Source: Tetramitus jugosus
Taxonomy: Eukaryota; Heterolobosea; Eutetramitea; Acrasida; Vahlkampfiidae
Assembly: GCA_937625935.1 (NCBI GenBank)
Contig: OW569383.1
Location: 248,001-312,000, forward strand
DNA length: 64,000 nt
Reading direction: 5' to 3'
Shown: positions 1 through 64,000 of the stretch, in pieces
Layout of the letters: each line of letters opens with the position of its first letter
Position numbering within the stretch: the first letter of the stretch is position 1
Made by a program: the position numbers and the translations under genes
The notes under the pieces: generated by a model
Databases searched by the model: none
What the model was told of the DNA's origin: nothing
What the model saw: only the letters and a program-made list of their open reading frames with translations

Positions 1-2652
1 TCTGTACACAGCAGAAGGAGCATCTGGCCATATCTCTCTCACACTCTGGCAATCAACAATATTTCTTTTCTCACTATTAGTGAAGAAGTCTACCTCGATC
101 ACATCTCCATTTTGATTTAAATATGGACCATAAATGGAAGAAATATTCCTCAGTGTGGATGAGGGATTTCCTGAAGCCATTCTCACTTGGACAGGATCTA
201 TTGTTCCCCAAAAATTGAATTGTGCATTCACTACAGAGCTTCCTCTGTTGTTGAGTACAAAAGAGCCTGATTTAAATTGGAAGTAGTTTCTATGAATTTT
301 GACTCCTCCAGTCACATCGACAAGTTGATTAAAACCTGGAAGAATGGTATTATCAGCTATCTTATTGTTTCTGAAGTCGGATAGAACACATCCTATCGTT
401 GGAAACTTCAGTGAGACCACTTGATTAAAAATTAAATTATTAGAGAAAATATTACTTTCAATCAGGATTGGTTGTGAGCAATTCACAGTTTCAAATGACA
501 GAATACAACTGGCATTGTTCCTTTGGAATGTGTTCTTCTGAATGTAAAATTGTCCCTCACTTTGTTTGTTAATCGTAACAGCTCCAGTGCATTCTGTAAA
601 CTCATTATTATTGACTGTTCCAACATCAGCTTTAGTCTTGACATTCAACGGATCTCCTAAATTCGCGAAACGATTGCCAGTAATACTCAATTGACCATGT
701 TCACTATCTACTTTTACACCAGTACCCATACCAACAAATTGATTCTTTGTTATTGAAACTGATGCAGAGTTCTTTGATACCACCTCCATTATGGGAGCGT
801 TTCCATCGATCTGAAATAAATTATCGTTGATATCCGTGGTCGATGATGAACCGGTTGCTTTGATGTAGATAATGGGATTGACACTGGAATTGTTGGAAGA
901 CATATTACTGTACTTGATCTCCACATTCTCTGTATCCTGTGTTTGAATTGCATATTCATCCACTTCTTCGAAGCGAGAATATGAAATGACCAATGATCGA
1001 CCTTCTCGTGTCTGTAGTGTAATACCTTTCCCACAGACAACATAAACCAGCAGTATCTGGGATGAATTTGAAGTAATTTTTGGTTGAGAGACAGCGTTCA
1101 GGCTTCGGATATGAGTATGCGATGTGAGACTTCCTTGCATGTGTAGAGTTGCATTCAGGAGTGAAAGGGCCCCATTTCCACTAAAAATCAACTCAGCACC
1201 AGGATACCCAGCTAGAGAATTATTTGTCACCTTGATTGGTCTGTTGATGAGATATCGATAATTCGTCTCAAGATTAGTGCTCATTACAATGTGTTGAGAC
1301 AAGATGATGCTTGTATTTGACATTGTTCCGAGACTCACAATCAAATTGCCATAACCACTCGGAAGAACAATACCACTCCATAAGCTATTAGAGAAGCTTG
1401 TTTGAGCTGCAATAATGATGTTTCCAATTGTATCAACGGTGATCAATCTTCCACTCTCAGTCAGTCCCATGCTTCCAAAGGTTTCACATATCACCGTACT
1501 ACCAATTGGATATGAAATTTTACACACAAAACCATCTGAGAGAAGAAGGTCACTCGACGATATCGTGGTTTGTCCGAGTATGTTGACAGTGCCGAAAACT
1601 TTACCCGTAACTACCAGGAAGTCAGATGATCGACCATTAATTCCATAGATTTCTAAAGAACCTGAAGATGAATTGCTAAAGATTCTTCCTTTTAGAGAAT
1701 CTGAATAATCATATAACCGAGTCCCATCGAATGAAAGACTGTAATGAGAGTCCGGCTGTTTGGAAGTCACAAGAGGTGCCTTATCACCATATTGCTGAAC
1801 CTCAATTATTGTTTTTTGATTTAAGTCCACGAGAACATAGAAACTGGTTGAGTTAGTAGTTGGGCTCATTACCTTTCCACCCATAGTAACTGAGCTCTCA
1901 GTGCTGAGACCTAACCCCATAGTACCGTTGTGAACCGCCAGATTCATACCAACATTTTTTCCCCCTCCAACACTGGAAGCAATCTCTTCTATGAGGTTGG
2001 GAGCGTCATACTTACTCACGAATATGCATGAAGTGTCATTGGATGACCTCATCGTTCCAGTGAAATACAAAATGTTCGTCACGGGATCAACAGAACTACC
2101 ATAGAACATAGTGTTTGGCAGTGCTGCTGATCCATACGAATCTCCGGCTAGTGAAAATTGATGGAGAGGTCCAGCATTATTTGTTGCTCCTGCAACAAAG
2201 AGGCGGTCTTGCCATAGAGAGACAGTGTATGGAGTGAAATCAACGAGAATTGTCCATGAAGGAGTGCCGTCACTCTTCATCAAGGATAGAAATCCAACAA
2301 ACGATAAACTACCGAGTGCACCCACGTTCAGAACATTGTTCATCAGTGGAGATCCATCAGTCAATGTTCGATTCATGGTTCCCACAACAGCAATCTCATT
2401 TGTTGATGGAACATTTGTCATGGCATAGAAAGTGACACCATCACCCATTCCTTGAATCCAATTGACTGGAATGTTTGGAGTGGGAAATGCCGTCGCGACA
2501 GGGAGGGAACAACATATGAGCCACAATAGGCACACATTAATACAGAACGAAGAGAGAATCTCACCAACTCTTCTCCTTGAAAGAACAGTTGATTGTTGAT
2601 TGAAATGTCTTGAGGTTGTACAGGGATACTGTTGCAAGATTGAATCACTCAT
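1..2652 (-). CDS. Right-handed beta-helix surface/secreted protein (3' end outside window)
   Basis: One uninterrupted reading frame runs from an ATG at 2652 to the window edge (884 codons, no stop). Residues about 33-55 are hydrophobic and end in an Ala-rich cleavage-like site (VATA|FP), so the protein enters the secretory pathway through a signal peptide or signal anchor, after an unusually long polar N-terminus. Residues about 60-330 show repeated strands with G-T/G-A turns, suggestive of a beta-propeller-like region. From about residue 400 to the edge there are short repeats of the type found in parallel beta-helix (pectate-lyase-fold/NosD-type) proteins: N-x-F/I ladders such as ITKNQF, ITGNRF, NNNEF, IQKNTF, IESNIF, followed by QFNFWG, the N-W/F-W-G signature that closes many such domains. 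N-x-S/T sites are abundant, fitting glycosylation. The beta-helix assignment is from motif recognition; substrate or partner is unknown. Confidence 0.75.
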   Translation of the reverse strand, partial: MSDSILQQYPCTTSRHFNQQSTVLSRRRVGEILSSFCINVCLLWLICCSLPVATAFPTPNIPVNWIQGMGDGVTFYAMTNVPSTNEIAVVGTMNRTLTDGSPLMNNVLNVGALGSLSFVGFLSLMKSDGTPSWTILVDFTPYTVSLWQDRLFVAGATNNAGPLHQFSLAGDSYGSAALPNTMFYGSSVDPVTNILYFTGTMRSSNDTSCIFVSKYDAPNLIEEIASSVGGGKNVGMNLAVHNGTMGLGLSTESSVTMGGKVMSPTTNSTSFYVLVDLNQKTIIEVQQYGDKAPLVTSKQPDSHYSLSFDGTRLYDYSDSLKGRIFSNSSSGSLEIYGINGRSSDFLVVTGKVFGTVNILGQTTISSSDLLLSDGFVCKISYPIGSTVICETFGSMGLTESGRLITVDTIGNIIIAAQTSFSNSLWSGIVLPSGYGNLIVSLGTMSNTSIILSQHIVMSTNLETNYRYLINRPIKVTNNSLAGYPGAELIFSGNGALSLLNATLHMQGSLTSHTHIRSLNAVSQPKITSNSSQILLVYVVCGKGITLQTREGRSLVISYSRFEEVDEYAIQTQDTENVEIKYSNMSSNNSSVNPIIYIKATGSSSTTDINDNLFQIDGNAPIMEVVSKNSASVSITKNQFVGMGTGVKVDSEHGQLSITGNRFANLGDPLNVKTKADVGTVNNNEFTECTGAVTINKQSEGQFYIQKNTFQRNNASCILSFETVNCSQPILIESNIFSNNLIFNQVVSLKFPTIGCVLSDFRNNKIADNTILPGFNQLVDVTGGVKIHRNYFQFKSGSFVLNNRGSSVVNAQFNFWGTIDPVQVRMASGNPSSTLRNISSIYGPYLNQNGDVIEVDFFTNSEKRNIVDCQSVREIWPDAPSAVYR

Positions 2653-3098
2653 GTTTGAAATAATAATGATTAGCCAATTTGAATCCGTGTGGCAAATATC
2701 TAAGTCCAAGGAATGGTGGGGGTGACTGTCCAGTTGGGCCTCAAAAAGATGTTCTAGGGATTATCGGATCTCTGGGAGATATGGACTCCCCTGAAAGCGC
2801 GTGTCACATCATATTACTCCGCGATTTCGCTCAAAATGACCTCGAAATTGGACCCAAGCTAACATGTTTGTACGCTTCTCACCTTAATGAAACCCAGTCC
2901 AGTGTGAAAGTCCAGTCGTGACTAGTAATCAAAACAGTGGAGAGTCCATCATGGGTTGCATGAAACTAACAGTAGTGTTCACATCGCTATGAGTTTGGTT
3001 TGCATTGATGTAGTGAGCATGCGGTGGAGAAATAACTTTGAGATCAGATAATTTCATTGAAGCTTCAATGAACATTCCAACAACAAAAAATCTGAACA
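2653..3098. other. Divergent intergenic region
   Basis: This 446-bp stretch lies between the start of the beta-helix gene (minus) and the start of the F-box gene (plus), so it should carry both promoters. Only short overlapping frames on both strands are present and none shows family resemblance. No specific regulatory site is recognised. Confidence 0.5.
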
Positions 3099-4118
3099 AT
3101 GACTTCCCGTGGACGTGGTCGCGGACGGCGAACATGTGCTCCCATTCCAAGATGGATAGGGTGTGGCGAACCTATTGCCAGCAGCAATCGATGTCCTTGG
3201 GCAACAAACACACACACAAGAGCGTTTAACATTAGACTACTGAGAAGTATTCACGCAACAACAGCATCAAATGTGGAATTTGATCCCACATGGAAGTTAA
3301 TTCTTCCGCAAGAAGTCATATTGAATAATATCATTGTATTTTGTGACGCCTTGTCCCTGATGCGATGGAGGAGTGTATGTAAGCAATGGAACGAGTTCAT
3401 ATTTCATTGTCACACAATTGCAAAGAATATTTGGTCTATATTTAAGTATGAACTACGCATGTGTATTGAAGGCTTAATGAATCTGCCATGTACTTTCACA
3501 TTCCTTCCCATTTATAATATCAATTGGCCTGATGGTGAATGGGAATCAAATGGTAGAAAGATATCTCTAGTTGCGCCACAAGTGCCACATAACTATGTAT
3601 TATTGAACAATATTGCATGTATGTTAATCAATGGAAGAGATCATCTGGTGGATGCATTGAGATCAACAACAGAACAAGGAGTATCTCATCAGAAACATAT
3701 CTGGAACCCTATCATAGTGAAACATGACGTGGTACATGACAGAGCTCCATTTAGATCATCTCTGAATGATGCAGCATGGAGTGAACCTTATAGTGATTCA
3801 GAGAATGTAGGTGGATTGGCATTCACTACAGTGAAGAAACTGTTTCGATTTCCAGATGAAGCAGAATACAATGGAGTTGAGTATGAGACTCTGTTCGAGG
3901 AGATTGCAGCAGGATCATCATTGTCACAGCAGGTTAAAGATGGATACAGATCCTTGAAACAAGGGATGGAAAGCATGTTCCAGGATATATCCATTATTCG
4001 TATGTCATTCCATAGTTATTACAAGGATTATGTTTCATTGTATTTGTGGCTTGGTGTCAGTGGAAGTTATCTGGGTGGCTACTGGTGGATAGGCACGAAG
4101 AATGTTCATGAAGTCTGA
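3099..4118 (+). CDS. F-box domain protein
   Basis: A 339-residue protein. The N-terminus is Arg/Gly-rich (GRGRGRR). Residues about 67-105 read LPQEVILNNIIVF followed by LMRWRSVCKQWNEFI, the helical pattern of an F-box (LP-x-E/D ... R-x-V-C-K-x-W). F-box proteins link substrates to Skp1-Cullin-F-box ubiquitin ligases; that role is inferred from family. The rest (about 110-339) is not recognised; it contains a Trp/Tyr-rich C-terminus with the pattern YLWLGVSG-YLGGYWWIG. The ATG at 3099 is the first in frame and falls in the middle of a plausible leader; several smaller frames overlapping the N-terminus are shadows. F-box-like calls with a short domain can be chance, hence moderate confidence in function, higher in the gene being real. 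Confidence 0.65.
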   Translation: MTSRGRGRGRRTCAPIPRWIGCGEPIASSNRCPWATNTHTRAFNIRLLRSIHATTASNVEFDPTWKLILPQEVILNNIIVFCDALSLMRWRSVCKQWNEFIFHCHTIAKNIWSIFKYELRMCIEGLMNLPCTFTFLPIYNINWPDGEWESNGRKISLVAPQVPHNYVLLNNIACMLINGRDHLVDALRSTTEQGVSHQKHIWNPIIVKHDVVHDRAPFRSSLNDAAWSEPYSDSENVGGLAFTTVKKLFRFPDEAEYNGVEYETLFEEIAAGSSLSQQVKDGYRSLKQGMESMFQDISIIRMSFHSYYKDYVSLYLWLGVSGSYLGGYWWIGTKNVHEV

Positions 4119-4322
4119 TCAGCGAGTGATTTCAAGTAGTTTATAGTCTGGAGTGATAGTGCTGATCCAATCGAACTAAACTTCATAACAAGAACCACAA
4201 GAAAACAAAGCGAAGAAGAAGAAGACATAAGGGTTTGTTATTCAAATTCAAATCGGTCGTGCGTTACATCTTAAGTTTGAATTTATTTGATTTTCTCCGA
4301 GTAGCATAAACAAATTCCGAGC

Positions 4323-4922
4323 ATGACGTTTCGATCATCGATCACCAGATTAATGGCCAAGTCCAGCACCATCAGCAAGACAACAGCCACATCCACCAAT
4401 AGTCACCAACAACAGCAGAAAAAAGCATTGTTCCAAACAGAGATTTTCACGCTCAAAAAATCAAAATTTTTGGCGAGCGCTCAAACCGTTCACTCTGAGC
4501 GCGAAGCTTTACAATTTCTCGATGAACTAAAGTTGAACAATAAGAAAATTTCAGAGGCGACACACAATATTGTAGCTTACAGGCTCAAAGCTAACACTGC
4601 AAAATCACCTCTAACACCTATCCAAGCAACATCTTCTCAGGTGAAAACAACAGTTGTTCCGACACGGTCTTCTGTCAAACAACAAGAAAAAGTGGAAGCT
4701 TCTTCTTTGACAAGCGTTGAAGTAATAGAACGGAGGGATGATGATGGTGAGAGTGGTGCGGGTGATCAAGTATTGAGTCTATTGAAGAGGTATGATGTCG
4801 TTGGTGTAGTTGTTGTGGTGACGAGGTGGTATGGAGGTGTCAATCTGGGAGCAGATCGATTCAAGATGATTAATCAGTCAGCGAAACAAGTGCTGCAAGA
4901 TATGGGACTCATTCCTAAGTAA
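4323..4922 (+). CDS. IMPACT/YigZ (UPF0029) N-terminal domain protein
   Basis: A 199-residue protein. Residues about 37-85 match the start of the IMPACT/YigZ fold (KKSKFLASAQTVHSEREALQFL ... ATHNIVAYRL), and residues about 145-199 match its second half (DDDGESGAGDQVL, then VVVVVTRWYGGVNLGADRF). The canonical DDGEP-x-GTAG-x-P loop is recognisable but altered. About 55 residues of Ser/Thr/Gln-rich sequence interrupt the domain between the two halves, which is longer than usual. The first 30 residues are basic and Ser/Thr-rich, compatible with a mitochondrial presequence. The family includes translational regulators that bind GCN1, and bacterial YigZ of unknown activity; the exact role here is unknown. 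It is followed by a convergent methyltransferase gene. Confidence 0.8.
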   Translation: MTFRSSITRLMAKSSTISKTTATSTNSHQQQQKKALFQTEIFTLKKSKFLASAQTVHSEREALQFLDELKLNNKKISEATHNIVAYRLKANTAKSPLTPIQATSSQVKTTVVPTRSSVKQQEKVEASSLTSVEVIERRDDDGESGAGDQVLSLLKRYDVVGVVVVVTRWYGGVNLGADRFKMINQSAKQVLQDMGLIPK

Positions 4923-4967
4923 TCATCTCGATGTAAAAATCCTTCTTCTTAAAGATTGTAAGAATCT

Positions 4968-5698
4968 TTACTGTTTAACGGCCAAATACAATTGTGTTTT
5001 GTATGGGACAGTAATCGTCTGATCATCTTTTTTGTGCGCGTTGACAATCTCCCAGAGTTGTCTAGTGAATTCCTCATCCCCCAGGTTCTTGCGTGCCTTG
5101 TTTGCTTGATTAGACGACTTGGCCATGGTGATGTAGTCAGACGGGTGCATCTCTCTAATCCATTCGAAATGAAAAGTTTGACAATTTCCAAAGTAGTTGC
5201 TCATCTCTTGTTGATACGGCCATAATCTCTATTGTTCTCATAGAGTGCCAATACACCACCCTTTTGCAATACTCTGGATGCTTCCTGATAAAAAACAGGT
5301 CTATTGAACCAATGAGCTGCTTGTGCAACGGTGACAACATGAACAGACTCCGTATCCAAGGGAATATTCTCTGCACTACCATCAACATAAGAAATGTTCA
5401 TGGAGGATGGTGTTTTGGAGATGGCGGTCTTTCTCATGTCTTCTCCAGGTTCCACACCAAAGCATCGAATCAAACTGAGACTGCTTCTTTCTTGTACTGC
5501 ACTCAAATAGATTGCCCTTGTACTAATACCTGTCCCGCAACCGATGTCTGCAATGATCAAATCATCAGAGTCGTTGCTCTGGATGGAAGGAATTGTTGCT
5601 TGATTCAATATCTCTTTGAAAAGTTCATTGGGATAGTGTGGTCTGGCTTGATCGTAATTTTGGGCCAATCCGTTGAATGCTTGTGTTGAGTCAGTCAT
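4968..5698 (-). CDS. SAM-dependent methyltransferase (type 11), frame broken near codon 165
   Basis: The frame 5698-5201 encodes 165 residues with a class I methyltransferase core: YDQARPHYP at the start, motif I IADIGCGTGIST at about 49-60, an acidic residue at the end of strand 2 (GVEPGEDM), DGSAENIPL, and VTVAQAAHWF. It then stops at a TGA. A second frame (5204-4968) overlaps this stop by ATGA and continues with about 77 residues (NYFGNCQTFHFEWIREMHPSDY ...) that look like the missing C-terminal third. The joined length (about 243) fits small yeast/plant trans-aconitate-like methyltransferases. An 11-nt GT...AG stretch at the junction would restore frame but is too short for a normal intron. 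So this is either a frameshift mutation, a read error or a broken gene. Substrate unknown. Confidence 0.7.
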
Positions 5699-6182
5699 CG
5701 CAGTATCAGGATGTTTTTTGTTTGCTATGTCTGGCTCTTCAGGAGGATGATGATAGGAGAGACTTTCTGGATAAACAATCTGAACCGGGATCCGAGAATA
5801 CCCGTTTCCCTATCGGCAATTCAGGGCATCCGATATTATTCGCTAGAACAGCCTTTTGGGATCCTTCTATTTCCTACTTTTGAATGGTTAAGTAACTATT
5901 CCAAGAAATGGGTCATTTGTTGCGGCTTGCACTCACTTTGTCATTTCCATCCTGGAGGCAACAACTATAATCAAATTGATGTTCAGAATTGAATCAGTGT
6001 TTACGGTATCAGGTCAGAAGCAATATACGTGTGAATTGAAGAGTTTCATGATAATCTCAAAGTTGTACCATAGTAAGGTGGAATTGTGCTTGAATACAAT
6101 GATCCCACCAATTGCAATTTGTTTTTAACAATAACACTTGAAGGCGAAACAAAACAAACTGAGACAAAGAACATCCTCTGGT
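5699..6182. other. Intergenic, no supported gene
   Basis: A 484-bp stretch upstream of the methyltransferase and downstream of the Frizzled-like gene. The longest frame (5711-5992, plus, 93 codons) has no recognisable motif and no homologous feel, so it is not called. Promoter of the methyltransferase should lie at the left end. Confidence 0.4.
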
Positions 6183-6680
6183 TTAATAGAACAAGATGGA
6201 CAATAGCGCAACAACCATTGCAACAGCGATTGAGCTCTTCCATTGAATAGCTGATGCTGCTCCATAGGTCATACAATTGGTTTCAGGCAGAAAATCACAA
6301 GTCAAATTGCCTTGTACAACCGTATTCTGGCACGCGATTTGGATATGCTCACATTGACTTCTGCATGGAGGAACACCACCTGGATATTCTTCAGTACACT
6401 TTGGATAAAAAGAGGCGCACATCCATGTCTTGTATGCCTTGGTACACCTATCAGGTACAGCAAACTTCTTTAAAAATTGAATTCCAGTGATAATCATGGC
6501 ATCTTTAAACTCTTGAGTAAGTGCAGTTGTCGAATTCACCGGCACCAGATAGTTGACTGGACATGCGGAGGAACCCGTGGAGACACAGGCCTGAGAATTC
6601 ACGGTTCCAATGAAACCGCAGCAAATCAATACGCAGAGCACAACTGTGGACAATAAGAATGGGACAATGGAGAACCTCAT
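6183..6680 (-). CDS. Secreted Frizzled-type cysteine-rich domain protein, probably GPI-anchored
   Basis: A 165-residue protein. Residues 1-29 form a clear signal peptide (two hydrophobic runs ending GTVNSQA). The mature part holds a series of cysteines spaced as in the Frizzled (FZ) cysteine-rich domain: C...C, then W-x-C-x4-F-Y-P-x-C (WMCASFYPKC), P-P-C-R-S-Q-C-E, and I-x-x-A-C, ending C...C. The last about 20 residues are hydrophobic with no basic tail (VAMVVALLSILFY), the usual form of a GPI-attachment signal, although a C-terminal membrane anchor is possible. In animals FZ domains bind Wnt lipids; in protists they occur in adhesion or receptor proteins of unknown ligand. Assignment rests on cysteine spacing and the conserved P-C-R/x-x-C-E block. 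Confidence 0.75.
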   Translation of the reverse strand: MRFSIVPFLLSTVVLCVLICCGFIGTVNSQACVSTGSSACPVNYLVPVNSTTALTQEFKDAMIITGIQFLKKFAVPDRCTKAYKTWMCASFYPKCTEEYPGGVPPCRSQCEHIQIACQNTVVQGNLTCDFLPETNCMTYGAASAIQWKSSIAVAMVVALLSILFY

Positions 6681-7054
6681 GTTTTGTGGTCGTGTGGGTG
6701 TAGGGGTATGTGATATCGTTGTTGTGGCTGGCAGTGTTTATGGTCAGATTTCGAATCAGAAATCATGATCCTAGACACCTGACGTGTGAAATATCTCGTG
6801 CTTTAGCCCTTTTCGCGTGTTGCGCGATCGCCAGTTCGAGACGAAAATTCTTCAGTACCGGAGAAATACTTGGATAAAGATAGAAACCGTTTATTATGGG
6901 CGAGTGTTTCATGATGCACTATGAACAAACAAGCTCCGCTCTTTGAAGGAAAGAAGTTTGAGATGTAGGAGTTTAATAGAGGTATCAAGGACGATAACAG
7001 TCGTTTCTGAACAAAGAAACCAAACCACACAATAAATATTTTCGACTAGAACAA
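6681..7054. other. Divergent intergenic region
   Basis: A 374-bp region between the FZ-domain gene (minus) and the 6-16 family gene (plus), presumably containing both promoters. No gene or defined regulatory motif is recognised. Confidence 0.45.
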
Positions 7055-7345
7055 ATGGGTTTAGTTTCAGCAGTAACTGTAACAGGAGTGGGTCTCGTCG
7101 CGGCAGTCACCATCGTGCCAGTAGTCACAGTACTTGGATTCACTGGTGGTGGAATCGTTGCAGGTAGTATCGCAGCCAAAATGATGTCTGCTGCAGCGAT
7201 TGCCAACGGAGGAGGAGTTGTTTCAATGGCTCTCGGAGGTCTAGTTGCTGCATGCCAATCTATTGGAGCGATTGGTGGAATCACCGGAGCTGCTGCCGCG
7301 GCATTTGGCGCAGGAGGAGTTGCTTTGTTGACCCCAACTCCCTAA
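7055..7345 (+). CDS. Interferon-inducible 6-16/ISG12 (IFI6/IFI27) family membrane protein
   Basis: A 96-residue, almost entirely hydrophobic, Gly/Ala-rich protein. The segment at about 28-60 (GFTGGGIVAGSIAAKMMS then AAAIANGGGVVS) is the family's hallmark, followed by a second Gly/Ala helix pair (LGGLVAACQSIGAIGG). Family members are small mitochondrial or endomembrane proteins with two to four hydrophobic helices; vertebrate ones are interferon-induced and affect mitochondrial permeability and apoptosis. Here no interferon system exists, so only the structural class can be transferred. Start: the only ATG before the hydrophobic stretch. Length equals the family's minimal size (about 80-130). 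Confidence 0.85.
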   Translation: MGLVSAVTVTGVGLVAAVTIVPVVTVLGFTGGGIVAGSIAAKMMSAAAIANGGGVVSMALGGLVAACQSIGAIGGITGAAAAAFGAGGVALLTPTP

Positions 7346-7558
7346 ACTCGCGAGTTGACTTTAGTCCCATGTTGACAACAGCATGAGACAAATCGAAAAC
7401 AATTTGTAAATTCAAACGGTCGAACTCCGTCATGCGAACATGCACCCCAGAACAGAAGAAAAAACAGAACATAAAATTATCAGTCCCATGATTGTTTTCA
7501 TCCTTTGCCAGTTTTCACACAAACGAAACAAGACAATAACAAATAAGAGAAACTCAAA

Positions 7559-8797
7559 ATGAAGAAAAACTCCGTTTCCGGTTCCGGTTCCAGGAACAAA
7601 CAAAAGGAGAGTTTACAACAAACCAATAAACGTCAAAACACGAATAACAAGAGCAAGAAAGGAGGAGCTGCTTACTCATCATCAAACAATGTTCAGACCA
7701 CCAAGGCACCTACTACTATCACTCTCAAGGATCAAGAAGACTTTCTGAGAACACATCTGGAGCCTCTGATCTTGTCAGACCCTGTTCCAAGTGACCCTTC
7801 AGACAACAGATACACTCAATCGTTTGATCCAAGCGAACAAGGACAGATTCTAGAATTTTTTCACAAGTATGGATTCGTTGTTGTTCGAGATGTGCTGACC
7901 AGTGAAGAATGTCAGCGAACGTTTGGCGAAATTATGGATATCATGGAGCAGAACACGAGACGTGCTTTCCGAAGAAATGATAGATCAACATGGGATCATT
8001 GGCCAGCCAACTCGATTGAACACTTTGGTTCGGTACAGAGAGCTCCCATCTTCTCTGAACAATTTCTAAAGAATCGTTGTAATCCAAACGTTTACAATGC
8101 GTTTCGCCTGCTGTTGAATGAAGACAATTTGATGGTGAGTCAAGATAGAGCATGTTTTTATAGACCAACGGTCAATGTGCCAGGACTGAGTGCATCTGTG
8201 ACGTCCAAGTTCCGAACTGTACTCAACTTGCATTTGGATATGAATCCTTGGAATTGGATGGATAGTGATGGGTCCGAGCAGGAAGAAGCGCTAGGAAACT
8301 TAACTTATGGTCACCGATTGAATGACTTTATTTTTGAAAACAATCAAGTGACAAAGAGTGAAGGACCTATGCACCTACAAGCAGGTATCAATCTGTTGGA
8401 CAACTTTGAAGAAGATGGTGGATTCTTGGTCGTGCCACACTTCCACAAGGTATTCGAACAGTATTTTACTCATATCATGTCCATTGGAGATCGAACAAAG
8501 CCTTCCTATGGCTTCACAAAGAATGACCCGATTCTCAAGTATTCCCTGCGAGTAGCCATGAGGCCGGGATCTATTGTACTTTGGTCTCAGAACATGCCTC
8601 ATGGCAGTGGACCAAACTATAGTTCAAGGCCTAGGAGTGCCCAATTCATCAAAATGTTCCCAACGAGCATGATTGAAAAACAACAGAGTCGTTTCAAAGA
8701 GCGTTGTTCAACCATTCGGGCACAACTAAAGAAGGCTTCTCTAGAAGAAAGTGAACTCAGTGAGTTGGCTCAGCAACTCTTGTTCAATAAACACTAG
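7559..8797 (+). CDS. Phytanoyl-CoA dioxygenase (PhyH)-like Fe(II)/2-oxoglutarate oxygenase
   Basis: A 412-residue protein with a basic, Asn/Lys/Ser-rich N-terminus (about 1-55). Residues about 95-125 (FHKYGFVVVRDVL-TSEECQ) are the PhyH entry strand. The metal triad is visible: His-x-Asp in LNLHLDMNPWNW at about 222-224, and the distal His in QNMPHGSGPN at about 346; the 2-oxoglutarate-binding Arg follows in SSRPRSAQF at about 357. GFLVVPHFH and RPGSIVLW are further family motifs. Such enzymes hydroxylate small molecules or lipids; substrate cannot be told from sequence. Length (412) is somewhat longer than PHYH itself (about 340) because of the N-terminal tail. The CDS begins at the ATG directly downstream of an A-rich leader. 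Confidence 0.85.
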   Translation: MKKNSVSGSGSRNKQKESLQQTNKRQNTNNKSKKGGAAYSSSNNVQTTKAPTTITLKDQEDFLRTHLEPLILSDPVPSDPSDNRYTQSFDPSEQGQILEFFHKYGFVVVRDVLTSEECQRTFGEIMDIMEQNTRRAFRRNDRSTWDHWPANSIEHFGSVQRAPIFSEQFLKNRCNPNVYNAFRLLLNEDNLMVSQDRACFYRPTVNVPGLSASVTSKFRTVLNLHLDMNPWNWMDSDGSEQEEALGNLTYGHRLNDFIFENNQVTKSEGPMHLQAGINLLDNFEEDGGFLVVPHFHKVFEQYFTHIMSIGDRTKPSYGFTKNDPILKYSLRVAMRPGSIVLWSQNMPHGSGPNYSSRPRSAQFIKMFPTSMIEKQQSRFKERCSTIRAQLKKASLEESELSELAQQLLFNKH

Positions 8798-9107
8798 ATA
8801 CCGCGTCTGTTGGGCTGAATGGATCTTTGTCCGTCGTTATCCTTCTTCCTGTCACATCTCTCGCCAGAGAGAACGGACTAAATAGATGACCTGATGTTTG
8901 GGTGGTTGACAAGGTTTTGCTTGAATCATCACATAGTTCGATTTGCCATACATGTATGTTCTTGTCAAGTCAATCACAGAACAATATTGTCAACAAGTTT
9001 TTTACTACCACAATGCCTGACAAGCCAAAAACTCAAAATTGAGATTATAACAAACAGCACATTTTCGAAGAACAAAGCAAGTAAAATTTACGGCGCAAGC
9101 TCCACAT
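8798..9107. other. Convergent intergenic region
   Basis: About 310 bp between the 3' ends of the PhyH-like gene (plus) and SIN1 (minus). No gene is supported; it should hold both 3' UTRs and polyadenylation signals. Confidence 0.4.
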
Positions 9108-11780
9108 TTACAATCCTGTTGCATCAGGCGAGTTCTTCAATTTAGAGTGAATCCCAGATGTTAGGACAGAGTGAGTGTCGTGTGCATCGTCAGTGTGGTG
9201 CGTAGCCTCCCTTCTCTTTCGATCACATAACCACATTAAATTATTGAGGGTATTCACAATCTCATTCATCTCGACAATGGTTCCTGCCTCCCAATACAAT
9301 GTTTCATCGTCAAACACAGTAGTGAAACTCAGGGGCTTCAATGGATTAGTTGTTACACTCAATAATGTTTCAATTGGTCTCTCAGGTCTTCTCGTCTTGG
9401 CAGGCAAACCCAAAAAGTTATAAGCTGCATGATTATATGGCAACTTGTTATAGATTTTCTTATCATCAATTGCAAATATACGCTCCTGCCTTCGTCCATA
9501 CTTGTTGATCTTAATCACTGAATACTCTCGATACTCTGTAGGCATAAAGGTGGGAATGTAGAATCTCATATCCTTTTCTCGCTTTTGTTTGATATCTGCT
9601 CGATTCGGTGACGCTCTACCAATGTCGGACACAACATCCTGTGAATTGTTGTCTGTGACATGAACACTGGCAAATATGGAAACATTCGACCGTAACTCCT
9701 TCATACTGCGTCTGCCTATTACTTTTGTAATATTGCTTCGACTAGGTGTGTTGCTGTCTCCGAGTTGTACTTCAACAGAGTATTGTTCTGGCTGGGCCTT
9801 ATCCTTCTTTGGAGATGCATCGTTATTCTCCGGTTGTCGTTGCTGCTGCTGTACAACTCCCTCTTTCTCTTCATTCAAATTACTGTCTGTCTTGGATGCT
9901 TCTGCCAGCAGCAACTTGCGCCGTATAAATTTCTCAATATCTCGCACTAACATATCCGGAGCAAACACTTGATACAACTCTCGAGTAGCACCATCACATG
10001 ATAAAACAACTCGTATCCGAATATCTTGAATAAAGTTAAGCTTTGGTATCTCACTTCGCTCATAGAATAACCGATTCACCGACAAATAATTGTCTATAGG
10101 AGCAATCACAAACCGTGTAATTGGCAGTTTTGACAAGATGATACTATCTAGATTGATATCAATCTTTGGATACTCGTAATCAATGCATCCACTCTCCTCT
10201 GCAGCGTGCAATGCATAGGAAGATGGAGAGTCATTAATCGGTTGCATATTGGTCTCAATTGTGTATCGTTGAAGTGCATCTCTCACCAAAGATCTCATAA
10301 ACACATTCTGTGGTGCCATTAGTTTTACACGATGAACACCTTGAGTCCGATGAGGAACAAAGATGGAAACTTGTCTCAACTTGTCTTTTGCATGGTTGTT
10401 CATAATACTATCGAACTGAGTTTTGAGGAGACCTTTGACTTGACCTGCATACCGCTGTGATTCCGATGATTTTACACTCTTTGAATTGTGCTTCTTGAAC
10501 TGTGCGCTCTGAACAAACAAATCATCCAATTTTCGCTTCTTTTTCTTCATTGGAGATGTCTGCTGCAGTGGAGGCGCCTTATTCTGTTGTTGCATTTGCT
10601 GTTTCTGCTGTTGTTTCTCATTCATCGATTGAATGTTTGACGGAGATGATGAAAGCAAGTCTGGCGGTCCATCATTCACATGTTTCATTGATTCTTCATG
10701 CCTTGAGTGACCATTGTTCGTTATCGTCGTTGATACTACTTCATCAAATAAATCTTCATTTGCTCCCGGAGGTGAAAAACTAGCTTTGAATCTCCTTCGT
10801 TTCGTTGAAAAATAACTTGGATCACTCACTTTACGCCTTGGCGTTTGTTGTTGTCTCTTGGGTGATGAAACAATGTTGGGCAGTAATTGTGTAGCTGTTA
10901 AGCTATATTGAATCGGTTGAAGTCTCCTACTACTACTATTATTATTATTATTATTGTTAATACCAGTATTATTGTTATTACTACTACTGTGAAGAGGTAT
11001 ATTTCGATGATGATGATGATTGTTGTTATTATTGGATGTATTTACATGGTTAGTTGTAGTTGAAGTTGTAGTAGGAGTATTAGGAGTAGTAGTGTTAGTG
11101 GTGGTGGTAGTGGTGGTGGTGTTGAGAGTGGAGTGATCCAAATCGACACTTCTCCATCGCTTGTGCAAATTAATTTTGGCACGTAATCGTTGAATGTGCG
11201 AAGGATGGGGGTTTGCAGCTGTAGCAGTTGAAGATGGAGGTGGCGGCGTTATTGTCGAAGTCGTAGTGGAAAAGGCGGCAATAGTTTCGTTTGGAAAAAC
11301 AGACGGTGGTGCCAATGTTTGATTGTTTCGATTCATTCCAACAGCTGTCGTAATCGACGAATTTTTGGCGCCAAAAAGAGTTCGATCTCCGGTAGCGGCA
11401 ATTGTTTCCCTCGTTGTCGGAATCATATCAACAACCATTGATGGATAATGATTGTTCTGAACAACCTGTTGTTGTTGATGTTGATGTTGCTGTGATTGTT
11501 GTCTGAGCTGTTGAGTATACAAGTGATCCATATCCTCATGTTCAAACAAGTCAAAATCAAAATCATCATCATCCTCAAATTCATCATCTGAATGATCTGG
11601 TGCTGCACCACCATAATCCAAATCCATCAATGTTGAACCATACTGATGATGATGATGATTTTCATCGTCATTGTCGCTGAAATAGCTAAAATTAAAATTA
11701 AGTTTTTTGTTATTATTGTTGTTATTGTTATTGTTGTTGTTGGGTCGACCACTGAAATCTGGTCTATTGAAACAAAACAT
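9108..11780 (-). CDS. SIN1: SIN1-like subunit of TOR complex 2 (CRIM, RBD-like and PH regions)
   Basis: An 890-residue protein. The first half (1-430) is low complexity with Asn, His, Gln and Thr runs. Residues about 485-580 match the CRIM domain of SIN1/AVO1: VRDALQRYTIE, then SYALHAAEESGCIDYEYPKI, an acidic segment, and KLPITRFVIAPI; CRIM presents substrates such as AKT/PKB family kinases to TORC2. Residues about 585-650 resemble the Ras-binding-like region (IRIRVVLSCDGATRELYQVF). Residues about 745-860 look like the C-terminal PH domain (YSVIKINKYGRRQERIFAID ... YWEAGTIVEMNEIVNTLNNL), which binds phosphoinositides and places TORC2 on membranes. Domain order and spacing equal SIN1 of other eukaryotes, including the Dictyostelium member RIP3. 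No intron is needed. The N-terminal homopolymers will vary between strains. Confidence 0.8.
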   Translation of the reverse strand: MFCFNRPDFSGRPNNNNNNNNNNNKKLNFNFSYFSDNDDENHHHHQYGSTLMDLDYGGAAPDHSDDEFEDDDDFDFDLFEHEDMDHLYTQQLRQQSQQHQHQQQQVVQNNHYPSMVVDMIPTTRETIAATGDRTLFGAKNSSITTAVGMNRNNQTLAPPSVFPNETIAAFSTTTSTITPPPPSSTATAANPHPSHIQRLRAKINLHKRWRSVDLDHSTLNTTTTTTTTNTTTPNTPTTTSTTTNHVNTSNNNNNHHHHRNIPLHSSSNNNNTGINNNNNNNSSSRRLQPIQYSLTATQLLPNIVSSPKRQQQTPRRKVSDPSYFSTKRRRFKASFSPPGANEDLFDEVVSTTITNNGHSRHEESMKHVNDGPPDLLSSSPSNIQSMNEKQQQKQQMQQQNKAPPLQQTSPMKKKKRKLDDLFVQSAQFKKHNSKSVKSSESQRYAGQVKGLLKTQFDSIMNNHAKDKLRQVSIFVPHRTQGVHRVKLMAPQNVFMRSLVRDALQRYTIETNMQPINDSPSSYALHAAEESGCIDYEYPKIDINLDSIILSKLPITRFVIAPIDNYLSVNRLFYERSEIPKLNFIQDIRIRVVLSCDGATRELYQVFAPDMLVRDIEKFIRRKLLLAEASKTDSNLNEEKEGVVQQQQRQPENNDASPKKDKAQPEQYSVEVQLGDSNTPSRSNITKVIGRRSMKELRSNVSIFASVHVTDNNSQDVVSDIGRASPNRADIKQKREKDMRFYIPTFMPTEYREYSVIKINKYGRRQERIFAIDDKKIYNKLPYNHAAYNFLGLPAKTRRPERPIETLLSVTTNPLKPLSFTTVFDDETLYWEAGTIVEMNEIVNTLNNLMWLCDRKRREATHHTDDAHDTHSVLTSGIHSKLKNSPDATGL

Positions 11781-12356
11781 GTCAATGTTTTTTCTTGTAA
11801 AAAATTGTTTTTGTCGTTGTTTGTTGTTTGTTGAGAGTGTTCTCCGAGTTTTTTTGGCTTCTGTGATCCGCGAAATTGGACATGTTCCCGTTTTTGTGTC
11901 GCTCGTTGTTCTTCGTGTTCCTTTCTCTCATTCCGTTGTCGATTTTCACACAGATCTGGTTTTGTCACAATACTTTGTCACAATGAATTGTAATTCGGTT
12001 GTTGTCTGACCGTATGAATCGTTCACTGCCTCGGAAGAACATTATCCTTGATTTGTCACGGAGTTCGTCGGTCTTTACGTTTTTTGAACAGTTCGGCGAA
12101 TTTTGCCAAACAGGTTCATACGCATGCCCTAGAATGGGCGGTCAACTGCTGACATCCAATATTTTTGCAACCAACATTGATTCTGTTGTTGCATTACGTG
12201 TGGGACAGCACCACTGGACAGTGAGAGAGCTATAGTTCTTCCCCTCAACAAAAAAAGACCTCATTCCAACCATTATTAACCCAAGCAACAACCAATCCCA
12301 ATTGTAAATTCCCCCTATACCTCGAACCATAAATCCAACCATTAACATATCCAAAT
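11781..12356. other. Divergent intergenic region
   Basis: A 576-bp region between SIN1 (minus) and the mitochondrial protein gene (plus). It contains T-rich/A-rich tracts and short frames on both strands but no recognisable gene. Promoters for both flanking genes are expected here; no specific site is identified. Confidence 0.45.
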
Positions 12357-12926
12357 ATGAACGCCAGAAATATTGTCCAACTCGCAGCTCGTAGAGCTAC
12401 CGTCTCCAGAAAGCCATCATCCCTAACTCTTCTCCAAAGTGTCGGAGCGAACCAAAATGTTCTCTTCAAGAGCTTTATCAATCAAGCAAAGTTCGGAGCT
12501 ACCCAGTTCCGAAGCGTCGCCATCGAAACAAAGAGAAACAATCCTGGTTATTTGGATTCACTGTACGGTGAATACGAAGATCCAAATTACAAGCTCGACA
12601 ACAAGCCAGAAGAGTTCAGACAAGGTGAATTCTTTTACTATGTGTCGGACTTTGGTATCATGATTCTATGCGTGCCAACCATTTCTGCTATCCTATTGTG
12701 CTTCTCCATGCTTACTTGGTATACTTTCTTTGATAGTCAATCTCAGATCTTGAGAGATGATCCTTTGAAGATGTTTGGATTCAACAGTGGAGCTGATTTG
12801 CACGAGACTAGAAATCCAATTCTCATGTGGGCTTATCCTTTCGGAGCTCATGTCGACCGAAAGATTCATTTCTACTATGAGATCCAAGATGCCATCAGCA
12901 GAAAGAAGTCTACCACCAACCAATAA
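12357..12926 (+). CDS. Probable mitochondrial inner-membrane protein, family not recognised
   Basis: A 189-residue protein. The first about 60 residues are rich in Arg, Ser and Ala with no acidic residues until IETKRN (MNARNIVQLAARRATVSRKP), a typical mitochondrial presequence. Residues about 98-126 form one membrane helix (FGIMILCVPTISAILLCFSM). The C-terminal 60 residues are soluble and hold aromatic/charged motifs (NPILMWAYPFGAHVDRKIHF). Size, single helix and presequence would suit an accessory subunit of a respiratory complex, but I do not recognise a specific one, so that is only a guess. The CDS ends 150 bp before the KMT5A start. Confidence 0.75.
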   Translation: MNARNIVQLAARRATVSRKPSSLTLLQSVGANQNVLFKSFINQAKFGATQFRSVAIETKRNNPGYLDSLYGEYEDPNYKLDNKPEEFRQGEFFYYVSDFGIMILCVPTISAILLCFSMLTWYTFFDSQSQILRDDPLKMFGFNSGADLHETRNPILMWAYPFGAHVDRKIHFYYEIQDAISRKKSTTNQ

Positions 12927-13077
12927 GCACAACCTGCAGAAAGAATTCAAAAATCTTCAACAACAACAAAATAAACTCTTTGGAGGGATCACGATCAACA
13001 ACAAAACAACGTCGTGTCGAGAAAAGAGAAACTTGCTTTTTTTGATTGTACAACAAAACTCAAACAACCTCAAGAAA

Positions 13078-14463
13078 ATGAAGCGACAGAGAAGAGAGTG
13101 TGCCATTCGTGCAGACGAATCACGCAAACACCTCATTCAAGAATTTCTGCTCATTGATCCACTTCATCTCCACTCTTCTTCTTCATCTGTCTCTCAAGAC
13201 TCTGAAATTTCCAATATTCGTCGAAAGAGCACGGGTACAGTCGATGAAAAACAACAATTTGTGTTTAAACAAAAGAGAGTTGTCAAGAGAAGGAGATCAA
13301 CCAATGATGATGATCATCATCACCATCAGACGCAAATCGGTCAAGTCAATGTTGAAGAAGTTGTTGATTCTGTGAAAAAGGAGAATCATAATTCGAGTGA
13401 GTCGTTGTTGTTGGCTCAGAATGATTTCAACAATAGTGAAAATGTTGAAAATGTTGAAGGAGGAGAAGGTGACAATGTTGATGGTAATGATGAGATGATT
13501 GCAAATTTTGATGGAAATTTTGATGGAAAGGATGCCATGGATGATGATGATGAATACCATGAAGAGAATGATTCTTCTGAAGATGATTATTCGTTTAGTG
13601 AAGAAGAAGAAGATGAAGATATCAAAGATGAAGAAGATGAAGAAAAGGAGGATGAGCAGCAAGAGGTTTCTGTCATTAGGCGGAGAGTCGTTCGAAGAGA
13701 TCGTTCTCGCACAAGAAAAGTACAAAAAGTAGGAAGAGCTACAAAATATGTTCAAGTAAAGAAAAACGAGTCGGTGGAGCAAACATTGATCAATGGTCAA
13801 AATAATGCTGATTTGTCAAAACAAGCGAATGGAGAGACAGAAGAGACAAACAACGAGAATGAACAAGAAAAGGATGAAAAATTGAGAAGGTCGACGCGAC
13901 GGAAAACAGTTTGTAGTAAGCTCAGATTTGACCGGTATTTAGACGGTGATGAAGATCAAGTAACGACTGATCAACAAAAGTATTATGTAGCTGATTCATT
14001 GTCTGGTTTAAGGCAAAAAATTCAAACAAGATTCGAAGCTCCTTTAACTGCAGGTCACGTTTCGAATTCAAAGGGCAGTGGTGTATTTGCAAAGTCATTG
14101 ATTACTCGTGGTTCATTTGTCTGTGAGTACTCTGGTGAGTTAATTACAAACAAGCAAGCAAAACAAAGAGAAGAAAAGTATGCATTGGCACACAAGGGCT
14201 GCTTCATGTTTTATTTCAATACGAGCTCTAAAATAATGTGTATTGATGCAACGGATGAGAACTTTTGTTTTGGTCATGGCAGGCTGATCAATCATCGTAT
14301 TGAACCGAACAATAACCTGTTTCCAAAGAAGGTGATGCTGGATAGTGTACCACACATTGTTTATATTGCTGCTAGGGATATCAAAGCAGGTGAGGAACTT
14401 TGCTTTGATTATGGAGATCGGAGGCAGGAAACAGTAGAGGCTTTCCCTTGGTTGCTCAACTAG
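13078..14463 (+). CDS. KMT5A: KMT5A/SET8/PR-Set7-type histone H4 lysine-20 methyltransferase
   Basis: A 461-residue protein. Residues about 320-461 are a SET domain nearly co-linear with SET8: GSGVFAKSLITRGSFVCEYSG, A-K-x-REEKYA, GCFMFYFNTSSKIMCIDATD, GRLINHR (the N-H pair that binds the cofactor), VPHIVYIAARDIKAGEELCF, DYGDR, ending E-A-F-P-W-L. As in SET8, the protein ends right after this and has no post-SET cysteine cluster. SET8 deposits H4K20me1, which governs chromatin compaction and replication licensing. The N-terminal 300 residues are acidic (long D/E runs) plus basic Arg/Lys blocks. Start: a longer frame reaches back to 12775 but overlaps the upstream gene in another frame; the ATG at 13078, after an A-rich leader, is preferred. 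Confidence 0.9.
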   Translation: MKRQRRECAIRADESRKHLIQEFLLIDPLHLHSSSSSVSQDSEISNIRRKSTGTVDEKQQFVFKQKRVVKRRRSTNDDDHHHHQTQIGQVNVEEVVDSVKKENHNSSESLLLAQNDFNNSENVENVEGGEGDNVDGNDEMIANFDGNFDGKDAMDDDDEYHEENDSSEDDYSFSEEEEDEDIKDEEDEEKEDEQQEVSVIRRRVVRRDRSRTRKVQKVGRATKYVQVKKNESVEQTLINGQNNADLSKQANGETEETNNENEQEKDEKLRRSTRRKTVCSKLRFDRYLDGDEDQVTTDQQKYYVADSLSGLRQKIQTRFEAPLTAGHVSNSKGSGVFAKSLITRGSFVCEYSGELITNKQAKQREEKYALAHKGCFMFYFNTSSKIMCIDATDENFCFGHGRLINHRIEPNNNLFPKKVMLDSVPHIVYIAARDIKAGEELCFDYGDRRQETVEAFPWLLN

Positions 14464-14781
14464 AGATGGTGAGCTGTAGATCCACACGAATTTTTGTCAC
14501 AGATCGGAGAATCTTGATTCAGCGGATTTTTATATCAAAGATATTCATGATTCGTGTCATCACCGCGGAATCTTTCAGAGCGATTTTCAACAGTCATCTG
14601 ACAGAAACGACGTGTGTGCTGAACATGCTCTCTCCCAAGGCACGCGAGAAGCACTTCCCCAAAAAAAACCCTCGATATCGTCCACAAAAACAGTCTCCCA
14701 AAACAAAAGGAACAAACACTTTACACGAAACAAACACTCTACTAACAACGAAACAAACAACTTTGACATCATAAAAAAAAC
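14464..14781. other. Intergenic region
   Basis: About 318 bp between KMT5A and the coiled-coil gene, both on the plus strand. A frame of 108 codons (14448-14774) crosses it but is basic and featureless and is not called. The A/C-rich stretch just before 14782 resembles other leaders in this window. Confidence 0.4.
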
Positions 14782-17700
14782 ATGATGCGAAAAAGCGCTA
14801 CCAACAAAAATTACTCTACGGATCACAGCTCTCTGCTGGATTTTGACGACGTGGAGTCTTTTTCGACTCCACCACCCAAAAACTCCAATTCTCAACAACA
14901 ACAAACTACACCACGAAACTCCTCCACTGACTCCCCTCTTCCCTCCAATCGTGCCGTCATGACTGGCGAAGAAATTAATTTCTCCGATGGTTTTAATACT
15001 CCGTCAAAAAACACCATTTCTAGAACATCTCTCGATTTCAACAACAATAATAATAACAATAATAATGCGAATATGACCAATCGATTAAGATCACCAAGTG
15101 CCGCTTCCATGTCTCCTGCAGCTCATACTAATGGTATTCGAACTGGACTCAGTCGATCAGTCAGTGAAAGTGTCAGTATTTCAGGCTTTACTAATAATCA
15201 AAGTGGAAGTGGTGGTAATATCACACCAAGAAGTCAATCATCATCATCAAACAGTGCAACACCAAGCACACCAACAACACCTGTTATTTTGGGAGGTGGA
15301 CTCAGTCGATCGACATCCAATCACAGTCACTTGAATTACTCTTCTGAACAACAAGCTCATCCTCCTCCGCATGCTTCTCCTCGATCGTCACTTTCAAGTC
15401 CTGCACCTTCGACGTCATCATCGACATTATCCACTGAAAAACTCAAGGGTTTCATGAAGGGCTTCGGTTCTGCATTTACAAAGGCCAAACAACCAACCAA
15501 TGAAGTCAATGGTGGCAACATTGGAAATGGAGAGAGTGATTTATCACCACAAGATTTAATTCGACAATTGAAACAACAATTGATTGAAAAGGAGAAACAA
15601 ATTAAGGACTTTAAAGAATTCTCCGCTTTGGAACAAGAAAATAAGGTGCTTATTATGCAACAATTGTCCGATTTGGAGAGTGAAAAGAAAAAGAATGAAA
15701 AGGATATACGGGTGTACAGGCAAAAATTGGAGGACAAGGAATTGGTGACGCGAAAGAATGTGGATCAATTGAAGGAGATGGATTTGTTGAATCAGAAATT
15801 GACACTCGAATTGAGTCAGACAAAGCAAGAATTGACTAAAAAGTCGGATGATTTGAGAAATGTCATGCAACAAGTGTTTCTGTTGAAGAATAGTGCTCGG
15901 GAGGTGGTTGATTTGGAAGATGAAAAGAAGGAAGAGTTGAACATTGCAAAGAGCAGTGCTGCTTCGTTGCAGAAAAAGGTAGAGTCGTTGGAGTCGCAGA
16001 TTGACAAGCTGAACACTGAGATTCAATCAATAAACAAGAAGAACAGGGAAGAGTTGGATCGGTTGCACAAGAATCATGCAGCGGATATACGATCGTTGAA
16101 TGAAGAGTACAAGTCAAGTGCAAAGGAATCCGAGTCTCGATTGATGGCCAAAATGAAGCAATTGGAAGATGAAAAGGCGCAACAACAAAAAACCATGGCC
16201 GAATTGAATCAAAAGATTGAAGATTTGGAGCAGATCAAATCCAAGTATATCATGCTCACGGGTGAACAATCAGAGAGTGTTCATTTGATTCAAACTCTTG
16301 AAGATCAGATTTCTCAGTTGCAGAATCAGAGAAATGAGTTGCAGGACAGCAAGTCTACATTGGAGATGAATGTGGCATCTCTGACAGAAAGCAACACGAA
16401 TCAATCACAAGAGATTGAAAAGTTGAATGAGCAGTTGAAGCAGATTGAGAGTGATTCACAAGAGAAATTGGACAGTGTATCTCAGGATTATGAGTCAAAG
16501 ATTGCCAGTCTGACAACTGAGCACGAAGAATATGTGACTCAATTGAAGTCCACACAAGAGAGCAAGATTGCTGAACTAAAGGAGGAGTCAGAGAACAAGG
16601 TTTCTTCTCTAACAAGCAAGTTTGAATCAAAGATTCAATCCATTAATGAGAGCTCTGCTCAACACATGGAACAGATCACTAGTCAGTTCGAAGAGCAGAT
16701 TGTGACATTGAACACCAAGATTGACTCGCTCACTGAAACTCTATCTGAGACTCAGCAGAAGAATAGTCAGTTGACGCAAGAGCTTCACGATGCACAAACA
16801 GAGGCCTCCAATCTGAAGGTTCAACTGAACCAAGCTATCACTGAGGCTGAACAGACATCAAAGGATTTGAATGAAAAGCTCTCTGATCTCGTTGCCTCTA
16901 GCGAGGAGTCCAAGGCTCAAAGTATCTCCAAGATTCAAGAGCTCGAAGAACGTATCACATCTCTGGAGAGCGACTTGTCCACAAGTCAATCTCACGCAAG
17001 TAACCTGCAGACACAAGTCAATGTCGCTCGCGAAGAGATTGAGTCTATGCGAATCGCCGAGGAAACCTACACAAAGAGAATCAATGACTTGGCAAACTTG
17101 AATCAGGATTACAAGAACAAGAATGCACACTTGCGTGATACGTTGGCCAGCAAGCAACAAGAATTTGAAGAGGCACAAGCAGAGTTGAAGAACAGAATGG
17201 AACAATCGATTGTTGACTACGAGGACAAGATCACAAAACTGACTGAAGAGAGTCAACACGAGATTCGTACACTCCAAGGACAAAATACCTCGTTGGTTGT
17301 AGAGCTCGAGCAGACTCAAACAAGATGCAATGAACAAATTCAGCAAATGAAGCAAGAATTGGCCACTATGCGATCAGATCTTGCAAGTGTAACAGATAGT
17401 CTCAATATTAAGGAGGCCCAGATTGACAGAGTGAACACATTGCTCCAGAAGGCTCAAAACAAATCTGAGAAGCTCACTGAGGAATTAACAAAGGCAAAGA
17501 GCAAGTTTGAGTTTGCGACTCAATCTTTGGCTCTTCTCAGGAAGGAATCTGAATCCATCAAGAAGAGCTTCACTGCTGAGGTAACCAAAGCACATAGCAT
17601 GTTCAATGACTTGAGCAGAGAACTGAACAGTCCAAGGGCTGGTTTGCAAGCCCTTCTCAGAAAGGAGAAGGACAAGGAGAGAATGGAACGATTGGAAGGA

Positions 17701-17856
17701 GAGAAGAGATTCTTGGCAACGACAATAGAAAATTCGAGAAGACAGACTGCAATCTCAATTGAGAAGATTGATGTGCTTGTTGACCTTGTTTTCTCATTGG
17801 TTGAAGGATTGAAGCTCGAACCCGACACAAACGAAGACTCAGAACAAAATTTGTAA
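14782..17856 (+). CDS. Long coiled-coil protein (golgin/tether-like architecture)
   Basis: A 1024-residue protein. Residues 1-210 are Ser/Thr/Pro/Asn-rich and disordered. A short segment at about 213-230 (STEKLKGFMKGFGSAFTKA) is amphipathic and could be a membrane or partner-binding helix. From about 255 to 960 the sequence is almost unbroken heptads of Leu/Ile with Gln, Glu, Lys and Ser, i.e. a very long coiled coil. The last 60 residues form a separate helical block (EKRFLATTIENSRRQTAISI, then KIDVLVDLVFSLVEGLKLEP). No GRIP, kinesin motor or myosin head is visible. Architecture (disordered head, long rod, short helical tail) suits a tether or cytoskeletal rod; a specific family cannot be named. 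Two ATG codons are adjacent at the start. Confidence 0.8.
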   Translation: MMRKSATNKNYSTDHSSLLDFDDVESFSTPPPKNSNSQQQQTTPRNSSTDSPLPSNRAVMTGEEINFSDGFNTPSKNTISRTSLDFNNNNNNNNNANMTNRLRSPSAASMSPAAHTNGIRTGLSRSVSESVSISGFTNNQSGSGGNITPRSQSSSSNSATPSTPTTPVILGGGLSRSTSNHSHLNYSSEQQAHPPPHASPRSSLSSPAPSTSSSTLSTEKLKGFMKGFGSAFTKAKQPTNEVNGGNIGNGESDLSPQDLIRQLKQQLIEKEKQIKDFKEFSALEQENKVLIMQQLSDLESEKKKNEKDIRVYRQKLEDKELVTRKNVDQLKEMDLLNQKLTLELSQTKQELTKKSDDLRNVMQQVFLLKNSAREVVDLEDEKKEELNIAKSSAASLQKKVESLESQIDKLNTEIQSINKKNREELDRLHKNHAADIRSLNEEYKSSAKESESRLMAKMKQLEDEKAQQQKTMAELNQKIEDLEQIKSKYIMLTGEQSESVHLIQTLEDQISQLQNQRNELQDSKSTLEMNVASLTESNTNQSQEIEKLNEQLKQIESDSQEKLDSVSQDYESKIASLTTEHEEYVTQLKSTQESKIAELKEESENKVSSLTSKFESKIQSINESSAQHMEQITSQFEEQIVTLNTKIDSLTETLSETQQKNSQLTQELHDAQTEASNLKVQLNQAITEAEQTSKDLNEKLSDLVASSEESKAQSISKIQELEERITSLESDLSTSQSHASNLQTQVNVAREEIESMRIAEETYTKRINDLANLNQDYKNKNAHLRDTLASKQQEFEEAQAELKNRMEQSIVDYEDKITKLTEESQHEIRTLQGQNTSLVVELEQTQTRCNEQIQQMKQELATMRSDLASVTDSLNIKEAQIDRVNTLLQKAQNKSEKLTEELTKAKSKFEFATQSLALLRKESESIKKSFTAEVTKAHSMFNDLSRELNSPRAGLQALLRKEKDKERMERLEGEKRFLATTIENSRRQTAISIEKIDVLVDLVFSLVEGLKLEPDTNEDSEQNL

Positions 17857-18187
17857 AATCATATGCTCATAAATTATTTATCCACTGGTTACAATTTACT
17901 TTTATTAAAGTGCAACAAATCCTGTAAAAAATTTCTTCTGATGCTGTGAGAGCAAGTTCCTTCTTTGCGTAAGTGGAGATTGCCAAGTACCCATACTCAT
18001 CTCAGCAGTTTTTGTAATTGAGATTCAATTGTGCTTGGTTCGTTGAACAAGGCGAACAAGAGTTGAAAAGCCTATTGATCATCATTTGTTTACTAGCTCC
18101 TGGAGGGAGAACAGAATTCACACGTGGTTCAACGAGTGTCCTTTGGGGGTCGCATACATAATTGAGCAACGGTCGGCACGCGCACAA

Positions 18188-19816
18188 TTAGGGTCTTTCT
18201 TCGGCACAAAGGGCACATCGACATGTTATGTTGAAAGAATCCAATATCCGGCATCTGTCTTTGTAGCTCGCATCTGGAACACAATAAGACAAGGTAACTT
18301 CATCTCCCTTTTTAATCTGTGCTGAAGCTCGTACAAACATCATGTCACCGATCGTATGCTTGCGAGTGTTAGAGACACATGAGTGATTAAAGAAAGATGG
18401 CTCGATCCAGATACCACATCCCTCTTGATTCTTAGTGGTCGGTTCTAGTTCAAATGCATTAAAGGCAACGATAGCCCGGACTTTCTCAACATCCACTCCG
18501 ATACTTTTTACATCGGATAGACGGTCAGACATATCAATCCTCTCACCATCATATAGCTGATAAATGATTTCTTTCAATTGTGGTTCTGATTTTAAGCGTT
18601 GGGTTATCAGAGTGACCAATTCTGTTTGAGCATGATGATACATGGTTCTTCCTGACCAATCAAATGTCATAGATGAGATTTTGTCCCCATATGATATCTC
18701 AAATGCCTTGCTTGCCATTAGCAGAGTACCTTCTTCTATAGCTTCAGTAGCCACAAGTCCCATACCTTTTCCTTCAACATATTCTCTACGTAAGTGGGGA
18801 TGAGAAAAATCTGCATGATCAAGTCTAGGTGATTCCTTTGAAAGTGATTCTTCATGGATTTTCCTAAAATTATATGATCCAGATTGTTCTTGGATCGATT
18901 GTTTAGCAATGATTAACGATTGGAGAAACTCTTTGTTCTGAGGTGCTTTCCGAATTCCCCTTTGAAGAACAGCAACTTCTTCGTCGTACCTTTTCAATCC
19001 ATGAAGGGCCTTTGCTTTCCTATACATGGCTTTCAAGTCGTTAGGATCGATATCAAGTACTCTTTCAGCATCTGAAAGCGCATTGTACCATTGTCTCAAA
19101 TGGGCATATACCAAACTTCTATTTGACAGAATAACAACATGTTTGTCATCAATAGAAAGAGCTCTGTTGTATAATTCTATCGCTGAATCATAATCCTTAT
19201 TTTTGAAACACTCATTACCTTGTTGTTTAAGCTTCTCTACTTGATCGTTCATGGGTTCTGACGGGGAGTGACCCTCGAAAATTTCCTTCAAGAGAGGATC
19301 GTTCTCCTTCAGCAGACAAATATTGCATGGGTTGTCGCATCTGATAAGCCTCAATCCGTCTGTAGCAATCTTGTAATAGGGGTCCTTAATGATCAACATA
19401 GTTCCATTTGGAATTAAGTGACTCAAATCAGAACAAATTCCAGAATGGTGACTGTAGTTGTACAGAGAGAGCTTCTCGACTGCACCATTTCTATCTTCAA
19501 TAATCAAACTAATGGCTGTCATCTTGAATGGTTGTGCGATACTGCGACAAAGAAGATATCTTCCCTTGTGAACATGATTGAGCACTAACTCATCTATTGT
19601 AATTGGTTTCAGATCCTTGAAGTGGGTTGAGGAGGCACGTAACGCGTTGTTATCTGCGTTCGACATTTGAACTGAGTGTCTATTCTTGCCTAGTGCATAC
19701 TTGACAGACTCGAGTGCAGAGTAATGCTGCTTTAACATCTCCTTTTTACTGCTTCGTTCGCCCATTTTGGCGTAGTTCACAGTGAATTCCTGAATAAGCT
19801 TCTCAAAAGTTTTCAT
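18188..19816 (-). CDS. TPR-SET domain protein (lysine methyltransferase-like), possible in-frame extension to 18002
   Basis: A 542-residue protein. Residues about 190-310 carry three TPR repeats (EKLKQQGNECFKNKDYDSAI, AHLRQWYNALSDAERVLDID, AKALHGLKRYDEEVAVLQRG). Residues about 350-530 form a split SET domain: GKGMGLVATEAIEEGTLLMA, SFFNHSCVSNTR with the N-H-S-C cofactor motif, KGDEVTLSYC, and the post-SET CRCALC. This is the TPR-SET arrangement found in fungi, plants and protists; substrates are mostly unknown. The frame stops at TAA (18190-18188) four residues after the post-SET cysteines, and the same frame then stays open for 61 more codons to a TGA at 18002, so the natural C-terminus may be longer (see findings). 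It is divergent from nothing nearby; TOP2 lies upstream on the same strand. Confidence 0.85.
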   Translation of the reverse strand: MKTFEKLIQEFTVNYAKMGERSSKKEMLKQHYSALESVKYALGKNRHSVQMSNADNNALRASSTHFKDLKPITIDELVLNHVHKGRYLLCRSIAQPFKMTAISLIIEDRNGAVEKLSLYNYSHHSGICSDLSHLIPNGTMLIIKDPYYKIATDGLRLIRCDNPCNICLLKENDPLLKEIFEGHSPSEPMNDQVEKLKQQGNECFKNKDYDSAIELYNRALSIDDKHVVILSNRSLVYAHLRQWYNALSDAERVLDIDPNDLKAMYRKAKALHGLKRYDEEVAVLQRGIRKAPQNKEFLQSLIIAKQSIQEQSGSYNFRKIHEESLSKESPRLDHADFSHPHLRREYVEGKGMGLVATEAIEEGTLLMASKAFEISYGDKISSMTFDWSGRTMYHHAQTELVTLITQRLKSEPQLKEIIYQLYDGERIDMSDRLSDVKSIGVDVEKVRAIVAFNAFELEPTTKNQEGCGIWIEPSFFNHSCVSNTRKHTIGDMMFVRASAQIKKGDEVTLSYCVPDASYKDRCRILDSFNITCRCALCAEERP

Positions 19817-19965
19817 TCTTTTGTTTTTTTGTAGTTGATTGTTGTTCGAGACTGAAGTTTGCTTCTGAACTGGAAACGGACAATAATTGAATTGATGACG
19901 GGTCCTTCAAAAATCGAAGGAGGGGTAATTTATACCTTGTTTAAAATAAGATCAGACGGGCCCGT

Positions 19966-22900
19966 TTACAACACATAATTTTCCTTCAGGGAAACCAATG
20001 TTGACTCCAAGTGATTTAAATCCTCTAACCAAAGCATTTCAGCGGTCTTCGCAGCGAGTTCGTCGTAACGCTCTTGTTTCTCTGCAACTTGCTTTTGCAA
20101 TTTTTCTACATTCTCGATTGTTAAATTCCATACAGGTAGGTTGAGAACATATTGGAAGGAGTCATTGATTGGTGCTAATCCCAATTCATCTTTCAGATAA
20201 GCAATAATATCTTCACGCTTCTTGCTGGCAAATGTACTCAATGGGTTGTTCTTACCTCCACTATTTGTTGATGTGAAGTGCTTCAAGAATGTGAGCTTGT
20301 TGTTGAAGAGCTTTAGCTCTGATTGATACTGATCTAACATAAACTGTCTCCGCTTCTCATAATACTTGAGTCTTGTTGGATAAAATTGTTTCATGATATC
20401 CGTTACAGATGAGTACTGAGCAATGTGGCCCTCCTCGTCAAAAAGTGTCATATTATTCAATGAAACATGACTCTCTAGCTTTAGGAGTTTGTGCAGCAAT
20501 TTTTGGTTGATGCTATCAATAATTTCTTCAGATCCATTCGGAAAATGCTCTGCCTTTAGAACGATATCAAATCGAACGTTGACATCAGTGTGATGCTCTG
20601 AGAACTTCTTAATCATACTGTCATCACCAGAAGCTTGATTGACCAAGTAACTTTTGTAATCTTCTGTCCATTTGCCAAGGGGTAATTCCGTGATTGATAT
20701 TGTGTAGTCCTTATCATTCTTTTTCATGGGTAATAGATGAATAGTTCCAAAGGAACTGTATCGTTTCTTTTCATCATCATATTGAAGCTCGCCCGTGAAG
20801 TTTCTTGTCCAAATCTTAAGATCCTTGCAGCGCTTCTTATTGATCATATTTTTGAGATTTTGGACAATCTCTAGAGGATGGAATGTGGGAACACTCGTGC
20901 TCCAACCAGTACCCACTCCTTCTGAACCATTGACCAGAATCATAGGAATTATGGGAACAAAGAACTTTGGCTCAATTTGCATACCATCCTCTTCGTTGTA
21001 TTCGAGAATTGGATCGTCAGCCTCTGGGAAAATTTGACGTGTGATTGAGTTCAAACGAGTAAATATGTAACGAGAGCTGGCAGCATCCTTTCCTCCCTGA
21101 AGTCTCGTTCCGAACTGACCCGAAGGAAATAGTAGTGGAATGTTATTGCCACTTCCAACAAAATCCTGAGCCATGTTAACAATTGTAGAGTTGAGTGATG
21201 CTTCACCGTGATGATAAGCTGTCTTCTCGCCTACAAAGCCTGCTAACTGAGCTACTTTTATCTCACTATTCGAATTACTCTTTCTTTTGTTCATGATGGC
21301 GAACAGAACCTTGCGCTGACTAGGTTTCAATCCATCGACCAATGAGGGGATACTTCTTACATTGTCGTATTGAGAGAAGTGAACAAATTCTTTGTTGAAG
21401 AAGTGTGTCAGTGAAACCCGACCTTTGGAATGATCCACAAATTGATCACCTTCATTCTCTGACAGTAAGCGATAATTTGAGAGCCATTCTTTTCGTTTTT
21501 GGGCGTTGCTCCTGTGAAAGATCATCTCGATTAGATTATCGTCAGTAGCTTTCTTCTCATCAAAATCAAATATAATTCTGTGCTTTTCGTTGAGTTTGGA
21601 AAAGTATTCTTTCGCTTCGCTACCGGTACTGGTACCCAGACCCTTGTAGTATTTAATACTCCATTTGTTTGCTTCGTCAGTACCACTTTCCTCAATCAAC
21701 TTTGATCTCCACTGTTCATACTCAGCAATAGAAAAAAATGACAGAGTATTCTTTTGTTTGCTTGCTTTGATAAGTGGAGTGATAAACTCCTCAACAAATC
21801 CAGATCGCAATAAATTAGGATAAAAGTAATGCAAGAAATTGATAAATAATCCCTTAATGTGCGAACCATCATGATCTTGATCACACATGAGCATGACACG
21901 ACCATAACGAAGACCTTTCCTAACATCTCCATTCACATTGTCGCTATCTATATAATTTTCCAATCCCAGAATTTTCTTCAGATTTGCAATTTCGGCATTA
22001 TTCGATATTTGATCGATGGAAGCATCTCGCACGTTCAACAACTTTCCCTTCAATGGGAAAACACCAAATGTATCTCTTCCAATTACACTCAAGCCAGCAA
22101 CCGCCAGAGCCTTAGCAGAGTCACCCTCCGTTAAAATCAGTGTACACTTGTGAGAGTGAGGTCCGCCAGCCAAATTGGCGTCATCCAATTTCGGAATCAT
22201 CAGTCGTGTAGCAGTTTGGCTAGATGTCCTCGTTTTGCTTCTCATTTTTCTCTGTTGTCTAAACAGAGCGGTTGAGAGAATATCTTCGAGGATATCCGTT
22301 TTTTGAACAAATTGCTTGACAAGATCATCAATCTTTTTCTCGTTTTCAGCTCCACTGTGCACCATAAAGTGTTTGTTCATGAACTGGAAGCTCTTCGTTG
22401 TTAGTGTTTCTTTGGTTTGTGAGTCGAAAGATGGATTCTCGATCAAACAATTAGCAAATAATGATATCTGAGAGAGAATAAGCCTGAAGAATTGCGCTTC
22501 GTTGTTCGCTGAGTTTGTAGAATTCATCTCATGCTCTTTGAACAAGGCATGCTTCTTCACATGCTCCCAAACCTTTCTTGCAATAACAGATGATAAATGG
22601 GAAATGTGTGTTCCTCCATTGGATGTTGCGATACTGTTCACAAATGAAAAATGAACAAATTCATTCATTTCATGAGAATGACCCTTCATGGGCGAAGAGG
22701 AATGGAGTCCAACTGATGGACCCAATGCCAACTCTAAATTATGATTGATCTTCTTATAGGCAAACACTGTATCACTTGTCGCATCAACTTGCTCACTCTC
22801 ACGATAAAATAACTTGATGTAATCTTGGAAATTGGATACGGGAACGAGCTCATCATTTAAAAACACTTTCAATTTTGGATTACAGGCAGCCAAGTCATAC

Positions 22901-24099
22901 ACTCTTCTACGTAACAAGGCTAAAAAGTCCTCAATTTGCTCTTGATTCTCAAAACGAGCAAATTTGCTCAAATCTGGTTGAATCGATATCTCAATCGATC
23001 CATTACTATTGCTGTTGCTTTGGCCCTTGGTCTTACTTGAAACTAAAGGAGTGACCAGAGCCTCTGAACACTGACTCATATTATCGGACCATACTTGCTT
23101 ATAGTGCTTGTGATGCAACGGATCAACAATCTCAACAATAAACTGACAACTAAATATGTTGGCCAATTTGGCACCATAACCGTTTCGACCACCAGTGAAC
23201 TTGACCTCTGAATCATCAAAGTTTGAACCAGTCAACAAATGACCAAACACCAACTCTGGTACATAAATTTTCTCCGTTTTATGGATTTGAACCGGAATGG
23301 ATTTTCCATTGTTCCAAACATGAATCCAAAAATTGTGATTGTTATCCGTGTTTGACATTTCAAAACGCACTCGCAGTTCATTGGTGCCCGTTCCTGATCG
23401 ATTATGATTGTCCACTGCATTCACCAACAGTTCATCAATAATCTTGTACAGAGCAGGTGCATAGGATATGCTCTTGTTAATAATCGATTGTTGTGCAGAG
23501 GCAGTAGCAGTAGCAGTACTGGCAGTTGTAGTTGATTTTGTTCTTGTTGGTTTCGATAAGGACAATGAGGATAAAATAAAGGCATTGCGAGTGAAACGAT
23601 CCACAGATCCAACATAGGTATCCGGTCGATCCAACACATGTTGAATGGGTGATTTTTTTTGATAAATGTCTTCAATTGATTTTTGAGCACTATTATTATT
23701 ATTTGCAATGATAGTAGTAGGAGCACTCATGTGTTGTTCATCATCATCATTATCGGCAACAACAACCGCAGTTGCTGCCCTTTTCGTGCTTTTGACTACT
23801 ACATCAGTGTTTGATGTAGTTGTTGTTGATTTTTTGACTGCTCTTGTGGTTTTGGGTTTATTGGTGGTCGGTGATGCACGCAATGGATTGGTTGATTGTC
23901 GCAGTGAAAAATGAGTCATGTTATGAAATGATAAAGAAGAAGATGGTTGGTGTTGTAGTGATTGAGTGGTGTGGAGTCTGATGCGATGGAGAAGTGTCGC
24001 ACTGCTTCCATGACTACTCTTTGATTGCAACAATCGTTTCATGTTGTTTTTTTTGATGGTGTTGATTCTTTTTCTTTGATGGTGTGGAAAGTCGTGCAA
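19966..24099 (-). CDS. TOP2: DNA topoisomerase II (type IIA), probably mitochondrial
   Basis: A 1377-residue type IIA topoisomerase. GHKL ATPase motifs: KIIDELLVNAVDNHNR (about 225) and GGRNGYGAKLANIF (about 310). TOPRIM: LILTEGDSAKALAVAGL with the catalytic Glu (about 655) and LMCDQDHDGSHIKG with the metal-binding Asp residues (about 733), then YYKGLGTSTGSEAKEYF. Breakage-reunion: VDGLKPSQRKVLFA and the active-site Tyr in SSRYIFTRL (about 1010). It relaxes and decatenates DNA by ATP-driven double-strand passage. The first 145 residues are basic, Ser/Thr-rich and free of acids early on (MKRLLQSKSSHGSSATLLHR), which suits import into mitochondria; the second Met (residue 20) is a likely alternative start. 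The charged C-terminal tail of nuclear enzymes is missing, as in organellar forms. No intron. Confidence 0.93.
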   Translation of the reverse strand: MHDFPHHQRKRINTIKKNNMKRLLQSKSSHGSSATLLHRIRLHTTQSLQHQPSSSLSFHNMTHFSLRQSTNPLRASPTTNKPKTTRAVKKSTTTTSNTDVVVKSTKRAATAVVVADNDDDEQHMSAPTTIIANNNNSAQKSIEDIYQKKSPIQHVLDRPDTYVGSVDRFTRNAFILSSLSLSKPTRTKSTTTASTATATASAQQSIINKSISYAPALYKIIDELLVNAVDNHNRSGTGTNELRVRFEMSNTDNNHNFWIHVWNNGKSIPVQIHKTEKIYVPELVFGHLLTGSNFDDSEVKFTGGRNGYGAKLANIFSCQFIVEIVDPLHHKHYKQVWSDNMSQCSEALVTPLVSSKTKGQSNSNSNGSIEISIQPDLSKFARFENQEQIEDFLALLRRRVYDLAACNPKLKVFLNDELVPVSNFQDYIKLFYRESEQVDATSDTVFAYKKINHNLELALGPSVGLHSSSPMKGHSHEMNEFVHFSFVNSIATSNGGTHISHLSSVIARKVWEHVKKHALFKEHEMNSTNSANNEAQFFRLILSQISLFANCLIENPSFDSQTKETLTTKSFQFMNKHFMVHSGAENEKKIDDLVKQFVQKTDILEDILSTALFRQQRKMRSKTRTSSQTATRLMIPKLDDANLAGGPHSHKCTLILTEGDSAKALAVAGLSVIGRDTFGVFPLKGKLLNVRDASIDQISNNAEIANLKKILGLENYIDSDNVNGDVRKGLRYGRVMLMCDQDHDGSHIKGLFINFLHYFYPNLLRSGFVEEFITPLIKASKQKNTLSFFSIAEYEQWRSKLIEESGTDEANKWSIKYYKGLGTSTGSEAKEYFSKLNEKHRIIFDFDEKKATDDNLIEMIFHRSNAQKRKEWLSNYRLLSENEGDQFVDHSKGRVSLTHFFNKEFVHFSQYDNVRSIPSLVDGLKPSQRKVLFAIMNKRKSNSNSEIKVAQLAGFVGEKTAYHHGEASLNSTIVNMAQDFVGSGNNIPLLFPSGQFGTRLQGGKDAASSRYIFTRLNSITRQIFPEADDPILEYNEEDGMQIEPKFFVPIIPMILVNGSEGVGTGWSTSVPTFHPLEIVQNLKNMINKKRCKDLKIWTRNFTGELQYDDEKKRYSSFGTIHLLPMKKNDKDYTISITELPLGKWTEDYKSYLVNQASGDDSMIKKFSEHHTDVNVRFDIVLKAEHFPNGSEEIIDSINQKLLHKLLKLESHVSLNNMTLFDEEGHIAQYSSVTDIMKQFYPTRLKYYEKRRQFMLDQYQSELKLFNNKLTFLKHFTSTNSGGKNNPLSTFASKKREDIIAYLKDELGLAPINDSFQYVLNLPVWNLTIENVEKLQKQVAEKQERYDELAAKTAEMLWLEDLNHLESTLVSLKENYVL

Positions 24100-24186
24100 A
24101 AAATTGAACTGTCCTCACAGAGCGAAATGCTTTTCGAATCCACGATGGATTGAGAACCTGAGTCGAGCGAAACTCTAGGCAATAGT

Positions 24187-25146
24187 TTACACGTTATTTA
24201 CATAGTCGAGAGCCGTTTTCCAAAACGAGTCTCTTATCTGTACATCAATACCAGCAATCAACAGTGCTTGCTGTATCAGTTGAACACTAGAATTCTGTCT
24301 GCTTCCACCACTGCCACCACCTCCACCACCAGCCAACAATGAAAATCTTTTACTAATGGAGCTAAAGTTGTGAATAAACAAATGATGGAGCGCTGTTCTT
24401 CCCTTGTGATCCTGAAGGTTCAAATTAGGTTTTCCCTTGAGCAGAGCTTGCACTGAACTAAAGTTCATATTGGCACAGGCGTACATGAGAGCTGTTGTGC
24501 CTTCAGAGTCTTGTGCGTCGATATCAATGCCACTCACAGCACTACTGCCTTGATTGTTGTTATTGTTGGCAAACAACAGGGAAACAACAATGACTGAATA
24601 CCCTCTTTCAGCAGCAAACATGAGAGCATTCTTCTTGTCCATGTAGGTGCAAGAGTTGACTGATAAGTTCTTGAATGATAGGAGACGATTGGCCAAATGG
24701 AAATGACCCTTTATGATACATAGTATGAGTGGTGTTTGTCCAATGTAGTTTGGACGGTTGATTACTTCAGTCGTAATGTCATAGCTTGTTGTTGTTGTTG
24801 TGGTAGCATTTGTGTTGCTGCTGGAGCTATTGTCTGTTCCTGTGGCTTGTGGTTGCTGTTGAAAATTCTGTGTATTGTTGGTTGATGTTGCTGTAGACGC
24901 ATTTTTGGCGGCAGAATCAAGCGCAAAAAGTTCTTCCAAGACACGCAAAAAAAATTCTTCGTTTCCAAATGTGCACGCCAAGATGAGTTGTTGATGTAAT
25001 AGTTCATCTGGTGAGGAAAATATTTGTTTAGGTCGTTTTATATCGTAGGGTGTCTGGGTGAGCATTCTTCTGTGTTCGTTGTTGCTTCTCTTTGAGGTTG
25101 ATTGGTGCCGAAATTTGATCGGATTTTTTATGAACCAAAAATACAA
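24187..25146 (-). CDS. Ankyrin-repeat protein
   Basis: A 319-residue protein, or 292 residues if the second ATG (25065) is used, which fits better because the preceding 27 residues are basic and lie in promoter-like sequence. Ankyrin helices are clear: GQTPLILCIIKGHFHLANRL, KKNALMFAAERGYSVIVVSL, GTTALMYACANMNFSSVQAL, GRTALHHLFIHNFSSI. A Ser/Thr/Asn-rich insertion (about 85-125) separates an N-terminal helical pair (LHQQLILACTFGNEEFFLRV) from the repeats, and a poly-Gly segment lies at about 276-283. Ankyrin repeats bind protein partners; no catalytic domain is present and the partner is unknown. Confidence 0.8.
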   Translation of the reverse strand: MYFWFIKNPIKFRHQSTSKRSNNEHRRMLTQTPYDIKRPKQIFSSPDELLHQQLILACTFGNEEFFLRVLEELFALDSAAKNASTATSTNNTQNFQQQPQATGTDNSSSSNTNATTTTTTSYDITTEVINRPNYIGQTPLILCIIKGHFHLANRLLSFKNLSVNSCTYMDKKNALMFAAERGYSVIVVSLLFANNNNNQGSSAVSGIDIDAQDSEGTTALMYACANMNFSSVQALLKGKPNLNLQDHKGRTALHHLFIHNFSSISKRFSLLAGGGGGGSGGSRQNSSVQLIQQALLIAGIDVQIRDSFWKTALDYVNNV

Positions 25147-25469
25147 AAATTTACGATGTTTTCAGTCCTCTGGACTTTGTTTTTTTCTCTCTCAGGTAGG
25201 CGTTCAAAAACCTGTGGGTCTTGTTCACTAAGACAACACAGCTATCTCTTGGTTTTAGAGAGTCTCATTTTTGTGTATGGTTCGGAATGATTCGTCCAGC
25301 TGTCATCACACGTCAAGACAAAGATGAATAAAAAGGATTCCACCACATTGTGCATGGTAATTTTTGGTTGTGAAGATGAAGGCCCACTCCAAAAAACAGT
25401 GCAGAAGACCAGAAAAGCTTTTCCACAATATCCAACAAGAAACCGTAAGAAGAAGTCATCTTTGTTCCA

Positions 25470-26868
25470 ATGACAGAACAATCACAAACAGTAACAGCAC
25501 CTGCCGTTCTTCGAGTCTTTATCGAAAAGGCTTACAACTTGTCCAAATCTTCAGATTGCTTTTGCAAGGTGCGCTTGCTTCAATCTGAACCAACAGCAAC
25601 AGGCGATCAACCGTCGATCGTCATTGGCGAAAAGCAAAAAACAAAGACTGTGAAAAAATCAGGCGACCCTGTTTGGGATGAAGAGCTACAACTGATTGTG
25701 CCTTCATCGACTGTGCTTTCTTCACTTCGTTTAGAGATACGACTGTTTGAGGAGAGAGTATTGAGAAGGAGTGCTCTGATTGACACTGTGAGCTTCTCTC
25801 TCGATCGTCTTTACTATGGTGACAGCGTTAAAAGTAAGTGACGAGCAAGCTCGAGTTTAGAGTTTTGCCTATTTGTCATCATAGGATCACTGTTGGTACT
25901 TACACATGTATTTTTTAATTCATTGTGCAGAGGTGTTTTCAATTGAAGGTCAAAAAAATTTAGTAGGTCAACTGTATGTGAAATTCACAGCAGAAAACTT
26001 TGGGAGACCATTGCCCAGTGTACAGGAGCGAGCACAAACCACAACCAAGAGAATTCATTTGACAAAAGCATGTGAGTTGTTCAAGGTTCCACTCACGGGC
26101 AATCTAGTGAAAGATTACAAGGAGTTGCGCGCTAGGATTCACCAGTGGCGACTCACACAGGTCACCATGGAGAATGTTGCTTCATTGACGTTTCATTATT
26201 ATGACAGCGGAGCTAAGGGCCATTTGTTGGTTAGTGATTTAACACGGATGGCACAACACATCTTGTCCTTCTTGACCAGTAATTCATCTGGTAACTTGTT
26301 GAGCAGCAATACGAAGCGATTGATGCAGAAATGGGAGAAGCACAAGGAGGATCATTTGATCGAGTATTATAACAAGCAAGAGTTTATTGGCATTGCCAGT
26401 GATATACTGAAGCAAGAACATTTTTTGAACAAGGCACCCATCACGAAAATCGTAGATCGAAGCGAGAGCCAAAAGTTTAATGAGATGGCACTCACTGTGC
26501 TCGGTGTCTTGGGATTTGAGAAATCGAGTACATCGATTGACATGTACAATGAATCGATGATTGATTCACAGACTGGCGTAAAACCATTCCACATTGCAGC
26601 CTATCTCTGTCCTCAGGAGCGGCCACTGTTCCAATCCAATCTGGCTCAACTGTTTTTTGATTTTTATCATCTGAGTCGAGTGGACGATGATGGAACAGAT
26701 ATCGATAATCCAAGCCATTGGAGAATGACACCACACGATTTTCAAACTTTCCTTGGACATACGGACAACAAGATGAAGAATATTCTTGTGAAGAGTGTTT
26801 GGGAAAGCTATGCTCTGGGTGATTTTAGAACGGAGTTTGTGAAGCTTGAGGAGTTAAATTTTGGATGA
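25470..26868 (+). CDS. C2-domain protein, two exons (25470-25833, 25931-26868)
   Basis: Two frames join through a 97-nt intron, 25834-25930, with a GTAAGT donor and a TGTGCAG acceptor. Splicing leaves frame intact (exon 1 ends one base into a Lys codon) and gives 433 residues. Residues about 10-120 form a C2 domain (VLRVFIEKAYNLSKSSDCFC, KTKTVKKSGDPVWDEELQLI, LRLEIRLFEE), but the usual set of Asp ligands is incomplete, so calcium binding is uncertain. The remaining 310 residues are helical and acidic, with possible degenerate EF-hand-like segments (YYDSGAKGHLLVSDLTRM; RVDDDGTDIDNPSHW). Role unknown; C2 domains generally bind membranes or proteins. Confidence 0.8.
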
Positions 26869-27238
26869 TGAACTCAGAGTGCTAACGTGCCAATATGGCA
26901 ATAAAGAAGGCTCGATAGAGCGCAACGGCCATACCAATCACATCGTGCTCGACAATGCTCAAAAGTATTGCGTTTAGTTGTATTTAAAGTTTTTGCAACA
27001 AAGAGATGAAGGCAAAACGACATCTTTGAGATTGTTGCTTGTCGGATTGTCTCCAAAATGTAGGAGGATAGAGGATATACAATTACCACAAAAACCATTC
27101 AACAATTATGAAAGTTTACAATTCTGTGAAGGAGTTGTACTAGAGATTTTTTTTCTCTAAAAAAAAAAATAAAAAAAAAAAGATAGAAACTGTAAAACAA
27201 TTAACGCTTTATTTGGCGGCTAAATAAACCTCGGTGGT
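26869..27238. other. Convergent intergenic region with A-rich tract
   Basis: A 370-bp region between the 3' ends of the C2 gene (plus) and the T5orf172 gene (minus). At 27143-27182 there is a T-run followed by two A-runs, possibly a scar of a retroposed sequence. No gene is supported. Confidence 0.4.
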
Positions 27239-27922
27239 CTACCTCAACATCATGGAGTTAAGGAAGTCAACTACCTGAGCCCTCGTTTTATTAATGACCC
27301 AACCATTTAATGTTGTAGCTTTGAGATCCTCCTTCACTGATTCTACTGTTGTATCCTTCAACAGAAGACCCACATTGTATGCGTCGAGTATACAATGAGT
27401 GTGAAGACTGCTGGCGAGGAACTCTTCGAACCATGATCGCGGAGACTCAGTAAAGTACAACAACACTCTCTCAAGACCAGGAACCGAGACAACCATAAGA
27501 TGAGGATGTTGTGGCAATGAGACCTGTGGCACTTGATTCACAAAAATGGAGAAGTACCTCGATCGAACAGGTACCAAAGCATTGCTATCCAATTGCATTC
27601 CAAAGCAATGTTTCAAGCACCAGATTGCCTCCTCTATATTGGTGTCAAACACTTCCCCAGCAATTAGCCTGTTACGCAACCAACTGTGAATGAAACGTTC
27701 CCAAGCAACACAATTATTTACAACAAACACATCCAAGACCACATCCAAGACCAGCACCTTGGTCAACAACTTCCTCAGCCTATTGTACATATCTGTACTT
27801 TGACCTATTTTAGCACCACGAACCTCGCGGGATGACAACACATAGATACACTGTCCAATCTCACGAAGATCATTTTTAGAGATTTGATTCTCTCCATTGA
27901 TTGTAATAGCACAACTAATCAT
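27239..27922 (-). CDS. GIY-YIG/T5orf172-like protein
   Basis: A 227-residue protein. Residues about 25-60 read CIYVLSSREVRGAKIGQSTD followed by NRLRKLL, and about 78-100 read WERFIHSWLRNRLIAGEVFD. This is the pattern of the T5orf172/MUG113 branch of the GIY-YIG nuclease fold (Y-V-L, K-I-G-x-T/S, R-L, E-x-x-I-H, G-E-x-F). These domains sit in phage, giant virus, fungal and mobile-element proteins. The GIY tyrosine positions are partly degenerate, so catalysis is uncertain. The remaining 115 residues are not recognised. It is transcribed divergently from a reverse transcriptase gene 228 bp away, which suggests that the two belong to one mobile unit (inference). Confidence 0.55.
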   Translation of the reverse strand: MISCAITINGENQISKNDLREIGQCIYVLSSREVRGAKIGQSTDMYNRLRKLLTKVLVLDVVLDVFVVNNCVAWERFIHSWLRNRLIAGEVFDTNIEEAIWCLKHCFGMQLDSNALVPVRSRYFSIFVNQVPQVSLPQHPHLMVVSVPGLERVLLYFTESPRSWFEEFLASSLHTHCILDAYNVGLLLKDTTVESVKEDLKATTLNGWVINKTRAQVVDFLNSMMLR

Positions 27923-28150
27923 AAAACGAAAAACAACAAAGAAAGAAGTGGTTAAGTTTGAGTGCTTGCAATTGCATGAGATTTTTTTTTTGTGTGTCTA
28001 TTTATTGTTTGTATGATGGCTGTTGATGGATTGTAATAGTTTGTAATAGATTGTAATAAGGTTGATGGGTGTTAGATGGGTTAATAAGGTGGACTTTTTG
28101 GACTAGAATAACAGGATCTCAAAAAGCAATCACAAAGTATACTACACTAG

Positions 28151-29383
28151 ATGAATGACCAATGGAAAGAGGCGGCCATGCATTTAATGAAGGCATTACA
28201 AGCGGTTTTACAAACCCAACAATTTTTAACAGTGAACAATGGAGAGCCGTCGGTAGTGGGGGAAAGCGTACTCACCAATTATGAGCCTCCAAAGCGCTTC
28301 AAGTTAACTACTGGTCCTGTGCCAACTAGTATGGACAATGAAAAGAACAACAAAGTTTCTGCGAAGGCACAGAAACTGAGTCGACCATATTGGCAAACAC
28401 CACAAGAAATCTTGCAGGAAGGAATGACGATTCGATTTTACAAGCCAGAAGCCATTGTTCGCAGCAAGCTTCGTCAACCAATGATCCTTAATAGGGTTAA
28501 AGGCTCAAATATTCAGTTGATTGATACTCGAGTTGAAGAATACGTGAAGGAAGGTATTCTAGTTGAAATTCCAAGAGACAAGGCATTGTTCATTGAATCC
28601 ATTGCTGTAGTTCCACGAGCATCAGATCCAAGCCGTCCAAGAGAGGTTCTTGACTTTACTGAACTGAACCAATTCATCCTTGATTCAGACTGTAAGTTGC
28701 CAACCCGAAAGAATCTCGTCGGACTCACTGACCAATATTCCTATGCAGCCTCAATTGATGTCAAATCCTGTTACACAAACATCAAGTTAAATGAATCATT
28801 TCAAGCCTATTGCTGTGTCGGATGGAAAGGAAAGGTATACAAATTTACTCGCGTGCCATTTGGTATCAAATGTGCCCCTGCATGTTGTCAAGTGGTCACG
28901 TCCCATCTCGCACATAAGACTACTCTGGTGTATCTGGATGACTTCTTGCTATTGGGTGAGTCAGAGGAGCGTGTCCTAGCCCTTGTAGAGGAACAAAAGG
29001 TTGCTCTCGAAAAGAATGGCTTCCCCATCAGTCTCACAAAGTCTATGTTGAAGCCGCGACAAGAAATTGAGTTCTGTGGTTACAGAATATGTTTTGGTTC
29101 AGAGCAAAGAGGTGTGTATACTACTGACAAGCATCTGATGGATTTGTCATTGCTCATAAGACTCTGTCAAACGAGCGAGCACATTGATCTCAAGACCTGG
29201 CAACGATTTCTTGGTAAGTACAATTGGTGTAGAGCCAAGAAGGAGGACGAAGCTGTCCACGACAAGCTAGTGGCCCTCATGAATGAACGCGACAGTGAGA
29301 CCAATCACATCATGCTTGACCACGTCGCTCGAGCAATGCTCAGCAATATGGTAGCAAGATGTTCTCTTTCTTTTGATTTTTGA
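28151..29383 (+). CDS. Stand-alone reverse transcriptase (YLDD type)
   Basis: A 410-residue protein. Reverse transcriptase motifs run in order: [13 protein letters not shown] (fingers), motif [14 protein letters not shown] with the first catalytic Asp (about 200), motif [16 protein letters not shown], motif [13 protein letters not shown] with the Asp pair (about 258), then the thumb-type [10 protein letters not shown] and FLGKYNWC. The LDF-x-LN and YLDD motifs place it nearer DIRS/Ty3-like enzymes than LINE enzymes. No RNase H, integrase, tyrosine recombinase or gag region is attached, and no long terminal repeats are evident at either side, so it is either a fragment of a retroelement or a domesticated enzyme. 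The frame is intact over its whole length. Its stop lies 94 bp from the 3' end of tRNA-Lys. Confidence 0.85.
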
Positions 29384-29476
29384 TTGTATTTTATGGTGTG
29401 TGTATTGTAAATACATTGTAAAACTCGTTGTAAATAAAAAGTCCGTCAAAAAGCTCAGACGGAGACAAAAGGACAT

Positions 29477-29549
29477 CGCCCACCGAGGGGCTCGAACCCT
29501 CGACCACAAGGTTAAGAGCCTTGCGCTCTACCGACTGAGCTAGACGGGC
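29477..29549 (-). tRNA. tRNA-Lys (CTT anticodon)
   Basis: The minus strand folds as a complete cloverleaf: acceptor GCCCGTC paired with GGTGGGC (two G-T pairs), D arm TAGCTCAGTCGGTAGAGC, anticodon arm CAAGG-CTCTTAA-CCTTG with anticodon CTT, T arm with GGTTCGAGCC. Box A and box B promoter sequences are therefore intact. A TTTT terminator follows at 29470-29467 on the minus strand. No intron. A LINE tail begins 30 bp upstream of the 5' end and a reverse transcriptase gene ends 94 bp beyond the 3' end. Confidence 0.95.
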
Positions 29550-29579
29550 TATATATTCAATGTTAGAATAACCGCTCCC

Positions 29580-29707
29580 GAATCGGAGTAATTCGTAGTT
29601 CTGTGCTAGGAACTTGCCTGCGATAGGGTCAGAAGACGTAAGGTAGTTATTGAATTCGGTGCAGAGAATAAAGTTGCAACACTCGTTGTCTGGAAAAAAG
29701 AATCGGA
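29580..29707 (+). mobile_element. 3' tail of a LINE, inserted 30 bp upstream of tRNA-Lys
   Basis: The 8-bp sequence GAATCGGA occurs at 29580-29587 and again at 29700-29707, enclosing 112 bp that ends in a short A-run. The last 35 bp of this insert (about 29663-29697: AGAATAAAGTTGCAAC ... GTTGTCTGGAAAAA) align with the 3' end of the LINE fragment at 33309-33345 with roughly five of six bases identical. Only 3' untranslated sequence is left, so this is a severely 5'-truncated copy. It points away from the tRNA gene. The duplication length fits target-primed reverse transcription. Confidence 0.8.
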
Positions 29708-29711
29708 TATG

Positions 29712-29860
29712 TTAACAAAATTCATCAAAACTCGTCGATTGTCTATCTTTCCTTTCTTGAAAGGCTTCTTCGTGATCGTCTCCAGTGCAACGACTCTTCA
29801 CCTCAGTATTGAACTTTTTCTGATTGCTTTCTTGTTTGTTCTTTTCACTCTTTTTTGAGT
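29712..29860 (-). pseudogene. Degenerate partial duplicate of the eS30-like gene next door
   Basis: On the minus strand this stretch encodes KKFNTEVKSRCTG and, further on, a DEF-containing tail ending in a stop, both echoing the neighbouring gene (KKFNMEVKSHCSG and VDEFYYQEMF). At the DNA level 29732-29775 parallels 29977-30025 and about 29778-29830 parallels 30165-30217, so the copy lacks about 130 bp from its middle and the eS30 core at its front. No complete frame survives. Probably a decayed local duplication. Confidence 0.55.
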
Positions 29861-29947
29861 TACAACAGCATGGAAAGGAGAGGACTCTCTCCTTCACCTC
29901 TTCACCACGACAAAAACGAAACAACAATGACGCTATCCATCACAGTA

Positions 29948-30310
29948 TTATTCCACATCCCCAAACATTTCCTGATAATAAAACTCGTCAACTGTCTCTC
30001 TTTCCTTCTTGTGAGGCTTCTTGGTATTCGATGGTGCAGGCACCCCATGCACATAGTGTCTCGATTCATACCACAACCGCTTCTCTCTGATAAACAACTG
30101 TCTCTCCACATCTTTGTCTGTTAGACCAAATCTTTCTCTACTGGATGACAACTGATTCACATCATGAATCGCTCCACTGCAATGACTCTTCACTTCCATG
30201 TTGAACTTTTTTCTGAGCCGTTTTCTCTTGTGGCTAATCTCCTTTTCGTTCGTTCTGGGCACAAATGGTGTTTGACCCTTGTTCTTGCCCGCTCTTGCAA
30301 GCGATCCCAT
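29948..30310 (-). CDS. Ribosomal protein eS30-like N-terminus with unrelated C-terminal tail
   Basis: From the ATG at 30310 the protein (120 residues) starts MGSLARAGKNKGQTPFVP, which matches the start of eukaryotic/archaeal ribosomal protein eS30 (GSLARAGKV-GQTP-V) nearly residue for residue, and goes on with a basic stretch (HKRKRLRKKFNMEVKS) in the place of eS30's GRA-x-KR-x-YN-RRF. eS30 normally stops at about 60 residues; here about 75 further residues follow (RFGLTDKDVERQLFIREKRL ... GVPAPSNTKKPHKKE). The frame is open further upstream to 30562, but that part is not eS30-like. It could be a diverged ribosomal paralogue, an organellar form or a decaying copy. The true cytosolic eS30 may lie elsewhere. 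Confidence 0.55.
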   Translation of the reverse strand: MGSLARAGKNKGQTPFVPRTNEKEISHKRKRLRKKFNMEVKSHCSGAIHDVNQLSSSRERFGLTDKDVERQLFIREKRLWYESRHYVHGVPAPSNTKKPHKKERETVDEFYYQEMFGDVE

Positions 30311-30705
30311 GAGAATAATCATTGAGTAATTTTGTTTCTGTTGTTGTGTTCTGTTGTGGCAAGCTCTCTGTTTGAAAAACAAATGGTTCGGAACTTGTGA
30401 AGGCGAACATGGTTTCGTGAAAATGTGCATTTCTTGGGGGAAGGATGGAAGGACGAATGACTCCTTAAGTTTAGTTCTCTTGACCGTCTCTTCAAATTTC
30501 AACACTGTAATCACCCAAGAGATCAATAAACATAATGGTCCGTCGTTTACGAATTTATTCAATGATCTCGCAACAACAAACAGAAGATTCCATCATACGA
30601 ATTCATCCATTCCGAGCTGTGATAAAGTACTTGACACATAAGCGAAGGTGACGATTTCCAACAAAAGGTTCAAAAGTCTCAGGAAAGAACACTGATCTCA
30701 TTACT
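30311..30705. other. Divergent intergenic region
   Basis: About 395 bp between the eS30-like gene (minus) and the small membrane protein gene (plus). The minus frame continuing upstream of 30310 has no recognised motif. Nothing else is supported. Confidence 0.35.
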
Positions 30706-31017
30706 ATGGTAATTCGAGAAGCTTTTAGAGACGTGAGCTCTGATAGTTCATTTACTGCTTCTTCAAGCAACCTGCGACCTCGAATACTAGGTTCATCTGT
30801 GGGTGCACGAGACGAAAATGATGATGTCGGTGACACCATTCCAAAAATCTATCTATACAGTATAAGCTTTGCGGTCTTGCTATGCTGTCTCTTGTGTATT
30901 GGAGGAGCGATAGGAATCGCAATAGGAGTATACAAGGTGTTAGATAAACATAGGCCACCAAGGAATAACACGTTTACAGATGATATTGTTCATTCGTACA
31001 ATCCCGATCGTCGATAG
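30706..31017 (+). CDS. Small single-pass membrane protein, unknown
   Basis: A 103-residue frame with a clear membrane helix at about 48-75 (YLYSISFAVLLCCLLCIGGA then IGIAIGV), a Ser-rich N-terminal part and a basic/polar C-terminal tail (KHRPPRNNTF). No signal peptide precedes it, so the helix would act as signal anchor. No family is recognised. The frame has an ATG after an A-rich leader and convergent placement with an RCC1 gene, which supports it being real, but short length leaves doubt. Confidence 0.5.
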   Translation: MVIREAFRDVSSDSSFTASSSNLRPRILGSSVGARDENDDVGDTIPKIYLYSISFAVLLCCLLCIGGAIGIAIGVYKVLDKHRPPRNNTFTDDIVHSYNPDRR

Positions 31018-31090
31018 TGTCGATCTTTGTTCAAGAGAAAATGCTTCATAAAATATAGGTATCATGATAACCACTTCCTTTTCAACTTCT

Positions 31091-32389
31091 TCATGTTTGT
31101 TCGTGGTTGTTACAGCTTACAACAACATCGCACAAGAGCTGCTTCAGACGCAACGAATTGATGTTGAGCATAAGTCGCGAGCGTTTTCCAACTGCTAGAT
31201 GTATTATTGTTGTGAAGTATGAGCCTGTCATTTTCACAACCGTCTTGTCATCTCTATCTACTTCAGTGCCAAACTCCAATAGTTCTGGTGCAGTAGTATC
31301 CATACAACTTTCTGAAACCTTGTACAATTGCTTCTTAGAACGAGCGTACATGGTGATACTACCGGAACCAATTTGATTCACCAGACCCAAGGAATGCAAA
31401 GTAATAACCTTCTCTGGTTGTTTTGGGCCACCCATATGAGCATATCCACTAGCATCCAGAGCAATAAATTGATCGTAGGAACAACAAACATCAACTATAT
31501 GAGTATTCTGACGATGGAAGTATTCATGACGTACAAAATCCTCCTTCTTGGTAGCAACAAACAATTTGCCTTGATGATCCAAAAGAACTGAAAACTCTGC
31601 TCCAGCATCAATTTTCTTGCATTGGAAATTGATGGGTCTACTCTCCAGTGAATCAGGATGAACGTAGTGCATGAGTGAGGGATATAGATTCAAGGTGTCA
31701 TTTGGACTAAAAATACCTAACAAGAACACATTCAATGTGTACAGGTCTTGCATGAGCAAAAATCGACGGCCACGGCCGATTTTGCAGATTCGAAAAGTGT
31801 TGCTCGCATCAATGGGAACTCGCTTTGGTATATATCCCGTTGTTTGTACGTTGGAAGAATTGATTTGAAGCGCGACACTTGGCACCTGTGTTTCATCCCA
31901 AAACCAACGGCGAACATTACCACAGGTGAACGCCTGACCCGATGCACTCAAGAAGGCAGAGAACCATCCACCAACCTCCACACTCTCAATGTGCTCCTTC
32001 TCTATATCACCACGTATCAACGTTGGGTACTCTACCTTGCTACAATGACCCAATCCCAACTGCCCATCACGATTATCACCAAGTGCCCAACATCTCCCAC
32101 CGAAATCCAACAAAATGACATGCAACGCTCCACAGGCAACTTGTTTAATTTGTCTTTGACCTCTCATGGTCAACCACTGCTCGGCCTTGTGCTTCACAGA
32201 GTAACCATCTGTTTGAAAGTCCAAATCCGAAGGAGACACATCAGTGAACTCTCGTCCAAGGGGCTCCACTTTGCTCAGTTCTCCACTTGTCCAGAGTTCA
32301 CCATGAGACCCGTTACCACGGCCGAGAAGAACAGTCGTTCCAGGAATGATGTGTTGGGTCAATGTTTCTTGATCTATCAAGGTGTGCAT
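31091..32389 (-). CDS. RCC1-repeat (regulator of chromosome condensation-like) protein
   Basis: A 432-residue protein. RCC1 blade motifs are visible: IKQVACGALHVILLDFGGRC followed by WALGDNRDGQLGLGH, then VEVGGWFSAFLSASGQAFTC-GN, IDAGAEFSVLLDHQGKLFV and VDVCCSYDQFIALDASGYAHMGG. The full set of seven blades is partly degenerate, as is common in protist members. RCC1 domains are beta-propellers that act as Ran exchange factors or as protein/lipid binding platforms; the divergent blades make the latter more likely. It is one of three RCC1 genes in the window. Its start lies 58 bp from tRNA-Pro. Confidence 0.82.
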   Translation of the reverse strand: MHTLIDQETLTQHIIPGTTVLLGRGNGSHGELWTSGELSKVEPLGREFTDVSPSDLDFQTDGYSVKHKAEQWLTMRGQRQIKQVACGALHVILLDFGGRCWALGDNRDGQLGLGHCSKVEYPTLIRGDIEKEHIESVEVGGWFSAFLSASGQAFTCGNVRRWFWDETQVPSVALQINSSNVQTTGYIPKRVPIDASNTFRICKIGRGRRFLLMQDLYTLNVFLLGIFSPNDTLNLYPSLMHYVHPDSLESRPINFQCKKIDAGAEFSVLLDHQGKLFVATKKEDFVRHEYFHRQNTHIVDVCCSYDQFIALDASGYAHMGGPKQPEKVITLHSLGLVNQIGSGSITMYARSKKQLYKVSESCMDTTAPELLEFGTEVDRDDKTVVKMTGSYFTTIIHLAVGKRSRLMLNINSLRLKQLLCDVVVSCNNHEQT

Positions 32390-32446
32390 AATGGTTTTGT
32401 TGTTCGTCCTTTTCTCTTCCTTGAGAGGTTATGTAAAAGCAAAACA

Positions 32447-32519
32447 GGGGACAACGGAGAATCGAACTCCGGGCCTCTCGCACCCAAAGCGAGAATCATA
32501 CCACTAGACCATTGTCCCT
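32447..32519 (-). tRNA. tRNA-Pro (TGG anticodon)
   Basis: The minus strand folds into a full cloverleaf: acceptor GGGACAA paired with TTGTCCC, D arm TGGTCTAGTGGTATGATTC, anticodon arm CTCGC-TTTGGGT-GCGAG with anticodon TGG, T arm with GGAGTTCGATTCTCC. No intron. T-runs at 32446-32436 on the minus strand can terminate Pol III. A LINE fragment begins 28 bp upstream of the 5' end. Confidence 0.95.
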
Positions 32520-32547
32520 TCATATCGAATAAAAATTCTAAATAGTT

Positions 32548-33366
32548 GCAAAAAAAGAAACAAAAAAAACAAAAAAAAAAAATACCTCAAGAGCAGAAAA
32601 GAATTGATTAAAGAAAACGAGAAGTGGTGGTTGGAAGCAGTATTGATGGACTGGGATGAATGGAACATGTTCCTCAAGTGCCCGTTTGGATTGGATAGAA
32701 GAGAACTCTGGTTTTATCACCAGGTTAGGAGTGGTACATTGCACACGCTATCGGTAATGCGTGGACTTTATGGCAGTGTGGAAGATGCGAGATGCCCAAT
32801 CTGTAAGAAAGAAGATGACACTATAGTTCATCTGTTAGTTGAGTGTCCGCCCGCACAGGAGGCTAGGCGTAGAATTAGAGAGGTTTTTGCCTTACAGCTG
32901 AACAAATTGAACATACCTAAGGATATAAGAGTGGTATTGTGGTTCGACAGCTACCTATTTTGTAATGGAAATATAACGAAAAGAGCGGTAGATATGACGT
33001 CGAGTGATATTCTCGCAGGTATGATGGGGAAGGAAGGAGACACGAGGGAGGATATCACCACGGCACTACAAAAGTCGGGATGCAAGCAAAAAGAAGCTGT
33101 AAAGAGGGTAGCGAGTGTGATCAATAGTACTAAAAGAATATGCATCAAAGCACTCCACACGCTGTTCACCGCCTCAAAGGAACAGTGGAGAGAAACTATG
33201 CTCAGCACTACAAATGTTAGTCCGCACGGACTTGATGACGATAGGAAGTGATACAATACTCTGCACCGTACCGGTGCAGAGTTGAATCGCTTCTAAACTT
33301 GTTGTACAGAATAAAGTGGCAACACCAGGTTGTATGGAAAAAAAAAAAAAAAAAGCAAAAAAGAAA
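32548..33366 (+). mobile_element. 5'-truncated LINE, inserted 28 bp upstream of tRNA-Pro
   Basis: The insert runs from an A-rich junction at about 32561 to an A-run at 33340-33355. It is bracketed by GC-A7-GAAA at 32548-32560 and GC-A5-GAAA at 33356-33366, a target-site duplication blurred by slippage in the A-runs. It encodes the C-terminus of a LINE reverse transcriptase and then an untranslated tail containing an 11-bp perfect hairpin (33258-33282, ACTCTGCACCG with loop TAC). It is oriented away from tRNA-Pro. The rest of the element (5' end, endonuclease, most of the RT) is absent. Confidence 0.85.
32580..33251 (+). pseudogene. LINE reverse transcriptase C-terminal fragment with zf-RVT zinc finger
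   Basis: About 220 codons are open from the truncation point to a TGA at 33251. The fragment holds WNMFLKCPFGLDRRELWFYH, RSGTLHTLSVMRG, and the zinc finger CPICKKEDDTIVHLLVEC (C-x2-C-x8-H-x4-C), the finger that follows the RT domain in many non-LTR retrotransposons. Downstream come VVLWFDSYLFCNG and INSTKRICIKALHTLFTASK, both of which recur in the insertion at 50.3-50.7 kb. No start codon or RT catalytic core is present, so it is a non-functional remnant, although its frame is intact, which implies a fairly recent insertion. Confidence 0.85.
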
Positions 33367-33673
33367 ATAGGCTGGTGAAGTCTTGCATCAAACGGTTACA
33401 CAATGTATGGAGAGACTCAGTCGCGAAGAGATGTGAACAATAGGTTCTGAAGGACAACACGTCTCATTGTAGTGTATAGAACATCGAGCCAGTATGAGGA
33501 TTTGTTTTCGATCCTGAGCCCACTTTCTAGTTAGTCCACCAAGTTCAAGTTGGGGAGAACTTCTTTATCTCCGCCAATGTTCCAAGGACAATGACAGTTT
33601 TTTCTTTGCCTCTTTTTTCAGCAATCGACCTTTCATTACCAAAACAACTGTACTCTATCAACAACAACGAATC
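33367..33673. other. Intergenic region upstream of VIT/vWA gene
   Basis: About 307 bp between the LINE fragment and the VIT/vWA start codon. No gene is seen. It would contain the promoter of the downstream gene. Confidence 0.4.
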
Positions 33674-36600
33674 ATGTTTTCTGCACTGAGTAGATTAAGG
33701 GCATCTGACGCGTCCAAGGACGTTTCTGATTTCCAAGCCAATAACACCAATACCAATGAAGAAGTAGGAGAAAAGAAAATTTCTCCAACAGAACAACAGC
33801 CGACGTCTACGGGTGATAAACAACCGCGAGAAACTTCAAAAGACCAAGATGTCAAGAGTCAAAGGAATAATCTCCCTCAGATTACCTTTTCTGATCAAGC
33901 AAGCTCTCCATTGGAGGTCCAATCCCTCAATGTTCAAGTTCAAGTCAACTTGCCTATTGCTAAAATCACCTCTGTCTTCACCTTTGTCAATCCTCATGAT
34001 AGAACATTGGAGGGAGAGCTCGTTTTTCCATTGCCTGACGATGCTACCCTCATTGCTTATGCCATGAATGTTGATGGAAGCACCACTGAGCTCATTGATG
34101 CTGTTCCCGTGGAAAAAGAGAAGGCCAAGATGATTTTTGAGCAGGAAGTAAGAGAGAGAGGCAAGGGTGCTGCCATTGTAGAAATGGCAACTCATCAGAG
34201 CAACAGTTTTAGAACGAGAGTGTATCCATTGGTGCCACAAAAACCAAAGATCATTAGAGTGGTGTACACGATGCCTGTTTCTACGTCTGCCGTTGCTGAT
34301 GTGCCTTGTTCAGAGGTTATGATACCATTTGGATTGCCAGGAAAGAACAGCAATGTAAATGCTAATATCGAATGGTACAGTGAGAGTGATAATGAGCAAT
34401 CATTGGTGCTTTTGTTGAACTCTGACCGTAAGCTGACCGAATCTCGTCAGTCTACTGGCAAGTATATGACCGCAAAGATTGAAAACTCCCAATTGGATGA
34501 CTCCGTGGACAGTCTCACGGTCCGTTGTAGTCAAACACTCGAAGACAATTGTGTCATTATCGAAGACAATTTCTTCTGTGCTCGAATCCAAGTAGAAAAG
34601 CCAACGAGTGATAGCAGAATGAAGACTGACAAGATTCAAGTTCTTTGGGATTGCTCTTACAGTCGTAGTCGCAATCCTAAGATGATTGAGAAGGATTTGG
34701 AACTGCTGAGTGCTATCATGAAAGAATTGAAGCCAAAGCAAGTTGTTTTTACTCCATTCTGCAATTCAGTTCAGGAGAGAAATCGTGCTACGTTTGACAA
34801 TGTCCAATCATTGATGGAGCATGTAAAGAAGGTGGATTATGATGGAGCTACCAATCTATCATTGCTTGAGTCTGAGTTGGACGAGTCTGCTTCGTTCTGT
34901 GTTGTGTTTACTGACGGTATTCATACCATTGGTCAAGAAACAACACCTTACACAGCTTACTCAATACCATTGTACATTGTCTCAACTAGCATGTCCGCTA
35001 ATCACCAATTGCTTTCCCATGTGGCAACAAAGAGTGGCGGAATGTTGTTGAATGCCAACAAACTCCGTGTTGAACAAGTTGTAGAGCAAGTGGGAAAACC
35101 AGTGTTGTACTTTTTGGTTGCCGACTACGAGACAGAGGAGTTTGAAGAGGTGTGTCCAAATGAACCAACCATCCTGGATCCTAGTGGCCACTTCCACTTG
35201 TATGGAAAGGTGAAGCAGGGAGGACAAATTTCAATTGCCTTCCGATATGGTGGTGATATTATTGATACTAGAGTTTATGACATTGAACCATCTGCCACAA
35301 CAGCAGCAACAGCTCAGGAGAGATCTGACAGAATTATCCCCATGCTATGGGCTAAACAAAAGATGAACTCTCTCTCCGTGTTCCCTCACTTGTTTGAGAA
35401 AGAGTTGAAAGACTTGGGTCGAGAATGGTCTATTGTCACACCAACAACCTCTTTGATTGTGTTGGAGACATTGGATCAATATATTAAGCATCAAATCACG
35501 CCTCCAACAAGTTTGAAATCAGTCAGAGAATCCTACGAGAAATTTGTCCAACAGAAAGACAACGATGAGAAGAAGCGAGTGGCAAACAAGATTCAGAATG
35601 TACTAACAAAGTGGGAGGAAAGAAAACGCTGGCATAAAACAGAATTCAAGATTCCAGAGAAAAAGGAGAAAGAAGAAAGTTTCAAGAAGATGGCAGAATC
35701 TGCTCCTGCTCCAAGAGCATTCTTATCCATGGCTAGATCATCATCAGTCAGATGTGACGCTGAAGCAGCACCACGATTGTCGAGCTCTCTTTCATCCACC
35801 TCAAGTGGAAAGAAATGTAGGAAAAGCAAGAAAAACTCTGCTCGCTCTTCATCGCCAGCTCTTGATGATGATTTCATGGACGAACAAGAGGAAGAACCTT
35901 CCAATGCAGTCACTGCATCCATCAATATTCAAGAATGGAAATCTGATGCAGCATACATGGCTACTATTAGCAAGGCAAGCAATCCTTATGAGGCCTACCT
36001 CCAGGAGAGAAAGAACCTGAGCACCTCGCCAGCATTCTTCTTAGATGTCGCAGACTTTTGGCTCACAAAGCTCAAGAATTTAAATGATGGTGTTGCCATC
36101 TTGACCAACATTCTTGAACTGGAACTAGAGAATGCCCAATTATTCAGAATTGTGGGCTATCGTCTCGATCAGGCAAAACAGTACGAATTGGCTGAAATGG
36201 TGTTTGAGAAGGTGAAGAAGATGAATCCTGAGGAGCCACAGAGTTATCGTGACCTTGCATTGGTTAAAGAAAAGTTGGGCAAGCTCGAAGAAGCTGTCGA
36301 ATTGTTCAACAAGGTCATCACTGGCAAGTGGGACATGAGATTTGACGAGATTGAACAGACTGCTGCCATCGAATTGAATCACTGTTTACTAAAGAACCCT
36401 GACTTGAAGCCATGTCACGAAGGCTTCCGATACAAGATGGATCTCGACTTGAGAATCAGTATGGCCTGGGATACCAACGACATTGACATTGATCTTCATG
36501 TTCATGAAGATTGCGCTGGAGGTGAACACTGTTACTTTGCCTATCCAAGAACAAAGATTGGAGGCTATGTAAGCAGAGATTTCCGTCAAGGATACGGTCC

Positions 36601-36811
36601 AGAGGAATACATGCTCAGAAAAGCTCCTCACGGTGAATTCAAAGTCACCACAAACTACTATGCAAATCATCAGCAATCATTGACTGGAGGAACAACTGTG
36701 CTGTGCACATTCTTCACCAATTACATGAGACCTGAAGAAAAGAGTGAAATTGTAACGATTCGATTGCAAACCAATCAATCTAATATCCCTGTTTGCACTA
36801 TTAATGTTTAG
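33674..36811 (+). CDS. VIT / von Willebrand A / TPR / DUF2135 multidomain protein
   Basis: A 1045-residue protein. Residues about 75-205 are a VIT (vault/inter-alpha-trypsin) domain: FVNPHDRTLEGELVFPLPDD, VEKEKAKMIFEQEVRERGKG, SNSFRTRVYPLVP. Residues about 315-470 form a vWA domain with a recognisable metal site: D-x-S-x-S in WDCSYSRS, the Thr in DGATNLSLL and the Asp in FTDG. Residues about 680-740 are Ser/Lys-rich linker. Residues about 820-890 hold two TPR-like repeats (AKQYELAEMVFEKVKKMNPE; GKLEEAVELFNKVI). Residues about 920-1040 match DUF2135 (AWDTNDIDIDLHVHE, YVSRDFRQGYGPEEYML, GEFKVTTNYYANH). No signal peptide, so cytosolic. The same combination occurs in bacterial and protist proteins; function unknown. 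Confidence 0.9.
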   Translation: MFSALSRLRASDASKDVSDFQANNTNTNEEVGEKKISPTEQQPTSTGDKQPRETSKDQDVKSQRNNLPQITFSDQASSPLEVQSLNVQVQVNLPIAKITSVFTFVNPHDRTLEGELVFPLPDDATLIAYAMNVDGSTTELIDAVPVEKEKAKMIFEQEVRERGKGAAIVEMATHQSNSFRTRVYPLVPQKPKIIRVVYTMPVSTSAVADVPCSEVMIPFGLPGKNSNVNANIEWYSESDNEQSLVLLLNSDRKLTESRQSTGKYMTAKIENSQLDDSVDSLTVRCSQTLEDNCVIIEDNFFCARIQVEKPTSDSRMKTDKIQVLWDCSYSRSRNPKMIEKDLELLSAIMKELKPKQVVFTPFCNSVQERNRATFDNVQSLMEHVKKVDYDGATNLSLLESELDESASFCVVFTDGIHTIGQETTPYTAYSIPLYIVSTSMSANHQLLSHVATKSGGMLLNANKLRVEQVVEQVGKPVLYFLVADYETEEFEEVCPNEPTILDPSGHFHLYGKVKQGGQISIAFRYGGDIIDTRVYDIEPSATTAATAQERSDRIIPMLWAKQKMNSLSVFPHLFEKELKDLGREWSIVTPTTSLIVLETLDQYIKHQITPPTSLKSVRESYEKFVQQKDNDEKKRVANKIQNVLTKWEERKRWHKTEFKIPEKKEKEESFKKMAESAPAPRAFLSMARSSSVRCDAEAAPRLSSSLSSTSSGKKCRKSKKNSARSSSPALDDDFMDEQEEEPSNAVTASINIQEWKSDAAYMATISKASNPYEAYLQERKNLSTSPAFFLDVADFWLTKLKNLNDGVAILTNILELELENAQLFRIVGYRLDQAKQYELAEMVFEKVKKMNPEEPQSYRDLALVKEKLGKLEEAVELFNKVITGKWDMRFDEIEQTAAIELNHCLLKNPDLKPCHEGFRYKMDLDLRISMAWDTNDIDIDLHVHEDCAGGEHCYFAYPRTKIGGYVSRDFRQGYGPEEYMLRKAPHGEFKVTTNYYANHQQSLTGGTTVLCTFFTNYMRPEEKSEIVTIRLQTNQSNIPVCTINV

Positions 36812-36907
36812 AATAAACCATATCCTATACTATAGACTAGTGCACACTTTCAACTCCAAGAGAAATGATCACCGTTGTATCCAAAAAATATACAAATAGA
36901 AAAAAGT

Positions 36908-36997
36908 TGCTTCTGGTGGGGTTCGAACCCACGATCCCTGGCTAACTCACTATGTCTACATTATAAGACCAGTGCTTTACCACTAAGCTACAGAAGC
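36908..36997 (-). tRNA. tRNA-Ile (TAT anticodon) with a short intron
   Basis: The minus strand gives acceptor GCTTCTG paired with CAGAAGC, D arm TAGCTTAGTGGTAAAGC, T arm GTGGGTTCGAACCCCAC. The anticodon stem CTGGT pairs with GCCAG only if about 17-18 nt (around ATGTAGACATAGTGAGTT) are removed one base after the anticodon, the standard position of nuclear tRNA introns. The loop then reads CTTATAA, anticodon TAT, which decodes AUA. A T6 run follows at 36905-36900 on the minus strand as terminator. Confidence 0.9.
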
Positions 36998-37376
36998 TGT
37001 TATATTTATAGAAATATCAACAGGGGACATTTCTCCGACCCTCGTTCACTCTCCTTGCTGGATCTTCGTCGCGGGTGCCAAATAATTTGTCAATCGCTCG
37101 ATCGTGGTTGTTGTATTACGAGCGTATCATTGGGTTTGTTCAGTAAAATAAGATTCAATCAGTCATCATCGTGTTTGGTTGCTTGTGAATTGTTTTGTGT
37201 GAAAAAATATTTGGTTTGGGAATGACTTTGATGTCTGAAGCATATTTCTCCGGAAAACGTCCAGTTTGATTTACAGAAGTTTAAAATGTGCTCAAAAACG
37301 TGAACACACTAACAGACATGTTCGAACACATTACTAGGTTTATTATCGTTTTGAAAAATTTGTTAGGGGAGCGTAC
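36998..37376. other. Intergenic region
   Basis: About 379 bp between tRNA-Ile and the 3' end of the ABCG gene. Unlike the other Pol III genes here, I cannot find a target-site duplication or a convincing LINE tail. No gene is supported. Confidence 0.4.
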
Positions 37377-39509
37377 TTAACCACCTCTTGGCTTCTTGAG
37401 CAGAATGACAATGTAGGCCATCACACGACAAAAGACAATGAGCACACCCAGAAAGCCAATATCGATCCAAATGTTGGACAATCGCTGGTCCATGCCATAA
37501 CTCGAAATCACCTGATTGCCAGAAGTGTACATGCAGGGTGGAACCGTGCAGGAAATCTTTGAATTCTTGAATTCATTGATGACGAACGCTTCCAAGCCAA
37601 AATGGAAGATACTGATCCAGTAAATCCAAATGAACCATGGTGGAATATTGTCCACGTTGAGGTAGAAACCACCAAACAACATGAACAGAGTCATAATCAC
37701 AGGTGTGATTGCTTGAGCGACTTCCATTGATGGTGCAACAGCCGCAATCAGCATACCCATCGATTGAGCAGTGATCGAAAGCACAATGACAATCACCAAA
37801 AAGGTAAAGAAGGCTGGTGCAGTTGGATTCAAGCCCACCATCCAGTACACAATCACAGATAGTAACACTGGGAAAATAAAGTTGCTCGGCAGCTCAGCAA
37901 TCGTCTTACCCAGGTAATAACTCGAGACACGATAGGCCTTTGCTCCTCTCTCTCTCATGAAAACAGGTTTCTCAGCCGATAGGAAAGTAATGACAGAACC
38001 AAAGATGCCACCCATGATGGAGAATGTGAGCACAAAGTACAGCACACCAACCTTGTTCTGCACAGAGGACTGAGAATTGTCCAACCGTAGGAAAATGAGA
38101 CCAATGACAACACCCATGATAATCGTTTGGAAGAATCTGGCATTGGTCAACATTTTGTCTCTCGCGATACTGACCAACGATCTCCATGTCAACACTGCCA
38201 ACTGAACAATCCACATGGACTTGTACGAACCATATTTTTTCAGATTTGGATCCAATTCAGCATCCATCTCCGGCTTATGATACACATAATTATTGGAATA
38301 ATAATCTAAAATGTAATCGATACGTTTGCTGTCCAATTGACGCTCCTCTGGATTGTTACTCGTTGACTCTGTGATCAAATCAATGAAAAAATCAGCGGGA
38401 TTGAAATCAGAGGGGCACTTGAACATGTCTGGCTTCTTCTCCGGGTCCAACGACTCTAATCTAGTAAAATACGATGTTGCTCTGTTTGCTTCACCAAAGT
38501 AAGCCACTTTTCCACGCGCCAACAACAACAATTTATCAAACAGCTTGTAAATGTCACTGCGAGGCTGATGGATCGTCATGACCACTGCTCTTCCATTCTC
38601 TGCCAATCGACGAATAGCCTTGATGACGTCCTGTGCAGTCTTTGCGTCCAATCCCGACGTAGGTTCATCCAAAAAGAGAATCGACGGCTCAGACAACAAT
38701 TCAATCGCAATGGCAAGTCTCTTTCGTTCACCACCAGATATTCCCTTTGTAATACCAGGTGTGCCCACATACGTGTCCAAACATTTTGTCAATCCGAGTT
38801 CATCGGCCACAGCCAACACTCTTCTCCTCTTTTCCTTTAGTGAGACTTCACTGCCCAATCGCAACAATGACGCATAACGCAAAGTTTCTCTCACAGTCAT
38901 CGTACCCATCAATACATCATCCTGCTGCACAAACGCACTCAATGCACGAAACGATTTACCAATATTTTGTCCATTGACCGTCACTTCACCCTTTGCTCTT
39001 GTTCTCTGAGCTAAAATGTTGAGTAAACTTGTTTTTCCTGCACCTGAAGGACCCATGATGGCCAAGCATTCACCTGGAGCGACGTGACCACTCATTGGAA
39101 ACAAAATGGTTCTTTTTTCCTTTTTAAAGAGATAGCGGAGTTTTGTCAATGGATTTCCTTGGGCGGGAATATCGGCTCGAACCATGACTTCAAAGTACAA
39201 GTCTTTCCATTCGAGTTGGATAGGTGGTCTACTACCTCCCTTTTTATTCATATTATTGATATTGTTGTTGTTGTTGTTAGTGTTGTTAGATGTACTATAG
39301 TCAATGACTGCATCACCATTGGTATCATTTGATAAGATGACTTCTGGGTGATGTTCTATTGTAGCTATTGTTGTTGTTGTTGATATTTCTGGTTCTATTG
39401 TTGTTGTTGTTGTGTGATTCATGTTGTTGTTGTTGTTATTGTCATCATTGTTGACCGAAATGGGAAAACTACTCAGTGTTGGTGACGACATTGTTATCTG
39501 CGGTGACAC
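37377..39509 (-). CDS. ABCG-type half transporter (White/WBC family)
   Basis: A 710-residue half transporter in the reverse order typical of ABCG proteins (nucleotide-binding domain first). Residues 1-105 are Asn/Thr-rich. Walker A GPSGAGKTSLLN (about 155), Q-loop FVQQDDVLMGTMTVRE, signature ISGGERKRLAIA (about 250), Walker B ILFLDEPTSGLD (about 275), H-loop VMTIHQPRS. Residues about 440-700 are the ABC2 membrane domain with six helices (e.g. IIMGVVIGLIFLRL, LSVIVYWMVGL, ITPVIMTLFMLFGGFYL) and the ABCG extracellular loop with Cys residues (CTVPPCMY). ABCG half transporters dimerise and export sterols, lipids or drugs; substrate is unknown. No intron. Confidence 0.93.
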   Translation of the reverse strand: MSPQITMSSPTLSSFPISVNNDDNNNNNNMNHTTTTTIEPEISTTTTIATIEHHPEVILSNDTNGDAVIDYSTSNNTNNNNNNINNMNKKGGSRPPIQLEWKDLYFEVMVRADIPAQGNPLTKLRYLFKKEKRTILFPMSGHVAPGECLAIMGPSGAGKTSLLNILAQRTRAKGEVTVNGQNIGKSFRALSAFVQQDDVLMGTMTVRETLRYASLLRLGSEVSLKEKRRRVLAVADELGLTKCLDTYVGTPGITKGISGGERKRLAIAIELLSEPSILFLDEPTSGLDAKTAQDVIKAIRRLAENGRAVVMTIHQPRSDIYKLFDKLLLLARGKVAYFGEANRATSYFTRLESLDPEKKPDMFKCPSDFNPADFFIDLITESTSNNPEERQLDSKRIDYILDYYSNNYVYHKPEMDAELDPNLKKYGSYKSMWIVQLAVLTWRSLVSIARDKMLTNARFFQTIIMGVVIGLIFLRLDNSQSSVQNKVGVLYFVLTFSIMGGIFGSVITFLSAEKPVFMRERGAKAYRVSSYYLGKTIAELPSNFIFPVLLSVIVYWMVGLNPTAPAFFTFLVIVIVLSITAQSMGMLIAAVAPSMEVAQAITPVIMTLFMLFGGFYLNVDNIPPWFIWIYWISIFHFGLEAFVINEFKNSKISCTVPPCMYTSGNQVISSYGMDQRLSNIWIDIGFLGVLIVFCRVMAYIVILLKKPRGG

Positions 39510-39964
39510 TGATGTTGTTGTTGCGTGTTTTTATTTCCTGGTGTTTGTTGAATGTCTGTCGATGAGGTTGTTTGTGCTTGCGCAAGAAATAGGGAAGCTA
39601 AAAGGCAGAATGAACGGTGAATCTCTCGTCTTCCTCGAAAGTCACCCAACAAGAAGCTTGAATTCAGCCGATGCGCGACAACATATTCGGAATTTGGAGC
39701 GGATGGCGAATTGTTTTTTTCTCCAATCCACCGAACAATTCCCACAAGAGTCCATTTCGGGTTTATTTTTCCGAATACAAAAAGGACATCCGATGTTCTT
39801 CTGTGATGCATGGATGATGGTTTTATTGTAAAGGGTTACAACCCAAAGTCTCAGTATAAAACATGTCACACAATCATGAATGTAGAACCAACACCAACAA
39901 CAAAACAAATGAAAGCAGGACGTCAAGCAGTCGCAAACATCATTAGTAACAATATCCAAAGACA
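39510..39964. other. Divergent intergenic region
   Basis: About 455 bp upstream of the ABCG gene and of the ribonucleotide reductase remnant. Frames here lack motifs. Part of the reductase N-terminus could lie at 39870-39964 but no reading frame there resembles it. Confidence 0.35.
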
Positions 39965-41166
39965 CAGAGAAGCGCTTGTTGGAGGATGGAGTGACCAATG
40001 AAGAGTGGTATCAGACTGTTGCCAGAGTTGTGAATGGTACAATGAATATGAGCAAGAACTGGATGGTCAAGTCTGGATTGGGATGGGATGAGTCAGTAGC
40101 AACTGAGATGGCAGAAGAGTTGTATGACAGGATCTTTACTATGAAGTTCTTACCACCCGGTAGAGGACTCTAGGCTATGGGATCTCCTATCACTGAAGAG
40201 AAACGTCTATTTGCCAGTCTTAACAATGTAGGTACAACATTCTGTAAGTGTAAGTTGTTTCTAACTGCAGTGATTAGTGTGCTTTCGCTTCAACTGGGAG
40301 TATTACAGAGTCTGTAAGCAAGTGTTTTGAATTCATGATGGATATGGCTATGCTTGGTATTGGTGTTGGCTTTGATACAAAAGGAAAGGGTAAGGTGGTT
40401 GTCAGAGGTACTTGTCATCCACTTAGTGGTGATCTGGTACATGTTGTTGAAGACACTCGTGAGGGATGGGTCAAGTCATTGAAACTATTGATTGATAGCT
40501 ACTTCACAGAGAGCTATGGAGACGTACAGTTTGATTATTCATTGATTAGACAAGCAGGTCTTCCTATCAGAGGATTTGGTGGTGTTTCAAGTGGTCCAGA
40601 ACGTCTGAAGGTCATGCATGATCACATCAGACAAGTCCTTGATAAGAACAAGGGATCTGCAATTACAGCCACTATCATTGTTGATCTGATGAATCTGGTT
40701 GGAAAGTGTGTTGTGTCAGGCAATGTCAGAAGGTATGTGACATGATTTGTATATTCTGGTGACTAATACGTTTATAGAACTGCTGAGATTTCCTTTGGTG
40801 ATCCAGATGAGGAGTTCATGGATCTGAAGAATTATGAGAAGAATCCTTATCGTATGGACTTTGGTTACATCTCCAACAACTCTGTATTTGCATCACTTGG
40901 TATCGATTATACAGATGCTAAGTCTGATATTGTACAATGACATAATCTAACACTTTATTCTAGAACAAACCCTTGAGAGCTACGAGTTATGCTGTCTAGT
41001 AGAGACCTTCCCAGCTAAACACGAGTCTCTGGAAGACTATATGAAGATTCTGCATTATGCATTGTTCTATGCAAAGTACAGTTAGTCTGTTAGCTGGTGC
41101 AACACCTGGAATGCATTATCCAAAGAGCAAGTATTACATCAGAAGAATGCGTATTGCAACATGCCA
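39965..41166 (+). pseudogene. Decayed class II (adenosylcobalamin-dependent) ribonucleotide reductase
   Basis: Coding pieces appear in family order. 39965-40227: EEWYQTVARVVNG, FLPPGRGL, then a TAG (40171-40173) exactly where the family has Trp, then AMGSPITEEKRLFASLNN. Intron 40228-40277 (50 nt). 40278-40732: CAFASTGSITESVSKCFEFM, LGIGVGFD, GLPIRGFGGVSSGP, NLVGKCVVSGNVR. Intron 40733-40777 (45 nt). 40778-40931: RTAEISFGDPDEEFMDLKNY, ISNNSVFASLG. Then a deletion: the NGEPG region is lost, and the frame resumes at about 40963 with EQTLESYELCCLVETFPAKH and HYALFYAK, followed after another loss and frame change by TVSLLAGATPGMHYPKSKYY. Class II enzymes make deoxyribonucleotides using vitamin B12. 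Nonsense codon, two internal deletions and lost C-terminal cysteines show it is dead. Confidence 0.85.
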
Positions 41167-41331
41167 ATAATACGCAATCACCAACGTATCTACCCATGTT
41201 CCTATTGTGTTGTATGTATCTTCTACATATTTTGTCAATCAAGTTCAATACAGGTCGTGGAAGGTCTGACAAGTTCAACGCTGTTGTTGATAAAGATTCT
41301 ATGATTAAATAAAAAAATAAGTGCACACAAC

Positions 41332-42171
41332 ATGGCTTGGAAGGGTAAACAATTCGATATTGAAACAAGTGATAAGAAGAGCTCAATCAACATCCACCAT
41401 TTCTTTCTTCGATTGTCATTCTATTCACAACTACCCACAACACCAAATGAGCGAAAGTTTGCCACAGTTCATTTTCACTACACTGACAAAACTGACTTTT
41501 CTCTATTCGAGATGAGTGGGTGGAGTCCACCTCTATTCAAAACAGTGGAAGATAAGTATTATCAATTGCCAAGTCAATACTCTCATTTAGCTCACATGGT
41601 TTGGATTAAGAGAAGAGTACATTTAGAACCAGAGCACAAAGAAGAATGGATAATCAGTTTTGTACAGCTCTGCCTTGATAATAAGCGTTTGGAAATGAAA
41701 GAGAGGACGTGTGAATCAGTGGAGAAGAGAAACGAAGTTCTGAACGAAAACGGGATATACATAACGGATGAGTTAACTCTGAAAGAAACTCTACTGATAT
41801 ACAAGCAGATTTACACCCACAATAGCGGACTGAGTTGTTGTATTTCTTCTACTCTATTTCCAGATGGAGATTTTTATAATCATGGAACATTGAAGGGTGT
41901 ACAAGAAGAAGATATTGAGAGATTACTGGAACAATTAAGTGTAGAGAAAGGATTGCATGCAATTGTTGAATTAATGAGAAGAACAGACAATGAATCTTAT
42001 GAACAGCTACCCACACCTACAAAACAAAAGAAGAGAAACAACCCTCTTGCAGAACAGAATGAAGAGGAATTACCTTCTGAAAAAGAATTGTTGACGATTC
42101 TCTCTTCTTCTGAATTCAAAGAAGCTAGCCAATTCATCCATCAAACTTTTTCCAGTAAGTCACCAAGCTGA
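41332..42171 (+). CDS. Hypothetical protein
   Basis: A 279-residue protein without recognised domain. The first half mixes beta-type segments (KFATVHFHYTDKTDFSLFEM, MVWIKRRVHLEPEHKEEWII) and the middle is helical (TLKETLLIYKQIYT; EEDIERLLEQLSVEKGLHAI). The last 60 residues are charged and include a basic KQKKRN cluster that could be a nuclear localisation signal, followed by a Ser-rich end. The frame starts at an ATG shortly after the reductase remnant; composition matches other genes here. Function is unknown. Confidence 0.6.
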   Translation: MAWKGKQFDIETSDKKSSINIHHFFLRLSFYSQLPTTPNERKFATVHFHYTDKTDFSLFEMSGWSPPLFKTVEDKYYQLPSQYSHLAHMVWIKRRVHLEPEHKEEWIISFVQLCLDNKRLEMKERTCESVEKRNEVLNENGIYITDELTLKETLLIYKQIYTHNSGLSCCISSTLFPDGDFYNHGTLKGVQEEDIERLLEQLSVEKGLHAIVELMRRTDNESYEQLPTPTKQKKRNNPLAEQNEEELPSEKELLTILSSSEFKEASQFIHQTFSSKSPS

Positions 42172-42314
42172 AGTTCATTTACAATTAAAGCAGAAGATGT
42201 CAAGTGGTTTCCCGGATATATCTGTCGCTTCTGTATGCTCACCCAATGCACGCTTTGCTCTTTCATCAGCGATGAATTCTTTAGCTTTCTTTTTCGACAC
42301 ATGTTCGTTGTTGT

Positions 42315-42941
42315 TCAATCAAATGGCCAGCAGATAAAAATTGATAAAATTCTGTTTCCAATTCTTGTAACCCTGAAACACGATTTTCTAATTGCAATTA
42401 ATTTCTGAAATGAAATCATCTTGTGCTTTCTGTTGGAGGAGCTTTTGTAATTCTGCTTTGTCTTCTTGCTGTTTCTGGACATACCATCGTCCCATAAACG
42501 ATAGTTGCAAGCAGAAGAATATACATCGTTTCCATCCTTGCTATTCTTCAATCCTATGTAAAAGTAGAAATTCACTCTTGAACCAGATTGCTGTGGTGGA
42601 GAGCATGAGGTTTTATCGGCTACAGCCCGAAACTGAGCTTGTCCACCAACATTTACAATACCCCTGACCTCTATTGTATAGTACGTTGACTCTTTTCTAT
42701 TAGCTACTACAAACCCTGCATTTAGATTATACCAGTTGTTGTTGGCAGTGGACAGTGTCACAGAATCCGATCCTGCAAGGGTAGTTGTAACAGCGAAACC
42801 AACACATGATGGTCATGGGTTCTCTATACCACTAGTATAATCCCAGCCATGATACAGAGTGTCACCTTTTACCAGATCATACTGAGCTGTAACAGCACCG
42901 ATGACGATGGTTAGTAACAATAGTATATATCCAATCTTCAT
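42315..42941 (-). CDS. Small secreted protein, frame interrupted by TGA or a 57-nt intron
   Basis: The minus-strand ATG at 42941 starts a clean signal peptide (MKIGYILLLLTIVIGAVTAQ). After 42 codons the frame meets TGA (42815-42813), then stays open in the same frame to 42315. Two readings fit. (a) The TGA replaces a Trp codon (context ENP-stop-PSCVGF) in a damaged gene. (b) A 57-nt intron with a GTATAG donor and TTGCAG acceptor spans the stop and splices in frame. The mature part has paired Cys residues and beta-rich sequence (YYTIEVRGIVNVGGQAQF, SRVNFYFYIGLKNS), and a basic tail of doubtful origin. Family not recognised. Confidence 0.55.
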
Positions 42942-43003
42942 TTCAAGTCTGTAGTTTGTTTTAACGAGTACGACAAAAAATCAATTAGTTGTATATAATG
43001 GAA

Positions 43004-43279
43004 TCACATCCGTAGCACAGTTCCACTAGCTACTACACATGCTATTCTTGTACGATGTTCCACGCTCACAGGGAAATCCTGTTCATGAAAACCATTGCTC
43101 GTATACACTTCTACAGATATATCGTTCCATCTAGTAAAGTTCTTCTTTGGGATATTGATCATTACATCTGTAGTGTCTGGTGAGTTTGCGTGATTGGTTG
43201 CCCAGAAGATACATCTCTGTGATGGCTGTGGTATATCGCTAGTAATGAACCATAAGGGTGATTGAATTGATATTGATTC
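43004..43279 (-). pseudogene. Coding-like fragment, no start codon
   Basis: On the minus strand 91 codons are open between stops. The translation (PLWFITSDIPQPSQRCIFWA, NIPKKNFTRWNDISVEVYTS, HRTRIACVVASGTVLRM) has globular-protein composition, but there is no ATG near its start and no splice partner that I can defend upstream. It may be the last exon of a lost gene or a fragment of a secreted protein, given its secreted neighbours. No family recognised. Confidence 0.4.
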
Positions 43280-43412
43280 TCAACAACTACGATCGGGCAA
43301 CCAAATATTCTTCTGTTCAGGGCGGTAATGTCATCGAGAGCAGCACAGACACAGGTTGAGAGAAGATAGACATGGTCTTGTTTTCAAAAGAGAAACAAAA
43401 AAGAAAAAAAAT

Positions 43413-44315
43413 TTATGGATACATAATGTCCCAATGGTTTCCTTCCTTGGCATAGATGCTTCCAGAGGATGCCTTCCACATCTCAGCTCCATCACCTCTT
43501 CTGCCAGCGTGAGCAAAGCTAGAAGTGATATAGTTGTTAATGCAAGAGTTCAATGAGATATCGAGCTTGTAACCATTGCTGTGGCTGTAAGCACCACCAG
43601 CATGACCAATCTCAGTTCCTCCAGTGATGGTAATTGGGCATCCAGAGGCTCTCTTGAGTGTCAAAATCTTGTCAATCGTTCCACTGTTGACTTGATCCAA
43701 AGAGGTGCATCTACGGTTGTTCTTATCGTGGCATCCACCAGAGGAGGAAACTGCGATACCGGCAGAACGAACCTTGTTCAAAGCATCACCATTGGACATT
43801 TTGTAACCAGAAGCAGAGTCACTCATGGAGAACAAGCCCTTGATGTTTTGGACGTGACCAGCAGCCTCAGATGCCTTACCCAAACCGTCCAACACCTTAT
43901 TCCACTTAATCTTCTTCCAGAATGGCTTATCAGTCATGGATTGAGGTCTCTTGTAACCCAACACATTGGCAACCTTCTCAGCCTTGTTCACATAGTTCAT
44001 CAAGTCCTCGAAAGAGAACTCTGAGTCACTGTAGAAATCAGGTTGAGTGATGCAAACAGCAGGACACATCATACCTCTTGGACAATTGTTCAAGCATCTG
44101 ATTTCGGAATCGGAGAGAACGAGAGCGGTGTCTTGATACTTTGAACCACCGTGAGCACGGAGACTACTTCTGCGTCTGACGACATCAGACAGAGCATAAC
44201 GGGTACCACCATTGCTGCCATTGTCAGCACGGAGACCACTTCTGCGAGAAGCAGAGACAACAACAGCAAAGTAAACAAACAATGCGACTAGAACAAGGAG
44301 AGACTTGATAGACAT
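43413..44315 (-). CDS. Secreted M15-like (D-Ala-D-Ala carboxypeptidase-type) protein
   Basis: From the ATG at 44315 the protein is 300 residues. A signal peptide (SLLVLVALFVYFAVVVSA) is followed by two similar Arg/Ser-rich blocks (RRSGLRADNGSN and RRSSLRAHGGSK), then a Cys pair region (CLNNCPRGMMCPAVC). The C-terminal half resembles the M15 peptidase fold: GCPITITGGTEIGHAGGAYS, then SHSNGYKLDIS, which fits the S-x-H-x-x-G-x-x-x-D zinc motif with a shifted His, and the terminal GNHWDI, equivalent to the W-x-H/H-W zinc ligand. Such enzymes cleave bacterial peptidoglycan; a secreted or phagosomal digestive role is inferred for a bacterivore. A frame extends 33 codons upstream of 44315 but would bury the signal peptide. 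Confidence 0.75.
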   Translation of the reverse strand: MSIKSLLVLVALFVYFAVVVSASRRSGLRADNGSNGGTRYALSDVVRRRSSLRAHGGSKYQDTALVLSDSEIRCLNNCPRGMMCPAVCITQPDFYSDSEFSFEDLMNYVNKAEKVANVLGYKRPQSMTDKPFWKKIKWNKVLDGLGKASEAAGHVQNIKGLFSMSDSASGYKMSNGDALNKVRSAGIAVSSSGGCHDKNNRRCTSLDQVNSGTIDKILTLKRASGCPITITGGTEIGHAGGAYSHSNGYKLDISLNSCINNYITSSFAHAGRRGDGAEMWKASSGSIYAKEGNHWDIMYP

Positions 44316-44569
44316 GATGATTTGTGTGTATATGTACGATGTTGATAAAAAGGATGATGAGGAGAAGAAGATGTTTTGTTGGGGGAGGCAAACCGAAAAA
44401 AATGTCGTCGTCACCCAGCCTGAGGCCCCTGCTGCGATTGTAAAGTGTTTCGGTCAAAAATAAAATTGGGGTTCACATCCATCACGAGCCCAATTACTTC
44501 TTCTTTCCCGCCAGAACTGCTCGTGGTAAAAAGTTCAACAAGGCGCGGGAACAAAAACAAGCAAAAAAT
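44316..44569. promoter_or_regulatory. Divergent promoter region
   Basis: This 254-bp gap separates the start codons of the M15-like gene (minus) and an RCC1 gene (plus), so both promoters must lie here. No defined element is recognised. Confidence 0.4.
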
Positions 44570-45724
44570 ATGGCAGGGGCCATTGTAGCGACATGGGGCA
44601 AGAGTGTGCATGAAACAGAGGGTACACCAATCAAGAAAATTGCAGTGCCCGTCAAGGTCAAACTTCCCAGAACTGAAACTTCAAGAGTCGTGTCAGTGTC
44701 CTGTGGTGGTCAATTTTCAGCTCTGTTGACAGAGTCTGGTCATGTTTACACGTTTGGATCAAGTAAGGATGGTAGATTGGGATACAAGGTACAAGAAGCA
44801 ACTCAAGCCTTTCCTAAGAGAATCGAATGCTTGAACAACGTGTCACAGCTCAGTTGCGGTACCTGGCATGGTTTGTGTCTCACATCGGATCACCAAGTGT
44901 ACATCTGGGGTAGGACAACAGTGCAGTACGATGGTCCTACAATTGTACGATCGCTCTCGGATCTGGCTCATAGCGACCCGGTCATCAAAGTGGGTGCTGG
45001 TTATGCCTACAGTGCCGCACTTACCAGATCAGGTAGATTGTTTCTGTGGGGAAAGAATGGCCAGGGGAAGATGGGATTCGGTCCCGATGTTGCAGCCGTA
45101 GAAGAGCCGAGATACCTCTCGGATTTTGTTGTTCGAGACTTTAGTCTGGGATATGAATCGACGGTGTTCTGTACTGTTGATGGCCGAGTGTTCTCCATGG
45201 GCTCCAACGATTACTATCAGTTGGGTATAGGAAAGAATAAGAGCGCAAGAGATAGGCCTCATCTCGTACATTGTGCAGACTTTCAGTCTGACCCAGTTAT
45301 TCAAGTCTCGACATCTGTTGGTAGTGCCCATAACTGTCACTCTGGAGCTGTGACACATTCTGGGGCCTTGTACATGTGGGGTTCTGGCTACAAATTCAAA
45401 TTAGGAACAAATACTTTGGATGATCAACCTACTCCCATACGAATTACGTTCTTTGACAAACTTGGATTGCGAGTGCAAAAGCTCGTGTGTGGAGGCATAC
45501 ACAATCAAGTACTTACAATAGATCATCAGATTTACTCGTGGGGTTGTGGTAGTGACGGTAGACTCGGACATCCAGAATCTGACGGTCATCGCTATCTATA
45601 CAAGGAAGAAACACCTCGGCGTGTACAGTTCTCTGCACCGAGAAAGGTGTTAGATCTCGCTTCGAGCTACTATCATGTACTGGCGATTCTGGACGAGTCA
45701 CAGACAACTGAAAACCACAAGTGA
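44570..45724 (+). CDS. RCC1-repeat protein
   Basis: A 384-residue protein consisting almost entirely of RCC1 blades: VVSVSCGGQFSALLTESGHV followed by YTFGSSKDGRLGYK; QLSCGTWHGLCLTSDHQVYI-WG; KVGAGYAYSAALTRSGRLFL-WGKNGQGKMG; VFSMGSNDYYQLGIG; SGALYMWGSGYKFKLGTNTL; LVCGGIHNQVLTIDHQIYSW-GCGSDGRLGH; LASSYYHVLAILDES. Seven blades complete a beta-propeller, the length of RCC1 itself (about 420). No other domain. Exchange-factor activity cannot be inferred. It lies divergent from the M15-like gene and convergent with a membrane protein gene. Confidence 0.88.
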   Translation: MAGAIVATWGKSVHETEGTPIKKIAVPVKVKLPRTETSRVVSVSCGGQFSALLTESGHVYTFGSSKDGRLGYKVQEATQAFPKRIECLNNVSQLSCGTWHGLCLTSDHQVYIWGRTTVQYDGPTIVRSLSDLAHSDPVIKVGAGYAYSAALTRSGRLFLWGKNGQGKMGFGPDVAAVEEPRYLSDFVVRDFSLGYESTVFCTVDGRVFSMGSNDYYQLGIGKNKSARDRPHLVHCADFQSDPVIQVSTSVGSAHNCHSGAVTHSGALYMWGSGYKFKLGTNTLDDQPTPIRITFFDKLGLRVQKLVCGGIHNQVLTIDHQIYSWGCGSDGRLGHPESDGHRYLYKEETPRRVQFSAPRKVLDLASSYYHVLAILDESQTTENHK

Positions 45725-45783
45725 AACAACTCACAAGCACAAGCTCACTCATTTTCAGTTCTCTGATCATTTATTTGTTTCAT

Positions 45784-46404
45784 TTACAACTGCTGTGTTA
45801 GCTTTTCATTCTTTCGCACAAAGGAAAACGTGTCGTACATGTTCTTTGTCGCATGAATAATCGATTGACCATAGGCCAAGCAACCCATTGAAGCCACCAT
45901 TTCAATACCATATGTCCTACCACAGCAATAAAACATTGACACCGAGGCACAACACAATCCAAACATGCTAAAATTCAATGACCAACAGCAAATGCTAGGA
46001 ATAATACCTAATCACTTTGGGATCAAATGACAAACAAAAGAGCTAAACAATGTTACGATAGAGGTCACTAGAAACAATAGAGCAAATAAGCTCTTGTGCA
46101 AGGTAATGCATCCTTCAGTGTCACCTCTCATCCAACATGAGTTCTGATACACGTAATGCGCAAAGAGACAACACGTGCACACTGTGTGGACCAAATTCAG
46201 CCATAGTACAGTTCTAATGTTACTCGTCGAAAAAACAAAGCTCGAAAGCTTTTGAAGGAGTTTGCTCTGGAATGTTTGGGGTTTCTTTTTGTAATCTTGG
46301 TTGACCGCACCTGAAAAAAAGTTTCGGTCCTTTGAAAAAAGGGCTTCTCTTTCATTGTCGAACTGGTTGTTCATATTTTCTTCGTTTGATGTTTCGTCCA
46401 ACAT
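45784..46404 (-). CDS. Small four-helix membrane protein with an in-frame TGA
   Basis: From the ATG at 46404 the frame reads 130 codons, meets TGA (46014-46012), and continues in the same frame for 76 codons to 45784. Upstream of the stop are an acidic N-terminus and two membrane helices (TVLWLNLVHTVCTCCLFAHY; LFALLFLVTSIVTLFSSFVC). Downstream, LGIIPSICCWSLNFSMFGLC and EMVASMGCLAYGQSII make two more, and the polar end (FVRKNEKL) makes a sensible tail. The stop context (CHLIPK-stop-LGIIPS) would suit Trp. So the gene is either truncated by a G-to-A change, read through, or mis-sequenced at one base. Tetraspan-like topology; family unknown. Confidence 0.6.
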
Positions 46405-46749
46405 TTTTGAATCTCCAGGGTGAAAGGATCTGGCAGTTGTGAGGTTGTTTTGTTTCTTTTGATGTTTTCAAAGGGTGCGGTTTTCTGGATGGATGTCAAG
46501 AGAAGTCCGATTCGCATGCCGAACATGTCTCGGAGAATATTTTGGCTAAGAAAAGCTGGAAGACACAACGATCCTTGATTTTATGGACTAGTCCTTTGGA
46601 TATCGATCTCAACTATCATTCTATTTTTCAGAGTTCATCTCTATTGCTCTCTTTATCTAATCAGCAGAACAAGTGACGGAGTTTTGTGAGGCATCTCCTT
46701 TTCACATTGCTCACTGAAGTTTTGGCCTTCTTCTCTGTCACCACCGTTG
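46405..46749. other. Intergenic region
   Basis: About 345 bp upstream of the membrane protein gene and left of the LINE-like insertion. No gene supported; the membrane protein's promoter is expected at the left end. Confidence 0.35.
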
Positions 46750-46767
46750 AACGTCAATTCTGGCCTT
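46750..46767. repeat. Target-site duplication, left copy
   Basis: AACGTCAATTCTGGCCTT, identical over 18 bp to 48138-48155. It adjoins the poly(A) end of the insertion (read as T-run on the plus strand). The flanks beyond the two copies differ, as expected for a duplication made at insertion. Confidence 0.93.
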
Positions 46768-46914
46768 TTTTTTTTTTTTTTTTTTTTTTTTAATACAACA
46801 AATGGTGCGTGAGCACCACGTTGCGGAACTTTTATTTTTCTTTTGTTTGAGAGCAGGCTTGCCTGCTCTCAATTGTCTAACATGGTGTGGTGCTTGCCCC
46901 GTGGAGTGGCAGGC

Positions 46915-48126
46915 CTACGCAACAGGATTCATTCTCTTCTTGGAATGTTGTTTTGATCCCTTCTTCAGGGATTCGTTGCGAGGGCCTCCACTACCGACTG
47001 GAGCACCACTGGTGAGGTCAGATGGCTCCGTAGTCCTAGCCAGTTGGTAGGACCTACGGAGAGCACCTGACTTGATACTGGCCAACCTGGCCGGGATCTT
47101 GTTAGCAGCAGTGTCACCAACGGTGACACGTGCTGATCGTTTCTTGTTCTCGTTGAGTTGGGGACTCTGTAACTCGCAGTCGGGGTTACAGAGGTCCAAC
47201 TCAACTGGATCCTCTTGGGTGGTTGTGCTTCTTGCACGGTCCACCATGATTGCTCGGGCAGCAATCTCCTTCTTGGCTCTCTTGAACACCTCCGAGGATG
47301 GCTCTGTTACGAGCATCCTCATCCATGGTGTTGTTGGTTGGCTCTTGGATGACCGTAGTTGGAGTGGCGGGGTTGGACTCCGGCAAGATCGACTCCCAGT
47401 CGTCGGTCGTAGACGGAGTCGAAGGTTCGAATTCGGAGATTCGGTCCGGCGTCCTTGGAGACGGGGACGCGAAGGGAATCCGGTTGACGGAAGCCATTTC
47501 TTTTAACACACTGACTTGGTGGCGCAGGTCGTCCACCACAGCCAGGAGTTCTTGATACATCTTAGTCAGCCTCTTGCTGACAGCCTTGACAGGGTCACGT
47601 GGGCGTGGAAGGAAGCGTTTTGCTTCCACCTCCACTGGCATGGCTTGAACGTTCCGGCATACGTTTCAGACTCCATCACAACAAAGGCAGTGTTGTGCTT
47701 CTTGAGCACATTCTTGACCTTTGTTGTGCCGAGCATGGCCTTGATGTCGTCCTCCGTCTTACCTTTGACTCCGTGGAGGACGACCTTCTTGGCACAATCA
47801 ACGTTGTGCTTGAGTGCTGCCTTGCAGCCACTCATCTTCTTGTTGCGGTTGAAGGATTCAACAAATGGGTAAATGTTGTCATCAACAACAGTTACCCACG
47901 CAACAAACCTCTTGGGGCCCTTCTTGATGACTTGGACCCTGGTGAGCAAGTCACCAAAATCCAAGCCAATCTTCTTGGCCAAGGCAGCTTTTGGAGAGTC
48001 ATCGCACTTTCCAGTGATGATGACCTCCTTGCTGCTTGGAGCAGTTCCTCTTGGTGCTGTGGTCCACACAGCATAGCGTGGATTCTCATACTCACGAACA
48101 ACAGGGGTGTGTGTTCGTTTTTTCAT
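46915..48126 (-). pseudogene. LINE ORF1-like protein with two compensating frameshifts
   Basis: Three overlapping minus-strand frames form one protein. Frame A (48126 to about 47640) encodes about 165 residues: a basic start, then alpha/beta sequence including RFVAWVTVVDDNIYPFVESF and VVLHGVKGKTEDDIKAML, reminiscent of RRM-like ORF1 domains. Frame B (about 47641-47322) continues with a coiled-coil-like helix (KRLTKMYQELLAVVDDLRHQ) and a Ser/Pro/Thr linker. Frame C (47322-46915) is basic with LDLCNPDC. Frame A and frame C are the same register, so a single indel near 47640 and an opposite one near 47320 explain the pattern. ORF1 proteins bind element RNA. Family identification is by architecture, not by a named motif, hence moderate. 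Confidence 0.55.
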
Positions 48127-48137
48127 CGGCGTTTTTT

Positions 48138-48155
48138 AACGTCAATTCTGGCCTT
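48138..48155. repeat. Target-site duplication, right copy
   Basis: Second copy of the 18-bp duplication. It ends 32 bp before the first base of the 5S rRNA gene and adjoins the 5' end of the inserted element. Confidence 0.93.
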
Positions 48156-48187
48156 CGGCGCGAAATACTGTGAAAAACAATATTAAC

Positions 48188-48306
48188 GTCTACGTTCATA
48201 CAATGGTGGAACCACCTCTTCCCATTTCGAATAGAGAAGTTAAGCACCATCTGGCTGAGTTAGTATTGAGATAGGAGACTACTCGAGAACCCTCAGTAAT
48301 GTAGGC
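48188..48306 (+). rRNA. 5S ribosomal RNA
   Basis: The 119-nt sequence has 5S structure: helix I GTCTAC at the start pairs with GTAGGC at the end; loop A/helix II region TTCATACAATGGTGGAACCA; the conserved CCCATTTCGAATAGAGAAG-TTAAGCACCATC segment of helix III/loop C; the internal promoter (A box AGTTAAGCACCA-type, C box TTAGTATTGAGATAGGAGAC); and the helix V arm. TTTTT at 48307-48311 terminates Pol III. It is a lone copy in this window, not part of a visible tandem array. Confidence 0.92.
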
Positions 48307-48361
48307 TTTTTGATCTGACACAAACAACGAAAAGAAGTCCGACACTACACAACAAAAGGCA

Positions 48362-49815
48362 ATGCCCGTTGGAACGAAACTGGAAAGAAAGTTGAATGTC
48401 TATGGTGCTGGTCTCTCACAAGATGATCAAACTGGATTCAATCGCTCGTACTATTCGGACAAGAAGGAAGAGGATCTCTATCTGACACATGGTGGTGCAA
48501 TCGACGATGATGAGACCACTGGAGATGTTGTCCATTCATTTGCGCAAGTGGTGCAATATGGTTCAATCGGAGAGGAGTTTGCATCTGAGAAGGAACTGTT
48601 TGGATCTGGGGAATATGTCACACATGTCTCCTGTGGCGAACATCATTCTCTGTTTGTGACCAATCATAGACGCGTGTTTTCATGTGGTGACAATGTTTAT
48701 GGTGCTTGTGCATTGCCTGAGGAAATTTCCACTGTGAAGCAAATAACCTTGATACCACAATTGTCCAATTGTAATATTGTTGAAACAAGGTGTGGATGTT
48801 GCCATTCATTCTTCATCAGTGAAGGGTACCAGTCTGTGTTTGCCACAGGGTTCAACGCGAATGGAGAATGTGGATTATCAATGAGGACAGCCAAGATTTA
48901 TGGTGTGGAGAGATTCGATGGTCTCAACGGCACACAGATAAAGTATGTTGCGTCTGGAGCTTATCACACAGTGTTTGTCACTGTTGACAATTGTGTGTAT
49001 ACTTCTGGGTTTTGTGCATTTGGTTCTTTGGGTCAGGGGAGCCGGGACGGGAAGAGTTTCACACCTCGCAGCGTAAATCATCCTGATCTCCGTGGATTAA
49101 AGTTGATCAAGAGCGTTGAGTGTGGGCAATGGTATTCCATCGTGATTGCAGAGGATGGATCAGCATACTCTTGGGGTTATAATAATCATGGTCAATGTGG
49201 ACTTAACTCTTCTTTGCAATCTCATGTAGTGAATCCAACTTTGGTGACTGGCATTCCGTCGGATGAGAAAATTGCTGATGCTAGATGTGGGAAAAGTTTC
49301 ACATTGTTTCGAACAATGTCTAACAATTTTTATGGTTGTGGTGAGAACTCACACGGTGCTCTGGGGCTTCCCAGTGTCTATATTCAATCGATTGTAACTC
49401 AAATTCCTTTGTCGATTGGAACTGTGCTCGATTACAGATGTGGAGTGAATTTTACAGTGTTTACAACTACAAAGGGAAAAACCTATATTTGCGGATACAA
49501 AGGGTTAGTACTTTATCCATTCATTCAGTTTTTTTCTGTTCAATGTATTGCTGTGAACTCACACTTTTATTATTGTCTGTTAGTATGTTATGTCAACTCA
49601 AGGATGATACTAGTTCAGTTGCTGAAGTGCAAATGCACTGGGTTTCACATAGCGCTTCCTACAACACTGGACATCTTATGGCCTGTTCTCCACTCGGTGA
49701 TCACATGCTGCTGTACAGTGTACCAACAAATTATTACCCCTTTCCAAGCAAACTCTTCACCGCTCAGCAAAAGGGACTCTTGTGTGATACAATTCTTGTT
49801 TTGGCGTTCGAGTAG
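48362..49815 (+). CDS. RCC1-repeat protein, two exons (48362-49503, 49584-49815)
   Basis: Exon 1 carries RCC1 blades: VTHVSCGEHHSLFVTNHRRV with FSCGDNVYGACALP; VETRCGCCHSFFISEGYQSV with FATGFNANGECGLS; YVASGAYHTVFVTVDNCVYT; VECGQWYSIVIAEDGSAYSW with GYNNHGQCGL; DARCGKSFTLFRTMSNNFYG; YRCGVNFTVFTTTKGKTYIC. The frame then degrades. An 80-nt intron, 49504-49583 (GTTAGT donor, TGTTAG acceptor), joins exon 1 in frame to QLKDDTSSVAEVQMHWVSHS ... CDTILVLAFE and a stop at 49815, giving 457 residues. Without splicing the frame would run to 49834 through T-rich sequence. Third RCC1 gene here; it starts 55 bp after the 5S gene. Function beyond a propeller scaffold is unknown. Confidence 0.82.
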
Positions 49816-50144
49816 TGAACCCTCAGACACCTGACATATGTTGCCATAGTGTGTTGGTATTTTCATTAACCACAACTACATTCAAATGAACTGCCATCAA
49901 TGTCCAAATGGAAATCATGGGCCATAGAACTGTAAATCTCATTTTCAAAGCCCCATCTGCTGTAAATGACGAGCATGAGAATTCTGCTGAGCAAAAAAAG
50001 GATGATACTCCTCAAGAGAATTCCACACTTGTGCAATTGGGTACATCCTAACTATCGACTCCTGTGTTGAGCTCTGTTGATTCTCCCGACGAGGCTTGCC
50101 GACATCTAAGTACCAACTGCACCATTGTAACCATTGCCTGTCTT
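49816..50144. other. Intergenic region
   Basis: About 330 bp between the RCC1 gene and the older LINE remnant. No gene is seen. Part of it may be still more decayed LINE sequence but I cannot align it. Confidence 0.35.
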
Positions 50145-50262
50145 TCTCTGCTCATTCATTGTTCGTTTCCATTGCATCACTGCTGGTTATCAAACCAAAT
50201 ATCGACACATAGCTACTTATGCTGACACATAGAGCTTTTTGCGACATCCTTTGAGCAAATTA
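50145..50262 (-). mobile_element. Older LINE fragment behind the tRNA-Ala insertion
   Basis: This stretch is a diverged copy of 50590-50715: the minus strand encodes VDIWFDNQQ-stop-CNG where the younger copy has VDIWFDNQQWCNG, and about four fifths of bases match over the best 38 bp. Its element 5' side ends at the left copy of the target duplication of the younger insertion, so before that insertion it sat about 46 bp from tRNA-Ala. It is the remnant of an earlier hit at the same site. Its 3' end is not recognisable. Confidence 0.65.
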
Positions 50263-50750
50263 TTCAGCCGCTTCTTGTTTTTGAATACAACCAATGGTTG
50301 CGCAGTTTATTCGTTGTTGTTTCTCTTCTACATGATGTAGCTGTTTATGACGGCAGAATGCTGTCACTGTTGCTTTGCTTGTTGCTGGTGCTCGTAGAGC
50401 ATCAGCAACCAGCCATCTCTTTGGAGCTTGTGAAGAGGCGAAGCATCTCCTCAATACATCTCCTCTTAGTATTATCCACGAACTGTTTCGCTTTCTTCTT
50501 GGTGATATCCTTCTTGATTCCATTTTTTGAGCCCTTTGGCAACTTGTTTCGAAGCTTGCGTTTCCACACCTAGAAAACCTAACATGTTGTTTCCCAGTCT
50601 TCCTTTGCCGTTGCACCACTGTTGGTTGTCAAACCATATGTCCACACATTGTGACTTGTGCAGTCCCATTGAACTCAGTTTCGCAGCAATTTCCTTTGTG
50701 AGCAAAATTCTGGCCATCCTTACAGTGAAGAACTATTGATTTTCAGCCGC
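50263..50750 (-). mobile_element. 5'-truncated LINE 3' end, inserted 46 bp upstream of tRNA-Ala
   Basis: TTCAGCCGC occurs at 50263-50271 and at 50742-50750, bracketing a 470-bp minus-strand insert that ends in GGTTGTATTCAAAAACAAG (50291-50273). The insert encodes, in two frames separated by a frameshift near 50520, CVDIWFDNQQWCNG and VDNTKRRCIEEMLRLFTSSK. Both match the RT C-terminus of the tRNA-Pro copy (VVLWFDSYLFCNG; INSTKRICIKALHTLFTASK), so this is the same LINE family, cut even closer to its 3' end. The ATG near its 5' end (50717) is accidental to the truncation. It points away from tRNA-Ala. Confidence 0.82.
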
Positions 50751-50796
50751 GTCTGGGACCCGCGGCCAAAATATCAGTAAAATGAATCAATGTATA

Positions 50797-50869
50797 GGGG
50801 TCATGGCTCAGTTGGTAGAGCGCGTGCTTTGCATGCATGAGGTCCAGGGTTCGATTCCCTGTGGCTCCA
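50797..50869 (+). tRNA. tRNA-Ala (TGC anticodon)
   Basis: Full cloverleaf: acceptor GGGGTCA paired with TGGCTCC (with G-T pairs) and discriminator A, D arm TGGCTCAGTTGGTAGAGC, anticodon arm CGTGC-TTTGCAT-GCATG with anticodon TGC, T arm CAGGGTTCGATTCCCTG. No intron. TTTT follows at 50872-50875. The LRR-protein start codon lies 41 bp downstream. Confidence 0.95.
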
Positions 50870-50909
50870 GTTTTGAATGTTTTCTGCTCATGAAACATTG
50901 CACAACACC

Positions 50910-52462
50910 ATGTCATCATTCTTTGCTCATACAAGACCCAAATCAGCTCCTCGAGCGAGTTCACGCAGGTAAGAAAGATTACACGATCATTTCTCTCGCG
51001 TAGAGGTGGATCTTTACACTAAATCCATTTTGTTTTGTTCAGAACGCAACCAACAGGGAGTAATGTAGCTTCTGTTGCCACTCCCGATGGCAGTCTTGGT
51101 TACACGCTTAACAGATCTCATACTCCCACAAATTCTAGCTCTATATCCAAAAAGGCTTCTGGTATGACTGGAAAATACTTCTCCAACAGGCCGCATTCAG
51201 CTACAGCATATGGCTCTCAGCAGGCAGTAGCGAGAAGTCACAAGAACCCGATCGAGGTGAATAGTAGCCTTACTTCATCACAGAGACTGTTTCTGGTGGC
51301 TTCTTCGACCAATAATGACAGTATCGGAGGAGAACAAATCTCGATACATGACCGGAACAATGATCGAAATTTCTCTCATCATTCTTCCTTGCATCGGAGG
51401 TCATCCTTGCGCAACAATGACTACGCACTTCAGAACTCTAGGAAACTTCGAGTTAGTAATAGTGAAGCAAGAAATGCCACAGAACGAGTTAATGCAGAGA
51501 AGAAGGAAATTGTTCAAGTCGAAGGACCTGCTGGAAAGAGAGTCAGTAGCCGTCAGTCTGACAGAGACACTCCATCGAACAATGAGAAAGAAGAGAGTCA
51601 ATTGTCCAAATCGTTGAAACTGTCCATATCTCTTCCAGAAGTACAATCAAAAGTGAGCAATGAATCTGTCATTGAAGAAATTGCACAACACATATCAGAC
51701 TCAATTCATCCCCAAACGAACAACGAAGAAAAGAACGAGAAAGAACTGAAGGAAAAGGAAATTACAAACTCTACCCCTACTAGTACATCAGAAGAGAGTG
51801 GTAGAGGATATGTGCGAACAAATGGATCCATGTTACTTGTCATCAGCAAGTTAGAGATATCTAGTATGATACATAACATGAAGCTTCATTCATTAACCCA
51901 AGTTCACTTTCATAAAGTGCCATTTGCTCATTTCCTTGATGAGCAGCAAGAGTTGACAGCGATTGCGAAACAGCTCTGTGATTCCCTCACTTTAACCCAC
52001 AATTCGATCGATAGTTTAGAACAGATTGAGATGATATGCTCCATTTTCTCACACGTGAAGAGAATTTTCATCTCTGATAATCCAATCTTTACAAATTTGA
52101 AGCGAATACTGAAACCATTTTGTATTTGTCATTTGCCAAACTTGATCGAGTTCAATGGAAGATCCATCCAGAAACAGGACAGACTCAATGCCGAGAAGAT
52201 ATTTAAAAAGAGGCAAGTTGTCATGAGACAACACCCCATTCCTCCTCCCTATCAACCCAAAACTCTCACGACAGCTCATTCATACATCTCCTCAATTTTG
52301 ACCCAAAGTTGCACGATAGATAAGAAAGTCAGAATCATCGAGAATCAATGGGATCAATACTTAGATGATCTCATTTCATCTACACTACGCTCATACGAAT
52401 CTCCAGAGAGCATGCAGAAACACTTGAACGACTTTGTAGAACAGCTAATGGACAAAGTATAA
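50910..52462 (+). CDS. Leucine-rich-repeat (LRRcap) protein, two exons (50910-50968, 51043-52462)
   Basis: The large frame at 51043 has no ATG in the right place. A 59-nt first exon from the ATG at 50910 (MSSFFAHTRPKSAPRASSR) joins through a 74-nt intron, 50969-51042 (GTAAGA donor, TGTTCAG acceptor), in frame to RTQPTGSNVASV, giving 492 residues. The first 260 residues are Ser/Asn/Lys-rich and disordered. Residues about 330-400 look like the last LRRs and cap: LTLTHNSIDSL, VKRIFISDNPIFTNL, then LPNLIEFNGRSIQKQDRLNA, the typical LRRcap ending. Similar Ser-rich LRRcap proteins are common in cilia and centrioles, which would fit an amoeboflagellate, but that is inference. Confidence 0.75.
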
Positions 52463-52511
52463 AAGTAAGCATTCTAATTGATTGCTGGAATAAATATTTA
52501 GTTAGAATAAG

Positions 52512-55500
52512 TTACGTGCTTGTGCTGCCATTTTCATCTTGCATCTGGTCTTCCGCTGAAGGCTCCGTGGCAATAGCACTAAAGCTGAGTAACATTGCAG
52601 CGTTGTCTTCTTGCACAACTGAAGGCTTGACTTCCGTCTCTTCCTCCTCCTCCTTCTCCATACTGACATCGTCTGATTCATCAGACGCAGCATTGGTGGC
52701 CTCGACCTTATTGTGAGTACCCAAGATATTCAATGCTTCGAACAAAACCTTTTGTCCTTGATCGTCGTCCTCCTCCGTATCACTGGACTTTTGTTTCTTG
52801 ATTTGTTTTGAAGAAACACGCTTCTTTTTGGCTCCGAATCGACCAGAAACGGTTGACTTGATATCATCGTCGTCCTCGTCTGAAAGGGTTTTCAATTTTC
52901 TCTTTTGAACCCGAGGTCCAGGTGCAGCTTGTTCGGCCTCTTTCTTCTTTCTCTCCTTCTTTGGCTTGTCTGCTTTCTTTTCCTTTGGTTCCTTCTTTTT
53001 GCGATCCTTCTTCACGAATCGATCCTTCTTTGACTTGACTTCCCTTAAGGCTCCGAATTCTGACTCCAGAACCTCTTCAGAGTACTTGTCACTGGGAGTA
53101 ATTGTTGACATACTGTCAGTAAAATCAACTTTGGCTGCCTTCAGTCTCAAGTAATGCCTCTTCAGTACATCAGGAGTGTGTAGCGGATGGAAAGACATGC
53201 TGTGATGAGTTAAAATGGTGGCAAAATCAGGCATCTGATCTCCATAAGCGAGGCACTCTTTCTTGAGAACAACCTCTTCTGCTTCACTCCAAGGAATAAA
53301 TACGTTTAGGTTACCTCTCATACGATTCACACTGCCTGTTGTTTGCTTCTTTCCACCCTTCTTCCTGGATAGTTTGTCATGTGTTGAAGATAGAGCGGCA
53401 TCTCCCGAGTTAAACAATGACACAATGATTCTGTCTCCCGTAGCACTTGGAGACATTAACAAGTGAATCTTTGTGTCTTCGTCAACTGAGGATTGATGAG
53501 ACGTAACTGTAGATGGAGCAACAGTCGATGCACTGGTGGTGGATAAAGAGATCGAGGGTCCTGTTGGAGCAGTTGAAATACCATCATCTTGATCAATCTC
53601 TAGCATTTCAGCGTCATCGTCTTCCTCGTCCTGATCCAGATCAAGCATGCGAGCCGATCGATGTGGTACATTCATCACAGGAGCAGTCACATTTGATGGC
53701 GTAGGAGATGATGGCTCCTGCTGTTGTTTCTCTGCAGAAACAAACTCATAGATGCTCTCTTGTTCTTCATAATCATCAAACATCTCTTCTTCGACATATG
53801 AGAATGATGACATGTCATTTGTCACAGAATCACCACTTCTCTTTCCATAGTTAGCATATTGGCGAGCAAACTTTCTATACTCTGCAATGTCCATGGAGGG
53901 AGCGGTCTGTTGTTGAATATCAGCATTCGACACAGCAGCATCACTACCTTGTTGATCTGCAGCGGAAGTCAATGATTGTCTCTGTTGTTGCTTGAGTAGC
54001 ATGGCAGATGGAATCAATTGACCGTGTGGAGAACTTTCCAACAAGGCACTAAACTTGCTGGATGGAGTGTTTGGGAAGGACATGTGAGTGGATAGTCTTC
54101 TTGGAACAGGAGACTCTGCACTCAACAATGGACCATCCACAGCACTATTGTTCAATTGCTCATGTGACAATAAACTGCTACTGCTGCCGCCATTGTTGAT
54201 CAATGAATCCTCCGTATCATCACCTTCATCATCAATCATCATGTCACCGCTGTTGCCTTGCTGCTGTTGATCACCAATCTTCTTCAACAGTGCACTCGGT
54301 GTTGCCGACGACAGAGAAAACGATGATATGGAAACATTGGCCGACGAAGGTGAATGCACTGAAAAGGTGCTTGTGCTTGAGGCAGTACCACTACCCACAC
54401 CCATCGCACCAAGCATGCTCGATGAACCAGACGAAGAAGAGTTCTTTGCGACGACACTCGCTTCAATCTCTCTCTTTCGTTGAAAGAATCGATGTCTGCA
54501 CTGAATATCCGTTCGACCGGGAATCGTTTCTGCAACCTTTGTCCACGCACTCTCACCAAACTCTTGCACCAATGAGAACAACAAATCGTCTTCCTCTGGT
54601 GTCCAATCACCCTTGATAATTCTCGGATTGGACACTCGATGCCACCTCTGATTGCACTGATCTGCTGTAAAGTGACCTCCAATCTCCGATGCAATTCTCT
54701 TCCAGTTTCTTGGTCCGTACTTGAGAACGGCTTCTCTCAGTGCACGATTCTGAGCTTCTGTCCATCGTTTACACGTCTTTGAACGAACTCTGTTTCCACT
54801 GCTGCTACTGCCAGTAGGGGTACCACCTGGAGAGGTCGCTCCACTACTGGAGGAAGTAGGCGTAGAAGCGGAAGCTGACGAAGATGATGATTTGGATTTT
54901 TTGGATTTCTTGTCATTTGAGCTCGATGTAGGTGTATTAGGAGGAAGTTCAGAATGGTCAGCAACGACTGATGCTTGTTCTTGTTGCAATGGAGAAGTCA
55001 CAGTCGCTGATGTTGTTTTTTTGGCAATGAAAATATCATTACTACCAGTGGCAGCAGCAGCAGTAGTAGCAGTAGTGGGTGAAGTACTTGTCGAGTTTAG
55101 TGATGCAGTTGTTGTTGTATTGGTAGTGGATGATGCAGATACGACGGATGGATGAAGTGCAATGTTGAGTCCACCACGTGGAGATTGTTGAAGGTGAGAG
55201 TGATGTGAGTCAGTTGTTGTTGTTGTTGATGATGATGATGATAGAGGTGGTGGAGTGACTGTCGTAGTAGTAGTAGCTGTGGAAGCAGCTAACGATGGAT
55301 TCATCATGGCCAAGTTGGGATTCGCAGGAAATTTAATGTTACCAATCACAATGGTGCCTCCTGGTACACTGGCAACACCTGTTGTTGTAGTAGTAGTAGT
55401 AGCTGTGTTGTTGGTGGTGGTGGTGGTGGTTGGTAAGGTTGATGATGATGTTGAAGCTTGTTGTTGCTGTTGTTGAAGTGCATTCAAGTTTGAGTTGACG

Positions 55501-56045
55501 CGAACAGTGAATTGAGCAGCACCACTGAGTCTTTGTGTTGTAGTTGTTGTGGTGGTGGTGGCTGTGGTGGTTGGTGGTGATGGTGATTGATGAGAGCTAC
55601 TGTCATGTTGCTGTTGTTGTAGGATTGGTGGAGATGATGATGATGACTTGTTTGCTAACATTGGTTGCTGTTGACTCTGCATAGCTCTTGCTACAGCGAC
55701 AGCTTGCAGTTGCTGAGAGCTCAACATGGTTGCAGAGGAGTTTTGTTGTTGCTGTTGTTGTTGTTGTTGATATTGTAAAGGAGTTTGCATATTGTTGTAA
55801 ATGTTGCCGTTTGTTGTTGTTGTGTACTGTAGTGAAGCTACAGTGTTTGGAGAGAGAGTTGCTGACAATAGTTGTTGTTGTTGATTGGAAGGAAAATTGA
55901 AATAATTGGATAAATTGGCGTCTTCATCCGACTCTAGCGATATATCAGCCAGTTGACTGTTGGACAATAAGACTTGATTTGTTGTTGTTGTTGTTGTTGA
56001 TTGTGTTGGTGGTTGTTGTTGGAATGGATAGTTGTTGTTACTCAT
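52512..56045 (-). CDS. Two-repeat Myb (SANT) DNA-binding protein
   Basis: An 1177-residue protein. Residues about 423-525 hold two adjacent Myb repeats: RWTEAQNRALREAVLKYGPR, NWKRIASEI, CNQRWHRV; then GDWTPEEDDLLFSLVQEFGE, AWTKVAETIPGRTDIQCRHR. The Trp spacing and recognition helices are those of R2R3-type Myb domains that bind DNA in promoters. The N-terminal 400 residues are Gln/Thr/Ser/Asn-rich, typical of activation regions. A further conserved-looking region at about 910-990 (NVFIPWSEAEEVVLKKECLA, LKRHYLRLKAAKVDF) resembles a third, diverged SANT-type helix bundle. The C-terminus is alternately basic (KKDRKKKEPKEKKADKPKKE) and acidic. A nuclear transcription factor or chromatin component; targets unknown. 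No intron. Confidence 0.88.
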   Translation of the reverse strand: MSNNNYPFQQQPPTQSTTTTTTNQVLLSNSQLADISLESDEDANLSNYFNFPSNQQQQLLSATLSPNTVASLQYTTTTNGNIYNNMQTPLQYQQQQQQQQQNSSATMLSSQQLQAVAVARAMQSQQQPMLANKSSSSSPPILQQQQHDSSSHQSPSPPTTTATTTTTTTTQRLSGAAQFTVRVNSNLNALQQQQQQASTSSSTLPTTTTTTNNTATTTTTTTGVASVPGGTIVIGNIKFPANPNLAMMNPSLAASTATTTTTVTPPPLSSSSSTTTTTDSHHSHLQQSPRGGLNIALHPSVVSASSTTNTTTTASLNSTSTSPTTATTAAAATGSNDIFIAKKTTSATVTSPLQQEQASVVADHSELPPNTPTSSSNDKKSKKSKSSSSSASASTPTSSSSGATSPGGTPTGSSSSGNRVRSKTCKRWTEAQNRALREAVLKYGPRNWKRIASEIGGHFTADQCNQRWHRVSNPRIIKGDWTPEEDDLLFSLVQEFGESAWTKVAETIPGRTDIQCRHRFFQRKREIEASVVAKNSSSSGSSSMLGAMGVGSGTASSTSTFSVHSPSSANVSISSFSLSSATPSALLKKIGDQQQQGNSGDMMIDDEGDDTEDSLINNGGSSSSLLSHEQLNNSAVDGPLLSAESPVPRRLSTHMSFPNTPSSKFSALLESSPHGQLIPSAMLLKQQQRQSLTSAADQQGSDAAVSNADIQQQTAPSMDIAEYRKFARQYANYGKRSGDSVTNDMSSFSYVEEEMFDDYEEQESIYEFVSAEKQQQEPSSPTPSNVTAPVMNVPHRSARMLDLDQDEEDDDAEMLEIDQDDGISTAPTGPSISLSTTSASTVAPSTVTSHQSSVDEDTKIHLLMSPSATGDRIIVSLFNSGDAALSSTHDKLSRKKGGKKQTTGSVNRMRGNLNVFIPWSEAEEVVLKKECLAYGDQMPDFATILTHHSMSFHPLHTPDVLKRHYLRLKAAKVDFTDSMSTITPSDKYSEEVLESEFGALREVKSKKDRFVKKDRKKKEPKEKKADKPKKERKKKEAEQAAPGPRVQKRKLKTLSDEDDDDIKSTVSGRFGAKKKRVSSKQIKKQKSSDTEEDDDQGQKVLFEALNILGTHNKVEATNAASDESDDVSMEKEEEEETEVKPSVVQEDNAAMLLSFSAIATEPSAEDQMQDENGSTST

Positions 56046-56910
56046 TTTTGATCACTTGTGAAAATACGTACGATTATGGTTCCAAATGAACAATAGTCAA
56101 TGAGATACTTTTGTTTGAAGTTGTTGTTGTTGTTGTTGAAAACTCAGTGAGTGTTTCTGTTGTTGAACCAATAGTTGATAGTGCACTGTGAGTTTGATGA
56201 TGATTTTTTTGTCGTAGTTGATTTGTAGAAGCAAAAAGGTCTACAACAGAAAGAACAACGTTTTTTGTTTTGCGTGTGCAAGAAACTCTCTGACAAGTGA
56301 CCGGTTTTGACACATTTACAACAGGAATTGTTTGTTTATGGATTTACAATAAAGAATTCGATCTGTTTCTCCGAAACGGAGATTCGCGTATTTTGTCTCG
56401 ACAAGGCATTCCACCAGGGAAGACCAGGTTTGGCAAGGACCCCCAAAGCTACATCCGATCACTATTTCTGCGCTCAGAGGTTGCGTTTTGGACAAAAGGT
56501 TTCGTTACTCTTCAAAGCCCCGTCCTCTTCTTGGACAGGTTAACCATCACTAGCTATCGTTGCAACACGCGGATCAAGACTCAGTTCCATTTTACATTCT
56601 CACCCCTAAAAACGAAACAAAAACCATTCAACAAAAATTGCTTGTCTTGCTGATCCTGTGGACAACCGGTTTGGAAAAGATAATATAGTTCGCCCGACCC
56701 TTTCACATATTTTTTGTGTTGGAGAGACAGAACCCTTGAGGAGATCCACAATTTCAAAGGCTTTTCTATCTTTACAAAAAACCAACAACATTTTCAATTT
56801 CGTTTCCAAAAAAGAACTGTATTAGTTGCGAACTTTGACTCTTGTGGCCACAATTTCTCTCAAGATTTCTCGTGTGCAGTTGAACAAGACGGAGACATTT
56901 AGCTTATTGG
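56046..56910. other. Long divergent intergenic region
   Basis: An 865-bp region between the Myb gene (minus) and a low-complexity gene (plus), the longest gene-free stretch here. Frames of 78-118 codons exist at 56297-56653 but show no motif and overlap on several registers. The region next to 56045 is GTT-repeat rich. Long promoter or 5' leader sequence of two regulatory genes is the likeliest content. Nothing specific is recognised. Confidence 0.45.
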
Positions 56911-58230
56911 ATGGGACCAATGAGCGAGAGCAACAACAACATCAATAATAATTATACCAAAACCAATCGGGGGAATAGCACTGGTTACGAAAGCAACACA
57001 ACAAGATCCACGACAAGTCAGTCTTCATCTACCAATACAACCAGTTCTACAACCACGACTGGCAACAATAACACCAGCACTGGCAGTGCAAAGAGATGGT
57101 ACTTTTATTCGTTTGAAAAAGAGTCCAGAGAGAAGGCGCGACGGGAGAAATCAATGGCGCCAAACGAAGAAATTTTAGCTTTTGATACCCCACTTACGGC
57201 ATCGAGTGCAGCTTCTAGGGAGGCACACTTGCAACACTCTTCCAACCTTGTTTCTAACAGAGGCAGCAGTGGTGAATTTCATTTGAAGAGAAAGAAACTG
57301 GAAGATATTGTTGCTCAGACGCAGCAACAACATCCTGCTATTGTGACTGCTACAGCAACAGCAGCACCATTACTGAATAAGAGCCAGGTAGGTCAACAGA
57401 GTAGCTCTAGTAGTCAGAGTCAACCATGGTATCCACGATCACGACCACAGGCCACTGTTCAGCAGGAGAGCAATATTCATTATCAAAACAACAATAACAA
57501 AGTAAGTAGATTTGAAATCTTTCGTGACAATCTAGGTGGAATGACGAGTGAGAATGATAGGAACAGACGCAACAACCAGCATTGCAGTAGCGCAAGTAGT
57601 GTCGGTAGTCGCACAAAGCAGAACATTATGAGCTCTACTCCTCATTTGGAAACTGTTGTTGCGACGACTTCGAGCATTGCTTCTAGCACTGCTACTGCTG
57701 CTGCTGCTGTTATCAGTCCTACCTTTTTCTTTGCTGCTCCTTCGGATCAACCATCAAATATACCTTCTCTTTCTAATTCAACGATAACACAGTCAACCTC
57801 TGCATTCAAGCAAACTGTCTCTACAATTGATATTGCAAGTGATGAGAGTGATGATCTCGAAGCCACAAAGCCCAATAACGACAATAACAGAACAAAGGTT
57901 ATTCCTGCCGGTGAGCTCACATCAAGCCAACAACAAGACAACCAATCTGGTTTTGTTTTGTCGCCAGCACTCTCATTATCCTCATCTCACATCGAAGCTC
58001 AAAACCAGAGCAACAGCAACAGCACCTCAGCATCACAGCATCATCATCTTCATGAACTTTCAACGCCTTTATCTTCTCCTCGCTCAACTGATCAACAACA
58101 ATTGGTGGATCATCTTGCAGAGATTGAAAGGAAAAGAGTGGTTTGTCAGCGAATAGCAATTCCACAGCTATTGAACCCTGTCACACCAAAGGAACAGAAA
58201 GACGAACTCCCTCCAGAAAATGAAGAGTAA
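56911..58230 (+). CDS. Low-complexity Ser/Thr/Asn/Gln-rich protein, unknown
   Basis: A 439-residue frame. The first 55 residues are Asn/Thr/Ser repeats. Residues about 60-92 (KRWYFYSFEKESREKARREK then SMAPNEEILAFDT) are the only densely structured segment and may be a short helical binding motif. The remainder is Ser/Gln/Thr-rich with short basic (HLKRKKLED) and acidic (DIASDESDDLEA) clusters. The last 60 residues (VDHLAEIERKRVVCQRIAIP) are again helical. A nuclear or RNA-related role is possible from composition only. The frame starts at an ATG that follows an in-frame stop; a shorter version from the next Met is equally possible. Confidence 0.6.
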   Translation: MGPMSESNNNINNNYTKTNRGNSTGYESNTTRSTTSQSSSTNTTSSTTTTGNNNTSTGSAKRWYFYSFEKESREKARREKSMAPNEEILAFDTPLTASSAASREAHLQHSSNLVSNRGSSGEFHLKRKKLEDIVAQTQQQHPAIVTATATAAPLLNKSQVGQQSSSSSQSQPWYPRSRPQATVQQESNIHYQNNNNKVSRFEIFRDNLGGMTSENDRNRRNNQHCSSASSVGSRTKQNIMSSTPHLETVVATTSSIASSTATAAAAVISPTFFFAAPSDQPSNIPSLSNSTITQSTSAFKQTVSTIDIASDESDDLEATKPNNDNNRTKVIPAGELTSSQQQDNQSGFVLSPALSLSSSHIEAQNQSNSNSTSASQHHHLHELSTPLSSPRSTDQQQLVDHLAEIERKRVVCQRIAIPQLLNPVTPKEQKDELPPENEE

Positions 58231-58429
58231 GGTCATTTGCGCGCCAAAAATTTTGGTGTAACGGCCACATGACAAAACAATTTTTGACACTTGCTTTTCC
58301 ACAGGAACTCTCCTTGTCACACAATCAACACGAAAGTCAGACTCGAAGAATCCAAGGTCCATTCACATTCATTGCCATTAAAAAAACGCTCAGCGTACAC
58401 TACCTTGTTGTTGTTTGTTGTTGCATGAT

Positions 58430-59866
58430 ATGCGAGAGATTATTTCCATTCATATCGGACAAGCAGGCATGTTTTTTGATCATGAATCGTTCATGCGATC
58501 ATTTATTGACTGACATTCCAAATTTTTGTTGTAATTATTTTCGGATGAAGGAGTTCGCATGGGAGAGGAGATTTGGCGATTGTATTGCGCGGAGCATGGA
58601 ATACAGTTTGACGGCACGATTAGTGACAAGTTTGGTACTGATGACACTATTGTTCAGTCATCAGCTAATATATTCTCTGAATACCAATCAAAATGCTATA
58701 TTCCAAATTGTGTCATGCTGGACAGCGAAGACTCTTCTATTGAGCATGTTCGCTCGGGTGAACTGCGTGGCTTGTTCAATATGAAGAATTTGATAAGTAC
58801 GGGCACTGAATCCCTTGGAAGTTTTTCTAAAGCTTATTATTGTCCAATGCGCAAGAGTCAGGTGAGTCAGTGTATTGAGAGAATACAATTGATGACTGAT
58901 GGAATTTCAGAGCTGCAAGGATTTATGATATTTCACTCGATGGGTGGTGGATCAGGATCAGGATTAACTTCTTTATTGTTGGAGGAGTTGTCGATCGAGT
59001 TTCCAAAGAAGATTATTGCGAATATTGCTGTCCATCCTTCCCGACATCCATCACCTTGTATTATTGAACCTTACAATAGTGTTTTATGCACGAGAGAAGT
59101 AATAGATTACTGTGATGCGTCATACACGATGGACAATCATGCTTTGAGTGAGATATGTCGTCAAGTATATCGTACTGATGGCTCAGATATGCATCGGTTG
59201 AATAGATTAATTGCGCAATCTACTTCAGACGTCACTTGCCCTCTTAGATATAGCAATTTTCAGATGGAGCAGCTCTATAGCAATCTTTCACCATATCCAA
59301 GACTGCACTTCTTGTTGACATCAGGTCGAAGGGCTCCTAACACTGCTCATCACAATATTGATCTAATAACAAAGAAGATACTGAGTGGGCATCTCGTTCA
59401 AGCGACCTGCATCCCAAGTCGTGGCATCTATACCTCTTATTGTTTACAATACAGAGGATCATCCGTGAATTTCAATCAAATCAATCGCGCAATTACTCAG
59501 TCAAAGGATATCATTCCCTTTACTCGCTATTCTCCCTCTAACATTCAAGTGTTAGTCAATCCTAAAGCACCACCGTCACACGGTCAAAACCTAACAGACA
59601 TCAATTGTGATGATTCCGGACTTAGTACCTCTTCCTCTCCTAATCCTCAACTCGCATCTAAAAACGCTGTATCTCTCAGTGCCACATCGAATTGTTCATC
59701 GATACGTCATGTGTTATCACGAAATCGACGGAATGTTGATCTCATGCTGCAGAAGAAAGCGTTCGTGCATTGGTTTACAGTCGATGGAATGGAGGAAAGT
59801 GAGCTCGCAGATTGTCGTGAGACAGTCTTTCGGATTGAGCAGGAATACAGAGATCTCGAGTCCTAG
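58430..59866 (+). CDS. Highly divergent alpha-tubulin-like protein, two exons (58430-58466, 58551-59866)
   Basis: Exon 1 encodes MREIISIHIGQA plus the first base of a Gly codon; exon 2 starts in GVRMGEEIWRLYCAEHGIQ. Together they align without gaps to the alpha-tubulin N-terminus. The intron 58467-58550 (84 nt) has a GC donor (CAG|GCATGT) and AG acceptor. The protein is 450 residues, the length of alpha-tubulin. Nucleotide-loop GGGSGSGLTSLLLEEL stands at about 142 (canonical GGGTGSG), PYPRLHF at about 261, and KKAFVHWFTVDGMEESE near the end. Identity to ordinary tubulin is low, the acidic tail is short (EYRDLES), a Ser/Asn-rich insertion lies at about 355-385, and the residue aligned with catalytic Glu254 appears to be Gln. 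Naegleria is known to use unusual tubulins for mitosis; whether this is one is not shown. Confidence 0.88.
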
Positions 59867-59919
59867 GAGTACCCGTGTTCGCTATTATTCTCCGACTCTA
59901 TCACGACCGTTAGCATTTT

Positions 59920-62076
59920 ATGCCTTTCAGGAAACTACGAATCGGTATGAAGCAAAGATTATCTCCTATTCGATCCAACTCTCAGATAACTACGACTGAT
60001 CACTCAACAGACGCCACTGGAGTGAACAATAATCGAATGACATCTTCAAGAGCTTCCACATCTAGGTCCCTCTCTAAAACGAGTAGAAATTCGAGTCGAA
60101 AGAGCTCTCATTCAACAACAACAACAACTTGTTCTTCATCTTCAGGTAGTGCTGTGAATGGTAGTGGTGGAGGTAGCTCGAATGCATGGATGAGAAGTCA
60201 TCCGTTAGAGGGTGATGGCGTACTGGTCAACTTTTTCCATTTTCTATTCAAGAAGAACAAGGATTTGATGGGTTGTCCCGTGAGGATACCGCAAACAATT
60301 GTGTATGAACACAACTTTCCTAGAGATTGGTTTACTTATGATGAGAAGACACAGGAGATTCGAAAAACATCGGGCAAGGACCTGGATACCAAAAGAATAG
60401 CAGTGGAGTTTACCAGAGGTCAAGGTATAGATGGTGATAGTAGTGGAGCCAGTACGACCATACACAATGAAAACACATCTAGTTCCTTGGATAATAATTT
60501 GATTCATAACAATGATTTTGAGCAAGAAATTGGGAACACAGAGATTGTAGCATCGTACTTGTCTCAAACTGAAGACGCATCTGGACAACTAGCTACAATA
60601 GTCGAGTTTTTTGATAAACAGGGGCTGGACGAGTTCTTGTATAAGCGATCAAGGAGAGAGTACGGAATATTGCAACAGTTTATTCCTCCAAAGGGAGCAT
60701 ACAACTCCACTGTGCAGGCGATATGGTCACCGCATGTGATACGAGTAGAGCGAAGAAGTAATGCATTCAAACTAATCGATAATAGGAGAAAACAACGTGT
60801 TTCGAACTTTGAGAGATCTGTGACATATGAGGGTCCAGCTCACTATAGCACGCAAGTACTGTGTGCTCCACAGTTGAAGAAGGAAGTCAGCGAAATTTGT
60901 GAAAATATTGTCAACCATTTCTATTCGACAGAGCACAGGAGAATAACCAGAATGGTGCTGTACTTTAAAGTTGATGCACTCAATAGAGTTTGGCTTCTAT
61001 GGTCCTCCTGTATTCGTGTTAAATCGAGCCATGCTACAAATAATGCGGTTATAAATGGATTAGTGGCGAACGAGTTAAACCTTGCTCCTAGGTTTTTACC
61101 TCCGAACTCTGAAATGAATGATCATGGTCTTTTTGATCAGGTTTCTAAACCACAGTGGACAAAGAGTAATAACTATTCGAACTTAAAATTGGAAGAGCTA
61201 GTTGATTCTTCTATACATATACCGAGAGTGAATACACCACCAACTCCGAACAAGTGCTTTATCTGTGGTTTGCCACTTAAGAGTCGAAGAACTTTATCAC
61301 CAATCATTAGACATAATGATCTCAATAGAGCATCCTTCGTAGCAGTCGAAACTACATCAATGTTAGATTCCCAAAAGAGAGAAGAAAAGATACATGTTCC
61401 CGATACAGATGAGATACGATCTCTTTTAATGCTGGTAGAGGAACTGGAGGACCTAAGTTATGCATGTCATTCACACTTCCTGGATGAGTGTAATAATTTT
61501 CGTTTTATAATGCCTCTCAATATTCAAGAAGCACGAGAGAACCAGAATGACATAATAATTCATTATTGGCAAACATTTGAACAAAGATTAGGGATAAGAA
61601 GTGGAGGGGATTCTGATCACTGTCTCTATATCTCTCCTACGAACAATATCAAGCTCCAAAAGTCATTTGCCCAGGTTATAAAGGACATTCAGGCTCACAT
61701 TGAGGAGAAGCGTCAGGAGTTGCTTCCACCACGAGAGAGCGATATCAACCCAATTAACATGACACCAGATTCAAGAGCAAGACTCAATCAATCACCGCAG
61801 TTATCTCCTTCCACACCTAAGCGACATCAAGGAAGGCAGTTATGTGATTTGTGCTCAGTTGCTTCACCAAGGACCTCTTTCCGGTCTCGACGATTCTCAG
61901 TATCTTCAGATTTGAACAGATCAAGCACTAGAAGTGATGATAGCTCGATTGTACTCCACAATCGACCTCATTCTGTCGTCCAACTTAGAAGTTCTTCAAC
62001 TGATTCAAGGAGGAGTCGCTCTAGCAGCGTGTTTGAATCTCATGGAGAGTTGCCTTCCATTAATCGAAGGTTGTGA
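59920..62076 (+). CDS. Conserved uncharacterised protein, possibly flagellar
   Basis: A 718-residue protein starting 54 bp after the tubulin-like gene. Residues 1-100 are basic and Ser/Thr-rich. The structured part (about 100-400) includes SHPLEGDGVLVNFFHFLFKK, EHNFPRDWFTYDEKTQEI, YNSTVQAIWSPHVIRVERRS, and RMVLYFKVDALNRVWLLWSS, a strongly patterned segment that looks like a conserved domain of unknown function. Two C-x2-C pairs follow (NKCFICGLPL about 447; RQLCDLCSVA about 645) and could bind zinc. The end is Arg/Ser-rich. I do not recognise the family. Position between tubulin and a radial-spoke gene hints at a cytoskeletal role, but gene order in such genomes is weak evidence. Confidence 0.7.
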   Translation: MPFRKLRIGMKQRLSPIRSNSQITTTDHSTDATGVNNNRMTSSRASTSRSLSKTSRNSSRKSSHSTTTTTCSSSSGSAVNGSGGGSSNAWMRSHPLEGDGVLVNFFHFLFKKNKDLMGCPVRIPQTIVYEHNFPRDWFTYDEKTQEIRKTSGKDLDTKRIAVEFTRGQGIDGDSSGASTTIHNENTSSSLDNNLIHNNDFEQEIGNTEIVASYLSQTEDASGQLATIVEFFDKQGLDEFLYKRSRREYGILQQFIPPKGAYNSTVQAIWSPHVIRVERRSNAFKLIDNRRKQRVSNFERSVTYEGPAHYSTQVLCAPQLKKEVSEICENIVNHFYSTEHRRITRMVLYFKVDALNRVWLLWSSCIRVKSSHATNNAVINGLVANELNLAPRFLPPNSEMNDHGLFDQVSKPQWTKSNNYSNLKLEELVDSSIHIPRVNTPPTPNKCFICGLPLKSRRTLSPIIRHNDLNRASFVAVETTSMLDSQKREEKIHVPDTDEIRSLLMLVEELEDLSYACHSHFLDECNNFRFIMPLNIQEARENQNDIIIHYWQTFEQRLGIRSGGDSDHCLYISPTNNIKLQKSFAQVIKDIQAHIEEKRQELLPPRESDINPINMTPDSRARLNQSPQLSPSTPKRHQGRQLCDLCSVASPRTSFRSRRFSVSSDLNRSSTRSDDSSIVLHNRPHSVVQLRSSSTDSRRSRSSSVFESHGELPSINRRL

Positions 62077-62228
62077 CATGGTGCTTTTATTTGTCAGTCA
62101 GTGTTTCACTGTCTGACATTCGTAATTACAAATAATACACACCGCATCATTTTTACACAAGGGAGCAAACAAATGACTCTAGAGTTATTCGAGCTTGGAA
62201 TGTTAGTTCATCGTTGATGAATTCTTTG

Positions 62229-62477
62229 TTATTTTGTTGATTCTGGGTTCCCAATTGGCTCTTCAGATTGCGTGTTGTGCTCTGGATGATTCTTGAGGCG
62301 GAAAGGTGGTTTCTGACCTGCTTTCACGGCAAAGTAGTTGGCTGACCACTTGTAGAGGTCTTCCGGAGATGGTTGAGCTCGGATTGCATCCTTCGTAAAT
62401 ATCTTGATGATCGATCCTAGATCTTGAGGAATAGCGATCTGTTCCGAACAATACAGAATCTCACTCTTCAGAGGCAT
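62229..62477 (-). CDS. RSP11: RSP11/ROPN1L-like flagellar radial spoke protein (RIIa domain)
   Basis: An 82-residue protein. Residues 3-60 (SEILYCSEQIAIPQDLGSII, KIFTKDAIRAQP, LYKWSANYFAVKAG) match the dimerisation/docking (RIIa) domain of ropporin-like proteins from the first residues on, including the C-x-x-Q-I-x-I-P opening and the L-x-x-W-S-A-x-Y-F end. In flagella, RSP11 docks on an A-kinase-anchoring radial spoke protein (RSP3). Vertebrate ROPN1L continues for about 150 more residues; this protein stops 22 residues after the domain with a polar tail, as do minimal flagellar RIIa proteins. Its presence shows that the organism builds motile flagella. Confidence 0.88.
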   Translation of the reverse strand: MPLKSEILYCSEQIAIPQDLGSIIKIFTKDAIRAQPSPEDLYKWSANYFAVKAGQKPPFRLKNHPEHNTQSEEPIGNPESTK

Positions 62478-62584
62478 TTATGAATCGGTTGGTACTGTGT
62501 TTCTCAGAAAAAGCTTTGAGCTGCATTTGCAACCAGTTTATCGTTAATCAAATTGGCGCGCACTCCCGGAGAATCATAAAGAAA

Positions 62585-64000
62585 CTAAAATTCTGTATTA
62601 TGCGATTGACGATGTTTCTGTTGCACGACAGTAAAGTGTGTCAACAGCTCCCTATTAATTTCGTCATCCCGTTCCGTTGATGGTTGTGGTTTTGAGTCAT
62701 TCACTGGGATCAACTGGAGCAGTGCCAGTGTGTTCACGCATTGTAACCTCTTGTTCAACTTGTCGTAGGCTGTACTCTGTGGAAGTAGCATTAAAATACC
62801 ATACAGAGCTTTCAATAAATAAATTTCTTTGGCTGGCTCCAGTAGTTGAAGTCTTAAGTCAGCAAACACGGGTGATTCGATAAGCTGTACCAAGTTATCA
62901 ATCTGAACCAAAAAGCTAACAGAAGCATCAATCTGAGAAAATGTTTTGACCAACTCGCACGCATGCTTGTAGTTCTTTGCCAAGAGACACAAGCTGAGTG
63001 TTGCCACAGGGTTATGACACCAACTCTTGTACAATTGTTGGAATAGTTCTACACTCTCGGGACAGCTTGACCCCTTCTTGATCAACTCTCGCAACTCCGA
63101 CAGCTCCTTGCTGGTCAACAGGATCATGTTCAGAGTTTGAATCATAACACTGCAAAACTCTAGATTCGTGTCATATGTCTGTAAAATCTTGGACAATTCA
63201 CAATAAATCTTCTCCGGGTCCAACATGACTGACAATTGTCGAATGATGAAACCTGCCTTGGCCAATAATTTCTGATCCGTGCGCAACATACTCACCAAAT
63301 TCTTCAAAAACTTGACAAAGTTTTGCTCAGTGGAAGAGACAATGGCCAAAACTTCCAAGTCCAGCGAAACGACTTCATCTGAAGGATCAGACAGCGTCTT
63401 CAACAGCAATATGAACACCACATCAATCACCTTCATCACACTGTCCATGTCCTTGTTCAACAAAATGTGTAACCAATTGAGTGCAACCACTCTACTCGGC
63501 ACAGAAAACTTTTCCAGTTCAACCTTTAGATGATGCAACAGTTCATTGAACGCAATCTGATGCTTCTGACTCTTTTGTATACACGAAATGAGTTCCTTGT
63601 TGGTCAAGGCAGCTGCCGTCCGTATCGACTCTTGCTTGTGCGATATACTGGGCAAAACAACAGCCACCAGCGACGCATAGTACGGTATGAGCTTATTGTG
63701 CTGACCCAGCAACAAAAACTTGTGAATCCACTGCAGTGCTCTCTCCCTTGTTCTCTCATCTTCCGATGTCGCATGACTACTGATAATGGTCACCAGTGGA
63801 CCCAGATCCACACTATCAGACAACTCACCAATCTCAATCAAAAACTCTTCGAGCACACTGGACGCTCTCTGAACAATTTCCTTGTTTGGATCACTGAGCA
63901 TTGAAAACAGCCCGTGCAGAAACTGTGGCAAATACTCAATCATGTTTATATCGGGAACACTGTCCAGAATCATGATCCAACCCACCAGAAACTGTCGAAC
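62585..64000 (-). CDS. VAC14: VAC14 homologue, scaffold of the PIKfyve/Fab1 complex (5' end outside window)
   Basis: The frame is open from the window edge to a stop at 62585 (471 codons in view). VRQFLVGWIMILDSVPDINM then EYLPQFLHGLFSMLSDPNKE is the VAC14 central motif (W-I-x-x-L-D-S-V-P-D-x-x-x-x-x-Y-L-P), followed by HEAT-type helices (VDLGPLVTIISSHATSEDER, RALQWIHKFLLLGQHNKLIP, YYASLVAVVLPSISHKQESI). The C-terminal VAC14 domain follows (NPVATLSLCLLAKNYKHACE, LLEPAKEIYLLKALYGILML, STAYDKLNKRLQCVN). VAC14 holds the lipid kinase PIKfyve/Fab1 and phosphatase FIG4 together on endosomes, setting PI(3,5)P2 levels. About the first 300 residues lie beyond the right edge. Confidence 0.93.
   Translation of the reverse strand, partial: VRQFLVGWIMILDSVPDINMIEYLPQFLHGLFSMLSDPNKEIVQRASSVLEEFLIEIGELSDSVDLGPLVTIISSHATSEDERTRERALQWIHKFLLLGQHNKLIPYYASLVAVVLPSISHKQESIRTAAALTNKELISCIQKSQKHQIAFNELLHHLKVELEKFSVPSRVVALNWLHILLNKDMDSVMKVIDVVFILLLKTLSDPSDEVVSLDLEVLAIVSSTEQNFVKFLKNLVSMLRTDQKLLAKAGFIIRQLSVMLDPEKIYCELSKILQTYDTNLEFCSVMIQTLNMILLTSKELSELRELIKKGSSCPESVELFQQLYKSWCHNPVATLSLCLLAKNYKHACELVKTFSQIDASVSFLVQIDNLVQLIESPVFADLRLQLLEPAKEIYLLKALYGILMLLPQSTAYDKLNKRLQCVNTLALLQLIPVNDSKPQPSTERDDEINRELLTHFTVVQQKHRQSHNTEF

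Follow-up and report, generated by a model that had tools for sequence, protein, structure and literature searches.

To my knowledge, the targeting of RNA polymerase III (Pol III) genes by LINEs was previously known from dictyostelids only. The TRE5 elements of Dictyostelium lie on the upstream side of tRNA and 5S genes and turn their 5' end toward the gene, at about 44-54 bp and in opposite orientation in the case of tRNA genes; they encode a novel ORF1, whose protein binds TFIIIB subunits, and an ORF2 with APE, reverse transcriptase and zinc-finger domains. The B box is needed, and an ORF1-only derivative, TRE5-A.2, is mobilised in trans. In partnerships of the HAL1 or SINE/LINE type, non-autonomous copies share the 3' end (a stem-loop) of the LINE. 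The 5' junction of TRE5-A is placed at 47+/-3 bp from tRNA genes and at 35-42 bp from 5S genes (PMC5391098). NLTR-B of P. pallidum and NLTR-A of D. purpureum are further non-LTR elements upstream of tRNA genes (PMC5006619). Both carry an RNase H domain after the reverse transcriptase, and NLTR-A inserts at 2-6 bp. Yeast Ty1 and Ty3 also insert upstream of Pol III genes via the Pol III machinery (PMC5911963), yet they are LTR elements with an integrase, whereas the elements reported here are LINEs that would rely on target-primed reverse transcription.

Tetramitus jugosus is a free-living soil amoeba of the Heterolobosea (Discoba) with a genome of 26.35 Mb, whereas the host of TRE5 belongs to the Amoebozoa. 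The window, that is the whole 64-kb stretch of DNA analysed, contains five Pol III genes (ARAGORN, Rfam). As the original prediction held, four of the five have an insert just upstream, and side, orientation and gaps agree with it when the sequence is read by eye (Table 1).

Table 1. Pol III genes, inserts and coding remnants in the 64-kb window; distances are from the Pol III gene
Feature	Position	Strand	Evidence	Details
tRNA-Lys gene, target	29477..29549	-	ARAGORN, Rfam	
tRNA-Lys insert, 5'-truncated LINE copy, GG tail	29580..29707	+	sequence, hairpin-tail scan	body 112 bp (29588-29699); hairpin-tail 29676-29699; 8-bp repeats GAATCGGA at 29580-29587 and 29700-29707, near edge -31 (by eye)
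tRNA-Pro gene, target	32447..32518	-	ARAGORN, Rfam	
tRNA-Pro insert, 5'-truncated LINE copy, GG tail	32548..33366	+	sequence, hairpin-tail scan	hairpin-tail 33319-33354; repeats GCAAAAAA(A)GAAA at 32548-32560 and 33355-33366, near edge -30 (by eye)
ORF2 C-terminus with CCHC (zf-RVT-like), inside tRNA-Pro insert	32646..33251	+	Pfam, comparison with C18 ORF2	Pfam zf-RVT 8.1e-5, under curated cut-off; C18 ORF2 43%, 2e-28
tRNA-Ile gene, internal control, without such insertion	36908..36997	-	ARAGORN, hairpin-tail scan	
5S insert, ORF1-only satellite element	46750..48155	-	sequence, duplication and hairpin-tail scans	body 1370 bp (46768-48137), 5' end toward 5S gene; hairpin-tail 46766-46824; 18-bp duplications 48138-48155 and 46750-46767, -33 to -50
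ORF1 of 5S insert, 186 aa	47566..48126	-	ORF list, ORF1 searches	
5S rRNA gene, target	48188..48307	+	Rfam 100.4 bits	
tRNA-Ala insert, 5'-truncated LINE copy, non-GG tail, ORF2 C-terminal remnant	50263..50750	-	sequence, scans, ORF2 comparison	body 470 bp (50272-50741); hairpin-tail 50278-50301; 9-bp duplication TTCAGCCGC at 50742-50750 and 50263-50271, -47 to -55
tRNA-Ala gene, target	50797..50869	+	ARAGORN, Rfam	

Direct repeats flank all four inserts, as had been proposed, although the tRNA-Pro pair is imperfect (12-13 bp, differing by one A); the Lys and Pro repeats are absent from the automatic duplication scans because they are too short or imperfect. The hairpin-tail motif, containing the predicted GTTGTAT, is present at four places in the window, one in each insert, compared with a mean of 0.035 in 200 shuffled windows, and none was found up to 1.5 kb upstream of the tRNA-Ile gene. 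The expected common peptide was recovered in the Pro and Ala inserts, whose ORF2 C-termini match each other at 3.6e-6. The single LINE family originally envisaged has to be abandoned, for the Lys and Pro inserts have GG tails, the 5S insert is ORF1-only and the Ala insert is another ORF2-derived copy; several related families are present, and many copies are ORF1-only satellites.

Across the genome, a 3' hairpin (GCAAC-loop-GTTGTAT) followed by a poly(A) tail is common to APE-type LINEs and short ORF1-only satellites; this shared hairpin is a difference from TRE5. The LINEs combine an ORF1 with an APE-RT protein. One copy (C18) has a reverse transcriptase (RVT_1, 97.5 bits, 1.1e-27) with an N-terminal APE endonuclease (PF03372, 26.8 bits against a cut-off of 24.5, 5.2e-6), and target-site duplications, A-rich 3' ends and 5' truncation (truncated copies of 114-800 bp) are further hallmarks of LINEs. 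In contrast to NLTR-A and NLTR-B, the 793-aa piece of the C18 ORF2 from the reverse transcriptase to the C-terminus matched no RNase H family in Pfam, only RVT_1 and a weak zf-RVT. The satellite ORF1 is intact (414 aa) in 14 of 30 copies outside the window and is under purifying selection (pN/pS of 0.20 among these 14), a feature that distinguishes the satellites from HAL1-type and SINE/LINE partnerships. The ORF1 search of the genome gave 156 matches, of which 150 were used. ORF1 matched no Pfam family above its cut-off, and searches for its relatives found 8 and 7 proteins, none carrying a name. An isolated local PDB match to 8vd6 (4.8e-10), with no stretch passing alone, was judged spurious. 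The top 35 of 73 reverse transcriptase matches were taken as LINE-type by judgement; the 56 same-strand neighbour pairs are not independent, since they include 17 ORF1-RT pairs of single elements.

The claim that chance could hardly produce such an arrangement is borne out across the genome, where the side, the orientation and the distance all depart strongly from a random pattern. Among 83 genes of four tRNA species, each searched to exhaustion and chosen because earlier seen beside elements, 16 (7 already known, 9 new) have a divergent ORF1 copy at <=120 bp upstream, against 0 in the other three arrangements and an expectation of 0.04. Starting from the elements, a tRNA or 5S gene precedes 21 of the best-scoring 30 copies of one satellite family at a distance of 39-72 bp, divergent in every case; in the remaining 9 the tail of another element comes first, with a Pol III gene beyond it in 5, and for four copies (L067, L072, L083, L085) no Pol III gene was found within 1.5 kb. 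Along the same line, hairpin-tails at 61 gene-centred loci number 21 upstream-antisense, 0 upstream-sense, 2 downstream-antisense and 1 downstream-sense, counts that are lower bounds because the pattern misses tails with GCAAT. Both downstream-antisense tails are at the same time upstream of another Pol III gene, which leaves one exception in orientation (L023:1752); none was found at the two U6 genes. Duplications of >=9 bp occur upstream of 16 of the 61 genes, compared with 1, 1 and 1 in the other upstream windows and 1 downstream, and a threshold of 8 bp brings more background (17 vs 5, 5, 2 and 3). Between 1.5 and 6 kb the contrast in orientation is lost (7 upstream-opposite vs 6 others), as may be expected if other genes intervene. 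ORF1-bearing copies are few at 5S genes, with 1 at <=120 bp among the 47 listed. The 5S genes scored were the best 47 of 772 and the best 40 of 138 first-look candidates; the tRNA list had 63 entries, 10 of which, on an organelle contig (49,460 bp; C54/C56, present twice), were set aside.

Random insertion followed by selection, clearing copies except upstream of Pol III genes, would suit a compact genome that is gene-dense, as the ORFs of the window indicate, and in which these upstream regions are presumably harmless; it would not, however, yield a single orientation, a precision of 2-4 bp and two registers by tail type, and is very improbable. The close linkage of elements and genes might also suggest that both form one mobile or duplicated unit. 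Yet at least 10 tRNA species, and 5S genes as well, take part with differing spacer DNA, many copies of the same genes have no element, and the gene is excluded from the inserted unit because the duplications sit between gene and element, so that the probability of a joint unit is close to negligible. Targeted insertion is further supported at an autonomous copy (L094), where a tRNA-like gene anticipated from the coordinates was found in front, with a 16-bp duplication at -40 to -55. The sampled loci yielded no uninterrupted empty-site paralogue. At L019, L020, L022 and L039 another element lies beyond the far duplication; later insertions stack nearer the Pol III gene.

What is new here is that tail type divides the target-site duplications into two registers, 10-12 bp (about one DNA turn) apart. 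The near edge for GG tails lies at 28-30 bp from tRNA genes (median -28, n=5) and 23-26 bp from 5S genes (median -25, n=7), and for other tails at a median of -40 (n=20) and at 33-37 bp (median -35, n=5), respectively (Mann-Whitney p 0.0007 and 0.005). Since the set combines loci centred on genes with loci centred on elements and counts a single duplication for each gene, its 37 of 88 is not an occupancy rate; outliers are L010 at -62 and, at -31, two non-GG insertions beside tRNA genes. The 5' junction of the GG class, at 42-46 bp (tRNA) and 32-40 bp (5S), matches TRE5, in which the distance at 5S genes is likewise the shorter, whereas the non-GG class (medians -55 and -51) forms a second register further out.

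An endonuclease reading a DNA sequence or promoter motif that happens to have a constant spacing from Pol III genes would make a protein tether unnecessary. Site and distance are indeed partly confounded in the case of 5S genes, which share an upstream motif like AAAA-CG-GGAAATAG at about -40 to -20 (by eye), and a weak base preference (0.7 bit, 21 non-GG sites) exists two positions from the nick. Nick-aligned sites nevertheless reach <=0.7 bit over the 21 non-GG and 0.5 bit over 11 GG insertions, with no strong consensus found (small site classes, which are subject to much noise, show values as high as 1.1 bits), and upstream flanks vary among tRNA genes while distances match within a few bases; sequence recognition is thus unlikely.

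It is highly probable, instead, that APE-endonuclease LINEs, and ORF1-only satellites borrowing their ORF2, use target-primed reverse transcription to integrate in front of tRNA genes and dispersed 5S genes, keeping a constant spacing and turning the 5' end toward the gene. By analogy, the elements appear to work like Dictyostelium TRE5, the likeness originally proposed, with which they share side, orientation, GG-class distance, ORF2 architecture and a novel ORF1. ORF1 would tether the element ribonucleoprotein to the initiation complex of Pol III, with TFIIIB as the most likely partner, a putative contact of the TFIIIB/TFIIIC kind originally suggested; the APE domain would then nick at a set distance. 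Satellites bearing the shared hairpin would be copied in trans because ORF2 would recognise it, a putative counterpart of TRE5-A.2. The two registers may represent two docking geometries on the same DNA face. On balance, I slightly favour two sister Pol III-targeted lineages docking on the same initiation complex one helical turn apart, each keeping its register at tRNA and 5S genes, with satellites following that of their ORF2 donor.

That elements of a heterolobosean agree with those of dictyostelids in side and orientation, and in one class also in distance, implies either the repeated evolution of one solution or an ancient trait. Two registers at the 5S and tRNA genes of one genome can serve as a natural ruler of the position in which the element is held by the Pol III complex, and whether ORF1 or ORF2 sets the distance becomes directly testable. 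If the two-lineage reading is true, the upstream flank would be a layered archive in which the most recent insertion lies closest to the gene.

LINE-type elements of Tetramitus jugosus, an amoeboflagellate from soil belonging to the Heterolobosea, lie upstream of tRNA and 5S rRNA genes with their 5' end towards the gene, in one of two registers, flanked by target duplications and built either as autonomous or as ORF1-only copies. The genome searched comprises 26,348,746 bases in 56 contigs (GC near 41%), including one of 49,460 bases; the published assembly of strain CCAP 1588/3C has 26.3 Mb, 41% GC per chromosome and a mitochondrial genome of 49.46 kb (PMC11106597). Gene searches of the window recovered the four tRNA genes and the 5S gene flagged earlier, and the side, orientation and repeats attributed to the four inserts were borne out by its sequence, apart from corrections of detail. 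By eye, the near edges of the duplications stand at -31 (Lys) and -30 (Pro), both with a GG tail, and at -33 (5S) and -47 (Ala), and all fit the registers described below. An open reading frame for a different reverse transcriptase (RT; see table) ends near tRNA-Lys, with 94 bp between it and the gene's 3' end; by the look of its motif it is possibly DIRS- or Gypsy-like, and about a dozen comparable partial RT matches occur elsewhere in the genome.

A genome search with the ORF1 of the 5S insert gave 156 matches, the 30 best of which were examined regardless of their neighbours. In 21 of these 30, ORF1 is preceded at 39-72 bp by a tRNA or 5S gene that lies on the other strand. The remaining nine are preceded by the A-tail of a different element: a tRNA follows at 1.39-1.41 kb in loci L065, L070 and L074, a listed tRNA at 1,777 bp in L091, and no Pol III gene was seen within the 1.5 kb examined at L067, L072, L083 and L085. 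The ninth, L090, sits behind a non-GG tail; by their coordinates an ORF1 and then an RT precede it, which suits an autonomous copy, and a Pol III gene was therefore expected before that copy. The 196 bases read there do contain a tRNA-like gene; it lies on the other strand and, given its ARAGORN assignment (see table), probably contains an intron. A 16-bp duplication at -40 to -55 of this gene, repeated after the tail in L090, corresponds to the non-GG register; the putative autonomous copy spans about 5.3 kb, its ends having been read and its middle being known from coordinates. When the nearest insertion is taken away, another element appears beyond it in L019, L020, L022 and L039, and element hits within 5 kb of each other share a strand in 56 pairs versus 3, although these pairs are not independent of one another. 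The insertion nearest to the gene is therefore the newest.

Coordinates of individual features
Feature	Location	Strand	Characteristics
Autonomous copy	contig C18 (loci L006 and L093)		ORF1 435 aa, APE domain, RT, C-terminal CCHC
ORF with different reverse transcriptase	window 28151-29383		RVT_1 1.5e-18, profile 60-205
tRNA-like gene	L094:19-106 (before L090)	opposite to element	ARAGORN: no amino acid given, four-base anticodon

Further tests started from the genes. Among the 53 tRNA and 47 5S genes listed, paired with the best 150 of the 156 ORF1 matches, 16 pairs within 1.5 kb were upstream and opposite and one was not, but the ORF1 copy of that pair proved to have a tRNA-Gln gene before which it stands at 85 bp upstream; at 1.5-6 kb the counts were 7 versus 6. 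In the complete tRNA sets for Gly (20), Ser (15), Gln (19) and Asp (29), 16 of 83 genes have a divergent ORF1 copy at most 120 bp upstream (0.04 expected), with no copy in the other three side and strand arrangements within that distance, and 7 upstream-divergent copies versus 4 otherwise at 120-2500 bp. A scan for duplications 9 bp or longer that have an A-tail at the distal side was positive for 16 of 61 genes; each of three other upstream windows gave 1, as did the downstream side.

Most tails (48 distinct in the DNA examined) can form a short hairpin, GCAAC-loop-GTTGTAT, immediately before the A-tail. The pattern has four matches in the window, each at one of the four inserts, and 0.035 per shuffled window. 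Around 61 gene-centred loci (56 taken from the genome, five in the window) it occurs 21 times upstream-antisense, in 18 loci, and never upstream-sense; each of the two downstream-antisense cases (L048, L051) has a second Pol III gene that it lies upstream of, and the one downstream-sense case (L023:1752) is the sole such tail downstream of a tRNA gene. Neither of the only two U6 genes listed in the genome (L061, L062) has a hairpin-tail within 1.5 kb. The 5S genes (138 first-look candidates) are scattered over the genome and do not form one array; many of the 5S loci L031-L060 share an upstream motif resembling AAAA-CG-GGAAATAG at about -40 to -20, perhaps a promoter element.

An upstream insertion with both a duplication and a GTTGT tail is present in 37 of the 88 distinct genes in all DNA examined. 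Where the tail is of the GG type (GTTGTATGG), the duplication has its near edge at 28, 28, 28, 28 and 30 bp for tRNA genes and, in seven cases, at 23-26 bp for 5S genes; with other tails the median at tRNA genes is 40 bp (range 31-62, n=20) and the distance at 5S genes 33-37 bp (n=5). The registers thus differ by 12 bp at tRNA genes (Mann-Whitney p 0.0007) and by 10 bp at 5S genes (p 0.005), and in both tail classes 5S insertions are 3-5 bp nearer. Median 5' junctions are at 44 bp (tRNA) and 37 bp (5S) for GG tails, 55 and 51 bp for the others. Since the aligned nick sites have no strong base preference, the place of insertion seems to be set by distance from the gene and not by sequence.

The family of the 5S insert (Family A) is about 1.38 kb long and encodes ORF1 alone, with the hairpin and A-tail at its 3' end. 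Its ORF1 (414 aa) is intact in 14 of 30 copies, which are 95-99.6% identical with a pN/pS of 0.20; the protein is therefore apparently required. Another ORF1-only family, about 1.3 kb long and carrying the GG tail, is found at L060, L065, L070 and L074. In autonomous copies the RT follows ORF1 2.1-3.4 kb further (17 pairs); the one on C18 has two stops in ORF2. ORF1 matched no Pfam family above its cut-off. One ORF1 relative, P0005, comes from a different source; its start resembles translated tRNA sequence, hinting at an equal arrangement in another genome.

A search of open-access literature on retrotransposons of Heterolobosea, Naegleria and Tetramitus and on Pol III or 5S targeting returned no description in this lineage, absence from that literature being no proof. 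For Physarum, Acanthamoeba and Protostelium, a failure to find TRE-like elements is reported (PMC5006619). The Dictyostelium element TRE5-A also has its 5' end towards the gene, at 47+/-3 bp from tRNA and 35-42 bp from 5S genes (PMC5391098); it has an ORF1-only form mobilised in trans, and its ORF1 binds TFIIIB subunits (PMC5391098; PMC5911963). The GG class described here matches TRE5-A in its distances; the non-GG class is one turn further out. With TRE5-A as precedent, the Tetramitus elements are probably tethered to the Pol III complex.
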